Source: Prostheceraeus crozeri (lineage: Eukaryota; Platyhelminthes; Polycladida; Euryleptidae). Taken from it: a stretch of 64,000 bases of DNA. The notes under the pieces are model-generated. The model was not told the origin of the DNA and did no database searches. It was given only the letters and a program-made list of their open reading frames with translations. Location of the stretch: contig CAJQUW010011540.1 in assembly GCA_907163375.1 (NCBI GenBank), positions 1 to 64,000 on the forward strand. Direction: 5' to 3'. This document shows positions 1 through 64,000 of the stretch, piece after piece. How positions within the stretch are numbered: position 1 is the stretch's first letter; every line of letters begins with the position of its first letter. The position numbers were made by a program, and so were the translations under genes.

Positions 1-900
1 TACGTTGAGAGCTGTGTCAAATGCCCAACATGAGACATGAGTTGTCCCAGCGGTTACGGTCTCAAATATGACACATTCCCTTGCCACACTTATCACTACG
101 GCATCGTCCGCCGTCCCGAAGGAACACCATGTCAGTGGAATATTGCAGCAAAACTCTCCGTGTCTTGCTCGCTTTCAGTGAAAAGCCGCTTATAGCATGA
201 GAATACTGGCTCAGACATGAAAACCTGTAGAGTTGGTAGATGGTGGACAGACTTTTAGCAGCTTGATTCACCGGGTTTTGCAATGGAGATGTTTAGAGGC
301 CACCCATGACAAGATAGCTAAGACTCAACCGATTGGCGTTCAAAGTGCTACGTTGAGAGCTGTGTCAAATGCCCAACATGAGACATGAGTTGTCCCAGCG
401 GGTACGGTCTCAAATATGACACATTCCCTTGCCACACTTATCACTACGGCATCGTCCGCCGTCCCGAAGGAACACCCGTCAGTGGAATATTACAGCAAAA
501 CTCTCGTGTTCTTGCTCGCTTTCAGTGAAAAGCCGCTTAAGCATGAGAAGACTGGCTCAGACATGAAAAACCTGTAGAGTTGGTAAGAGGTTGACAGACT
601 TTTAGCAGCTTGAATAGCAAGCCGTAGAGAGCTTGATTCACCAGCGTTTTGCATTGGAGATGTTTAGAGGCCACCCATGACAAGATAGCTAAGACTCAAC
701 CGATTGGCGTTCAAAGTGCTACGTTGAGAACTGTGTCAAATGCCCAACATGAGTTTGTCCCAGCGGTTACGGTCTCAAATATGACACATTCCCTTGCCAC
801 ACTTATCACTACGGCATCGTCCGCCGTCCCGAAGGAACACCCTGTCAGTGGAATATTACAGCAAAACTCTCCGTGTCTTGCTCGCTTTCAGTGAAAAGTC
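1..900 (+). repeat. Tandem array of ~350-370 bp Polinton terminal-region units (type 1)
   Basis: Three tandem copies of one unit begin near 1, 349 and 720. Each contains the phrase tacgttgaga, then gtgtcaaatgcccaacatga, then a stretch with cacttatcactacggcatcg. The same unit occurs once in the right arm of the palindromic Polinton (about 34520-34830) and once, reversed, in its left arm (about 15400-15690). The short ORFs across the array occur in several frames and are repeat by-products. I read it as the terminal-repeat zone of a second Polinton whose body lies left of the window. Confidence 0.8.
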
Positions 901-949
901 GCTTATAAAAATAAGTCAATGACAGTTAGGAGAAAGCGATAGCCTTTAT

Positions 950-1290
950 TCTTTTAAGCTAATAAAGAAACATCAGCCAAATCTGCTTGCCATTGTTCAT
1001 CAATAACCACAATAAATGTCGCCCTGGCGGTCAGAGTACAACGTTGAGCCGAAAGGCAACCACTTGGAAACATGACGCAGAGAGGTTTCACAAGGATTAC
1101 CATTGCCAACGTCCCGTGCAGTACTCATCGCTACGGACTTCACCGCTGTCTCGAAAGAACGCCCACCAACAGGAAGTATGACACCGAAAATCTCCGTGAC
1201 TTGCACCGTTAATGACTTGATAGCCAGACATGAAAACCGGTGAAGTTATTTAGAAGAGGAAACATCCCAAGTCGTTGCTTTGATCAGCTT
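950..1290 (+). repeat. Diverged terminal-region unit (type 2)
   Basis: This segment matches 34190-34500 in the right Polinton arm, sharing for example gtcgccctggcg and catgacgcagagaggttt (catgatgcagagaggttt in the arm). It also keeps the skeleton of the type 1 unit (acgttgag, gctacgg followed by caccgc, and gaacgccc), so the two unit types look like old paralogues of a single tandem unit. Confidence 0.65.
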
Positions 1291-1299
1291 GATAACAAG

Positions 1300-2130
1300 C
1301 CGTGATTCACAAGCGTTTTGCAATGGAGATGTTTAGATGCCACCCATGACAAGATAGCTAAGACTCAACCGATTGGCGTTCAACGTGCTACGTTGAGAAC
1401 TGTGTCAAATGCCCAACATGAGTTGCCCCAGCGGTTTCTGTCTAAAATATGACACACTCCCTTGCCACACTTATCACTACGGCATCATCCGCCGTCCCGA
1501 AGGAACACCCTGTCAGTGGAATATTACAGCAAAACTCTCCGTGTCATGCTCGCTTTCAGTGAAAAGCAGCTTGTATCATGGAAAGACTGGCTCGTACACA
1601 CTTTACCATGCCTTCATTGACTTCAGCAGGGTCGAAAACCCCAGAAAACCTCCAAAAATAGTGAATTTAAATTTTTCAACTTTTTAGCACTACTTATGAA
1701 ATTTTATAAGTAATCTCTCATTATAGGTCTGATCAATAGCGATCGACTCTTTTTTTAATCAAGTCAAACGGACTTGTAGAAGCAAAGTTACAAGCCTTTA
1801 AAGTTTTGGAGTCTTTTATGGCCTGGAGACGAAGGCCATCTCCTGGCTAACCTTTAAGTCTGACGCCTTAGCTGATATCAGCCATGAAATTTTCTAAGTC
1901 GGTTTCCTACGGAAATCCGAAATTTGGAATGTCCGATGCTATTATCGGAGCTCCGGAGTTCACCTACCCCAACCCAGTCGGGAGGGGAACTGATTTCCAC
2001 AAGCGCAGATTCCACTTATGCAGTTTGTGGCGATCAGCTGATGACGTAAGATCCATCATCCAAATTTTTAAACACGTCTATCTCCGGTTCTAGTGCTCCG
2101 ATTGACTTCAAATTTTGATAGGGTGTTCTT
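1300..2130 (+). repeat. Right-end-like segment of a second Polinton
   Basis: This stretch is collinear with 34520-35340 of the right arm of the palindromic Polinton, in the same orientation: a type 1 unit, then the gcagggtcgaaaacccc block, the cttatgaaattttataagta block, the ggagacgaaggccatctcct block and a gatcagctgatgacgtaa block. After about 2130 the similarity fades. The matching terminus (acttactact next to a 6-bp repeat) was not found downstream, so the outer end is diverged, deleted or belongs to a different subfamily. Confidence 0.65.
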
Positions 2131-3020
2131 CTCACGCTCAGGTTTCATGGAAGCCATCTCTCAACTTTCTCCGATCACCAGAAGTCGAGTTAAAACACTC
2201 GCCATTTCTTCAAAAACAATCAAAATCTTGGAAAATGCGCAAACATTCGATTTTAAACAAGCTCTCATTTGGAAACGGAGATTGCCATAGGTCTCAAAAT
2301 GAAGGAGCCTAGAAAACAAAGTGCAGTCTTGCCCGTAAAAGAAACCCGACGTCTTCACTCACTTCCATTCCTGAGTGAGAAATCGTCAAAGTTGGCTAAA
2401 AAAGCGACATTTCACATTTGTACTTGAAAAAATCTAAGTATTTTCGACCACCGTAGTGAAAAACTTTTCAAAAAATTTTTTCGACTGAAAACCTCACCAA
2501 AGTCCATTTCAGACCTTTCTGAGCAATTTCGGTGTTTTCGACCAACTTGGTCGGTTGAGTCGTCGGGGGGGGGGGGGGGCGATTTTTCACCGAAACTTCA
2601 CCGACCCAATTTTTGACGACAAACACGATGGGATGGGTCTCGTAGCTCAATTCTAACAGTTTGAAATTTTTTTTCACGAAAGAATCCTACGTGTCGAAGC
2701 CCAAGGTGACGAAAATTTTCGAAAAAATATTTTGTGCGAATTTCAACCTGAAACCTTGATAGAAGTTTGTTTCACATGATTCTGAACAACTTTGTTCTTT
2801 TCGACCAACTTGGTCGGTTGAGTCGTTAGGGGGGGGACGAGTTTTCATGAAAATGCCAAACACTCCATTTTCGATGAGGAACACGATGGGATGACTCACT
2901 TGGTCGGTTGAGTCGTCGTGGGGGGGGGGCGAACAGCTTCTTCCTCCCGGACCCATTCCTCCCAGCACATCCTTGGCGAACTCCCTCCTTCCTTCCAGAG
3001 GGGGGGGGCTGAGTCAGCAT
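2131..3020. repeat. G-tract minisatellite at the outer end of the second Polinton
   Basis: Long G runs near 2564-2579, 2830, 2920 and 3000 each follow a nearly palindromic phrase of the type gaccaacttggtcggttgag. The pattern parallels the C-tract minisatellite at 13376-14780 in the left Polinton arm, which has gaccaggttggtcc beside c-runs. ORFs here exist in several frames and are not genes. Confidence 0.55.
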
Positions 3021-3211
3021 GATGACTCATCGTTTCTCATTTTGCACTTCCTTTCGTCACGGGATTACTAATTCGCAAAGTTCTCGAGCGGCATGTCAAC
3101 TAGAGTTGTTCAATTGGAAAAGAAGCAAAACAGGAAGTTGAAATTAAAGATGCTTTATTAACGATAACGATGCCAATAGCGATATGATGAAATAAAATTA
3201 CTGTGTATGCG

Positions 3212-3340
3212 TAAAGACGCGTTCACATTAAAGCTGATTTTCTGAGCGATAAATGATTCAATCTGAACTGAGGAACTCAACGATAAAGTGGAACGTCGTC
3301 ACGATTTTATCGTTATCGGTCTAATGTGAACGTGCCTTTA
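3212..3340. mobile_element. Short MITE-like inverted-repeat element
   Basis: The ends are imperfect inverted repeats: taaagacgcgttcacatta on the left and the complement of taaaggcacgttcacatta on the right, 129 bp overall. There is no coding capacity. Its superfamily is not determinable from this copy alone. Confidence 0.55.
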
Positions 3341-6300
3341 AAAAGCAAATTACATGTAGCCTAAAGAAGAAACATGGTAATATTTTTTGCTTTCCTATTC
3401 GAGACTGCTGTCCAACGAAAAAGCTTTAATTTCAGAAAAGATAATGAAATTAAGCATCGCTAATTTTAAAGCTCCTGTTGTTTATTCATCGCAGCTTCAA
3501 AAGCTTGTGAAATTTATCACTAAGATAGGATGCAATTCATGTTGTAATCAATGGATATTCATCATGGTGAATAAATAGGCTGCGATTATATGCTATAATG
3601 TCCGATACTAAATTGAGAACAAAGTAGGCTGACAAAAAGGTGATGAGGGATTTTATAGTTGAGGCCGACGCTCTGTCCTATTTGTGTCCATACCAGTAAT
3701 TATCCTTAGCCTTTCATATTGTTACGCAGCATGCTCCGAAAATTGCGCAACAACACAGATCTCCCACCTCCAAAAAATCCTGTCTACGCCATGGTTTGCG
3801 GTATATACATTTCATCATGGCGAGAATTGCTTTGCAGAATTATATGAATTATTAACATACTGATATAATACACCACATTGGCTATCATTTAATGACTGGT
3901 TCGCTTGTGATAATGGCCTGCAATGTTGGCTGACAGCGCTCGTGACGAAAATGTATATTTTCAATTCTCTTCATAAGTTATATGGAACGTCCTTCGAATA
4001 TTTAAAAAATGGTCATCGTTCTAATTTATCTTCACAATGACAGGTAGACCTAATTGCTAATCATTATATATTTTGACCATTCATATATGAATCAAGAATG
4101 CACGACATTTAATTGTCTCTGTACAACGGGGCTTGTGACCTTAGAATTTGAAGTTGTCAAAGGCCGGTTCTGGTCGTGGACTTAAGGTCAACGTGCCGGG
4201 CTGGGCATGGGCCTCTAGGTTCGGCTCCAACTCTGACACCGATACATCATGGCCACAGAATTCTGTGATCGTGGCTGTTAAATGTCGATATCAGAGAACA
4301 ATACTTAGCATTACTTTAATTGATGTACCGTACATGCAGACTTATTAAGTAAGAAAACATGCGAAATAATGCTTAGGTCTCTATGTATACCAATTCTTAT
4401 GTATCGATTATGATATCGAAAATAATGAATTATATTCAAAAATTCAAATGCAATTTTACCTGAAATTTTCGATATACTATCCGAACTAGTAGTGAGTACA
4501 CCTAAATCTCGGCATTCCTGCCCATCCCATTCCCAATGCTTATCATCTTCCGGAGCAACGCTGATGAGAGAAAGTGAATATTGCGTGATCATTTATCCTA
4601 CTCACTTGACGTTGTAAAGCTACCGACGTCAGAGAGATGGTCTCAAGTGGTGAGACTCCTCCTCTGGAACTAAAAACTGCAGGAATGCACCTCTCGTACC
4701 GTCATTTTGGCGCCTGTGGCAACGCCTGAATGAGTTTTGGAGCGGCCAGTGTGTCGCATTCGCTATCTTAACCTCAAAATGACGTTGTTGGGGACGAGCA
4801 AGGAGACTGTGATACTTGCATGGTGGGTAAACGCCCGATTAGGTCAAATCAGTCCGCGTGCGTTTGCGAACATGTGCACAAGTTAATTAAACGTCGCTTC
4901 CCCGCAGTTTTGCTACGGAAGTTTTATAACGGGTGAAAGACGATGCTGTGAGGACAGGTGATGAAGAAATTACAGCGAATAATCACTCGTCAGAGAATTT
5001 TTTTCTCATCCAAACAGTTTCTGTCGAAAGTCAATAAATCAAAAGATGAATTCATGCTTGTTGAACGCGCTGAGATTTTTTATTTCAAAACATGATCATG
5101 CATAAGCGTGGCAGCTTAATGTGCAGCTTTCCCAATACCACTCGTCATAGAAAATCATTTGAGCACTCAACCGTTGAGTATATCCACTTAAAACTCCATG
5201 ATGGAAATAATCGTGTCTCATTAGATGTGTTGCAACAACCATAAGCAGAAGTTACTAAGGTATTCAATTTTCCACAGAAATCCACGATTAAATTCGAGCT
5301 GACAGCCAGTGCTGTTACTATATCTGATTGTCATGTCTCGTGTGTTCTTTCATTTTTTGACTTGACTTTGTTTTTATTGCGAATTAGAGCATATTTTTAA
5401 TGATGCCAGTTTCTGCATCAGATCGTAACAGAAGCAAGCACTTCTACAATTTTATATCAGCCTATTGCAAACCTATTGTCTATCATCTAAGCTTCCCCGA
5501 AGCTGGTTTGACGGTGCATGAAAAAATAAAACATAACCAAGAAATAAGGCAATTTTACTTCCAATTGAATCAAATTTGATTAAATTACATAATGTCAAGT
5601 AAAAGCACGACGGACAAAAAAATTGTAACAAAGTTTAGCTTTTTCTGGCACTGAAGTAGCAACTGGCTGGAAGAATTTCCCGATGAATATTAACGAGTAC
5701 TTAAACTTTCTTTCATCAATATTGGCTTTACCAGACTTGGCTTTCTTTTTTTATCCTATTGAATCACCTTCTCTGAAAAATGGCATAGATATTGCGATAT
5801 GACACCTAAAAATGGAAAAAATCACTCAGACAATTCGATGATGAAAACAATATTTGATGACAAAAATAAGCTACATTAAGATAAAGATCGCATCTCATAA
5901 AAGATGTTTAGGCTTGAATTGCGGAAGGATCCAGACTCAAGTGATACTTTTTTTTAAAGAATAATACCGTCGAACGTTTTCGGCTAGCGTCCATTACAGT
6001 ATATTTTACATATGACTCAGACTCTGTTCGGAAAAAAGGGGTTGCAACAACTATATAAACCACGGCTACCAAGCAACTCGGTTTTCTCACAGATTTCCAG
6101 CTTTAGATTGGAATTGACGTCTTCACCTTCAGCAGCATACTTTTAACGTTCGATTGACTGAAATAATTAGTTTTTTTTGCACCTTTTCCAATTCATTAAT
6201 GCAACTTCGCAATTCAACAGTCGCAGTCTCAGACCAACAATAAACGCACTTTTCAATTAAACAATACAAAATCTCAGATCACTTGTGCGTGTTATTTCAA

Positions 6301-7830
6301 TTCAATAGTACAACATGTCTCAGATCAATTGACACAATCTTATTTTCAGGGCACACTAGGTACTGGTGCTGTGGCCTTGTGCTAGAGTGTTCGCTCTACC
6401 TCCGGGAGAACATGTCTCAAACCTTGATCGGGTCAAAATAGGTACTCTCCTGCAAAACGGTCAGCACAAAAAAGAATGGGAGTGGGACAAATAGCAACTT
6501 CACCACATGAAAGAAATGCTCCCTGCCTAATGTGCTTCCCAGTATAAATAAGGTTAATTAATCAATCTATGTACAATGAATTTCATGCTATTCGAAGTAA
6601 CACTTTAGAAGTTAAGGAAGGTGGCCCTAATCGCCTCTCCCTGGACGTCGATGTGCTTATGAGATCGTTCAGAATAGGGGAAAGGCTGCGTATAGGTAAT
6701 TCTGACAAGATGACTTTACATTTATGAAGAATTAAAAATAATCGTGAGTCTTTACAAAGTCGGCTACACTGACAAGGTTCATAACAATATTTATGTGTCA
6801 AGACAAGTAACGTGGCGATTGATAGATTTATCAAATCTCAACAGATGCAACTCATGAGTCGTGGGGCTCACTTAGATTGCGGAATAGATTCAATATTTGG
6901 TTAGAGTATGCTTACACGTCCTCTAGCTCTTTAACCTTTACACCTCCTGTTAACCAATTTAGTTGAAATACACTTCATTTAAAAGGAAATTTCACGAAGA
7001 AGATGATGGTGGCATCTATTTTGCAAACAGCAGCCATTTTTTCTCCTTGAAGATGTTCGCTTCTATCGCTCATGCTTATCGCAGTGCTTGACAACAGTCG
7101 GTATAGCTTATAATTGTGCTGACAGTTTGACAAAAGGATTGATTTCACTTGGTTTTTATGAATAGTATTGGCAGTGAAATATCTGATCTGATATTCCCTC
7201 AAATCATGCGACATCCACAACTTGTAGATTTTGGTACTCAAGAGAATAATTTCTGCAGATTCGGATTTACTAAACGAAAATTAAAAGGACGGAATGTCTT
7301 TTTGTCGCCATATCATACTGAACTCTGTGCTCTTCTCAGATTGAGACTATTTCTAGACTGTTGGTCGACCAAAAATCATCATGGAATTTACTAGGATATT
7401 GCTCTAGAATAGACTGCCCCTAGCAACACTTCAATTCATAGCGAACTATTGTCGTTTGATGAAACTTGCAGATCTAAGAACCTGATTACATCGCACTTTG
7501 TTCACGCTCGTATATCTAATGCAAAATGTCTCTGTATTTCCTCGAGAGTATGTCGCTTAGACATCATTTTCGAGTCATTATGCTTGATAAGTTGCATCTG
7601 ATTTCATGTAAATTCTGAAAACTGAGTACGTCATTTAACTACTCGGGAAAGTGTCATATTATAGTGTCTTGTTTGGGCTCGTTCGAATGCATGTGACACA
7701 CGGAATATGAATATGTTAATTATTCAGCAATAGGAAGTGTCCATAATGATATGGTGTTTGTAGTTGCCCCCTCTCCGTTTTCCTCTCCCGCCCCTCACCA
7801 CGCGGCTATGTGAGAACAGGCAGTTTGGTT
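3341..7830. other. Gene-poor AT-rich DNA
   Basis: No ORF here shows a recognisable domain, a convincing ATG start or a conserved repeat partner elsewhere in the window. Only a possible tRNA-derived SINE fragment near 6366-6440 stands out. Confidence 0.6.
6366..6440 (+). repeat. Possible tRNA-derived SINE fragment
   Basis: The sequence contains an A-box-like tggccttgtgctagagtg. After an anticodon-arm-like stretch comes a degenerate B-box-like ctcaaaccttg followed by atcgggtc. The spacing resembles a tRNA head of a SINE. It is not a functional tRNA gene: no clean acceptor stem closes it. Confidence 0.3.
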
Positions 7831-7862
7831 GGACGCGCCGCGTCCGGTGTGAATGAACTTTT
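7831..7862. mobile_element. Half of a GC-rich MITE (single terminus)
   Basis: ggacgcgccgcgtccggtgt followed by gaatgaactttta matches the right terminus of the complete element at 62386-62492. The opposite terminus is absent nearby, so this is a solo end. Confidence 0.5.
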
Positions 7863-9239
7863 AGGCAGTGTGTATCACGTCAACGTACATCCACGACGTA
7901 GATGCACATGTCCGCACTAGTCCTGCAATAACAAATAATGATAGAAATCACAAACTGTAATTGCTGGGTTGCTGGTTGAACATCTCTATCAGCTGCTAGC
8001 AAGGATACATCGTTTGTTTCTACCATAAAGGTTCTCTTCCGGATGCTCATTAATTCTCCCAGGCGTTATCCTGTATCAATTCATAATTATGATCAATCAG
8101 TGTTTCTTTCATTATTCACCATTCTCTAGCTGAACAAAGAAAAGTACTTCTAGACAAAAGCATCAATCTATCTCTTTGCTTTCTGATGAAGAGACTGGGG
8201 CATAATCAAAAGCAATGGAGTGGTAAGTGCAAATTCTCGGTAACACAGCGTTCGTGAACTCATTTCTCGACCGCATCAATCCAAGTGTCATTTGCAATTT
8301 AGGGTTAAGTGGCTGGAAGATACACTTTATCTGTTATTTTCCCCATCTCCTCTGCCTGTTGTCCATCTACATTAAAACGCTTTCAAAAAAAATCAAAGAT
8401 AATTATCAAACATTATCAAACGTCGTGGTCAGCAGAGATGGGCACTTAGACAACTATAACCAATAACAATAATATGATATAATGTTGCTGACAAGGTTTT
8501 CCAAATGCACGTTTAATCCAGCGATGACCGTTTCATCATTATCGTTATCAATAATATCTTCTCTTGTCATCGGTCTCGACAAATTGTTCAAATTCTTGAC
8601 TGTTATATTCATTTAACTTCAAATTTGTCCAAAAATCTGCCCATTTCCGTCATTATCAACATACAATGCCAATTACCTCATACTCACAAGACTAAATTGT
8701 AACTGAAGTGCAGATAACACATATAAAAAAATATAAAAATTATCTGTATTTAAAAAATGTAAGATAGTCCTGAAAAGGACTCATGAAGCGTTCACTGGGC
8801 TGGACACACCTATTCTCAAAAGTTCACACAGACAAGAACGAAAATCTATAAATAAAACTGGACAAAACAACACTAAAACAAATATACAGTATACAAGAAT
8901 ACCAGAAATAACGGTACTCAAAATACTATGGATGCACTCAAATCATAGCGCATTGGACGGACAATTGTCTGCTTGAAAACAAGCCAAACTTTAGCAGGAG
9001 TGAAAAATGCTTACGTAGAAGTATTTCCATGCATCATCTTAAATCACACAAAAGATAGCCTCTTTTTGTAAACAATTGGCATGTGATTTTGATCTTATCA
9101 ACAAGCAATTGCAAAATAAGAGGGTTTGGTTCGTGAAATAGAATTCAGTTTGACTTTACAATGCATAATTGTCCATGCCAACACTCGATTACAGGTCTTC
9201 ACACCCACCCTTTAGTTTTCTGAAATTCTCAACAACATT
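7863..9239. other. Gene-poor AT-rich DNA
   Basis: I see no supported gene or repeat family here. A 79-codon ORF near 8227-8466 has no recognisable motif and no conserved partner. Confidence 0.55.
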
Positions 9240-10140
9240 CTGTCAAAGACTTTTTATACTAGCCGCATGTTTATTGTTTCACACGGATCGACCGGTTTCT
9301 GCACTCAGTGCTTTTATCAAGACCCAAAAGCAAAAGCCTGCAATGGCTCAAGCAATTCACTAAAAATAAGGTAACACGGTGGTCACTCACACGGTTGCAT
9401 CGTCATGTAAACGACATTAAAAAAAATAATAAAAAATATTTATAATTGGAAAATGCCTATAAAGAAAAATTTCCGAAGCGTCATAAGGACGAAAATAATG
9501 ACAATTAGTATCTTACAACTGGATTTCATAAATTATGTTACTCACAGAAAACAGAAAAAAGATAGCGAAAAAATGACGTGCCCTTCAGAGTACTTCAAAA
9601 ACCAGGCAAACAAATACGTAGCACTACTAATAAGTTCAATTCTTTTAATTCTTATATTATCTGTCTAGCTGCAAAATCTGTGACTCTTTGAATAATGATC
9701 ATTCCTATGAGAAACGGTATGTTGTGTGCAAATTCACTTGTTCTTTGTGCTGTGATTTCTACATAGACTTTACGAACCGTCATTTTAGATGTCGTTTCCA
9801 AGAGCTTTATCGTGCCATTGACAATAGAGATAGCAAAAGTGCTCTATCAGTTCATATGTCCTCTGTACACTTTAACCACACCTCTTCAATAAATGTCTTC
9901 ATACTGTATTTTGTTAATACCTGATAAATAGTTCTTTACTGAATAACCTGATAAAAGCTCGCTTAACTAGATAAGAAAATTGGAGCATAAATTAATCGCA
10001 AAGATGAACTGGTGTGAGTGATTATCGTGTTACCTTATTTAAGTGAATTGCTTGAGCCATTGTAAGTTTTTACCTTTGGGTCTTGATAAAAGCAATTAGT
10101 GATGAAGCAACAATTTTATTGACAATAAAGACTTGGCTGT
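9240..10140 (+). mobile_element. Penelope-like retroelement remnant with inverted terminal repeats
   Basis: The element is bounded by inverted copies of one sequence, about 9311-9392 and 10011-10094, sharing tttatcaagacccaaa and aatggctcaagcaattcact. Between them lies a GIY-YIG-like endonuclease remnant, typical of canonical Penelope-like elements. These elements often carry terminal repeats in direct or inverted arrangement. The outer part of the left repeat, read on the minus strand, contains gataaaagcactgagtgc then agaaaccggtcgatccgtg, which resembles a decayed hammerhead core as found in Penelope terminal repeats. No intact reverse transcriptase remains. Boundaries are approximate. Confidence 0.6.
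9688..9924 (+). pseudogene. GIY-YIG endonuclease remnant of a Penelope-like element
   Basis: The 78-codon frame reads VVCKFTCSLCCDFYIDFTNR and then FRCRFQELYRAIDNRDSKSA. This matches the start of the Penelope-type GIY-YIG domain: a Cys-X2-Cys knuckle before the FYIG-like strand, then the arginine helix (RFQEHYRAI-like). In this copy the second motif is FYID rather than FYIG. There is no catalytic C-terminal half and no upstream reverse transcriptase, so it is a dead fragment. The assignment rests on motif memory; a profile search would settle it. Confidence 0.6.
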
Positions 10141-11623
10141 AAAAGAAAAAAGTGAGTTATTTTGACATTTTGTTTACTACAAAATACTTGGAACAGTCAA
10201 TTGCGGGTAGAATCAAGAAGCAACACGTCAATTTGGAAGTACTCCTACACTCTCATCCGGCAGGCAATAAAAGAGCCTAAAGTAAGGTCTGCAACCAGAT
10301 TTTAGCAGCAAGCGTAAGCTCAGGGACTGCACAGTCACCTGAAAACACATGACGTGAGACTGCTCAAGAATTAACAGCTAGCCAAGCTTAAAAGCAGCGA
10401 GAGGTAATAGAATTTCTAGTGAAAGGAAATTCTAGACTATATGCTCGTCTTGTTACTACTGACAATCATGACCAAAAGTAGTACAGACGTCCACCAACTA
10501 CAGCGTAGCCTAATCTTTCGAAATCAGAGAGATAATTCTATCCAAGAAATCATTAAGATGAAAGGTGTGCTGCAAGACTGGATACAGGAAGAATGGTTAT
10601 CAACGATAAGAAATGTAAGTTGACAGCAATGCTTTATAGAACTTTAAAGCGAACTTTAAAAACTCGGGCTGCCCGGGGAGTCCGGGATAAAAAATCGAGC
10701 CCGGGCTTTTTGTCCCGAGCTCCGGATTTTTGAAACAGGCTAACCCTAGCTTGATTTTCATCCGGGCTGCGAACCCTAACGAAGAACCTCCCGTGTACCA
10801 ACATCAAGCTCCATCAAAACTGCGACATGGAAATCTTCTCATGTACATCATGTACTCTTCGCCACAGTGCGACCTTCGACTGGAAGCATCCATACTGCCA
10901 TCTCCGGTGAGGCATGACGCCGCTTGCCGGATGCTCGAGGGTCCATCAACGTCAAAAATTGATAATAATAAAACTATGTAAAGGCAGCACGAAGAACCAT
11001 ACACAGAGATTGCATCCTATACGTATCCCAAATCCCGAGTTGATGTTTCTATGTTAATCTTTGTCTTCTTTCAATTTGGCTATGACCTTAATGATTCGGG
11101 AATGGGTTGTTTTCCACCCCACTTATGCTCATTGTCATTTTATTGCAAGAAAAATCCTTTTTTGATAATCAAGCTGAAGACTGTTTGAAGACTGCATAAA
11201 GTAGGCACTGTTAAGGCCAAAATGCATTCATGGTTGTATTTCTTCCTATAAGCGTAGCAACAAGGAGTCTTGGGTTGGAAACCACCCCATTCCCACATCT
11301 TCCGTAATGAAATACTGACAAACCAATTATTTTATAAAATCTTCGTCAACCACAATTTTGTCATTCAGGTACATGTGTTAGCCTTGCTACGCCACTGCCT
11401 ACAATGAAAGAGGCTTTACGAGTAGGTATAATTAGACACCGAGACAAGTATTAGTTTGTGATGCTAAACAATGTGCTGATCTACTGATTGGGCTGTCTAT
11501 TTTCTCACAAATGAATTTGCGCGCACAGCTCAGCCTGTCTACGTGATAATGGACATCGGACGAGTATTGCGATGAGTTTTCCTCGAAAAACTTGTTTATC
11601 AACTCATGGCTGCCACAAGTATA

Positions 11624-11827
11624 TCACGGTTTTGTGAAAGGCTTTGCTTGGCGCGGTTGCTCAAGCACCTCGCGATCAGCCTCCGCATCTGTGATCTCCA
11701 AGAGAGCGGCATTGGCCCTCCACTCCACTACTTCAGGGAACGACACAGCGGTGCGCCTTGTAAGCACGGTCGCACCCGTGATCGAAAGTGAAAGCAGCTT
11801 TCTGGGTGCTTTGCAGTCGACTTGCAC
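11624..11827 (-). other. Possible short exon or ORF of unknown identity
   Basis: A 67-codon minus-strand ORF lies in a locally GC-richer patch, and two other frames are also open there. The composition (acidic/basic mix, ITDAEADREVLEQ) is compatible with coding sequence. I recognise no domain, no clear splice sites frame it, and the open overlapping frames may only reflect base composition. Confidence 0.15.
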
Positions 11828-12415
11828 CGTCCATGCTGAACTTCGGTGTCAGCGACATTGACTGAATTAATTGACATTGAGTCACTGATTGAATTCTGAG
11901 TTAACTATGTTTGACTTTTCAGGTACTAGCTATTAAGAAAATAGAGTGGACATGATTTCTCAACTTAAACAAATGGGGTGTCCCGTATTTAACGGAAGCA
12001 AAATCTTTCCCGAAGCATAAGGGATGGGCATAATCATTAAATAAATGCTGAGTTGCATCCTCAGTTGAAAAAATTTAGTACATACTTGAGTAGCAACCAT
12101 CTCATCCAATATGAAGAGTCATTAGCAAGCTTCGGTCAAAGTCCATAGCATCAACAAACTCCCTATCTTACATGTAGCCCATACCCGGAGCAAATTTTGA
12201 TATGCTAATAGCGAATCTCATTTGACTGTGCAAACAACTTAGACTTCACTCACTGTTCGACAGTAAGACACTTTATACAGGACATGAAATTAGATTTTCT
12301 GATTTGTCTTGTAAGTGAAAAGAATCTTGAGTACTAAATGCGTTATTTAGTACATTTAGGTTGTTATTGCCATCACATGTCAATTTTGACTTATCGAATT
12401 ATTGATAAGTAAAAA

Positions 12416-12439
12416 TATCGATAAGTCGACTTATCGATA
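12416..12439. repeat. Perfect 24-bp palindrome
   Basis: The two halves meet at gtcgac and read tatcgataag outward on each strand. A second, imperfect ttatcga/gataag pair lies just upstream (about 12390-12410). It could form a cruciform or bind a dimeric protein. No gene lies close enough to suggest a role. Confidence 0.6.
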
Positions 12440-13315
12440 AAATAAATTAACAAATGCTTACTTGTGGATGTTTATGTGCTCACGAGGAATGGGAACAGAA
12501 TATCTTGATTTTGGGCTAATTTCTTGCGTCTGTTTATATAAAATACGATTATGCTTCACTATGATGTTTTTGTGTAAGAGTTATCATTACATCAATGTTC
12601 AAATTTTTTAATTTTGAGTCGAATTGTCAAATGATCATTATTGCATGAATAGCACGCTGTTTCTGAGGTGTTTAAAAATTTCATTACAATCCAACAAATG
12701 TCCGCATAACCTGGAGTCCTTATGCCGACACTTTCATTTCACGTTCAAAGGAACTCATAGGCAGAATCAAGCCAATACTTTTTGATTTGATGTATACCAT
12801 TCACCAACAGTATTCATCATCATGTATAAGACGCTAAATGAACATATCTGCACAACATCGCTATATTGATTGACAGCAGCGAACTGTAAAAGTAATTTGA
12901 CACTGATTGAAAGCTTCGAGTGCATACTGCGATTCAAAGAAATAAGTAGCATTGAAGGAATTAAAAATTATTAGGAGAAAATAATGCTTGTACTAAGTTA
13001 TGCGCAATTAAAATGCCGATGAGTCACTTAAGAAATGCTTTGTACTGTTGGAACTAACAAGAAAAAGTGTCCACTCTGTGTGATTACTCTTTGACATCAC
13101 CCCCTTCTTCCATATTCTCCTTGTCCATGATTTCCATAGAGAAAAAATGACAAAATCCTAAACCGAGTGGGCACGATAAACGAACCCGATCACCAGGGAC
13201 CCTCTCTTCTTATAATAAGTCCATTCGATTACAGCTATTACACTTATCGAAGGAGATTGTCAGGTTAATTAAAAAAAACTATAGTTGTATAAAGGTCATC
13301 GCCCAACCCTGAGCA

Positions 13316-13321
13316 CATACA
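13316..13321. repeat. Left target-site duplication of the Polinton (CATACA)
   Basis: This 6-bp direct repeat sits immediately outside the AGTAGTAAG terminus. The identical hexamer lies immediately outside the other terminus at 35491-35496. A 6-bp duplication is the signature of the retroviral-type integrase used by Polintons. Confidence 0.9.
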
Positions 13322-13375
13322 AGTAGTAAGTAAAACTCCACTTCTGGACCGCGCAAGATGGCCGCCATCGAAGAA

Positions 13376-13560
13376 TTTTCGCTGACGTCCCCCCCTCTGG
13401 AACGACAGAGGTTGTGGTCTGTCGTGGTGTGCCGACCAGGTTGGTCCACGTTCACAAAATGTTCGCTGACGTCCCCCCCTCTGGAACGACAGAGGTTGTG
13501 GTCTGTCGTGGTGTGCCGACCAGGTTGGTCCACGTTCACAAAATGTTCGCTGACGTCCCC
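13376..13560. repeat. 84-bp tandem repeat, about 2.2 copies
   Basis: Two copies (about 13378-13461 and 13462-13545) and a partial third of a unit containing cgctgacgtccccccc, gtggtctgtcgtggtgtgcc and gaccaggttggtcc. The unit carries a C-run and a near-palindromic gaccaggttggtcc core. It is absent from the right arm, where the sequence jumps from gtaggca to gaaattcttcgatgg near 35430. Confidence 0.8.
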
Positions 13561-13789
13561 CCCCCCCCCTCGAAAACGACAGAGTGTGAGACTCGGGTGT
13601 GTTGGTCTCGTGTGGGTTGACGTAGCCGACCGCCTAGGTTGACGTGGGCGACCGTCTAGGTTGTCGTGGTGGAATGGTGAAACGGAATTTAGATTCGTGA
13701 TCAGCGTAAAATTCTGCATCGGTATGGTGAATTTGAGGTCAATCGGCGAGAAAAAATGTTTCTTCAAAATTTTGGCAGAGTTAAAATTT

Positions 13790-14780
13790 GGCACGTTTTG
13801 GTCTGTAGCGTCAAAGCGAAGCATCGCATAGGAAAACGGAGGCCAGATTCGGATTCAGCGTGAAATTCTGCATCGGTATGGTGAATTTGAACGCAATCGG
13901 AGAGAAAAAATTTTCGCTGACGTCCCCCCCCCTCGGGAGAGCTAGCTTCGATTTTGGCTTCCAGTGGACGGATTTTGTCGTGCCATAGCTCGTTTGAAAG
14001 CTAAGAGTGAGACAAATTCAGTGAAAGAATCGGCTTGTTCCTATCTGTCTTCGTTTAGACATGAGACGCCATTTAAGATTTTGGGACATTGGCGAAAAAC
14101 GACAGAGTTAGAATTTGGGACGTTTTGGGCTGTAGCTTCAAAACGAAGCATCGGATTGGAAAACGGATTTCAGATTTGGAATCAGCGTCAAATTCTCTAT
14201 CAGCATGGTGAGTTTCAAGTCAATCGGCGAGGAAAAAATTTTCAACATTTTTCGAAAAAATGACAGAGTTAGAATTTGGGACGTTTTGGTGTGTAGCGCC
14301 CAAACGAAGCATCGGATGAGAAAACGGAGGCCAGATTCGGATTCAGCGTGAAATTCTGCATCGGTATGGTGAGTTTGAACGCAATCGAAAAGAAAAAATT
14401 TTCGCTGACGTCCCCTCCCACTCGGCACCGACCTTCCAACTTTGCTTCTAGTGGACGGATTTTGTCGTGCCATAGCTCGTTTGAAAGCTAAGAGTGAGAC
14501 AAATTCACTGAAAGAATCGGCTAGTTCATATCTGTCTTCGTTTAGATGTGAGACGCCATTTAAGATTTTGGGACATTGGCGAAAAACGACAGAGTTAGAA
14601 TTTGGGACGTTTTGGGCTGTAGCTTCAAAACGAAGCATCGGATTGGAAAACGGATTTCAGATTTGGAATCAGCGTGAAATTCTCTATCTATATGGTGAGT
14701 TTCAAGTCAATCGGAGAGAAAAAATTTTTCATCACAAAATTTTTTCGAAAAAACGAGTTAGAATTTTTGCGAAGGCTGCC
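13790..14780. repeat. ~488-bp tandem repeat, two copies, left arm only
   Basis: Copies share gtggacggattttgtcgtgc (starts near 13964 and 14451), agacgccatttaagattttg and sub-repeats of aaacgaagcatcgga about every 170 bp. Open frames of 100-166 codons on both strands recur with the same period, so they are repeat-borne and not genes. The whole block is missing from the right arm. Confidence 0.75.
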
Positions 14781-16030
14781 TACTGTAGAGCCAAAACGAA
14801 GCATCGGATGGGAAAACGGAGGCCAGATTTGGATTCAGCGTCCAATTCTACATGGAAATGGTGTATTTCCAGCTCAATCGGGCCTCCAGAATCGATGATA
14901 GAAGCGTTTTAAGTTTTTGGATGATGGATATTACGTCATCAGCTGATCGCCACACACTATATAAGCTGGGAACCGAGAGAGATTTGTCATTAAGACGAGA
15001 GCGATTGTCAGAGGTAGGTCTTCTCTCTGAGCTCCGATGATAGCTTCGGACATTCCAAATTCCGGGTCTCTGTAAGAAACCGACTTAGAAAATTTCATTG
15101 CTGATATCAGCTAAGGCGTCAGACTTAGAGGTTAGCCAGGAGATGGCCTTCGTCTCCAGGCCATAAAAGACTCCAAAACTTTAAAGGCTTGTAAATTTGC
15201 TTCTACAAGTCCGTTTGACTTGATTCAAAACAGGTTCGGCCGCTATTGATCTGCCCTAAGTGATAGATTACTTATAAAATTTCATAAGTAGTGCTAAAAA
15301 GTTAAAAAATTTAAATTCACTAGTTTTGGAGGTTTTCTGGGGTTTTCGACCCTGCTGAAGTCAATGAAAGCATTTTTAATGATGTCTGAGCCAGTCTTCT
15401 CATGCTATAAGCGGCTTTTCACTGAAAGCGAGCATGACACGGAGAGTTTTGCTGTAATATTCCACTGACAGGGTGTTCCTTCGGGACGGCGGACGATGCC
15501 GTAGTGATAAGTGTGGCAAGGGAGTGTGTCATAGTTTAGACCGTAACCGCTGGGACAACTCATGTCTCATGTTGGGCATTTGACACAGTTCTCAACGTAG
15601 GACTTTGAACGCCAATCGGTTGAGTCTTAGCTATCTTGTCATGGGTGGCCTCTAAACATCTCCATTGCAAAACGCTTGTGAATCAAGCTCTCTACGGCTT
15701 GCTATCAAGCTGCTCAAAGTCTGTCAACCTCTTACCAACTCTACAGGTTTTCATGTCTGGCGAATACTATCATTAAGTTGAATCTGCTATCAGGCAACTT
15801 GAACGTTGCAAATGAAGTTCGGTGTAATACTTCCTTTCGACGGGCGTTCCTGTAAAGGGCGGCGGTGAAACCCGTAGCTATGTATACCGCAAGGGACATT
15901 CGGTAATGGTCAATCTTGTTAAACCTCTCTGCATCATGTTTGCAAGTGATTGCCTCTGTCTCAACGTAGTATGCATTCGCGCCAGGGCGACATTTAGCCA
16001 GCTGTCGAAGGTTGCCTTATAAACTATCCA
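14780..16030 (-). repeat. Terminal-region repeat units, left arm
   Basis: This is the reverse complement of 34190-35425 and of parts of 950-2130. It contains one type 1 and one type 2 unit, and the conserved ataagtagtgctaaaaagtt and gaggttttctggggtttt blocks. In the right arm the same units are present once, whereas the second Polinton at the window start has at least four type 1 units, so unit number varies between copies. Confidence 0.8.
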
Positions 16031-16057
16031 TTGCATACGTTATGAGAACCATGAGTT

Positions 16058-16255
16058 CTACCTGTCTCTATCAATGAGATGAATTGATGAATGGAATGAA
16101 ATGGGAGGACACTCACGCGCCACACGCAACATAACACACTTCTCTCTTCCGTAGTCTAACAAGCTCTTTACACATGGATCGCAGTCGATTGCTATCCCTG
16201 TATCAGAAGTGTAAGCTATCTTAATTTTATTTAACACTATTTCATCTACCATCAT
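16058..16255 (-). CDS. Conserved 65-codon ORF of the Polinton, left copy
   Basis: The predicted peptide starts MMVDEIVLNKIKIAYTSD and contains IDCDPCVKSLLDYGREKC, with four cysteines. It recognises no family I know. It is intact and identical to the right-arm copy, whereas the neighbouring small gene and polB carry lesions, which makes it worth listing. It lies outward of the small gene and on the same strand. A splice-donor-like GCGTGAGT occurs within it, so it could instead be the 5' exon of a longer transcript running into the terminal repeats. Confidence 0.3.
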   Translation of the reverse strand: MMVDEIVLNKIKIAYTSDTGIAIDCDPCVKSLLDYGREKCVMLRVARECPPISFHSSIHLIDRDR

Positions 16256-16402
16256 CACCCATATGAAATGTTATAAGATTTACAAGTTAAACTAAGCGTG
16301 CTACTATTTCCAAATGAACAAGTATACATGGTTAAATCATCCACTGAAGCCCCATTCAAGTAAGTCAGTATGAAAGCAAAGATAATACGAAATAAAAATT
16401 TA

Positions 16403-16856
16403 TTATGGCATGTATTTCAAAAGGTCTTCATCGTCAATATCGTCCCAGAGTCTGGCTTCACACAGATCACAAAACCAGTTCACTTGCTTCAATCGTTCTT
16501 CTACCGCGAGCCTCACTTTGTCGATGTACTCCCACTCCGCCGTAGTTCGTGGCTGGGAGTTAGGGGTGTACCATCCCATAATTGATGGAGGAATTTGGTG
16601 CTGGTGATCTCCATCACATCATCAGTATCGTACTGCAGATACTTCCATCGTATGCCTGTTAGGTCGGGACACTCCTTCTCACATACACTCTCCTCTTCGT
16701 CATCCGCTGGTAATGACAACTTTCTAATGTTGTCGAGTCGGTATAATTTCTCCACCTTCCCCTTCGTTGGAGCGTTTGGTGCAACGAGCGCCTTTGGCGA
16801 TGAGCATGGAGAAGAGAACTCCAATCTGTGTTCGATGTTTTTGGAGGGCTTGTCAT
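16403..16856 (-). pseudogene. Small outward gene of unknown function, left copy
   Basis: From the ATG at 16856 the coding signal runs through three successive frames: an N-terminal piece (MTSPPKTSNTDWSSLL), a long middle piece (KVEKLYRLDNIRKL, then the acidic DDEEESVCEKE) and a C-terminal piece (MAEWEYIDKVRL, then CFCDLCEARLWDDIDDED) ending TAA. An AATAAA overlaps the stop region. The total would be about 150 codons. The same frame breaks are in the right-arm copy. It is divergent from polB with about 290 bp between the starts, implying a shared promoter. No family recognised. The CFCDLC motif suggests a metal-binding tail. Confidence 0.45.
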
Positions 16857-17144
16857 GTTGACTGTGAATAATGACTTTGAAATGTTTTCTAATTCTTAAG
16901 TATAAACAAGCAACCAATCAGAATGAACAGCCAATGAATGATGAATATGAAAGTATATATGCAAAGTGACATTCGTGTCATTTCACTCTGTCTTTGAGAC
17001 GTATAAGTGAAGTGTTCTCTAGCGAATTCTATATTTGAGGCGTACAAGTGAACTGCTCTCTCGTGAATTCCAAATTTGAGACGTATTATTTGAGTGAAGT
17101 CTCTATCTTGTTGAAGTATCAACCTTAAACTTGATTTCGTTGAA
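16857..17144. promoter_or_regulatory. Divergent intergenic region between polB and the small gene, left arm
   Basis: The gap between the two divergent starts is about 290 bp and highly conserved between arms. It contains three loose repeats of a phrase like gagacgtata/gaggcgtacaagtgaa, spaced about 60 bp apart (near 16996, 17037 and 17078), and a tatatatgcaaag stretch. These are candidate promoter elements. No experimental or motif-level confirmation is possible here. Confidence 0.35.
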
Positions 17145-20100
17145 ATGGTAAGTTGAAAATTTCTTCACTCATCTCCCTCAAACGTGTGGCTAATAGCATC
17201 TTCCTCAATTTCAGGCATCAACTTCATCACCAACGCCGCCCTCCCTTCTCGAGGAAAGTTTAGAGTTGTTGAGTCAAAGTAGGTTGTAACAATACACTGA
17301 GACTTAAACAGAGATGACAGAATGATTTCTCTTTCAGGTGATGTGAGTTCCAGCTCAGGACTCTCGCGACAAGGCAACGAGTGGGAATGTGCCGACTGCG
17401 GACATATGTTTACAAGGAAGCACAGTCTCCTTCGACACATCAAACAACGTGTGTGTCAACGCAAAGCGGCATCAATCTCCGGAGGTGAAGTTGATTCTGA
17501 CGATGACATCTCCTTTCCTTGCGATTTGTGCCCTCTTTCTTTTGATAGTCACTTTCAGCGATCTTCGCACAGACTTCAACACACGCATGCAAATGATCAC
17601 TACACCAACGGTACCTCTACCATCTCCCTCATTAATGTTTCACATAATAATTTAGTACGCGACTACTGCATGGAGTCCAATACTCAAATAGTAGATTTTC
17701 CTGAGTGGCTCCTTCAAAATTCTAACATTATCGAAGCGCTCTTCAACAATTTAGACAATTTTAGAATGAAGGCGCTCATCTACCTTAAACTAAAATATAT
17801 TAAAATAGATTTTCAAACGGGTCAAGTGACGGAGAGAATACAGTTTCATGTTCCTTCCTCTTCCGCAACCGAAGTTGTAGACTGCGAGTCTTGGCTAAAT
17901 TTTCACATTCAATGTTTAAAATCAAATGTAGATAAATTCAATCAACGCGACAGCGCTCTCATTTTTGATGGTGTGGACTCAGCCATATTCAAAATTTCCC
18001 TATTAGAAAGTCATGCAACTCAAGGCACATTTAAACTACCAAAAACGTTGTATAATAAGAAAGCTGTCATCAATGTCGATTGTAAATCACAGTGTTTCAA
18101 ATATGCAGTCCTATCCATCCTTCACTATAATGATATCAACGCGCATCGAGATCGCACCTATAGCTATAGACAGTGGGAGGATGAACTAGACTTTGAAGGT
18201 TGTGATAGTGACAACATGAAAATCAAAGATGTAGAAACGTTCGAAAAACATAATAAGATTAAAATTGTCGTTCACGTGTGGGAGAAGGGGTTGAAGGGTG
18301 CCCGCTATAATTCACGTTCAATTTGTTATGAACGTGTAGTCAACCTCTTATTAGTAAAACAAGATGATAGCGAGGAATGGCACTACTGTGGTATTCCCAA
18401 AATCTCTCGCTTGTACACTCACTTGGGGCACTCTAAAAGAGGTGAACATTTTGTATGCGGCCGCTGCATCCGCTCCTTTTGGAGTAAAGATAAATTTGAA
18501 ACTCACTATGAATGGTGCAAGCGAGGTAAATTACAAATGGAACGCATGCCCAAAGATAAAATATTTTCACATAGGGATAATGGTGACGAATTAAGTCCCC
18601 TGCGTATCATTTACGCAGACATAGAATGCTACATTGATGATATCATCCACAAACCAGCAGCCATATCCTGCTATGAAGTATGGCATGACCACTTTAGGAA
18701 TAGACAAAACAAAATGCATACTTGGCAAGGTGAAGATTGTATTTCAAAATTTCTAGAATTTCTCGATAAAGCTGCTAAATTTCAACAATAATATGATTCA
18801 CAATTGCAGCGTAAGTCACTACATATGTCAGATGAAGACAAACAGAAATTTGAAAGTTGCACATCGTGCCCTAAATGTCATAAAACGTTTGATGACGATA
18901 AAATTAAGAAAGTGCGTGATCATGATCACATCACTGGTAAATTTAGAAACGCACTCTGCTCCAAATGTAACTTTTCACTTAGGTTGAGACGTCGTGTACT
19001 ACCCGTCATTTTTCATAACTTTAAGGGCTATGACAGTCATATGCTCATAAAAGGAGGGTTGAGCCAGATGAAATCGTGGCAGTTCAATGTTATAGCACAA
19101 ACGAGAGAAAAATTCATGGCAATGACAGCAAAAGTACCAGTAGATAAAACTAAAGAAAATAAGACGGTCTTCTTCGAAATAAAATTTTTAGATTCATTTC
19201 AATTCATGTCAGCGTCACTAGCTTCTCTCGTTCGAAATCTCAAGTTTCTTCCCCATAGTCAAACTTTGAAGAAACACTATCCAAACTTAACGGATGACAT
19301 GATCACTCGCAAAGGAGTCTTTCCCTATGCGGATTTTAGCTCAATGTCTAAACTAAATGAAACAACCCTTCCTTCCATTGACAAATTCAAAAACGATTTG
19401 ACGGGTGAAGATTGTCCAGTAGAGGACTATGAACATGCTCAAGAGGCATGGTTAAAATTTAATTGTAAAACGTTTGGCGATTATATGATCGCTTACTTAG
19501 AATTAGATGTCATTTTGCTGGCTGATGTCTTTCAGGAATTTCGACGAGTGGCATTAGAAGAAGACAAATTAGATCCTATCCACTTTGTCAGTCTACCAGC
19601 CATGTCCTTTAAATCAGCCTTTAAAATGACTGGTGAGACCATTCATCTCTTACAAGACCCGGAGATGTATAATATATTTGAGCGCGGAATACGCGGTGGT
19701 CTCACATTTGTAAATAAACATCATATAAAATCTAAAACAGTAGGTGATGATCATATCCACCTAAAGTACTATGACCAAAATAATTTATATGGCAGTTCAC
19801 TGTCTAAACCACTACCTCATTCCGAGTTTAGTTGGTTAAAACAAGATGAGCTTGAGTATTACTCCAACCCTTCAAACATACTGAAGATTCCAGATGAAGG
19901 TGATTGGGGATATTATTTTGAAGTGGATTTGATTTATCCAAATAGTATTAAAAATAAAACTGCTGATTTCCCACTCGCACCTGAATCTGGTGAAGTGACT
20001 GAAGATATGTTTTCACCATTCATGTCACAATTTCATAATAATTTAACAGAGTGTGGACAGCCAAGGTACAAACCATGCCGCAAACTTTTACTCACCCAAT

Positions 20101-21062
20101 ATGATAAGAAAAATTATCTCGTACACTTCTGCATACTAAAATTCTATTTAGAAATGGGCATGCTTCTAAAGTCAGTTCACCGCATTATCAAATTTAGACA
20201 GAAAGCCTTCCTCAAACCCTACATAGATAGTAATAGTCAAAAACGTGCACTAGCCCAAAATAATTTTGAAAAAGATTTTTATAAATATAAGAATAATAGT
20301 CTTTTCGGAAAGACCATGGAGGATGTTAGAAAACGCATAAACTACAAACTAGTCACTGATGATCAAAAATATCACAAATTGACCTCATCACCTCTTTTCA
20401 TTGATAGAGACATTATCGATGAGGATCTTGTAGGTGTTAAAATGATAAAATCTGAAGTTGAGTTGTGCAAGCCCATCTATATTGGCCAAGCTGTACTAGA
20501 TTACTCTAAGCTTGAAATGTACCAACTCTTTTATAAAATACTAAAACCATGTCCTCTCGTAAAAGAGGGTCGTTTGTTGGGTGGTGATACAGATAGTTTC
20601 TTCTTAGGTATTACCACTCAAAAAGATTTAAATTTTAATGAAGTAGCTAAGTCATTAGAAAAATATTTCGACACATCTAACTACAATCCCGCTCATCCAC
20701 TCTTTTCCATACAGAATAAAGCCAAACTTGGTTGTTTTAAGGATGAAACAGCAGGAAAGGAAATAGATGAAATGATTCTCCTCCGCCCTAAAATGTATTC
20801 CATGAAATTAAAAGAATGTGCAGATAGTATTAAGCGTGCTAAAGGAATATCAAAATCAATTGTCCAAAAAATGAAACATCGGTCCTATAAGAAGGCCTAT
20901 AAAAATAAAAATATAACGTTTGTCAATATGACAATCTTAAAATCACAAGTTCATACTGTGAAAACGTACACATTTAAGAAACGAGCGCTTTCTGCATGGG
21001 AGGATAAGAGGTGTTGGATAGGACATAACACATCTCTTCCACATGGACATAAGATAAGATAA
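17145..21062 (+). pseudogene. polB: Polinton type-B DNA polymerase, left copy (one internal stop; 3' end cut by a LINE)
   Basis: Protein-primed replicative polymerase. I propose a spliced 5' end: ATG at 17145, intron 17148-17214 (GTAAGT...TTTCAG), exon 17215-17278, intron 17279-17337 (GTAGGT...TTTCAG), then one long frame. The N-terminal part has two C2H2-type fingers (CADCG...H, CDLCP...H), then the family's middle region and a CGRCIRSF finger. Exonuclease motifs are YADIEC, FKGYDSH and YLELD; polymerase motifs are YDQNNLYGSS (A), NNSLFGKT (B), GGDTDSFF (C) and RPKMYSM. A TAA at 18789-18791 splits the frame and the right arm shares it; downstream sequence stays in frame. A LINE replaces the last residues after SLPHGH. 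Catalytic residues look intact. Confidence 0.85.
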
Positions 21063-24000
21063 GATAATAATCTTTATTGCCTCACAAGTGTACAACATTC
21101 GGTGAGCGCATGACAAAAATTTACAAGGAAGATTACTCGAAAAAATACAAGAAAAATGCAAAGTACAGTGACGAAGTATTACAGAAGATCAACGACTAAA
21201 AAAAAAGAAAAAAACAGGTTCGAAACTATATACAATATCTGATAAAAGAAGAAGTAAAACGTTTGGTCCTTCCAAAAGGACGACGAAAAATGCGAGAACT
21301 GCGGGTTGCACGGACGGATTCACACGCTTGGAACATCTCCCGCAAAGGATTATCCTGGTTTCTGAAAATGTCACGAAAAAGTTTCTCGCATGTTCTGTCT
21401 GCCACACAAAATAAAGAGTTGGATGCGTCATAAGGAATGTCTACGAGACGATAAACACGTCGTTCAATACTTTGCAATCGCTGTTTCAAGTACTCAGGGA
21501 TATTACAAAATGATGGGTACGCGTATAACATAACAGATCGAATAAAGGCAACATAGCATTTTATGATAAGATCTTTTTGACAGTTTGACCTGCGGAGATT
21601 ATGGACGATGTACATGCGCTTGCATACCTTTTTGATCAAATAATCAATATGAGTATTCCACTTTAGATCTTTGGAAAAATGCACACCCAAAAATTTGAAA
21701 CAATCAACTTGAGACAAAAACAATCCATCATCAACTAAAATTGACTCAACCAACAGGTTTGACTTGGTGACAACATTAAGGACATGGCACTTAGAAATAT
21801 TTTTGGGTAAATACACAGATTGGGACCAACTGACAAAGTTGTCCCATTCTTTCTGCAAATTGTCTTCGTCTGAGTCACGTATACAATGGATAAAAAGTAT
21901 ATCATCGGCATACTTTATAATTTTTGTATTCACACATACAGGAGAAATACTGTCTGTAGCTAAGGCAAACAACAAAGGCCCAACTATGCTACCCTGTGGA
22001 ATGCCACTTGGGACATTTGACCACTTAGAAAAACATCCATTTAAATGAACACGTTGACCTCTGTCTGACAAAATGTTCGAAATCCACTTTATCACTGGAA
22101 TTGGAATATCGAATTTACGACAATTTTCAATTATGACATTATGAGGTAATTTCTCAAAAGCTTTACATAAATCCACCGAAAGCAATCTAACACAACCAGA
22201 ACTCAAATCTAAAAATTTCAGAATATGGTGTTGGGTCAACACAAGAGCGGAAGTTGTACCTGATCCACTACGTAGAATGAAAGCAAACTGAGATTTATGG
22301 AGTTTATTTGCCACATAGAGAAGTATAAGGTGTTTACATACAACGCGCTCCAAAACGTTAGAAAGAATAGGCAAAAGGGAAATTGGCCTAAATTCAGAAA
22401 TAATTTTAGGCCTATCACATTTCGGTATAGGAATAACATTTGCCAGCTTAAGACATTCAGGCATAATTCCAATTTGCAAACTCCAATTCACCAGGTAAGT
22501 GATGACAGGAGACAAAAAATCTGCGAAACGTCTAAAAATCCATGCTGGTAAGTTGTCCGGACCACATCCAGCATTCTTCAAATTGAGAAGAACCCGGCAC
22601 ACATCATCACAGTCTATCATAGAGATAGACTGATTACACAAGAGATTATCTTGATCTGAAGAAGCACTATCTTGATCAACAATTTGAAAATTCGACGAGA
22701 AAAAGTCACAAAATTCGTCTGCAGAGAACTTTGTGGAAGCAGATGGGCGAGTACACTCGCAGCTTGACGCAAAGAGCTCCACACTTTCTTTATGTTATTG
22801 GAAGACACAGCATTTGAAATAAAAGAACTCTTAAGTTCTTTAATGTGCTTGCTTACTTCAAATTTCAAGCGATTGTATTTTGACCATTGTCCAGTAGAAT
22901 ACGCATGATCTCTTTCATTAATCAGAATTCGTAGCGAATCCTTCAACCATTCCGGGTCTCCAGATCGAACCCGAATAGTTCTCATGGGAAAGCAATCATC
23001 ATATAATGAGTAAAGATACTTTAAGAGATTGTACATCGCATCCTCTAAGTTATTGCATGCTTCAATAACAGACATCCAGTCAATGCATGTAATAAAGTCA
23101 GCAAATCGTGCAAAATTACACTTAGAGAATTTTCTAACCTTTTTCTTCATAACTGTAGCCGCCACGACATCATCAGGTTTCCAATGTATAACACAATGGT
23201 CAGATTTATGAATGGGTGGAAGACATGCAGGTTTGATATCGATGAAGAAATTAACAAACATCTGGTCAAGGATATTTTCTCCTCTAGTCGGAAATGTAAC
23301 CAATGATTTCAGCGTAGTCACATCACTGATGGTGCCATAGTATTCACGTAAGTCGTTGAAATCTCCCAACAGACAGACGCGTAATTTTGATCCATACTTG
23401 ACAAACATATAATCCAATATATCAGTCAAACAAGTCAAAGCATTCTCATGAGCCGGGCGATTGTTCCAATAAGGGTGATAAACCATTATAAGTGACAGGT
23501 ACGATTCCTTAATGAATAATACAAGAAATTCAGTGGCAAAATCATCCTGCGAAATAATGGAATCATGATTAACCACAGATGTGGTTAAAGAGTTCCTCAC
23601 ATAACACAAAATGCCACCACCAGAACCACTCGTTCTGTCCCTGCGAAAGATAGAATAATTGTCCACAGAAATAGATGAATCCGGGGTATTAGAATCCAGC
23701 CAAGACTCTGTCATCACAAAGACATCAGGAATGAGTCGAGTAATTAACAATTTGAATTCATCAAATTTGTTGTTGATGGATCTCACATTAGTCAAGGTAA
23801 TGCTTGGGTTTCGAAGGCGACGTGATCGGCGACCATGAGGAACAATTGGCACCGATATGAGGAATCTGCTCTTCTGACGAGTTGACGAGTCACTGTCGTT
23901 ACCAAGAAGGCCACGGTCAGGTCTGATAACTGTTTGGATGTGTTGCACATATATTTTGTGATAAAACAAACGTCGACGAACTACTCGAGGAATACAAACA

Positions 24001-24178
24001 CATGGGCGTTGGCGTAACAGTAAAAGATCTTCTTTCGAATAGCGATAAATACCTCCACTCATTGTACAGCAAAGACAGAGACACAGCCAGCAACGACCAA
24101 GAGCAGAATTCACAGCAGCGGTCGCAAGCTATCCGACCACTCGACGCGAAGATCGATGATCGAAATCTTGATACAATC
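21051..24178 (-). mobile_element. Non-LTR retrotransposon (CR1/L2-like) inserted in the left polB
   Basis: The element is absent from the mirror position in the right arm, so its limits are read directly: host sequence stops after acatggacat and resumes at tgatacaaac. It lies on the minus strand. Its 3' end is an aataaag signal followed by (ttatc)n repeats, a microsatellite tail as in CR1/L2-type elements. No clear target-site duplication is visible; only tgatacaa is repeated just inside the 5' junction. It postdates palindrome formation. Confidence 0.88.
21226..24113 (-). pseudogene. LINE ORF2: APE endonuclease and reverse transcriptase
   Basis: The upstream frame (22617-24113) holds an apurinic-type endonuclease: NVRSINNK, TESWLD, GGGILCYVR, LLGDFND and the terminal SDHCVI. 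The downstream frame (21226-22782) holds the reverse transcriptase: FRPISLLPILSNVLERV, the D-containing SVDLCKAFE, GIPQGSIVGPLLF, the catalytic IIKYADD, and LGVHFSKDLKWNTHI. The two frames overlap, so a frameshift near 22.79 kb breaks the protein. FAFILRSGSGTTSA replaces the usual FGFR motif. No separate ORF1 is seen. The N-terminus RYSKEDLLLLR is typical of L2/CR1-type ORFs in invertebrates. Confidence 0.82.
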
Positions 24179-24246
24179 CTGATACAAACATACCTCCACC
24201 CAAAAGAATAAAACTCACGCTACCACATTCAGGAGATGTATTGACA
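24179..24246 (+). pseudogene. Displaced 3' end of the left polB
   Basis: This short piece equals the last polB codons of the right arm (gatacaaacatacctccacc onward to tgacataa), separated from the rest of left polB by the LINE. An AATAAA at about 24409 probably served as its poly(A) signal. The basic PPKRIKL-like end is seen uninterrupted only in the right arm. Confidence 0.75.
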
Positions 24247-24428
24247 TAATCAACTTTAACTCAGTATTTTGATGTTGCTTTTTGTAGATATACATGGTTG
24301 TTTTATGTATCGCATGAGATCGTTTCTTCCTTGTGAATATATGCCTACAGTTAGCCCATTCCCCCTATATCTGTGAAAAGACTTTTTCATACGCATATCT
24401 TTATTTCAATAAACATATCACAATGACT

Positions 24429-24717
24429 TCACTTTGTTTTCCGAAACACTAAAGTTACGAGGGATTTAGTATCTTTCACATGGATGCACTCTTGTAAACC
24501 ATTGGTAATTTTGATAGAAATAGAGGGTATAGTTTGTTTGACGACGGGGTGATAGAAAATAGATTCAAACATCTCGACTATTCCATATGAAGCGTCTTTA
24601 TCATGAATGAAATCACGTAAAATGTATTCTTTTTTCTCACCAACAGAAATAGGTAGAATCAAATCACTTTGGGGCGATCATATCTTTTTCAAATGACTGT
24701 GGAACATTGATTTCCAT
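24429..24717 (-). pseudogene. 3' end of a truncated Polinton gene, left copy
   Basis: A convergent frame facing polB reads LPISVGEKKEYILRDFIHD, then FYHPVVKQTIPSISIKITNG, and ends LVTLVFRKTK. An ATG at 24717 opens a short leader in another frame, so a frame break lies near 24663; both arms share it. Upstream the sequence is minisatellite up to the palindrome centre, so the gene's 5' part was probably lost when the palindrome formed. By position it should be one of the virion or accessory genes next to polB in the parent element. I cannot name it. Confidence 0.45.
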
Positions 24718-24759
24718 GATGAAGATTTAAACAGTTAGATTCGATGACGAACAAGATTT

Positions 24760-26850
24760 ACTAGTTTGCAAGTTAAACTAAGCGTTCTATTATTTGTAAA
24801 TGAAAGATATAGTTTCAACAGTTTACAGATTAAAAATAAAGTTTCAATAGTGTATGTGTTAGAAATAAAGTTTAAGCTGTTTGTATGTTAGAAATAAAAT
24901 AAAGTTTCAAGAGTTTACAAGTTAAAAATAAAGTTTCAACAGTGTGTACGTTAGAAATAAAGTTTTATCTGTTTGTAAAATGAGATTGTAGGATTTACTA
25001 GTTTGCAAGTTAGACTAAGCGTTCTACTATTTGTAAATGAAAGATATAGTTTCAACAGTTTACAGATTACAAAATAAAGTTTCAATAGTGTTTATGTTAA
25101 AAATAAAGTTTAAGCTGTTTGTGTGTTAGAAATAGAATAAAGTTTCAACAGTTTGTCGATTAAAAATAAAGTTTCAACAGTGTGTACGTTAGAAATAAAG
25201 TTTCATCTGTTTGTAAAATGAGATTGTAGGATTTACTAGTTTGCAAGTTAGACTAAGCGTTCTACTATTTGTAAACGAAAGATATAGTTTCAACAGTTTA
25301 CAGATTAAAAATAAAGTTTCAACAGTGTGTACGTTAGAAATAAAGTTTTAGGCGTTTGTGCGTTAGAAATAAAATAAAGTTTCAAACGTTTACAAGTTAA
25401 AAATGAAGTTTCAATAGTGTGTATGTTAAGAATAAAGTTCTATCTGTTTATCTGTTAGAAATAAAACTGAAGGTTCACCAGTTTACAAGTTAAGAATAAA
25501 GTTTTATCTGCTTGTATGTCAGAATGAAATAAAGTTTCACCAGCTTAAAAGTTAAAAATAAAGTTTCAATAATGTGTACGTTAGAAACAAAGTTTCAATA
25601 GTTTACAAGTTAAGAATAAAGTTTCAATAGTGTGTATGTTAGAAATAAAGTTCTATCTGTTTATATGTTAGAAATAAAATGAAGTTTCACCAGTTTACAA
25701 GTTAAGAATAAATTTTATCTGCTTGTATGTTAGAAATGAAATAAAGTTTCACCAGTTTACAAGTTAAAAATAAAGTTTCAATAGTGTGTATGTTAAGAAT
25801 AAAGTTCTATCTGTTTGTATGTTAGAAATAAAATGAAGTTTCATCAGTTTACAAGTTAAGAATGAAGTTTTATCTGTTTGTATGTTAGAAATAAAACAAA
25901 GTTTCAACCGTTAACAAGTTAAAAATAAAGTTTCAATAGTTTGCAAGTTAAAACTAATGTTTCAATAGTGCGTATGTTAAGAATAAGGTTTTATCTGTTT
26001 GTATGTTAGAAATAGAATGAAGCTTCACCAGTTTACAAGTTAAGAATAAAATTTTATCAGCTTGTATGTTAGAAATATAATGAAGTTTCAACAGTTTACA
26101 AATTAAAAATAAAGTTTCAATAGTGTGTACGTTAGAAATAAAGTTTCAACCGTTTACAAGTTAAAAATAAAGTTTCAACAGTGTCTACGTTAGAAATAAA
26201 GTTTTATCTGTTTGTAAAGTACGATCGTAGGATTTACTAGTTTGCAAGTTAGACTCAGCATTCTACTAGTTGTAAATGAAAAATATCGTTTCAACAGTTT
26301 ACAGATTAAAATAAAGTTTCAATAGTGTGTATGATTGAAATAAAGTTTAAGCGCTTTGTGCGTTAGAAATAAAGTTTCAGCCGTTTACAAGTTAAAAATA
26401 AAGTTTCAACAGTGTGTACGTTAGAAATAAAGTTTTAGCTGTTTATATGTTAGAAACAAAGTAAAGTTTCAACAGTTTACAAGTTGAAAAATAAAGTTTC
26501 AACAGTGTGTACGTTAGAAATAAATGAAAGTAAGAACTTCATCGTATGAGTATTCAAAGCATGTTTTGTAAATCAAATGTGTGTAGTCCTGACATGATAG
26601 AATCGCGTTAGAAATAAAGTTTCAGCCGTTTACAAGTTAAAAATAGAGTTTGAACAGTGTGTACGTTAGAAATAAAGTTTTAGCTGTTTATATGCTAGAA
26701 ACAAAATAAAGTTTCAACAGTTTACAAGTTGAAAAATAAAGTTTCAACAGTGTGTACGTTAGAAATAAATGAAAGTAAGAACTTCATCGTATAAGTATTC
26801 AAAGCATGTTTTGTAAATCAAATGTGTGTAGTCCTGACATGATAGAATCA
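24760..26850. repeat. AATAAAG-rich minisatellite, left arm
   Basis: Irregular units of about 35-45 bp alternate acaagttaaaaataaagttt, gtgtacgttagaaataaagt and atctgtttgtatgttagaaa. Higher-order blocks of about 240 bp start with ttactagtttgcaagttaga (near 24760, 25000, 25235 and 26235). Two copies of a 245-bp block with gaaagtaagaacttcatcgt and gtcctgacatgatagaat lie at about 26518-26605 and 26763-26850. Almost every unit carries aataaag. ORFs across it are repeat-borne. Confidence 0.85.
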
Positions 26851-26852
26851 AG

Positions 26853-26874
26853 CTTGACAAACGCGTTTGTCAAG
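26853..26874. repeat. Centre of the Polinton palindrome
   Basis: A perfect 22-bp palindrome with acgcgt at its middle joins the two arms at 26863/26864. Immediately outside it the arms differ by a few bases (aag on the left; the complement of ttcattt on the right), after which they pair again for kilobases. There is no unpaired spacer, as expected for a turn-around junction from copying one strand back on itself. Confidence 0.85.
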
Positions 26875-26879
26875 TTCAT

Positions 26880-28590
26880 TTGATTCTATCATGTCAGGAC
26901 TACACACATTTGATTTACAAAACATGCTTTGAATACTTATACGATGAAGTTCTTACTTTCATTTATTTCTAACGTACACACTGTTGAAACTTTATTTTTC
27001 AACTTGTAAACTGTTGAAACTTTATTTTGTTTCTAACATATAAACAGCTAAAACTTTATTTCTAACGTACAGACTGTTCAAACTCTATTTTTAACTTGTA
27101 AACGGCTGAAACTTTATTTCTAACGCGATTCTATCATGTCAGGACTACACACATTTGATTTACAAAACATGCTTTGAATACTCATACGATGAAGTTCTTA
27201 CTTTCATTTATTTCTAACGTACACACTGTTGAAACTTTATTTTTCAACTTGTAAACTGTTGAAACTTTATTTTGTTTCTAACATATAAACAGCTAAAACT
27301 TTATTTCTAACGTACACACTGTTGAAACTTTATTTTTAACTTGTAAACGGCTGAAACTTTATTTCTAACGCACAAAGCGCTTAAACTTTATTTCCATCAT
27401 ACACACTATTGAAACTTTATTTTAATCTGTAAACTGTTGAAACGATATTTTTCATTTACAACTAGTAGAATGCTGAGTCTAACTTGCAAACTAGTAAATC
27501 CTACGATCGTACTTTACAAACAGATAAAACTTTATTTCTAACGTAGACACTGTTGAAACTTTATTTTTAACTTGTAAACGGTTGAAACTTTATTTCTAAC
27601 GTACACACTATTGAAACTTTATTTTTAATTTGTAAACTGTTGAAACTTCATTATATTTCTAACATACAAGCTGATAAAATTTTATTCTTAACTTGTAAAC
27701 TGGTGAAGCTTCATTCTATTTCTAACATACAAACAGATAAAACCTTATTCTTAACATATGCACTATTGAAACATTAGTTTTAACTTGCAAACTATTGAAA
27801 CTTTATTTTTAACTTGTTAACGGTTGAAACTTTGTTTTATTTCTAACATACAAACAGATAAAACTTCATTCTTAACTTGTAAACTGATGAAACTTCATTT
27901 TATTTCTAACATACAAACAGATAGAACTTTATTCTTAACATACACACTATTGAAACTTTATTTTTAACTTGTAAACTGGTGAAACTTTATTTTATTTCTA
28001 ACATACAAGCAGATAAAATTTATTCTTAACTTGTAAACTGGTGAAACTTCATTTTATTTCTAACATATAAACAGATAGAACTTTATTTCTAACATACACA
28101 CTATTGAAACTTTATTCTTAACTTGTAAACTATTGAAACTTTGTTTCTAACGTACACATTATTGAAACTTTATTTTTAACTTTTAATCTGGTGAAACTTT
28201 ATTTTATTTCTAACGCACAAACGCCTAAAAACTTTATTTCTAACGTACACACTGTTGAAACTTCATTTTTAATCTGTAAACTGTTGAAACTATATCTTTC
28301 ATTTACAAATAGTAGAACGCTTAGTCTAACTTGCAAACTAGTAAATCCTACAATCTCATTTTACAAACAGATGAAACTTTATTTCTGACGTACACACTGT
28401 TGAAACTTTATTTTTAACTTGTAAACTCTTGAAACTTTATTTTATTTCTAACATACAAACAGCTTAAACTTTATTTCTAACACATACACTATTGAAACTT
28501 TATTTTTAATCTGTAAACTGTTGAAACTATATCTTTCATTTACAAATAATAGAACGCTTAGTTTAACTTGCAAACTAGTAAATCTTGTTC
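26880..28590. repeat. AATAAAG-rich minisatellite, right arm
   Basis: This is the reverse complement of the left-arm minisatellite, with units read as gaaactttatttctaacgta and similar. It has one fewer 240-bp block than the left arm. The two inner 245-bp blocks lie at about 26876-26965 and 27127-27212. Confidence 0.85.
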
Positions 28591-28621
28591 GTCATCGAAT
28601 CTAACTGTTTAAATCTTCATC

Positions 28622-28910
28622 ATGGAAATCAATGTTCCACAGTCATTTGAAAAAGATATGATCGCCCCAAAGTGATTTGATTCTACCTATTTCTGTTGGT
28701 GAGAAAAAAGAATACATTTTACGTGATTTCATTCATGATAAAGACGCTTCATATGGAATAGTCGAGATGTTTGAATCTATTTTCTATCACCCCGTCGTCA
28801 AACAAACTATACCCTCTATTTCTATCAAAATTACCAATGGTTTACAAGAGTGCATCCATGTGAAAGATACTAAATCCCTCGTAACTTTAGTGTTTCGGAA
28901 AACAAAGTGA
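28622..28910 (+). pseudogene. 3' end of a truncated Polinton gene, right copy
   Basis: The translated product is identical to the left-arm copy, with the same frame break between the leader opened by the ATG at 28622 (MEINVPQSFEKDMIAPK) and the main frame from 28677. The stop is followed by aataaag at about 28933. It converges on polB, leaving about 180 bp between stops. The 5' remainder is replaced by minisatellite. Confidence 0.45.
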
Positions 28911-29089
28911 AGTCATTGTGATATGTTTATTGAAATAAAGATATGCGTATGAAAAAGTCTTTTCACAGATATAGGGGGAATGGGCTAACTGTAGGCATAT
29001 ATTCACAAGGAAGAAACGATCTCATGCGATACATAAAACAACCATGTATATCTACGAAAAGCAACATCAAAATACTGAGTTAAAGTTGA

Positions 29090-32000
29090 TTATGTCAATA
29101 CATCTCCTGAATGTGGTAGCGTGAGTTTTATTCTTTTGGGTGGAGGTATGTTTGTATCATGATGTCCATGTGGAAGAGATGTGTTATGTCCTATCCAACA
29201 CCTCTTATCCTCCCATGCAGAAAGCGCTCGTTTCTTAAATGTGTACGTTTTCACAGTATGAACTTGTGATTTTAAGATTGTCATATTGACAAACGTTATA
29301 TTTTTATTTTTATAGGCCTTCTTATAGGACCGATGTTTCATTTTTTGGACAATTGATTTTGATATTCCTTTAGCACGCTTAATACTATCTGCACATTCTT
29401 TTAATTTCATGGAATACATTTTAGGGCGGAGGAGAATCATTTCATCTATTTCCTTTCCTGCTGTTTCATCCTTAAAACCACCAAGTTTGGCTTTATTCTG
29501 TATGGAAAAGAGTGGATGAGCGGGATTGTAGTTAGATGTGTCGAAATATTTTTCTTATGACTTAGCTACTTCATTAAAATTTAAATCTTTTTGAGTGGTA
29601 ATACCTAAGAAGAAACTATCTGTATCACCACCCAACAAACGACCCTCTTTTACGAGAGGACATGGTTTTAGTATTTTATAAAAGAGTTGGTACATTTCAA
29701 GCTTAGAGTAATCTAGTACAGCTTGGCCAATATAGATGGGCTTGCACAACTCAACTTCAGATTTTATCATTTTAACACCTACAAGATCCTCATCGATAAT
29801 GTCTCTATCAATGAAAAGAGGTGATGAGGTCAATTTGTGATATTTTTGATCATCAGTGACTAGTTTGTAGTTTATGCGTTTTCTAACATCCTCCATGGTC
29901 TTTCCGAAAAGACTATTATTCCTATATTTATAAAAATCTTTTTCAAAATTATTTTGGGCTAGTGCACGTTTTTGACTATTACTATCTATGTATGGTTTGA
30001 GGAAGGCTTTCTGTCTAAATTTGATAATGCGGTGAACTGACTTTAGAAGCATGCCCATTTCTAAATAGAATTTTAGTATGCAGAAGTGTACGAGATAATT
30101 TTTCTTATCATATTGGGTGAGTAAAAGTTTGCGGCATGGTTTGTACCTTGGCTGTCCACACTCTGTTAAGTTATTATGAAATTGTGACATGAATGGTGAA
30201 AACATATCTTCAGTCACTTCACCAGATTCAGGTGCGAGTGGGAAATCAGCAGTTTTATTTTTAATACTATTTGGATAAATCAAATCCACTTCAAAATAAT
30301 ATCCCCAATCACCTTCATCTGGAATCTTCAGTATGTTTGAAGGGTTGGAGTAATACTCAAGCTCATCTTGTTTTAACCAACTAAACTCGGAATGAGGTAG
30401 TGGTTTAGACAGTGAACTGCCATATAAATTATTTTGGTCATAGTACTTTAGGTGGATATGATCATCACCTACTGTTTTAGATTTTATATGATGTTTATTT
30501 ACAAATGTGAGACCACCGCGTATTCCGCGCTCAAATATATTATACATCTCCGGGTCTTGTAAGAGATGAATGGTCTCACCAGTCATTTTAAAGGCTGATT
30601 TAAAGGACATGGCTGGTAGACTGACAAAGTGGATAGGATCTAATTTGTCTTCTTCTAATGCCACTCGTCGAACTTCCTGAAAGACATCAGCCAGCAAAAT
30701 GACATCTAATTCTAAGTAAGCGATCATATAATCGCCAAACGTTTTACAATTAAATTTTAACCATGCCTCTTGAGCATGTTCATAGTCCTCTACTGGACAA
30801 TCTTCACCCGTCAAATCGTTTTTGAATTTGTCAATGGAAGGAAGGGTTGTTTCATTTAGTTTAGACATTGAGCTAAAATACGCATAGGGAAAGACTCCTT
30901 TGCGAGTGATCATGTCATCCGTTAAGTTTGGATAGTGTTTCTTCAAAGTTTGACTATGCGGAAGAAACTTGAGATTTCGAACGAGAGAAGCTAGTGACGC
31001 TGACATGAATTGAAATGAATCTAAAAATTTTATTTCGAAGAAGACTGTCTTATTTTCTTTAGTTTTATCTACTGGTACTTTTGCTGTCATTGCCATGAAT
31101 TTTTCTCTCGTTTGTGCTATAACATTGAACTGCCACGATTTCATCTGGCTCAACCCTCCTTTTATGAGCATATGACTGTCATAGCCCTTAAAGTTATGAA
31201 AAATGACGGGTAGTACACGACGTCTCAACCTAAGTGAAAAGTTACATTTGGAGCAGAGTGCGTTTCTAAATTTACCAGTGATGTGATCATGATCACGCAC
31301 TTTCTTAATTTTATCGTCATCAAACGTTTTATGACATTTAGGGCACGATGTGCAACTTTCAAATTTCTGTTTGTCTTCATCTGACATATGTAGTGACTTA
31401 CGCTGCAATTGTGAATCATATTATTGTTGAAATTTAGCAGCTTTATCGAGAAATTCTAGAAATTTTGAAATACAATCTTCACCTTGCCAAGTATGCATTT
31501 TGTTTTGTCTATTCCTAAAGTGGTCATGCCATACTTCATAGCAGGATATGGCTGCTGGTTTGTGGATGATATCATCAATGTAGCATTCTATGTCTGCGTA
31601 AATGATACGCAGGGGACTTAATTCGTCACCATTATCCCTATGTGAAAATATTTTATCTTTGGGCATGCGTTCCATTTGTAATTTACCTCGCTTGCACCAT
31701 TCATAGTGAGTTTCAAATTTATCTTTACTCCAAAAGGAGCGGATGCAGCGGCCGCATACAAAATGTTCACCTCTTTTAGAGTGCCCCAAGTGAGTGTACA
31801 AGCGAGAGATTTTGGGAATACCACAGTAGTGCCATTCCTCGCTATCATCTTGTTTTACTAATAAGAGGTTGACTACACGTTCATAACAAATTGAACGTGA
31901 ATTATAGCGGGCACCCTTCAACCCCTTCTCCCACACGTGAACGACAATTTTAATCTTATTATGTTTTTCGAACGTTTCTACATCTTTGATTTTCATGTTG

Positions 32001-33064
32001 TCACTATCACAACCTTCAAAGTCTAGTTCATCCTCCCACTGTCTATAGCTATAGGTGCGATCTCGATGCGCGTTGATATCATTATAGTGAAGGATGGATA
32101 GGACTGCATATTTGAAACACTGTGATTTACAATCGACATTGATGACAGCTTTCTTATTATACAACGTTTTTGGTAGTTTAAATGTGCCTCGAGTTGCATG
32201 ACTTTCTAATAGGGAAATTTTGAATATGGCTGAGTCCACACCATCAAAAATGAGAGCGCTGTCGCGTTGATTGAATTTATCTACATTTGATTTTAAACAT
32301 TGAATGTGAAAATTTAGCCAAGACTCGCAGTCTACAACTTCGGTTGCGGAAGAGGAAGGAACATGAAACTGTATTCTCTCCGTCACTTGACCCGTTTGAA
32401 AATCTATTTTAATATATTTTAGTTTAAGGTAGATGAGCGCCTTCATTCTAAAATTGTCTAAATTGTTGAAGAGCGCTTCGATAATGTTAGAATTTTGAGG
32501 GAGCCACTCAGGAAAATCTACTGTTTGAGTATTGGACTCCATGCAGTAGTCGCGTACTAAATTATTATGTGAAACATTAATGAGGGAGATGGTAGAGGTA
32601 CCGTTGGTGTAGTGATCATTTGCATGCGTGTGTTGAAGTCTGTGCGAAGATCGCTGAAAGTGACTATCAAAAGAAAGAGGGCACAAATCGCAAGGAAAGG
32701 AGATGTCATCGTCAGAATCAACTTCACCTCCGGAGATTGATGCCGCTTTGCGTTGACACACACGTTGTTTGATGTGTCGAAGGAGACTGTGCTTCCTTGT
32801 AAACATATGTCCGCAGTCGGCACATTCCCACTCGTTGCCTTGTCGCGAGAGTCCTGAGCTGGAACTCACATCACCTGAAAGAGAAATCATTCTGTCATCT
32901 CTGTTTAAGTCTCAGTGTATTGTTACAACCTACTTTGACTCAACAACTCTAAACTTTCCTCGAGCAGGGAGGGCGTTGGTGATGAAGTTGATGCCTGAAA
33001 TTGAGGAAGATGCTATTAGCCACACGTTTGAGGGAGATGAGTGAAGAAATTTTCAACTTACCAT
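29090..33064 (-). pseudogene. polB: Polinton type-B DNA polymerase, right copy (two internal stops; native C-terminus)
   Basis: Mirror copy of the left polB. Proposed exons are 33062-33064, 32934-32994 and 32874 downward; introns are 67 and 59 bp, as in the left arm. The middle exon is 3 bp shorter than on the left, in frame, with one synonymous change beside it. The TAA shared with the left arm lies at 31421-31423. A second TAA, at 29555-29557, is private to this arm (a single T-to-A change relative to the left). The frame resumes and shows the true C-terminus, ending SGDVLT, which the LINE removed on the left. Other private changes include D to Y in the FPYAD motif, F to V, K to R before motif B and C to G after motif C. 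Confidence 0.85.
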
Positions 33065-33352
33065 TTCAACGAAATCAAGTTTAAGGTTGATACTTCAACA
33101 AGATAGAGACTTCACTCAAATAATACGTCTCAAATTTGGAATTCACGAGAGAGCAGTTCACTTGTACGCCTCAAATATAGAATTCGCTAGAGAACACTTC
33201 ACTTATACGTCTCAAAGACAGAGTGAAATGACACGAATGTCACTTTGCATATATACTTTCATATTTATCATTCATTGGCTGTTCATTCTGATTGGTTGCT
33301 TGTTTATACTTAAGAATTAGAAAACATTTCAAAGTCATTATTCACAGTCAAC
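33065..33352. promoter_or_regulatory. Divergent intergenic region between polB and the small gene, right arm
   Basis: Mirror of 16857-17144, with the same three spaced repeats (aatacgtctcaaatttgga-like) and the tttgcatatatacttt stretch. It is presumed to hold back-to-back promoters. Confidence 0.35.
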
Positions 33353-33806
33353 ATGACAAGCCCTCCAAAAACATCGAACACAGATTGGAGTTCTCTTCTC
33401 CATGCTCATCGCCAAAGGCGCTCGTTGCACCAAACGCTCCAACGAAGGGGAAGGTGGAGAAATTATACCGACTCGACAACATTAGAAAGTTGTCATTACC
33501 AGCGGATGACGAAGAGGAGAGTGTATGTGAGAAGGAGTGTCCCGACCTAACAGGCATACGATGGAAGTATCTGCAGTACGATACTGATGATGTGATGGAG
33601 ATCACCAGCACCAAATTCCTCCATCAATTATGGGATGGTACACCCCTAACTCCCAGCCACGAACTATGGCGGAGTGGGAGTACATCGACAAAGTGAGGCT
33701 CGCGGTAGAAGAACGATTGAAGCAAGTGAACTGTTTTTGTGATCTGTGTGAAGCCAGACTCTGGGACGATATTGACGATGAAGACCTTTTGAAATACATG
33801 CCATAA
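33353..33806 (+). pseudogene. Small outward gene of unknown function, right copy
   Basis: Same organisation as the left copy: ATG at 33353 in one frame, the central acidic segment in the next and MAEWEYIDKVRL to the TAA at 33804 in the third, with aataaa overlapping the stop. The R to W change in SHELRR/SHELWR is one of very few arm differences. Because both arms share both frame breaks, either they predate the palindrome or the gene is expressed through unrecognised introns. Confidence 0.45.
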
Positions 33807-33953
33807 TAAATTTTTATTTCGTATTATCTTTGCTTTCATACTGACTTACTTGAATGGGGCTTCAGTGGATGATTTAACCATGTATACTTGTTCATTTGGA
33901 AATAGTAGCACGCTTAGTTTAACTTGTAAATCTTATAACATTTCATATGGGTG

Positions 33954-34151
33954 ATGATGGTAGATGAAATAGTGTTAAATAAAATTAAGATAGCTTACAC
34001 TTCTGATACAGGGATAGCAATCGACTGCGATCCATGTGTAAAGAGCTTGTTAGACTACGGAAGAGAGAAGTGTGTTATGTTGCGTGTGGCGCGTGAGTGT
34101 CCTCCCATTTCATTCCATTCATCAATTCATCTCATTGATAGAGACAGGTAG
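33954..34151 (+). CDS. Conserved 65-codon ORF of the Polinton, right copy
   Basis: Identical in translation to the left copy at 16058-16255. The ATG at 33954 is the first in frame. It has no recognised domain and four cysteines. It sits between the small gene and the terminal repeats. Confidence 0.3.
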   Translation: MMVDEIVLNKIKIAYTSDTGIAIDCDPCVKSLLDYGREKCVMLRVARECPPISFHSSIHLIDRDR

Positions 34152-34189
34152 AACTCATGGTTCTCATAACGTATGCAATGGATAGTTTA

Positions 34190-35425
34190 TAAGGCAACCT
34201 TCGACAGCTGGCTAAATGTCGCCCTGGCGCGAATGCATACTACGTTGAGACAGAGGCAATCACTTGCAAACATGATGCAGAGAGGTTTAACAAGATTGAC
34301 CATTACCGAATGTCCCTTGCGGTATACATAGCTACGGGTTTCACCGCCGCCCTTTACAGGAACGCCCGTCGAAAGGAAGTATTACACCGAACTTCATTTG
34401 CAACGTTCAAGTTGCCTGATAGCAGATTCAACTTAATGATAGTATTCGCCAGACATGAAAACCTGTAGAGTTGGTAAGAGGTTGACAGACTTTGAGCAGC
34501 TTGATAGCAAGCCGTAGAGAGCTTGATTCACAAGCGTTTTGCAATGGAGATGTTTAGAGGCCACCCATGACAAGATAGCTAAGACTCAACCGATTGGCGT
34601 TCAAAGTCCTACGTTGAGAACTGTGTCAAATGCCCAACATGAGACATGAGTTGTCCCAGCGGTTACGGTCTAAACTATGACACACTCCCTTGCCACACTT
34701 ATCACTACGGCATCGTCCGCCGTCCCGAAGGAACACCCTGTCAGTGGAATATTACAGCAAAACTCTCCGTGTCATGCTCGCTTTCAGTGAAAAGCCGCTT
34801 ATAGCATGAGAAGACTGGCTCAGACATCATTAAAAATGCTTTCATTGACTTCAGCAGGGTCGAAAACCCCAGAAAACCTCCAAAACTAGTGAATTTAAAT
34901 TTTTTAACTTTTTAGCACTACTTATGAAATTTTATAAGTAATCTATCACTTAGGGCAGATCAATAGCGGCCGAACCTTTTTTGAATCAAGTCAAACGGAC
35001 TTGTAGAAGCAAATTTACAAGCCTTTAAAGTTTTGGAGTCTTTTATGGCCTGGAGACGAAGGCCATCTCCTGGCTAACCTCTAAGTCTGACGCCTTAGCT
35101 GATATCAGCAATGAAATTTTCTAAGTCGGTTTCTTACAGAGACCCGGAATTTGGAATGTCCGAAGCTATCATCGGAGCTCAGAGAGAAGACCTACCTCTG
35201 ACAATCGCTCTCGTCTTAATGACAAATCTCTCTCGGTTCCCAGCTTATATAGTGTGTGGCGATCAGCTGATGACGTAATATCCATCATCCAAAAACTTAA
35301 AACGCTTCTATCATCGATTCTGGAGGTCCGATTGAGCTGGAAATACACCATTTCAATGTAGAATTGGACGCTGAATCCAAATCTGGCCTCCGTTTTCCCA
35401 TCCGATGCTTCGTTTTGGCTCTACA
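34190..35425 (+). repeat. Terminal-region repeat units, right arm
   Basis: One type 2 unit (about 34190-34500), one type 1 unit (about 34520-34830) and the conserved aaacctccaaaactagtgaa to gatgacgtaatatccatcat segment mirror the left arm and match 950-2130. After about 35430 the sequence jumps directly to the outermost 55 bp, so the C-tract minisatellite of the left arm is missing. Confidence 0.8.
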
Positions 35426-35490
35426 GTAGGCAGAAATTCTTCGATGGCGGCCATCTTGCGCGGTCCAGAAGTGGAGTTTTACTTACTACT

Positions 35491-35496
35491 CATACA
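35491..35496. repeat. Right target-site duplication of the Polinton (CATACA)
   Basis: Identical to the hexamer at 13316-13321 and immediately outside the ttacttactact terminus. Confidence 0.9.
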
Positions 35497-35661
35497 TGGT
35501 TCGAAGATAGAATATTTTGATTTTCTCTGCAAGGTATCACACCGTTTCCCAATGAAACTACAAATTGATATAAACGTGGCATGAAGTAATTAAAACATAA
35601 TGTCTCGAAAGCTCAGCATGTCATTTTGGAAATCCACAGCTGTCTGTGAATCAAAAGTCAA

Positions 35662-35973
35662 AGAATTGAGCTTTTTGTATCAGAAAAAGACCACTGCTAA
35701 ATTTTGAAAATCAAGACCCAAAAGCAAAAGCCTGCAATGGCTCAAACAATTCACTAAAAATAAGGTAACACGGTGGTCACTCACACGGTTGCATCGTCAT
35801 GTAAACGACATTAAAAAAACTAATAAAAAATATTCATAATTGGAAAATGCCTATAAAGAAAAATTTCCGAAGCGTCATAAGGACGAAAATAATGACAATT
35901 AGTATCTTACAACTGGATTTCATAGAATTGAACTTTTTGTATCAGAGAAAGACCACTGCTAAATTTTGAAAAT
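35662..35973 (+). mobile_element. 212-bp Penelope fragment flanked by a 50-bp duplication
   Basis: The insert 35712-35923 is nearly identical, at equal length, to 9318-9529 of the Penelope-like element. Outside it, 35662-35711 and 35924-35973 are a 50-bp direct repeat with two mismatches (agaattgagctttttgtatc versus agaattgaactttttgtatc). This looks like a truncated retro-insertion with a long target duplication. Confidence 0.75.
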
Positions 35974-36371
35974 ATTTTGGACATCCAAATTCGAAAATTA
36001 AGCATTATGGCTGAAACTTTACGCAAGTTTATCTATTAGATCAGTGCCTATAGCAAAGTTGATTTTTAATGCTTGATAGTAGTAATATTTACTATAGTAG
36101 TAGCACAGTATTTCATCAAATAGTAACCGCAGCTATACTATCAAAAAGTGTACGATCCATGGCAATTTTTCATGTTTGCGCATGCGATGTTTTTGACATG
36201 AAACAAAATTTGTGCTGTTACAAACATGCTAACGCAACTTAGCAAAGTCGAAAGATCTGTATAAAACCATGGCATATAATCTCATGAAAGGGATTTGTAG
36301 GAAACCGAGTTTACTACAACAGGAAACCCATTAACAGCATTTCTGCAGTGCTCAAAAAAAGGAAGATCACT
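35974..36371. other. AT-rich DNA without supported genes
   Basis: Only short inverted motifs such as tactatagtagta near 36090 are visible. No repeat partner was found elsewhere. Confidence 0.5.
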
Positions 36372-37075
36372 CAGTTTACAGATCGCAATTTTTTAATAAG
36401 AAAACATATATGATAATGAATCAGGCACGGAGAGAGCTAGCATTTTCTGAGCTCTCTTTTGACATACTGGTCATCAAAATCGCTGAACTAGGAAAAATAT
36501 AGTGATATCGTGAAGTTTTCACAAAATCATGACTTGTATGACTAAAAATGTCGCATTGTCACTTTTTCATCAAAAATGTTCATGTTTGATATCTCCAGAA
36601 TCCTCGCAATGCAAGCGGGTTCGAATATGAACGTTTTATTCAAATAATTTCAGTAGTTATTTTTTCAAACTTCCTTCAATATTTTTTATCATTGCCGCTA
36701 AAGTGCGCAAACATACTCGTTCAAGGTAAACAATGTGTAGTCGATGTGAGAGAACAAAGACATGCATCCTCTAATTGTTTTGTTTTGAACATTCGTTCAC
36801 CTTTCATGTGGTTTTGTGTCAGCGGTAATAATGATAAATATTGAAAGAAGTTTGAAAAAGAGCTATCGAAGTGACAATACGACATTTTTTGTCAAACGAT
36901 TCATGATTTTTTTGATAACTTCACGATATCACTATATTTAGTTCACTGATTTTGATGACCAGTATATCAAAAGAGAGCTTAGAAAATGCTCGTTCTCCAC
37001 GTGCATGATTCATTCATTATCATACTCGAATGCTTTCGGATTAAAATAATGCGATCTGTAAACAGAGATTTTCAT
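36372..37075. mobile_element. Fold-back (long inverted repeat) element
   Basis: The left arm (about 36372-36695) and right arm (about 36822-37075) are imperfect inverted copies: for example, ctcttttgacatactggtca and gatatcgtgaagttt on the left recur reversed near 36910-36990. It has no coding capacity. The right arm is part of the sequence duplicated around the adjacent LINE. Confidence 0.6.
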
Positions 37076-37154
37076 ATTTTGAGCTTTACTCAGCAAATAC
37101 AATAAAATATGCAAGTCTATCATAGCTAACTTTAAGCTGAGAATGCAAGCCCTC
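36876..37154 (+). repeat. 279-bp direct repeat, left copy (LINE target duplication)
   Basis: From aatacgacattttttgtcaa to gcaagccctc this segment reappears, without a difference that I could see, at 41206-41484. It ends exactly where the LINE 5' end begins. Confidence 0.85.
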
Positions 37155-37600
37155 CATGGTAAGCTAAGGTCGTGCGCGGTGGTCGGTTGCTCTCGTTACT
37201 TTCAGCGAACATAGTGATTCTTGCCTTTATTTTGGTGTTATTCGTCGAAATCTCTCCAAATATTATATCATCAGAATCTGCATGTCCTCGTGTCTATCGC
37301 TGTCCTACTGGTTTTCGTCCAAAGTGCTCACATCATTCGTAATTCTGGATTATTTCGTCGGCAGCGTGTAATTCAGCAGTGAGTTGTCTTCATTCTTGCC
37401 TCTGGCACTGTCACAACTTGGAATTTTCAATCGAAAACTTCGCTGCGTCACGCGACACCTTTTACGATTTGCTGGAATTACATCATCTTTGATTTCTCTA
37501 GTGTTCAACTGATCTAGTGGTTTGGCGGTATCGTGTGTGACTGTAAAGCTTTGTACACTGAGTTCGAATCCGTCGTGCACCATTTTTGACTTTTTTAAAA

Positions 37601-38392
37601 ATGGTGACCTTGGATGAAATGATATCTATGTCTGAGTCTGACCTTCTAAAGAAGACACAAATAACTAAGAAAGATATGGTCAAAGCTATAATGCATTTGA
37701 AAAGTCAAACAAACAATAGAGCTCTATCGGTTTCTCCAACGAGAACAAGAGAATCACTTGACAGCAATGCTTTATCATCATTATTCGAGACTCATCTTCA
37801 GAAACATCTGAAGCCAGTATCAGATCAATTGAACTTGCTGATTGAGAAACACACAGATTTGCAGAAGAAATATGATATTCTGCAAAATGAGTACAACAAA
37901 ATTGCAAATACAAATCCTGTCACCATTGAGGATATGTGCAATGAGTTCCAAGAACGCTTGAAGAGACGTAGCTTCCTGATTATATCAGGTCTTGCTGAAA
38001 TAACATCAGGCTCTGCCGAATCAAGAATTGAAAGTGATAAAGAGTCCGTCGCTAAAATCTGTGAGGCTATTGGAATTTTTTCAGTTGACGTTACAGCTTG
38101 TCATCGTATTGGACGAGCATCGGCTTCTGTTCAGCCTCGTATTCTCAGATTCAAATGTGCTGATGATGATGTACGTGGAAACATTCTTCGAAATGCTCGA
38201 AAGCTTCGAAATACAACATCATTTTCGAATATTTACATTAATCCTGACCAAACAAAGATGGAAAGAGAGAAATGCAAGGCTCTCCGTCTTGATTTGAAAA
38301 GCAGACGAGATCGTGGTGAAGACGTTGTGATTAAGAGAGGAAAGATTGTACAAGTGCAGACAAATGGAAATATAAATTCAAATTTTCATTGA
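37601..38392 (+). CDS. LINE ORF1 protein (coiled coil plus RRM-like domain)
   Basis: ORF1 proteins of non-LTR elements bind their RNA as trimers or chaperones. I chose the ATG at 37601 (aaaaATGGTG). The N-terminal half is rich in K, S and T. Residues about 80-115 (HLKPVSDQLNLLIEKHTDLQ and following) are heptad-like and probably a coiled coil. The second half has RRSFLIISGL, then VTACHRIGR, and a C-terminal NPDQTKMEREKCKALR helix, matching the RRM-plus-CTD pattern of CR1-type ORF1p (255-265 codons is normal). It overlaps the ORF2 frame by 4 bp (ttga). The frame is intact. Confidence 0.72.
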   Translation: MVTLDEMISMSESDLLKKTQITKKDMVKAIMHLKSQTNNRALSVSPTRTRESLDSNALSSLFETHLQKHLKPVSDQLNLLIEKHTDLQKKYDILQNEYNKIANTNPVTIEDMCNEFQERLKRRSFLIISGLAEITSGSAESRIESDKESVAKICEAIGIFSVDVTACHRIGRASASVQPRILRFKCADDDVRGNILRNARKLRNTTSFSNIYINPDQTKMEREKCKALRLDLKSRRDRGEDVVIKRGKIVQVQTNGNINSNFH

Positions 38393-41030
38393 GGTTTTTA
38401 CCGAGTGTCGGCTATCCCTCTATTACTCTTTTAAATGCTCGTTCATTGCTACCGAAAATTGATGAGCTTAAAATTGCTGCTTCACTGAAATCTCCTGATT
38501 TAATTTGTGTGACAGAAACATGGTTAAGTGATATGGTTGACTCAACTCTTATTGATATCCCAGGATATTTGAGTATTCGAAATGATCGCTGCCATCGTAG
38601 AGGTGGAGGAGTCGCTGTGTATGTAAATTCAATTTTGCCATTTTTGAATATTACATCTATGTACCATCTCCGGTGCGACATAGAATATTTGATTGTAGAG
38701 TTCAATTCTCTAAATATTCTACTGTTGTGCTTGTATATACCTCCTAATTTAAGCTCCGAAGAACTCTCTAGCATCCATACCAGTATATTGGAAATTTTCG
38801 ACGATTTTCTAACAAGAAAGCCACATTTTCATCAAATTGTAGTTGGTGATTTGAATTCTTTCAATATTGAAGCATTGTGTTTTGATTTAGATTTAATTGA
38901 TCTCATTGTTCAGTCGACAAGAAAAAATGCCATCCTTGATCACATTCTTGTATCTAAAGATTTGTGCATGATTTATGATGAAACTGGTGTAAAATATGAT
39001 GCTCCGCTTGGTACGTCCGATCACTTGATGCTAACCTGCACTCCTAAGAATCAAAGTCATGTACAATCCAACTGTGTACGATATCATAGACTTTATGATT
39101 TTAGACAATCGAATATTGATGCTTTGTATTACCACGCTTGTAAAATCGATTGGAGTGGTGTTACTCAAGGTGTAGATGGTGTTGAACAAAAGTTGGATGC
39201 CTTCATCAACTGTTTGAACTTTTTGATCGAAAAGTTTGTTCCATTCAAATACATTCCAATAACTCAGAATGATAAAGAATGGATGACACCACTCACAAAA
39301 AATCTTATTCACGAGCGGTGGGCTGCTTTTCGTGCAAAGAACTGGGTACGATATAACGAGCTGAAAGAAAAGGTGAAAAAAGAAATTCTTCGTGCTAAAG
39401 AGATTTGGGCAAGTAAAATAATGTCTTCTCCGAATGGACTCTGGGAATTGTTTGCTTGTCAAACTAAGCCGAAAACTATAAATGACTTTTCTCATTTGAT
39501 TTCAGAGAAATGCAGTGTTGACAATCTTCTTGATCTTATTGCTGATAAAGTTGCTCAATGCTTCTCTTCTATTGATGATATGATGAAGATAAATGCATGT
39601 GGCAATTTAAATGAAAATTGGTACAATGAAGTGACAAGTCAAGAGGTATACAACATGTTGAAAAAGCTGCCTCTCAATAAATCATCTGGCATTGACACTA
39701 TTCCTACTCGGTTATATAAACTTCTCGCAGATGTCATTTCAAAGCCGAATTTTATAATTCTTCCTTGAAGGAGATGATATTCCCGTCCCGATGGAAGACT
39801 GCAGTTATTGTCCCGCTTCCCAAAACTAAGCCTCCTGATGTAGAAAAACTGCGATATATTTCAACTTTTTCAGTTCTCTCCAAACTACTGGAACGAATTA
39901 TTCTTAACCGCTATGCCGAAATGTTTTTCATAAATTTTGGAAGAGAGCAACATGGTTTCCGAAAAGGATCTTCCACCACCACCGCTCTAATTAAGCTAGT
40001 TGATGCTTCACTGCGTGCTTTTGATGATCGGCAAAAATTTGGTTGTGCAATTCTGAATTTTGACTTGACAAGAGCATTTGACTGTGTTGATCACAATATT
40101 GTATTTGAAAAGATGTTGAATATGCACTTTCCGATCGAACTCGTTGTTTGGCTTAGATCCTATTTTGAGCACAGAAAAGCTGTTGTAAAAATAGATGGGC
40201 ACTTCTCTCGTTCAGTCAATATTTCTCGTGGTGTCCCACAAGGTTCAGTGTTGGGACCTTTCATTTTTTGTCTGTATATAAAAGATCTGTGTTGTATATC
40301 TGACGAGAGTACTATGGTCAAATATGCCGATGATGTCAGCATTGTTGTTCCATTTTCCAACGGTAATGCATCTTGTATTCGTAGCACTATTGAAGATGAA
40401 ACTTTGAACGTTGCACGATGGTGTTCATTAAATATATTAACGTTGAATACCAGTAAGTCTAATGTCATGCTTGTTTCCCGAAATCCCATATTTTTTGATG
40501 AGCCACTTTCTGTAAATCGAGTTTCTATGGCAAAATGTCTAGGTGTTATTTTGAATGACACATTAACATGGGACAATCATGTGAATTACTTGCGTGTAAA
40601 GGCCAGTCGTCGCTTACATCTTCTTCGCCGATTAAAGCCCCTTGTTTCCACTATAAAGTTACATGACATATATTTGGCAATCATTCGATCAGTTTTTGAC
40701 TATGCTTCTCCAGTCTTCGTTGGCCTCAATAAAAAAGATAACAATGTGCTTGTAAAAGTTGAAAAGAGAGCCCATCGCATTATGTACAATGGTATATCAA
40801 AATGTGACAAATGTGATGTTGTTTTAGAACGTAGGCGAATTAAATTGTCACAAAACTTGTTCAGTGTAATTGAAAGTGACTCAGAGCATTTGTTGAGCGA
40901 TCTTTTGCCGTGTAAATTAGTTCTTTCAAATAACTATTCCTATCCTATTGTTCGAACAGAAAAATTCGCTCGTTCCTTTTTCCCTTTTATGATTCAGCAT
41001 AATATAAAGTGCTCTTTTAAACATAGTTAG
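38389..41030 (+). pseudogene. LINE ORF2: APE endonuclease and reverse transcriptase, one frameshift
   Basis: Endonuclease motifs in the first frame (38389-39768): LLNARSLLPKIDEL, VTETWLSD, GGGVAVYV, VVGDLNS and TSDHLML. Reverse transcriptase motifs in the second frame (39765-41030): LSKLLERII, QHGFRKGSSTTTA, NFDLTRAFDCVDH, GVPQGSVLGPFIF, the catalytic VKYADD and LGVILNDTLTWD. The frames meet near 39748 around ccgaattttataattc, where one base has been gained or lost. The first frame has no early ATG, so ORF2 is probably reached by reinitiation at the ORF1 stop. The usual YRPIS block reads LRYISTF, so there may be additional damage there. Confidence 0.82.
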
Positions 41031-41205
41031 CATATCTTTCAATGTACATGTACGCATATTGTGTGATTTTGCAGCAAAAATTTTTTTTTTATTTTTACTG
41101 TTTCATATTACTTGAAGTTCACTTGAATGTAGTTGTAACACTCTGTATAGATTTTCATTTACGAGAAATAAACGCTTACTTACTTACTTGCTTACTTACT
41201 TACTT

Positions 41206-41484
41206 AATACGACATTTTTTGTCAAACGATTCATGATTTTTTTGATAACTTCACGATATCACTATATTTAGTTCACTGATTTTGATGACCAGTATATCAA
41301 AAGAGAGCTTAGAAAATGCTCGTTCTCCACGTGCATGATTCATTCATTATCATACTCGAATGCTTTCGGATTAAAATAATGCGATCTGTAAACAGAGATT
41401 TTCATATTTTGAGCTTTACTCAGCAAATACAATAAAATATGCAAGTCTATCATAGCTAACTTTAAGCTGAGAATGCAAGCCCTC
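41206..41484 (+). repeat. 279-bp direct repeat, right copy (LINE target duplication)
   Basis: Starts directly after the (ctta)n tail and ends at gcaagccctc, after which unrelated DNA (aaattttatatggc) follows. It duplicates part of the fold-back element. Confidence 0.85.
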
Positions 41485-42365
41485 AAATTTTATATGGCAC
41501 GTTGCTGTGCGACACGACTGGATAACATGAGAATCGATTTAGGTGGTCCGTTTTTTATTATCAGCTCTTATATCTAAATGCTAATTTCATAAGAAAAATA
41601 TTTTGCAGATCAGATTATCTGTAATACCAAATGACTTATGCTATACATTATAATCTACCCGGCAATTCAATTTTATCATGCCCTATAGATAAGCCGAGGT
41701 ACACATGAAGACATGTACAAAATGAAGATAGTGCTTGAAATGCTTTGCTAATAATGCAAACCAAAAACAGCAAGTACCTGAATAGATGCAAATGGCACTA
41801 TCTAGATGCTTAGATTCACAGCATCGAATGGCCGCCTCGGTTACTAGATTGAAAATTCTTGACAAGAGACAGGGCTATTATTAGATGAAATACGGCTCAT
41901 GTGACGTATGGAGAAAAGAAAGAAAGACGGAAGCCATTTTCTTTGAAACCTCGTTGCTTTACACCTTATCGAATTACAGCTGTCTGAGAAACTGGTATTA
42001 TGGTAGAGGTCCATGATAGAAATGCGTATTCAGCAAATTTTATTAATAGGCACAGACGTCTACTAGGTGGAGAAAGTGAATTTCATCCTCATAGAATTCA
42101 TTTCTCATATACCAGTGAAACTTAGTTGGTGACGCATTGTATCAGAAAGTAGAAGATAAATCAAATGTTGGATTATTATGTTGCTATAATTCTACTTTTC
42201 AATTTTCATGTGTTTGATGCACCGACAAAGGAAGATGCGAAAGTTTGATGTCGATGAGCTGAATCTCAAACATACACATTATATTTGAATTGTAATTTCT
42301 TTGCACACTACTTCGAAATTTACGAAATATGCCTAGAACGATGACCCTGCTTTTACATGCAGGGG
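41485..42365. other. AT-rich DNA without supported genes
   Basis: No motif, conserved repeat or credible coding frame was seen. Confidence 0.5.
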
Positions 42366-42399
42366 GGCTTCGTTGAAACGTCCACGAGTCCATAAGGTC

Positions 42400-43078
42400 C
42401 AGGTTTCGACCACCTCTTGAATTACCTACTTGGTGGCGCTTGTAGGTCGTGCCCTCTGAATACTACCATCTTCATTTCCGCTAGTAGTAACTGATTCAAC
42501 CGCAGCCGAGTGCTGGGCGGCTGTAAATAACCTGGTTAACCCCAGCATCTGGGGAGGGTAGTGGAAACCTGATGGAGTAAATGCCATCAAAGCTTTAGGC
42601 ACCCACACTTTCCCACCGTCTCAGTGGGTTAGAACTCTTAAGTTCATAAGACTATGGGTCCCACCCAGACAGAAAGGGTTGACGGCAGGAAGGGCATCCG
42701 GTCATAAAATCTCGCTACAATTATATGTATGAAATGTCGATTCTATGCCCTAGGCATCACAAACCTTAAAAGCGTTCTGAGCTCAAGTCGCCTTCGATGG
42801 TTCGGCACTTGGAGTGTATGCCTAACTGGCTATGGCCAAAGAAAATTATGACCTTTGAAGTGCCTGGTCCGAACATCCGAGGAGGCCAGAGGAAAAGATG
42901 GATTCACAATGTGGACAAGGACCTCCGCGACCTGCGGCTCGATCGTCGAACTGCACAGGATCGTGATGCATGGAGGAGCGCTATCCGTCCTCAACATTGG
43001 AGTCGGCATGGAATACCGTCCAACCCTCAAAACTGGTGGAACCAAGGACGTAAAACCGGTCAGCAAGTAAGTAAGTAT
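42400..43078 (+). mobile_element. Internally deleted LINE fragment (5' untranslated segment joined to 3' end)
   Basis: The left part (gtgctgggcggctgtaaata, gaagggcatccggtcataaa) looks like the leader of a non-LTR element. The right part encodes the last residues of its ORF, then ends in a cagcaagtaagtaag tail. The reverse transcriptase core between them is missing. Left boundary uncertain. Confidence 0.5.
42797..43066 (+). pseudogene. C-terminal fragment of a LINE ORF2
   Basis: The frame reads VRHLECMPNWLWPKKIMTFE, then GPNIRGGQRKRWIHNVDKDL, and RTAQDRDAWRSAIRP. This matches the conserved tail after the reverse transcriptase in RTE-related LINEs (a HxxRMP-like motif, a gRPxxRWxDxV-like motif and the final AxDRxxWRxxI). 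No catalytic domain is present. Confidence 0.6.
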
Positions 43079-43425
43079 GCAATTGTAGGATACAAGTGTA
43101 GCTTCTGCTCAGAGTTTTTATGTACCTGATAAGCCCTGAGAATGTTTCTCGGCACGCCCATCATTTACTTCAGCATAAGGACTGGGTAAGTCCTTTATTG
43201 TAGGAGCGCATCAAGGATTTTCAGAATGGGGCAGACAATTTCGAAATAAATATTCATAAAAAATTCCATATGAACATGCCTATCAGGCATCAAAATGTTG
43301 TGTTGCAGAAAATATCATTCATTTCATCATCTCTTAACACAGAGAATTCGGTGAATTCGGATGCATATTGCTAGCTGTGATGTGACCACGTTTAGTAATA
43401 TAAAGTGACACAGCTTGTAAATGTA

Positions 43426-44855
43426 CAGGGTGTCCCAAATGTTTTTCTTTTTTAAAATTTCACTTGTTCTATTGAAATATCTAAGATTGAACGCTAGTTT
43501 TCAAATATAGATTTTATAGCTACATCATTTACGAGCGAAAACTTATTTACATTATTGTCTCTTGTTCGAGCATGGCTATCTCACATTCTGATCCAAATAT
43601 CTGAGCATTGCTAATCTTGGCCATTTCTACTACGTATGTCTGCCTCACGCGTGAACATTATTGAGAGCGTCGAGTTATTCACCATTGAAGAAAAAGCTTA
43701 TGCAGTTGCGTGGTCGCTGTCACATAATAACCAAGAGAGCCGGCGCATGTTTAAACAAAAATACGACAAAGAACCTCCATCTGCGAATCACATAAAATTC
43801 TGGAGCAAGAAGCTGATAGAAACTGGTAGCCTCTTTCAACGCCGCTCATCATCAGGTCGACCCTGCACTGCATCAAATGAAGAAAATAAAGGGAAGTCGT
43901 CCAACATTTTCGAGAAAACCCATCTAGATCCATCCGCTCCGTTGCATTGTCACTGAATATCTCGAAAAGTTCTCTTGGAAGAATCCTTCAACAAGAAAAC
44001 TTCCATCTTTTCAAACCAAGCTATTTTCAATTTTTATACGATGGCGACGAAGACAAACGACATGAATTTTGTGAAACAATGTTGGAGTTCTGTGACAATG
44101 ATCCATCTTTTCTGAGGAAGCTGGTGTTCTCTGACAATTGTCACTTCGAGCTACATGATGCTGTTAATAAGCACAATATTCACTTTTGGGATCAACAGAA
44201 TCCCCACGAAAACGTCCGAACACCCGTGAAAACACAATCGTTGACTGTTTGGATGGCAATTAGTTATCACGGAGTCGTGGCATTCGATGTCTCACCACAA
44301 ACAATGACATCTCAAAGGTATTGCTTTATTCTCAACGAAAAAGTAATCCCATACATGAGCAGTAGTAATCGAAAAACGTGGTACTACCAACAGGATGAAG
44401 TTCCTCCTCATTTCAGCATTGAAGCACGTCGAATTCTCAATAACTTCCTACTAGGTAGATGGATTGGTCGAAGAGGAGCTGTTGAATGGCTACCAAGGAG
44501 CCCTGATATCACTTCTGCAAGTTTTTGTTCATGGTCTTAAAAGTTTTCGTCCCATCTGGAAGAACTTTCCGCAGTTTGGATGAAATGAGAGAAAAAATTG
44601 AAGAGCAAATCCCCCTTATTCCTTTGTCAATGTTCAGAGACAATTTGAGAGATTTTCGTGAACGTGTCGACAAATGCATCGACAAATCTGGTGCTTATTT
44701 TGAGCACAGTAATTGAATTCATTTTCTCCTTGAAATGGCTGTAAATCAATGTAAATCAGCATGCTGTAATCAACATAAGCTGTTTTAAAAGTTTATAAAA
44801 TTTTAGAAGTTTAAATGCTTGCTACAAAAAAGAAAAAAACATTTGGGACACCCTG
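43426..44855 (+). mobile_element. mariner-type DNA transposon (1430 bp)
   Basis: The terminal inverted repeats begin cagggtgtcccaaatgtttt on both ends. TA precedes the left end; the right flank is CA, a decayed TA. The internal region encodes one transposase gene broken by two frame changes. Confidence 0.82.
43636..44716 (+). pseudogene. mariner-type transposase, two frameshifts
   Basis: The N-terminal frame from ATG 43636 has a helix-turn-helix region (SRRMFKQKYDKEPPSANHIK, then RRSSSGRPCT). The middle frame (43947-44540) carries the catalytic core: LVFSDNCHFELHD with the first D, WYYQQDEVPPHFS with the second, and RSPDIT with the third, about 36 residues after the second. It also has GRWIGRRGAVEW. 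The C-terminal frame from 44525 ends SGAYFEHSN. Breaks near 43.93 and 44.53 kb inactivate it. Confidence 0.8.
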
Positions 44856-47194
44856 CATCTCTTGTGAATCGAGCTAAATGGGGAAATTACGACATGTTTA
44901 CCTTGACCCTGCTTTATCCGGGGGGAGGGCTCTTGGAGCAACATACCAGTTTTTTCTTGATTTTGCTCGAAAGCTATTCGACTCTGATATTTTGTGACTT
45001 CTAGCTTCTGTGAGTTTCTGATAATCAACCTAAAATTTGTCAAATTTGATCCATTGCAAAAAGTCCATTCCGCTTTTTGAAAAAGTGCTTTGTTAAAATC
45101 GTGAATTTTTGTCAATTTCTTAGAAAATGCAGCTTCTTAATCAACTCTAATTTCACAACGACATTTTTACAAGGGACAAATGAAACTATGATTGACATGT
45201 TCATTCATCTGCGAATTTATCTGTGCAAATTCTAAATGAATAATATATTTTCTACTGAATCTGTAGCTAGGAGAGTAACAGATCATTTAAAATTTATGAA
45301 TTTTGACACGAAATTTTCGATTTATTCATTTCGATCCGCAGGTTTTCTGCACGACATACAACAAGGACAGCACCAGACTAAACGTTATTTATATGCATTT
45401 CCAAGACTTTCTATTTGAGTTGTAGTCAGCTCCGCTTAACTGTCCAAGTGCACTGTATACCGCACAACATAAAATTAGTAAGCACGGAACACATAGATCT
45501 TTGTCGATCGATTTGATATCGCTTGTTGATACATCTTCAGGGCATCAAGTTGCAAATCTGCAAAATTAGCTTTATAAACATATTAAACACAGTTAAGAAC
45601 AGCTAAAATAAATTCATCAAATTCCAGTGGATGTAGCCACCATGAGACATGGGTACTAAATCTTATCAAAACTCCCACGTTTTCAAATTGATCTAAAATC
45701 CACAAAAATGCATCAGGCGTCACAAAACTTCAGACACACTTACTTGAGCATATTTTCTACCCATATACAAAAATTCAATCAAATCAGACATGTGCTGTTT
45801 GGATTAGAAACGATAACGAGAAGTGTATCTGTACCAACATCAATCGTTACTTGCAGGGGCATTGTCCTCTCTCCCTCCTCGTCTCGCATGCTGCTGTTTG
45901 AAATCTTCCCACGACCACTATCCTAATTCTTTTCAAGTATACATGTTTGAGTGCAGGATTGTCCAAAGTGTGGCCCACGTCCTCTTCTGGAAAATTCCAA
46001 AAATGGTTTCATTTTAGAGTAGAGTTCTGTTGAAATTGTATACATATATTTGATGTTTAAATCGTAAATTTAGATTTGATTTTCTATGACTATGGCATTT
46101 ATAAAAGCTTTTGTTGAAACCCAAGGGATTGCTAGATTTCCAGTACCTTGAAAGAAGCTTCGATGTATTCAATGCTCGGCAAATATATCGTAAGCAGCTG
46201 AAGCTTTACAACTTGAATTGTGTCACTTCATAAGTGTTCGGTTTCCCCTAACCAAAGTTGTTCTGCCAATCAATCAATTTGGAGTCCTTAATCAACTTTA
46301 AAGTTCACAATTTCATCACTGACTGTGCTGATGTTACGGAATGTTTTGTCTACGACGTGCAAACTTAATTTAAAGAGTTATATTTTACTGAAGTGATATT
46401 TACTTCTTCACTTTTGAGGGAATTCGAGTGATTTCCAACGTCTATTGAGAACTCATTCCACTACAGTTTAAATTCAAATCTTTTGATTGTACATTGATGA
46501 AAGCGAGCTGACGTGAAAGAGTCTGGAACAATGAGCTCGCCAAATTTGTCATCAACTTTTCATTTCATTTCAGTGAGTGCCCCAAGAGCAAGCGGGAGCG
46601 TTGTTGTGATAATCAAACTTTATCGCGTGCAGTCAGCTTATCAAGCAATTATCCACGATCGATTGTCAAATGTTCGGATAGTGGGCCATAGGTTGCATTG
46701 AAATTACTCATTGCACTTCTAAGCTCCCACGTGTTCTATAAACTATCCCATGTAGTGAAACTATTCAAGATCTGAAATAATTGTGTAAAAGATAAGTTGA
46801 TGAATACACTATGCTTCCAAAACTCATGCAGGCTGGAATATATGATTCAGAAAGCTTTATTTGAGATAAAGTAGGGTTTGAATTACATTCATGGGTCTTA
46901 ATGATCAATCAATTCTTTAACTGTTCAAAGAACAGTTCCCAATATTCGTATCACAAAGCATCCATGTAGATACTATCAAATTATTTTACATTGACATGAT
47001 CTTAATGTTGCAATAATTTACAAAGCAATTTATTCTAGACTAATTGTCGTCAACGGTCGACATGGGTCTAATTACGCTAACCGGACGGACGGGTTTACTG
47101 AAACCGGCCTGCCGACCGGCCAAGATTTGCGGCTGGTTCTAACCGTGGTATGTTTGCATGTCGATTAGCTCCAACGTCGCTGGTCCGATCCCAT
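44856..47194. other. AT-rich DNA without supported genes
   Basis: Several 60-110 codon frames are present. None has recognisable motifs. Confidence 0.5.
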
Positions 47195-47236
47195 CCACGA
47201 CTGATGAGGCCCAATGGGCCGAAGCATGTCTCGTGG
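47195..47236 (+). ncRNA. Hammerhead-ribozyme-like motif
   Basis: Stem I is CCACGA (47195-47200) with TCGTGG (47231-47236). The core CTGATGA (47201-47207) is followed by a stem II hairpin GGCCCAATGGGCC (47208-47220), then GAA (47221-47223), a minimal stem III and a GTC cleavage triplet (47228-47230). All core bases except position 15.1 (G instead of A, still able to wobble with U) fit the consensus. Very short stem III is typical of hammerheads in Penelope-like terminal repeats and retrozymes. I place it as a probably weakened or dead retroelement-associated ribozyme. Confidence 0.6.
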
Positions 47237-49589
47237 TGGTTGCCTGTGTTGAGATTTGATAAATCTATCATTGTCAAGTTGCTTGTTAATAGCTAAATTG
47301 AAATTTACGATAGAATGGTATGAAGAGGAAACTGTGTATTTATAATTACCTAGATGTAGTGCCTACAATTAAAAGATAAGCAACGGAACAGAAGAATCGC
47401 ATTCGTTCAAAAAATTATTAGTTTCATGCATTTTTATCAACAAGGATTAGCCATACGTGTCTAGTACGGCAGACAATGGAAAAATCATTGACTATCGCTA
47501 TATAATTGTGCTTTGGTTGTTCTCAACGCAATCAAGAACATTTCCAACATTGTCTGTAGACGTTTTCCTGTGATGTTGCTTATCAATGCTGTTTATCAAA
47601 ACATGTTGTTTATCAATGCTATCTGCAATCAGTTTCCAACAGATACTGAAGCATCATTTTTTAAGAAAAAGTGGAATTTAACTTTTATATTGTTATTTTT
47701 GGTAGCAAAATGACATGAGCCCAATCCAAGACGGAGGGGGAAGGGCAATTCAACCCCCTGCTGCGTTTGTGTTGTGTCTTTTATAAGACCAAGCCACCTA
47801 ACCTACGCTCTTGCAATTTTGGTTTTAACTATTATCAAATGTTTCAACGAAAATCGCTGGATTTGGCTTCAAGGCCTGAAAGATCTTCAAGTACAAGTTC
47901 GTGAACTACTTATTAATGCACTTTTTTCAAAAATCTGTTAATTTCACTTTTTGCAAGCATTTTATGTGACAACATCGAACGAAGTGCATCGATATTTGAT
48001 GAAAGTGCAGTACCTTATAAGTAGGAGTTCATGAGTTATTCTCCGTGAAATGCCACAAAGCCTTATTTTCAATTTTCAGTCTTAATTTTTTTTGATCCAT
48101 ACATTTATAAATGTGATGTCTGATACAAAACATCAGATTATGTTGAACACAAAGATTTGTGCCACAGACGCGGAATAGAATTTTGAATTTTCAAAAGTTA
48201 CATGCTATGTACTCATTGAAATGGTCAGTAATGGAACATTTAAGTAGCCGGTTTCGTGCATATTACTAATCATATGAAATCTTTGGATGCATGCAAGTCG
48301 TCCTACTTTTTAAAATCATACTTAAAGTCACTTACACGTAGAGTGGCAGACCCCCATTTCACAGATACAGTGAAATGCATACTTTTGAAAGAAAATCTCT
48401 TTTATACATGTGGATTTACAGTCACTGTTAAAATAGCAAGGCATCGCTAACAGATTAAAGTATCGAAGTTGGAGAAGTAAAGTTAGAGTCATGCGAACAT
48501 GCTGTTGGACATATGGATCGATAAAATTTCAGTAAACATTATTAAGCACTGCGAAGCAGCATATTTCATGCATGAGCTTTCCAGTGGCAGCATTGGTTTT
48601 GAAGAAATCGGTCACATTTCAAAAAAATTGAACAAGTTTTGACTACATCAATTTTTTCGTTTTCAATTAAGCAAATGTAATTACACTGACGTATTTCACG
48701 AGAACCATTTGAAGGATAGCTCTACACTTCAAGTTATTGACTTTCCATAATTGCTGATTAATTGAAAAACAAGCGTTTAGATCTGCGCGTTCGATTTACT
48801 TTTTCGGCCATTCCAAAGCGCCTTGAGTCGATTCAGGAAATATTTCGCGTAGAGAAACGTGCACATTTTAATTAATCAACCAAGAAATGTGAGAAGTCTC
48901 TAACTTACAGACATTCCCTATTTTCAAAAAACCTGTTCTTGAGGATCAGCTTCCTTGGATAATCCTACTAAAATTTTTACAAAGCATCACGGGTCACCCT
49001 TTAGTATATACGACTGAAGATTAATGTGTTGACCGCATGTAGGCTATTTGCTCTATAGTTCCTCTTGTGTATGTTCTTCTTTTTCACCCTCTGCACAACA
49101 TGGACACCATTGATCACATTGTATAGAAGAGTGGACATGAAGCAATATATCCAACCAAAACGTACAAAGATTACATATCAAGATGGATATTCATAATCAA
49201 TATAATCAATTGCAGCTCAATTTCTGGCCACTTTTCACTTCAAATTGCTTTTCTTTTATCAGTCTTACTCATCATGCAGTTTATACTGAGTCATCTGTCC
49301 TGAGGATTAATGGCTTTGTATTGTAACTTTAGGAAGAACTTTTATGGCCAGATGATCGACGTATAGCAAGATCACCTATAATCGCTGTGTCCTTGAGAAA
49401 TTTTAATTAAGCTTCTCATATCTTGAATTTCAATATGTCGTCCTCTCTTCTCCCACATGAATCAGTTCATTCCCTATTGTCTTAAAATAATTTATTTAGA
49501 TAGGTATTCTACTAAAGAACTCCTCAACAAGCATTCCAAGCCATTTCCTCGACAACATGAACAATTTTATAAATGTTTTGCGATATCTT
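47237..49589. other. AT-rich DNA without supported genes
   Basis: No conserved coding frame or repeat partner recognised. Confidence 0.5.
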
Positions 49590-49745
49590 TGATAGAAGTA
49601 AAAATATCAAATTAATATTTCGACCATCTGAAGTGGTCATCATCAGAATTGTGCTAATTCATAGACATTTACTGAAGTACACATAATTCTAAATACATGC
49701 CGGGTGTCCACAAAGTCTGGAACCATTGGAATTAATAAGAAAATG

Positions 49746-50011
49746 GGCACTACTGCAGTTTAGTGCACCCTCTATGAAAGAGACGGAAAAGCGCTTACTG
49801 CAGTTTAGTGCACCCTAAAACAACGGCGCATTCTCCCGCAAACGATGACTACGCACATTACACCGAAGCGCGCGCTCGGTGTAATGTGCGAAGACGAAGA
49901 CACAAAGACACTCATTTATAACTATAGGGAAGAACGAACGGCATTCATTCTGTTGATTAAATCATGTTGTTCTCACATGCATTTTAGGGTGCACTAAACT
50001 GCAGTAGTGCC
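49746..50011. mobile_element. 266-bp MITE nested in the mariner remnant
   Basis: Ends are 26-bp inverted repeats: ggcactactgcagtttagtg at the left and cactaaactgcagtagtgcc at the right. A third copy of ctgcagtttagtgcaccct lies inside near 49797, and a 15-bp stem (cgcacattacaccga, 49852-49866 with 49876-49890) sits in the middle. Confidence 0.7.
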
Positions 50012-50409
50012 AACATCTCTTCGAATACTTGCAATTTTACAAGTGTTCAAAAATGTTCACCAAAAACATAGTGACACTTGAAGTCATTTACATAAACATT
50101 GCAGCAAGAGATCGTGTTAAAGTTCAATGTCTTAGACGGTCAGTCCTTAAGTCATTGATTTATTTGTCACATGATGGCAACAGCGCTTCAACTCGACTGC
50201 CACTCTTCTTCGCTTTGATAAAATTTTCAAGTGTCAAGCGAGGTAAACAAACTGAAGTATGTGGTATACAACCACGTCAATCCTCATAGGATGAGTGATG
50301 ACAACGTTCAAGGTTCGCCAATGGTGACAGTGTGGTGTGGATAGGGGAGCACATTTGAATGGGACATTCTTCTTTTATGAGACCATGTAAGCGGTAACAC
50401 ATGGAAATG

Positions 50410-50800
50410 TTACACCTATTACTGCTATTACCTGAATTTGATGACATTGTATGCAAGCCTTGGTTTCAACACGATGGAGATCCGCCTCGCTATTCCGTTG
50501 TCATCAAGGATAGAAATTGGCTGAACAACGCATTGGATAACTGAATCGGTCACAGAGGAACAACTGAATGGGCTCCGAGCAGTCCGGACCTAACTCAGAT
50601 AACCAGCTGCGTGCCAAATCAGAATGCGACATTTAATTCACTTGCAAGAACGAATCCTAGAGGTATGTTACAAGTCCGATAAAATGAAGCTGCGCTGCAA
50701 AACGTGCAACATGAAGCTTCAGTTCGATTTCAAAAGTGTCACGATGTTCTTGGTAAACAATTTGAACACTTGTAAAATTGGAGGTAATCGAAAGATGTTT
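50410..50800 (+). pseudogene. mariner-type transposase remnant
   Basis: Across shifting frames one reads KPWFQHDGDPPRYSVVIKD, then HRGTTEWAPSSPDLTQ, which keep the second and third catalytic aspartates, and a C-terminal GKQFEHL-like end. Stops and frame changes make it dead. The N-terminal half is not recognisable. Confidence 0.6.
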
Positions 50801-50948
50801 TTCATAAATTGGCTTTTCATATAAGAGCAGATCTATTGGTTACATGGTAATAATGCGCATATCTTGATATTGGTCACATTTTCGCATTAATCCCTATGGT
50901 TCCAGACTTTACGGAAATAGCTTCTTTCTTAATGTCTTCTGGACTGAA

Positions 50949-51131
50949 ATGAAATCACTTATACTCAAATTACTCAAGTCATGTATGCTAAAAAATGAAT
51001 CATCTATTGGGAAACATAAGCAACAGCAGCACGGCGACAAGGACATGCAACTCACAAATTTCAGAGTTTTGAAAAAGTGTCCAAGCAGAGTCGATCTTTT
51101 GAATGAAATGTTGCTCAATGTTGCTCACTAA
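50949..51131 (+). pseudogene. C-terminal GIY-YIG fragment of a Penelope-like element
   Basis: The frame contains LTNFRVLKKCPSRVDLLNEM, which resembles the FxVLxKCxSxxDxLxxEM segment that closes the GIY-YIG domain in Penelope-like elements and carries its catalytic glutamate (E of NEM). The rest of the protein is gone, displaced by the mariner. Confidence 0.5.
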
Positions 51132-51402
51132 GCTCCGTTCACCGTCTCTTTACGGTCAAAGTGACTCAGCTAGGCCTAAGATACTTGATTGGTTTATCTA
51201 TGTTGATCAAAGTGATGATCAACTTTGATGTAGATATCTCATATTTTTTAGCATGCATAATAAGAAATAAGTTATTAAGTACTGTAGTCAAGCAATGTAT
51301 TTTGAATTATGTATACTTCAGTAAATGCCTAAGATTTAGTACAATTCTGATGATGGCCACTTCAGATGGTCGAAACATAAATATGGTATTTTATTTCTAT
51401 CA

Positions 51403-54400
51403 GGCCCTCTGCCCTGGACCATCACAGGGTAGTTAACCCGGCCAAAGGTAGGTAGAGCCAATTCTCTACTCTACACTTTGGTAATTCCTGTCTGGCGCGT
51501 CCACGTCGCGGGGGTGGGCATTGCGGGAGCAATGGCTAAGTTCAGACAGGGACCCAGTGCTGCGGGGTATATCGCAGAACCCGTGCTAGGGTTACGGCGA
51601 AGACCAACGGCGGATCCTTTGAAGACGGATTCTTGAGGGCGAATCCATCAATGGAGAACCAATTGGTTGACTGACCCTGGAAGTCAACGGCGGCAACGGC
51701 GGACGAACAACCAGGAAGAGTAATGGTGGTCCACTCCAGTCCACTTTGCAGTAGGCAACGGGAAACCACTGCAATATCACCTCCCAAGTTCCAATCATGA
51801 TGCAGTTTACAATGGGAAATCAGAGAAACAACAGCGTCAAGGATATTCAAAAGAATGTCTCGCTCGGTCGGAAGTATCATGGACCTCAGGTGAACTCGGA
51901 CCGTCAACACGCTACTGAGGAAAATCGCATGCGTATTGCTCACTGGAATGTAAGAACCATGTCATCACCGGAAAAGATCGCAAATGTTGAACTAGAAATG
52001 AAGAGATTGAAGATCGACATATTGGGAATATCTGAAATGAGATACAAAGCCACAGGCGAATTCAATACAAATCAGTCTCGTGTTTTCTTCTCTGGAAATG
52101 AAAGAAAGAAAATAAACGGAGTTGGTTTTATTGTCTCGAAGAAATGGAGTCGTAGTGTGAGAAATTATTGGTGCAAAAATGAAAGAGTAATGTTGATTCA
52201 AATTGAAAATGCTCCCCGAAATATAAATCTTATTGAGGTATATATGCCGACCCAGTCTGCAGACGATCAATTGGTAGAAGAGGTGTATGAAGACATCAAG
52301 GAATTAATGAAAATAATCAAAAATAATGAGCCGTTATACATTCTTGGATATTTTAATGCCATTGTTGGAAAACAGTGTGAAGACAGCAAGGAAGAAATAG
52401 GAAATTTCAGTTTAGGAGTCAGAAATGATCGCGGCACCCGGTTACTCGAATTCTGTCAAGAGCTAGACTTGAAAATTACGAACACCCTCTTCGAACACCA
52501 CCCTAGAAGACTTTATACTTGGATAAGCCCAAATGGGAAAACTAGAAATCAAATAGACTACATCATCTGCCGCAAGCGTTTCAAAAATTCAGTCAAGAAT
52601 GTTCGAACATACCCTGGAGCAGATGTAGGTAGCGACCACACACTTTTGGTAATGGACTGCAGAACAACACTGAAAAGGGTAAGAAGAAAACCTCCTGAAC
52701 CAAGATGGAACCTCGAAGCCCTGAAGAACATCGAAGTGAAGAAGAAATTTCAATCAGAATGCGAACGACAGCTTCAAAACAGCACATTTGAATGGAAAGA
52801 CCTAAAAACAGCGGTGATCTCAAGTGCAACCACCTGTATCGGTACCCGGAAAATTATTCCTCGTAAGCCGTACATCACGAATGAAATAGTAAAGAAAATG
52901 GAAGAAAGACGATCACTCAAAAACAGGAAGGATGATGAATCAAAGAGACGATAACGAGAGCTACACAATCAAATCAGACGTGATGCCAAAAGATCGAAGG
53001 AAGAATGGTGGACAAGAAATTGTGAAGAAATTGAACGATTGATGAAAGAGAGTAAGACTGACCAAGCGTACTATAATATCAAACAACATCTACGGAAACC
53101 GTCGTACAGATCAACAATGACAAAGTCAAATATTGGAGAAAACTTGATTGAACCTGAGGATGTGAAAAACAGATGGGAAGAGTATATTGGTGAATTATAT
53201 GGGGACCCAAATTACAGTCCGAGACCTATCTCCGAGAATGCAGTACAGGAAGTTAACTCAATTCTCAATTCCGAAGTAGAGACGGCGATAAAAAGACTGA
53301 AAGTCGGAAAAAGCCCTGGAGTTGACGAGATCCCAGCTGAATTGATTAAAGGGCTTGAGCATGTTGGGACGATAACGATAACTCAAATGTGCAACAAAAT
53401 CCTTGAATCTGGAATCTGGCCCGAAGATTTCACGAAAATCATTTTGATCCCCATTCCCAAAACTGTGCGTGCTACCGACTGCAAGAACTATAGAACAATC
53501 AGTCTGATTTCACATACATCAAAAGTACTTCTTGCCATTATCGAAAGAAGAATCACAACCAGAATAGAAGAACATCTTACTGAAGAGCAGTTTGGCTTCA
53601 GATCGAAACGAGGAACGAGAGATGCAATAACAGCAATCAGAACGCTAAGTGAAAGATATATCGAAGCCAATCGATCATTATTTGTTGCCATGATAGATTT
53701 TGAGAAAGCGTTTGACCGAGTCAATTGGAGTACCCTGTGGAACATTCTCGTCAGCATTGGAATAAATGAAACTGAAGTAAACATTATAGCACAGTTATAC
53801 CAGCATCAGAAAGCAGTCATAAAAGTAGGTAATGATCTCACTGGAGAAGTCCCTATTCTGCGTGGAGTACGTCAAGGATGCATCATATCACCAATGCTCT
53901 TTAATGTGTATATACAATTCTTAGCTAACGAAGTAAATTCAAAAGTGGCAAATCACGGAGTCAATTTGTGTGGAAAAAGAACAACAGCGATTAGATATGC
54001 AGACGACCAGGCCATGTTATCTTCGCGCCTCAGAGGACTTCAAATCATAATGAAAAGTACGGCATGAAGATCAACACTAAGAAAACTAAAGTTATGATAT
54101 TTTCGAAAACAAATTCGCCTTCTCCTTTCACATTGCGAGTGGGAAATGAAGTTCTGGAAAAAGTCGACAATTTCAAGTATTTAGGCTCAATTCTAACAAG
54201 TGACGGACGATGTACGAAAGAAATAAGGTCAAGAATCTCTCAAGCGAAACAGTCCTATTTCAAGAAAGTACAAGAAGTGACCACGACATCCAACAGCATT
54301 GAATTCAAGAAGCGTATGGTAAAAGCTGGACACTCAGACATCGTGACGTCAAATACCTGGAGGCAGCAGAGATGTGGTTTTGGAGAAGAATTATGAACAT

Positions 54401-54785
54401 CAAGTGGACTGACAGAGTAACAAATGATGAAATTTTGATGAAAGCAAATGAAAAACGATGCCTACTGAACACCATCACGAGTCGAAAAGGCAACTATGTG
54501 GGTCACCAACTCCGACACGATGGCATTCTCACCAAAATCCTTGAAACGAAGATCAACGGGAAGAGAACAAGAGGAAGAAAACGAGCGATGTGGCTGGACG
54601 ATCTCAAGTGGAAAGCCGGGGTGAATTCATATGGAGAATTGAAACGTCTGAATGAAGATCGAGAAAAATGGAAGAAGTTTGTGACGAACATTTAAGCAAT
54701 GACTTTGCAGTTATCTTTGACTTTGTTTCTTTCTTTCCTATTGTTGTATTGTGTGTGACCTACCACATGGTAGACTACAAATATA
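51403..54785 (+). mobile_element. RTE-like LINE, nearly full length, with 11-bp target duplication
   Basis: tatttctatca at 51392-51402 is repeated at 54786-54796. The element is about 3.4 kb, has a GC-richer leader (ggtgggcattgcgggagc) and one long ORF. It inserted exactly at the outer edge of the Penelope terminal repeat, which supplied the left target copy. Confidence 0.8.
51797..54695 (+). pseudogene. RTE-like LINE ORF: APE endonuclease and reverse transcriptase, several lesions
   Basis: The endonuclease reads IAHWNVRTM, LGISEMRY, YILGYFNA (usual GDFN altered), NQIDYII and SDHTLL. The reverse transcriptase reads YRTISLISHTSKVL, EEQFGFR, MIDFEKAFDRVNW, GVRQGCIISPMLFN and IRYADDQAML. The tail has FKYLGSILTSDG and AMWLDDLKWKAGV. 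Lesions are an in-frame TAA at 52952-52954, a frame change with missing codons near 54060, and a short deletion with frame change near 54325. The dispersed damage makes it older than the LINE at 37-41 kb. The KSPGVDEIPAELIK block is typical of RTE-type elements. Confidence 0.8.
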
Positions 54786-54796
54786 TATTTCTATCA

Positions 54797-56316
54797 AAGA
54801 TGAGCAAATTTCGGAAAATTGAGATCACTATGTATTATCAAGCTGCTGTTCTCTGACAGCTCTATTTGATGCTGTGATTTGAATCGACGCTATATGTGCG
54901 ATATATGAAGAAAAACCATTGCACCAGATGATTTCATTAAATATTTCACATGCACACTGCACAGTCGATAAAGTATATTAAGTTGACAACAAATATGAAT
55001 CTCACATGTAAATTTATTTATGATGACCATTCTACCCGTCACCGCAAATGTCGGGGACAGTGGCGATGAAGTCGTATTTGTAGTGGCGTCTCTGGAGATG
55101 TTTCGGGACAGACACATGCCTGCGGGTAGTCGTTTTCCAACTGGTGATTTTCCGTTATAGTTGCCCGGAAATAGAGCATAGCGAAGCAGGAGAGAATTGC
55201 CTAAAACATGTTATTTACTTGAGTTTCATTCTCATGACCTCGAATGTCCAACCTGAACTTTGAAGAAATATATGTTGCAGAGAACGTATAATATCTAAAG
55301 ACGACAAATAGCTTCAAAAATTAATATTCTTTAATGCCGCTAAGTGCCTTAATACTTCTATGTCTTAATGCACTATGTATTAATACTTCTATGTATCATT
55401 CAATGGTTTTATTTCATTTATCAATTCGGTGTTTATATCAGAAATTTTAGCAATTCTGTTCTGCTTTATGGATTTTCTGATAACAAATTCTTCGTATATT
55501 TGTACCGCGGAAGAATCGTCTGTGGCCAATATTTGAATCCATGAAGCACAAGAAACATAACTTTAATACGTGTACTTAAACATGTTGAGGGCATCCAAAA
55601 AGCAATTGAAGTGATATTTGAATAATAGCAATTTCAAGGTGATATTTCAACGCGTTGTCAGTTTTCTTCATGTGCAATATATGAAGAAACGTTAATAAAA
55701 TAATATTAAGAATATCTAAATTTCAGAGTTAAGAATATCTGAAAAAGAGCGTTATGTGTTTTATTTTTGTTTCAGTGTTTTCCATTCTCTTTTCTATTAA
55801 ATATTCTGGGAAATTCATCGGCAACCTTAAAGGCACCTATATTGGCGGCAAGTTGCTATTCATAAGCCTGTACGTTGTATGCTTGTATCGAATAAAAGTT
55901 CGAACTTGTGATTTAAATCTCGAATTTTAATGATTAAATACAGGCATTATGCACATTGATGATGAGACGGAATACGGAAGGAAAAAATGAAGATAAAGAT
56001 GATTTAGATAGTGATGCAAGATTCCCAAGAAGCAAAATTAGAAACTTATGTTGTGTTGTTCAGTTTAATTCTATAAATCGTTTTATATCAATTTGTAAAA
56101 GCGATAGTCAAATTTGTTATTTCTTTTGATCATTTTGATAGGAAGTGTAATCTGTACTAGAGAGAACGATGAAAATATTAAGCAAGCAGTTTGAAAGAAT
56201 CAGCGAGGCTATGAAAAATCATCATCAATGTCGTCTTGAAATCGTGAATTTATAGTCAGACCAACTGTTGAACAAGTGGAGCCACTGTTGGACAATGCAA
56301 AGCGTCACACTTATTA
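54797..56316. other. AT-rich DNA without supported genes
   Basis: A phrase like gcgatatatgaagaaaaacc near 54898 is loosely echoed near 55675, but no element boundaries could be drawn. Confidence 0.45.
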
Positions 56317-57039
56317 GTCCGGCAGTCAGAACGAGTTTCTGCAGGGAACGAGGCCGAAACTGACACTTTCACAGAATGATGTACACCCTATGCCTACTAC
56401 GAATCGGCACGTCTGCCGAGCTCTAGTGAGTTCCTCTTCTTGTCAGACAGGATCAAAGAAAAACACATGTAAATCCAATGGGACGCAGATTGCAGTTTTT
56501 GACTGAAATGAATTTTTTTATGTTTTCTCTGATTAAACGAAAAGTACTAAACTCAGAGTCATAATTTTTGGCATGGAATGTCTTCAGGTCATTTCCTTTC
56601 ATGTTCATGCACCCTTGTTTATAAAGCTAGACACTTTTAGATTTGGCGAGCGTCTTAATGTCGGCAAACACAAACATTTTGAGCAACTTCATCCACATTT
56701 ACCCACATTCTCACATACATTGCCGATTAGATGCATGATAATAGCACATGCACATCATAGGAAATGACCTGAAAACATTCCATGCCAAAAATTATGACTC
56801 TAGACTTAGTACTTTTCGTTTAATCAGAGAAAACATAGAAAATTTCAATTTAATCAAAAACAGCAATCTGCGTCCCATTGGATTTACATGTGTTTTTCTT
56901 TGATCCTGTCTAACAAGAAGAGGAACTCACTAGAACTCGGCAGACATGCCGATTCGTAGTAGGCATAGGGCGTACATCATTCTGTGAAAGTGTCAGTTTC
57001 GGCCTCGTTCCCTGCAGAAACTCGTTCTAGCTGCCGGAC
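56317..57039. mobile_element. 723-bp fold-back MITE with TA target duplication
   Basis: Arms of about 290 bp (56317-56610 and 56757-57039) are inverted copies, from gtccggcagtcagaacgag at the tip to aggtcatttcctttcatgttc-like sequence near the 146-bp loop. TA flanks both ends. There is no coding capacity. The TA flanks suggest mobilisation by a Tc1/mariner-type enzyme. Confidence 0.82.
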
Positions 57040-57041
57040 TA

Positions 57042-57758
57042 TATCTAGTTACACTCCAATTATGGCAGTGGTTTTATGATAAAGCTCGTAAAGCCTCTGA
57101 TTTATAAATTTAGGTGAAGTTTGTATTAAAGAGCGGGTTGAATTCGAGAAAATTTATGAAATATGTCCACAAGACACTAAATCAATTACAGCTGTGGAGA
57201 TTTCTCTCAAAGCCCTCACAGATCTTGTGTAGAGAAAGAAGCAAACTTTGCCGAAGTCCATGACATTTCTCGTTCAAAATGATGCCACTGTTTCCTTAAG
57301 TAGACAAAGACACTAATGATACCGGAAATGAATATAAAGGACAGAAAAACAGTATTGTCACAAGAATGTAGTAAGACCTTCGTGATTTGCAGACAAGTTC
57401 TTGACATTCCGGGAATGAGCCCGAATCTCGCCTTGTGAACGTCCTTCTCAGTCGCTCAAGTGGCTTTCGATGGCGCTAACGATGTCATTACAGGTTCATT
57501 ATTGCCACGCGCGACTTGACATGTCTCACCTGCCCCGTTCGATGGTTTTCCGATGACCTTTCTCGGAGAATCTATGAAAATGAGAAATATTTGTCACTTA
57601 GGTATGTTTTTCTAGAATGTGTAAGAGTGACAAGTTTTGAAAATCGAGTGACACAAAATTTGTACCCAAAGATAGGATGCCCCGATTGCACAAGAAGATA
57701 ATAAGCTACTTTTTTTGATCGTAATAATTGAAATATTCTCACTTACATATTTGGAATA
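57042..57758. other. AT-rich DNA without supported genes
   Basis: No conserved features recognised. Confidence 0.45.
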
Positions 57759-58517
57759 CACTGTACCAGGGATGCGGAGTCGGAGTCGGAGTCCCGGAGT
57801 TCTATCATTTTTGCTGGAGTCGGAGTCCTATCAAATGGCAGGAATCGGGAATCTGGCCTATAACTAGACCCGAAATATAATACAAACAAATTATTTATCC
57901 TCATGCATAGCTGTCACTGTCTTGATGTCAACTTTCTTCGTCAAACAAAAGTACAGAGACAGCAGTGCATTCAAAGCTTGTAATAGTTGAGGGAATGAAC
58001 CGTGATAGTGAGAAAAGGATTGTCTTTTCACTCGGTGATTTAGTAGAAAAGACAAGCCTTCCCAACCTCGATCACACCTAGGCACCAAAGGTTACATCAG
58101 AGACAAAAGTGAAATGCTACTTTATTTGAGAACATTGCCTCTTACACTCACGTTAATCGTGTGCGATGTCTCCTCCAAAGCGCATATTAAATTCGAAAGT
58201 GTACTCATTTTTTTGAGAAGGAGGGGGATTTTCCTGCCTGGTAGAAACTGGAGAAAAACCGTGTGAAGCGCACATCAACAAGATGGGAGGAGCCGAGTCG
58301 CATGCATCCAACTTAAAGCGATATTTGATAAACTTTCATGGAAAATGATTGATAATTGATACAGCAATGATAGCTAAAGATAGGTTCAGGTAAGCCTATA
58401 ATGATCTATGATGCATGTTACCAGTTTTTTCGAAAAACTAGGCTATATATACTTGCCACCCGGAGTCGGAGTCGGAGTCCTATCAAAATGATAGGACTCC
58501 GCATCCCTGCACTGTAC
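57759..58517. mobile_element. hAT-like non-autonomous element with 8-bp target duplication
   Basis: The element itself is 57767-58509, with cagggatgcggagtc at the left end and its complement at the right end. The 8-bp repeat cactgtac flanks it (57759-57766 and 58510-58517). Tandem ggagtc hexamers sit just inside both ends. No transposase is encoded. CAGGG-type ends and an 8-bp duplication are hAT hallmarks. Confidence 0.85.
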
Positions 58518-59987
58518 GCCTTTGGCATCTACCTTTGTATGACAACTAGTGGTGCTGGCCATTCGCAAACGTGAGTCTTACATCAACAATAGACTCTAGA
58601 GCATATGCTTCAAAATGATGGAAGGCGTGTTGAAAATAATCGACAATTTCAATGGGAAATTGACGATTAGACTTTAAGTAAATTTTTGTGCAATGATGGG
58701 ACAGTCTATAGCCCGCAACTAAAATAAATCGGCTCATTGGTTCGCGGGCAGACCGAACGATTACAGCCTGAGAATCTCAGCACAACCCAAAGTCCAACTC
58801 TTATAGGGACGTCAAGTAAAAATTACAGATATGTTTTAAAAGACACTTCCAGCAGCAAATCATCCCTCTCCTAGTTCATGAATCAGTAAAAGTCCAAAAT
58901 TCTTGACTCGTCTATCGGGATAATATTTCACAAAACTCTGCGATCGCCTAAATCATTCAAACGTTTTAGTTTATGATAACACACTACACGCATGTTAATC
59001 ATTACATTTGATCAGAACAAATTTAACGCCGCAGAGCTGAAATTTCCATGAAACAAACACTTTGGAATTTCGCAGGCATAAAAGATTTCTAAAATATTTA
59101 TCACCTGATAATGGACATTGGCTTCATAAAATTGATGTCTCCTACGAGCGCCAATAGTCGAATTTCTTTCAGAGCATCGAGCATTTTTAAAACTCGTCAA
59201 CCTGTATCTTTAACTTATTATAAAAGATCAGTGGCCAAAATGCAGGTTATCATTTTATGAATTATTTACTGCAATTGCTCAGTGGATAGCGCTGCTAACG
59301 CCCAGCAGTGAATGGGCAACTGACCAGCGTGACGGAGAGCAGAGGTGGTGAAGTGAATTGGTTACTAAAAACAACGATGTCTTAACACTGTAAACGCCTG
59401 GCCATGAACCTCGCCACGAATTCTCCACGAAATATTAGCAACAGTAGGTCCGCCGATAGTGCACCGAAATTTTGTGGTCATCTGAAATGACCTTTGCCCC
59501 TGACTTATTAAGTGGACTTCAAATTGCACTCTGATTGGATAGACTTTGAGTGAAAAATTTAAAATAGTTTGTTCATCACTTCACGATTCCTATACATTTT
59601 CACTGCTCCCCCTTTTTCCCTGCAGAGACTTTTAGTGCAGCATGCATTATCCCACAAGACTTCTTCAAAAATTTAGACTTGGTCACTAGAAGTAAAGGCT
59701 ATTTTGAAGCAATGAAACGCATATTTTTCGTGACTTCTATTACTTTTTGCTATTTTACATTTTGACTATTATTTCTTTTCAGACGGCGATTAAGCACCTT
59801 ATCAGTAAAGACGCAGAAGAATGTGAAAATGTTGTTGTTATTGGGGTAGTGGCAACGAAAATCTTTGTAATAATCTGCTATTTTGAATTTTAAAAATATG
59901 ATACTAACCGCAAATAATATAGGCCTATAAACAGAAGTCTCTTTTAGATACTTGGCCATGCCTTTTATTCTACTATTTTCTTTCTCT
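58518..59987. other. AT-rich DNA without supported genes
   Basis: A tRNA-like phrase (ttgctcagtggatagcgctg) occurs near 59276 but lacks a B box or closing stem, so no tRNA is called. Confidence 0.45.
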
Positions 59988-60233
59988 TTTTTTTGCAAAA
60001 ACGCCTCAAAATAGGTATAAATCTTTTAATTGCACGACGTTTCGGAAGTCTTGGTCACGCACAAATGAACCAAATCAGGCTTTACAAACATCAAAGAGCA
60101 TAAAAAATTGTAAAATATAAATTAAAATGTTTGTAAAGCCTAATTTGGTTCATTTGTGCGTGACCAAGACTTACGAAGCGTCGTGCCATTAAAAATTTTG
60201 TACCTATCTTGTGGCGTTTTTCGCAAGAAAAAA
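59988..60233. repeat. Inverted pair of Penelope-type terminal-repeat fragments
   Basis: Two arms of about 105 bp (59988-60092 and 60127-60233) are separated by 35 bp and share gtcttggtcacgcacaaatg and attaaaagatttatacc-like sequence. The tip reads, on the complementary strand, gtgaccaagacttccgaaac followed by gtcgtgca, resembling the cgaaacgtc end of Penelope terminal repeats. The assignment to Penelope is tentative. Confidence 0.5.
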
Positions 60234-60579
60234 AATAGGCAGACGTTTTGTGATATTTGCTTCTAAATCTTTCAAAAGTGTGCGGAAGACGTCTTACTAG
60301 CACACTTGATGGTTGCCTGATTAATTATGATATTTCAAAAAGGCGATTTTTCTCTTAAGATTTTCGTTGTCAATACCACAATGGCGGGGTTAACCACATT
60401 GGAGTAAATAAAATTGTATTCAAGTTAGCTTGCAATAGACAATTTACAAGTAGATAAAGAAATATCTGTAAACAGTCTTACAGCAGACAATGCGCGATAA
60501 TTCTGCTGACAAATTTAATGGAATTACCACAGGAAATGGTCACTCGGTTATACTTGCTAAGTTAACAGACTCGAAAATA
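60234..60579. other. AT-rich DNA without supported genes
   Basis: No features recognised. Confidence 0.45.
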
Positions 60580-60581
60580 TA

Positions 60582-62012
60582 TAGGGTGTCCGTAAATTCG
60601 CTTCACTTTTAAATTGAATATCTACATGAGTAAACAATAAACGTTTACGTCAGAAACCCTGTTATATTACGCAACATGAAGGGGAATTTACGAATCTAAC
60701 AATAAGAAATGAATATTCGATTATTTAACTGCTTAAATTTTACATTCTGCATGCAGTCATTTTTGTAATGAATATTATATGTGCAATTATAGTTCTTAAG
60801 CTTTGGTGAATTCATTTCAGTTTCAGTAAATGTTTAAGTCAATTAGATGTGCTGTTAATTATGTCAATTAACTTTACCTAGAGCCATAGCTCAAAATTTT
60901 CCCCTATTCAATGCTATGAAACTTTCATCACCAGCCATGACGACATGCTTAGTCATTGATTGATTCATATCGTATCATCTTCAATTGGGAACGTCAAATT
61001 AATCAGCTTTCATGGCATAGAAATTTGACAAATTATTGACTATCTTGAGCGGGCTTTATTGATCTTACCTGTTAGAGATGGTGGACTGGCGATCACTGAT
61101 TTACGCGAGCCAAAGAACTCCACTCCCATCGAAGTGCGTTCGATTATAGAACAGCGCCTTTCGGTCGCAGCAATAAAATGGAAGGGCCAGCACCATCTGT
61201 CACGCGAATGGTGAAAAATAGAATTGCCATATCCCATATCTATGACGGGATGTCTTCGCTAACCAATGTCAAAGACGCGTGTGTTAACCAATAGTTTAAG
61301 TCTATATCATAGAGTTTCCTCATTCTATGTTCGAAATCTCAATGTGAAGCATAGAAATAAATTGTTTATCTGAAGTTCGCTAGAATGGAAATTGACTCAA
61401 GGTCGCAGCACATCCGAGGGAACTAAGTTGGGGCATGGATCACCAATGAAAGGCTTCGATTTACTCATGTGACTGATTCTAACCCAATGATACAGACGTT
61501 GGCAGGTGCATCTAAGTGAAAATGCGTGCGATTTATGCGCCGTTATTGTGCATTGCATGAAGCTTAATTTCCATTCTAGAGGTTTTATTGTTGTCAATTT
61601 CTATGATGTGAAGTGATACGATCGCTGTCTATCTTATTCACAATGGATCTTCAGACTCGGATAGAGATAGTTCAGTGCTTCTATGCATGCAATAGATATC
61701 ATCATGGTAAGCCACAAAGCCTGGACCAGTTGAGTGAGAAGATCACTGATATCTGCAATGAAGTCACACGCGAAGAACTTGCCGCTGGTGTTTTCGATAT
61801 TATTCGACGATTGACTGCAGTGATTGATTGCGATGGCAATCATTTCGAACACTTGATTTGAGCATTTTAATCATCAAATATTGGCTTCTTATTGTTAGAT
61901 TCGTGAATTCCCCTTTATGTTACGCAATATAATATGGCCTGTGATAAAAAAGTTTATTGCTTTCTCATGTAGATATTCAATTCAAAAGTCAAGCGAATTT
62001 ACGGACACCCTG
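60582..62012 (+). mobile_element. mariner-type transposon with long inverted repeats and a rearranged interior
   Basis: The terminal inverted repeats run about 125 bp: tagggtgtccgtaaattcgc at the left, caccctg with ggacaccctg at the right, and the inner match at ttcttattgttagattcgt. TA flanks both sides. The interior (about 60720-61600) is not recognisable transposase, and only a short fused ORF remains near the right end. Confidence 0.8.
61643..61861 (+). pseudogene. Internally deleted mariner-type transposase (N-terminus fused to C-terminus)
   Basis: The 72-codon frame begins MDLQTRIEIVQCFYAC, like the first helix of mariner-type transposases (the R-x-x-I-V-x-x-Y/F-x-A-C pattern). It passes directly into SLDQLSEKITDICNEVTREE and ends GNHFEHLI, the C-terminal signature. 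The entire DDD catalytic domain is missing. The frame is open, so a small DNA-binding peptide could in principle be made. Confidence 0.6.
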
Positions 62013-62385
62013 TACAAGAAGCAGAATAAGTTCTCAACTGTTCATGTGATTACTTAATACATCACAATGCTGTTCATGAAATTCCCTTGCTAATCAACTT
62101 AATTTCCTTTTAAGAAAGATGTTTTAAGATTCTTATTAGAAGCGTTTCACTCTATACGCCTTTTAATGGGCTTCATACGATTGAGATATTAAAATCTGTG
62201 GTATCTCTAGATTGTATGTCGACACATGATGTGCAAAGTTTTTCCTTTCTCAATTGATCAAATAGTTTGTAAACCTCAGGAACATGATCTCCTTAAAAAA
62301 ACTGAATTTTGTGGTATAAATATATTCACTACATGCTAGAATTTTTTGAGTTGACAATCTACCTATGACTCTACTACTTATACTA

Positions 62386-62492
62386 TAAAAGTCCATTCAT
62401 ACCGGACGCGGCGCTGTTTCTCGCGCGTCTCTGTTTAAAAACGAAAATTCTGACGCGTGAGGACGCGCCGCGTTCGGTGTGAATGGACCTTA
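62386..62492. mobile_element. 107-bp GC-rich MITE
   Basis: The left end taaaagtccattcataccgg and the right end (complement of aggtccattcacaccgaac) are inverted repeats, with gcgcgtc-rich sequence inside. A solo right end is at 7831-7862. Similar in style to the element at 3212-3340. Confidence 0.6.
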
Positions 62493-64000
62493 TGACGGCG
62501 GCTGTGCATGTCCTGTTGTCACCAAAGGCTTCCAGCGAGTCCTAGAGTGCCTGCCACATGAAGGATTGACAATCAGCAAATTTATCAACAAAATGATGAT
62601 CCACTACCCACTTGAGCGAAATCCGCGATAGCTGGCGCTGATCCCGACATTTCAGGATCCCGGCGTTTAGCAAAATAGCGGGATTGCAAGCAATGCCGGG
62701 TCGAGAAACTAACAACGACCTAAAGTCTTGTCATTCAATTTCTCTACACTCCATGTCGAGTATCCAAGATGAACATAGTCCTAAGATCTTAGACCACAAC
62801 TCGAGGGCTTGTAAACACGCACCACTCTGGCAGTTTAGTGGTTCAACCAGAGACGTCTGTGAGTAATGATGATCATAATATTAATCGTAGATGTCCGTGG
62901 CTGAAGCACAGAATGACTGCATGATTGCAATATAATTTCAGATATCATTTAGATTTTCTTTCTCGAAAAAAATCCTGAATCTTAGTCCGTAAAAATTATG
63001 TGATTCTATACTTATTTCAAAGAAAAGTCTTCAAATATCATACACTGGTTACCTCATGTATGAAATTAACAGACAGCAAGTGTTTAAAATCCTCACAGCC
63101 TGACCACAACCGACAATGTTCAGTTTTAAATCGAAACAACAGCAAGTATTTATCGCGTTTGAAATTAGGATAATTTCAGATCTACATTTCCAGAATTTCC
63201 AATCTGATTATGAGTAATCCTTAGTTAGAGATGTTTAAGACCAATAGATTAGCACTTTTGCATTATTCTTATGAGGTTCTTGTTATACTATTGATTACTA
63301 TCTTCAGCGTACGGAGAATAATTGAAAAAAGCGACAATGGCGCGTCTCTCCACTTATAACTAATCGGCAGCTTTGAAGTAGCGCCCAAATTGCTAGACAC
63401 GTGATAATTTCCCTTAACTAAAGAAATTTGAACAATAAGCTATCAAAAAGACTGAATATCAGTGTGTGATGAAAGCGAATACAAGCTGTCTGAGGAGCAG
63501 CGTTCAACAGATTAAACAATTCTGATAGAATCATTTAATAAAAACGATAATCGTGTAATAGAATAGGGCTTTATGTGTAAGTGAAGATTTTCTCAAAGTC
63601 ACAGTTTGGTGGGATACAAATAAGACTTTAGGGGAATGATTTCGTCATGCTGAAATTGCATTATCTGATTCGACATCAACTTTGAAAACACATTGTCTGC
63701 AAACTTGACACTCCGCCACGGTGATTGTATTTCATTGGAGATTATTTCAATATATTCCTCCTCATTTGCGAACACAGGGCTCGTCGTCCCATGCAATGTT
63801 AAATTATTCATTTGTCTGCAATCAGTTATGACAAAATGAAAAGTAGGATGAAGAAGAACGATCTAATGCCGCTCATTCTAGCAGGTGTATTTAAAGTACA
63901 TACAACTCATGATGTAGACCTATCTATAGTCCTTTATAAAGCGCAAGGCCAGGTTGTTTGGTCATAAGTTTGTCAAATTTTAGAACAAATATAATCTGAT
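62493..64000. other. AT-rich DNA without supported genes
   Basis: No recognisable coding, RNA or mobile features. Confidence 0.45.

Follow-up and report, generated by a model that had tools for sequence, protein, structure and literature searches.

A palindromic Polinton derivative in the genome of Prostheceraeus crozeri and its sister copies

The element in the window and the closest described systems

Long near-perfect palindromes are usually unstable and are regarded as accidents. Snap-back defective genomes arise in protein-primed replicons, among them adenoviruses and linear plasmids. Foldback (FB) transposons have very long inverted repeats with tandem arrays and are able to form hairpins, and parvoviruses, poxviruses and N15-type phages have hairpin or covalently closed ends. 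To our knowledge, FB transposons carry neither PolB nor Polinton ends, and protein-primed replication in Polintons has never been directly observed. Intact vertebrate Polintons measure 12.7–24.6 kb with inverted repeats of 46–1,447 bp, and an AGT/AG-repeat terminus motif is also reported for Polintons (PMC8097293, accessible part). Teratorn is of piggyBac/herpesvirus type, with a unique region between its repeats (PMC6431247, accessible part). No palindromic Polinton was found in the literature searched (titles and abstract openings, among the matches listed; subscription papers largely outside).

The window analysed here is a 64,000-nucleotide stretch of contig CAJQUW010011540.1. The element that it contains, together with its arms, is laid out as follows.

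13316–13321, no strand: left target-site duplication CATACA, read from the sequence
35491–35496, no strand: right target-site duplication CATACA, read from the sequence
13322–13378, plus: left outermost terminal repeat, 57 bp, beginning AGTAGT, same in both arms (arm comparison)
35434–35490, minus: right outermost terminal repeat, 57 bp (arm comparison)
13379–14775, plus: subterminal tandem repeats (84 bp, 487 bp), within the window in the left arm only (repeat and arm comparison)
14776–21050, plus: shared part of the left arm, 99.65% identical to 29162–35433 over 6,275 columns
29162–35433, minus: shared part of the right arm, aligned to the left arm
21051–24175, minus: non-LTR retrotransposon (endonuclease and reverse transcriptase), left arm only, limits approximate (domain matches; right-arm site uninterrupted)
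24672–26852, plus: left central module, 83 bp common to other cargo types followed by an AT-rich tandem array of 29/58/92/245-bp units (repeat and sister comparison)
26875–28667, minus: right central module, like content, shorter array (repeat and sister comparison)

The first-pass annotation had CATACA hexamers adjoining inverted AGTAGTAAG termini, and this is confirmed at 13316–13321 and 35491–35496. CATACA occurs 27 times on the plus strand of the 64 kb, and a chance match of a given hexamer therefore has a probability of about 4e-4. The terminus AGTAGTAAG is found once in the window (13322), its complement also once (35482–35490), and both ends of the element carry inverted AGTAGT. In the whole genome the first 27 nt of the terminal repeat have 5,326 matches at ≤1 mismatch (control 0). 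A junction of two unrelated Polinton ends was dropped as an explanation in view of the matching duplication. The left and right flanks of the element differ from each other and neither is found elsewhere in this assembly. The empty allele with one CATACA that the first pass had proposed to look for was not found in the assembly: the joined flanks match only their own flanks and a 39-bp repeat beside the right one.

With its 6-bp duplication, AGT-repeat termini, inverted repeats, PolB and a size within the vertebrate range, the element resembles Polintons/Mavericks (polintoviruses), but its inverted repeat makes up nearly half of it, as compared with the 46–1,447 bp given for vertebrates in the accessible part of that source. 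It shares with FB elements long, hairpin-capable inverted repeats containing tandem arrays and differs from them in that the repeat is nearly the whole element and the ends are of Polinton type. Teratorn, as described in the accessible part of its source, is unlike it in its piggyBac/herpesvirus type and in the unique region between its repeats.

The arms align over 6,275 bp with 99.65% identity (19 mismatches); nearer the axis there are 7 mismatches in 1,325 bp and 4 in 889 bp. Two mirrored copies of one end stand around a fold-back point, and the outermost identical stretch is 57 bp. The earlier statement that the terminal repeat is effectively the whole element needs a correction: the arms are unequal, as the left one has 1,397 bp of subterminal repeats, a LINE of ~3.1 kb and longer central arrays, all of which the right one lacks. 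The subterminal repeat region is present at both ends in seven sister contigs. The arms in the window have decayed separately after integration, one by insertion of the LINE, the other by a deletion of 1.4 kb and a stop of its own.

Gene content and the ordinary Polinton of the same genome

The coding remnants of the two arms are listed below.

17301–18791, plus: N-terminal open piece of PolB, left arm, with a C2H2 zinc finger just under the Pfam cut-off; ends at a stop common to both arms (ORF and Pfam)
18792–21062, plus: C-terminal open piece of PolB, left arm, with an endonuclease VII-like domain; last residues enter the LINE (ORF and domain match)
31421–32911, minus: N-terminal open piece of PolB, right arm (ORF)
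29555–31420, minus: middle open piece of PolB, right arm; closed by a stop that the left arm lacks (ORF)
29090–29554, minus: last open piece of PolB, right arm (ORF)
24429–24677, minus: left-arm remnant of 82 aa, derived from the 3' end of the capsid-like gene facing PolB in the ordinary sister (81 residues at 97.5%)
28662–28910, plus: right-arm counterpart of the 82-aa capsid-like remnant; homology with the DNA of the ordinary Polinton stops at 28668 (sister comparison)

A PolB homologue is thus present in the element and interrupted by two stops, of which the arms share one while the other is confined to the right arm. YYDQNNLYG, KNNSLFGK and GGDTDSFF in 18792–21062 are presumably PolB-type motifs. 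The Pfam PolB model has no match to the window's PolB pieces. The 120 relatives listed have identities of 52–98%; PF02945 is found in many of them and PF03175 in some. Beyond endonuclease VII, matches in PHROGs were weak. Searches with PolB in phage records, PDB sequences and viral contigs, by protein and by alignment, gave no result; genome contigs gave one short distant locus only, which was left unused. The first-pass reading that only the PolB half is present, twice, is right for PolB, to which a remnant of 82 aa from the neighbouring gene has to be added in each arm.

One ordinary Polinton was read, C9127. It has the duplication GCTGCG, an rve+chromo integrase, protease-like and capsid-like ORFs and a single PolB. 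With the palindromes it shares the subterminal and mid regions, PolB (81%) and the PolB-facing gene (95.6%), so the palindromes have a common ancestry with ordinary Polintons of this genome. Apart from 40–47 bp matches, the central array is absent from its four stretches. Among 13 ORFs of this sister, only the last 81 residues of the capsid-like ORF match the window's element, once per arm. No rve integrase was matched by Pfam in 14 of the 41 ORFs of at least 80 aa overlapping the element, and the integrase pieces of C9127 have no match in the window or in those parts of nine sister palindromes that were fetched. The window's element showed neither a gene for integrase, protease or ATPase nor an entire capsid gene, and it is classed as a Polinton-derived palindrome and not as a complete Polinton. 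At least 40 near-identical integrase copies are present in the genome. Since the sister's integrase pieces match nothing in the palindrome, integrase was probably supplied in trans by ordinary Polintons; of the earlier proposal of a Polinton derivative integrated in trans, the derivative is borne out and the integration in trans is probable.

A family of palindromes with one axis

The centre of the element has two features.

26853–26874, no strand: axis, a 22-bp perfect palindrome, CTTGACAAACG|CGTTTGTCAAG, family-wide; the longest perfect palindrome in the region
26875–26879, minus: conserved asymmetry, TTCAT as against a single base on the opposite side, same in 9/9 aligned elements (alignment)

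The arms do meet at this palindrome without a spacer, as had been described, but with a 4-nt asymmetry 11 bp from the axis. In the predicted fold of the axis the asymmetry is a 4-nt bulge adjoining a 10-bp tip stem. All nine aligned axes agree in the asymmetry and, save for point changes on one side, in the 22 bp, and within 330 columns of the axis differences between the arms are fixed in 9/9 elements only at columns 12–16. The position of this fixed difference, 12–16 nt from the axis, is that of the bulge in a folded strand. The conserved tip asymmetry and the sister arms described below bear indirectly on a putative hairpin or single-stranded intermediate.

All genome-wide counts come from one assembly. 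In it, axis and asymmetry together are found at 267 + 281 = 548 places at ≤3 mismatches, and a reversed-pattern control gives 0 + 0. A symmetric A-A version of the axis is found at 14 places, so the tip is sometimes homogenised. The best 40 scored axis matches, a list biased to high identity, are 98–100% identical over 411 bp, which is above many arm segments. About a dozen of the 548 copies were examined with longer flanks, and these are mirrored arms, mirrored arms minus one side (C6234) or a contig end; C1818, C2694 and C3017 were picked from the pattern list, outside the 40 scored matches.

The search for sister elements that the first pass had called for gave, besides the ordinary sister, nine palindromes with both arms read (C6533, C14055, C6234, C4016, C1113, C11544, C7408, C1818 and C2694), with their own duplications where the ends are seen. 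Both ends are seen in eight palindromes including the window's, seven of them with exact private 6-bp duplications and C6533 with 5/6. One of seven fetched inverted end pairs is ordinary and one was left unclassed; C8311, with inverted ends about 39 kb apart and a duplication of 5/6, lies outside the palindrome counts. The arms are 99.56% identical over 9,987 columns in C11544 and 99.52% over 10,002 columns in C2694. In the two least diverged copies the array lengths are nearly equal between arms, about 1,896/1,894 and 3,675/3,644 bp from coordinates. Palindromes with different cargo have the central module in common. The best 40 PolB matches include 11 convergent same-contig pairs, and the best 40 integrase matches include one within 10 kb.

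Arms of one element are each other's closest relatives. PolB DNA from four elements places the arms as sisters in 4/4 (support 0.987–0.998), and over a 562-bp stretch the arms are closer to each other than to any other element in 9/9. Among the biallelic PolB sites 85 unite the arms of one element, 67 are single-arm, 12 separate an element's arms and group one with another element, and 3 group whole elements; one mixed pattern is seen at 4 sites. A run of eight apparent shared differences (L1 376–383), a misalignment against P0001, was excluded before counting. Changes common to both arms are synonymous in 41/85 cases (0.232 expected, p 4.6e-7), and one-arm changes without C7408_L in 12/45 (p 0.60). 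C7408_L is odd, with 17 of its 22 one-arm changes synonymous; from this and the 12 arm-splitting sites it follows that exchange between copies occurs. Most of the selection signal is carried by the C6533 branch (31/53 synonymous), and shared changes off this branch (10/32) are indistinguishable from neutrality (p 0.30). By these substitution counts, PolB was under purifying selection on the longest branch between palindromes, that of C6533. The word "defective" used by the first pass therefore suits the broken PolB of the window's copy and does not suit that branch. The window and C7408 each carry a PolB stop common to both arms.

Origin and multiplication of the palindrome

The first-pass annotation put a single snap-back at the root of the window's copy. 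This is not supported, given the 548 places with the same axis and seven other palindromes with their own duplications (six exact, one 5/6), from which it follows that the window's copy descends from palindromes; in place of a breakpoint of its own it has the axis and asymmetry of the 9/9 aligned elements. For the same reason the sequence comparisons indicate a single origin of the palindrome, or very few origins, followed by multiplication in palindromic form. Integration as a unit, which the earlier reading had drawn from the 6-bp duplication, is settled by the sister copies. In our view the duplication by itself does not suffice to exclude a later origin of the second arm: with homologous ends, a fold-back copy made in situ could stop within the far terminus and leave the duplication intact.

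We favour, with a probability of about 0.7, a satellite-like lineage of palindromic Polintons that multiplied as palindromes and replicates through a self-folded hairpin. A Polinton-type end would once have folded back on an axis with the AT-rich array and the 22-bp palindrome. By analogy with snap-back defective genomes, in which one end is likewise duplicated inverted about a fold-back point, snap-back is a plausible origin of the first palindrome; unlike those genomes, the palindrome here is inherited, integrated and present at hundreds of places with one common axis. It would have become the heritable form and given rise to hundreds of copies. As integrase-bearing ordinary Polintons are present in the same genome, integration was most likely in trans, each event with its private 6-bp duplication. 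Protein-primed synthesis from the AGT-repeat end would displace a single strand. As this strand is self-complementary, it would fold up as a hairpin, closed by a tight loop where the axis lies and open at the terminus. Repair could then remove mismatches from the paired region, and copying through the hairpin would regenerate a near-perfect palindrome. It is an even bet that the lineage works as a half-length molecule, protein-primed at one terminus and closed by a covalent hairpin at the opposite one, and is seen in chromosomes only as a palindromic dimer. On this reading it would ride on the integrase of ordinary Polintons, some members would keep their own PolB, and one genome would carry hundreds of copies. 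Hairpin-end replicons, too, regenerate palindromic DNA by replicating through a terminal hairpin, but the hairpin proposed here would be at one end only, the other being of protein-primed type.

The element would thus be a selfish one whose inherited form is a palindrome of ~20 kb spread to hundreds of places, and the family a natural experiment on protein-primed replication in eukaryotes. The divergence of its arms would date each insertion, and the axis would record what escaped in the loop. Integrase-bearing ordinary sisters in the same genome suggest a satellite/helper system among virus-like transposons.

On mammalian Y chromosomes palindrome arms are kept alike by gene conversion, and elements integrated as palindromes and maintained mainly in this manner would account for sister arms in 9/9, the shared stops and the 12 arm-splitting PolB sites. 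We consider this unlikely, since one-arm changes in the window form no tracts (P 0.29), its LINE, 1.4-kb deletion and private stop were left unconverted, and in C2694 changes are common to both sides as close to the axis as about 35 nt, tighter than double-stranded DNA likely folds. Somewhat less likely still is recurrent snap-back, the first-pass model repeated: every palindrome would form afresh when a non-palindromic Polinton folds back at a hot spot, and would then be integrated. Near-identical arms in elements such as C11544 and C2694 fit it, and a broken PolB would be no obstacle. However, the nine aligned axes and the 548 places share one axis and asymmetry, whereas a fresh fold-back should give the symmetric form, seen at 14 places; moreover, the array is missing from C9127 save for the short matches, and the central module is common to palindromes with different cargo.

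Several axis copies are found where a contig ends (C3017 stops 110 bp beyond the axis; C3867:343; C4155:91), a sign that assembly is hard at axes, which speaks for an artefact of fold-back reads or collapsed repeats. An assembly fold-back in the window was dropped in view of its different flanks and private mutations, and artefact in general is highly improbable given flanks found nowhere else, arms with private mutations and insertions, and seven palindromes with exact duplications at different targets. Hardly more probable is an axis that is a small independent palindromic transposon or satellite inside unrelated elements. The high identity of the 40 scored matches relative to many arm segments would agree with it, allowing for the bias of that list; it was dropped, as the dozen or so copies examined sit between mirrored arms, one-side-deleted in C6234, or at contig ends.

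The palindromic element and its unequal arms

The element, a Polinton with AT-rich tandem arrays making up both arms close to the axis, lies in the window together with other mobile sequences:
13322-35490: palindromic Polinton; both termini are AGTAGTAAG, and CATACA abuts each side
26853-26874: 22-bp perfect palindrome at the axis (the palindrome centre)
37562-41030 and 51755-54067: two LINE-type stretches, further to the one in the left arm, with endonuclease and reverse transcriptase ORFs
43890-44540: Tc1/mariner-like transposase piece (HTH_Tnp_Tc3_2, below cut-off)

The arms are 99.65% identical across 6,275 columns, and nearer the axis they align over 889 bp (4 mismatches) and 1,325 bp (7 mismatches). 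The 64 nt around the axis are predicted to form a hairpin with a 4-nt bulge close to the tip (z −10.45). The arms are unequal: the left one retains 1,397 bp of subterminal repeats, has the longer array and carries a LINE, encoding endonuclease and reverse transcriptase, whose target site is uninterrupted in the right arm.

In each arm PolB is fragmented into a zinc-finger piece and an endonuclease VII/PolB piece. One PolB stop is common to both arms and another is private to the right arm; the shared stop is absent at that position in a relative of 98% protein identity. Opposite PolB an 82-aa open stretch is retained once per arm. Pfam was searched with 14 of the 41 ORFs (at least 80 aa) overlapping the element, two of the 14 being LINE ORFs, and among these 14 no likeness to an integrase, a protease, an ATPase or a complete capsid gene was found.

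Sister palindromes and their common axis

The genome searched was that of the window (2.05 Gb, 14,165 contigs). Copies of the subterminal region are 91–95% identical (38 scored of 5,488 candidates; candidate numbers here and below are approximate and should not be read as copy numbers). Among the scored copies, inverted pairs occur on seven other contigs, all of which were fetched. Five of the seven are palindromic far past the terminal region (C6533, C14055, C6234, C4016 and C1113); the remaining two are C9127, an ordinary Polinton, and C8311, with inverted ends and a 5/6 duplication. Four more, from contigs fetched later (C11544, C7408, C2694 and C1818), are all palindromic; C1818 and C2694, like C3017, were picked from the axis-pattern list and not from the 40 best axis matches. 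Thus ten palindromes, window included, were read in both arms at least largely (C4016 without its inner 20 kb). C6234 has a deletion on one side adjoining the axis, and C7408 an additional rearrangement in the right arm. An exact 6-bp duplication flanks seven of the eight palindromes with both ends seen, a count made without C7408 (one end seen) and C2694 (no end seen). Palindrome C14055 (C14055:495,000-512,000, stretches L016/L017) is inserted in the PolB gene of another family member, with PolB sequence on either side.

Target-site duplications
Window: CATACA, exact
C1113: AATGAA, exact
C14055: TTTATG, exact
C6234: AGCGTT, exact
C4016: ACACTG, exact (by eye from printed flanks)
C6533: 5/6
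C11544: CTCGGA, exact (by eye)
C1818: ATTATC, exact (by eye; left end motif with one change)
C9127 (ordinary): GCTGCG, exact (by eye)

A 411-bp axis probe matched at 98–100% identity in all 40 places scored (of 1,394 candidates). A 42-nt axis pattern including the asymmetry was found at 267+281 genome places with up to 3 mismatches, its backwards-read control at 0, and the symmetric A-A version at 14. Nine elements were aligned outward for 330 bases from the axis, C3017 contributing only about 87 on one side, and in all nine the consistent side-to-side difference is confined to columns 12–16 (TTCAT vs one base). Two elements have in common a change on one side only, at 8 nt from the axis, and in a third this base carries a different change. 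Farther out, changes specific to one element occur on both sides; the closest of them, in C2694, is at about 35 nt. Axis copies in C3017, C3867 and C4155 lie about 90–340 bp from a contig end (C3017 ends 110 bp past the axis), which suggests that some of these palindromes interrupt the assembly.

Polinton ends number 2,748+2,578 genome-wide at no more than 1 mismatch (control 0). The 100 exact ends listed gave 34 adjacent +/− pairs, palindromic or not, with a median of 23.5 kb; other neighbouring ends within 45 kb among them were 3 −/+, 2 +/+ and 1 −/−. At C106:39668-41115 exact ends are merely 1.4 kb apart, possibly a miniature element. The best 40 PolB copies of 2,994 candidates are 99–100% identical; 22 of these 40 form 11 same-contig convergent pairs, none a divergent pair, and 18 are single among those listed. 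The best 40 integrase copies (98–100% identical, of 2,071 candidates) include one convergent pair closer than 10 kb (C4044:53290-62847, copies 7.2 kb apart), which may be a palindrome made of the integrase half, and a divergent pair on C5407 separated by 33 kb.

Relationship of the arms and timing of their divergence

When a single strand of a palindrome is displaced, it must fold on itself. Such folding predicts sister arms, arrays of equal length when the element inserts, and the disappearance of one-sided differences save at the tip; all three are observed. PolB DNA of four palindromes was compared, and in every one the left and right arms pair as sisters (support 0.987–0.998). Biallelic PolB sites group both arms of one element in 85 cases (53, 12, 11 and 9), concern a single arm in 67 and group whole elements in 3; 12 separate an element's arms and ally one of them with a different element, the largest such pattern being 4 sites that join both C6533 arms with the right arm of C7408. 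Over a 562-bp stretch the arm-to-arm distance is 0–0.71%, and that to other elements at least 0.93%, in all nine elements with both arms. Array length varies among elements. Judged from coordinates, the arms of the two copies with the lowest divergence almost agree in it (1,896/1,894 and 3,675/3,644 bp), and those of the window, C6533, C7408 and C1818 do not. Protein priming, repair and integrase supplied in trans would be further parts of this scheme, taken from what is known of Polintons. No palindromic Polinton family appeared among the papers listed in literature searches, judged by title and abstract start.

The main rival explanation is chromosomal conversion between the arms. In the window the arm differences form no tracts (P 0.29). 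All four comparable one-arm amino-acid differences hit positions that do not vary among the 39 relatives counted, three further ones lying outside the span of the relative protein P0001, and the differences from P0001 common to both arms fall on variable residues (an apparent shared run, L1 376-383, was omitted as a misalignment). Therefore the window's arms were alike at insertion and decayed separately afterwards.

PolB substitutions common to both arms comprise 41 synonymous, 42 non-synonymous and 2 stops (neutral expectation 23% synonymous, p 4.6e-7). Most of the synonymous ones come from the C6533 branch (31/53); the rest, 10/32, do not depart from neutral (p 0.30). One-arm substitutions comprise 29 synonymous, 35 non-synonymous and 3 stops, or 12/45 synonymous excluding the left arm of C7408 (p 0.60). 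Unlike other arms, this one (L030:3755-7498) has mostly synonymous private PolB changes (17/22), suggesting that it exchanged sequence with another copy.

The ordinary sister and the origin of the arm

C9127, read as separate stretches, carries an rve+chromo integrase as two overlapping open pieces, a protease-like ORF (Peptidase_C48 1.3e-3, below cut-off; Peptidase_C5 0.045) and capsid-like ORFs, so named from position and appearance, Pfam giving no capsid match. A TBP-like ORF (L034:637-1338, minus strand; PF00352, 1.2e-20) lies between the protease-like and capsid-like ORFs. There are also an ORF with a possible, weak P-loop, a Gypsy-type ORF and a single PolB, 81% identical to that of the window. 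At its ends AGTAGTAAG and the sequence inward from about base 30 are common with the window, and the intervening 18 or so bases differ. Another integrase copy, on C91, is enclosed by a pair of exact window-type ends.

One of 13 C9127 ORFs matches the window's element: a capsid-like ORF, in its last 81 residues only, in each arm (97.5%). The C9127 gene opposite PolB terminates in residues retained in the window, and DNA homology ends at window position 28668. The array was not found in the C9127 stretches except for 40–47-bp matches, one of which is between the module start and the opposite end of C9127. Given where the homology stops and that the array is missing from these stretches, the window's arm is, as judged from sequence comparison, an ordinary Polinton end cut within the PolB-facing gene and fused to a module of an 83-bp stretch, array and axis. 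The 83-bp stretch and array recur in three palindromes with other cargo (C6234, C1113 and C4016), together with a gene that C9127 carries at its opposite end; the axis was observed in C6234 and C1113.

A conserved ORF of 174–182 aa, with no Pfam match, is mirrored in the other-cargo palindromes and single in C9127:
L018:6927-7472
L014:5702-6247
L020:2650-3171
Its start gives the impression, and only that, of a DnaQ-type exonuclease motif.
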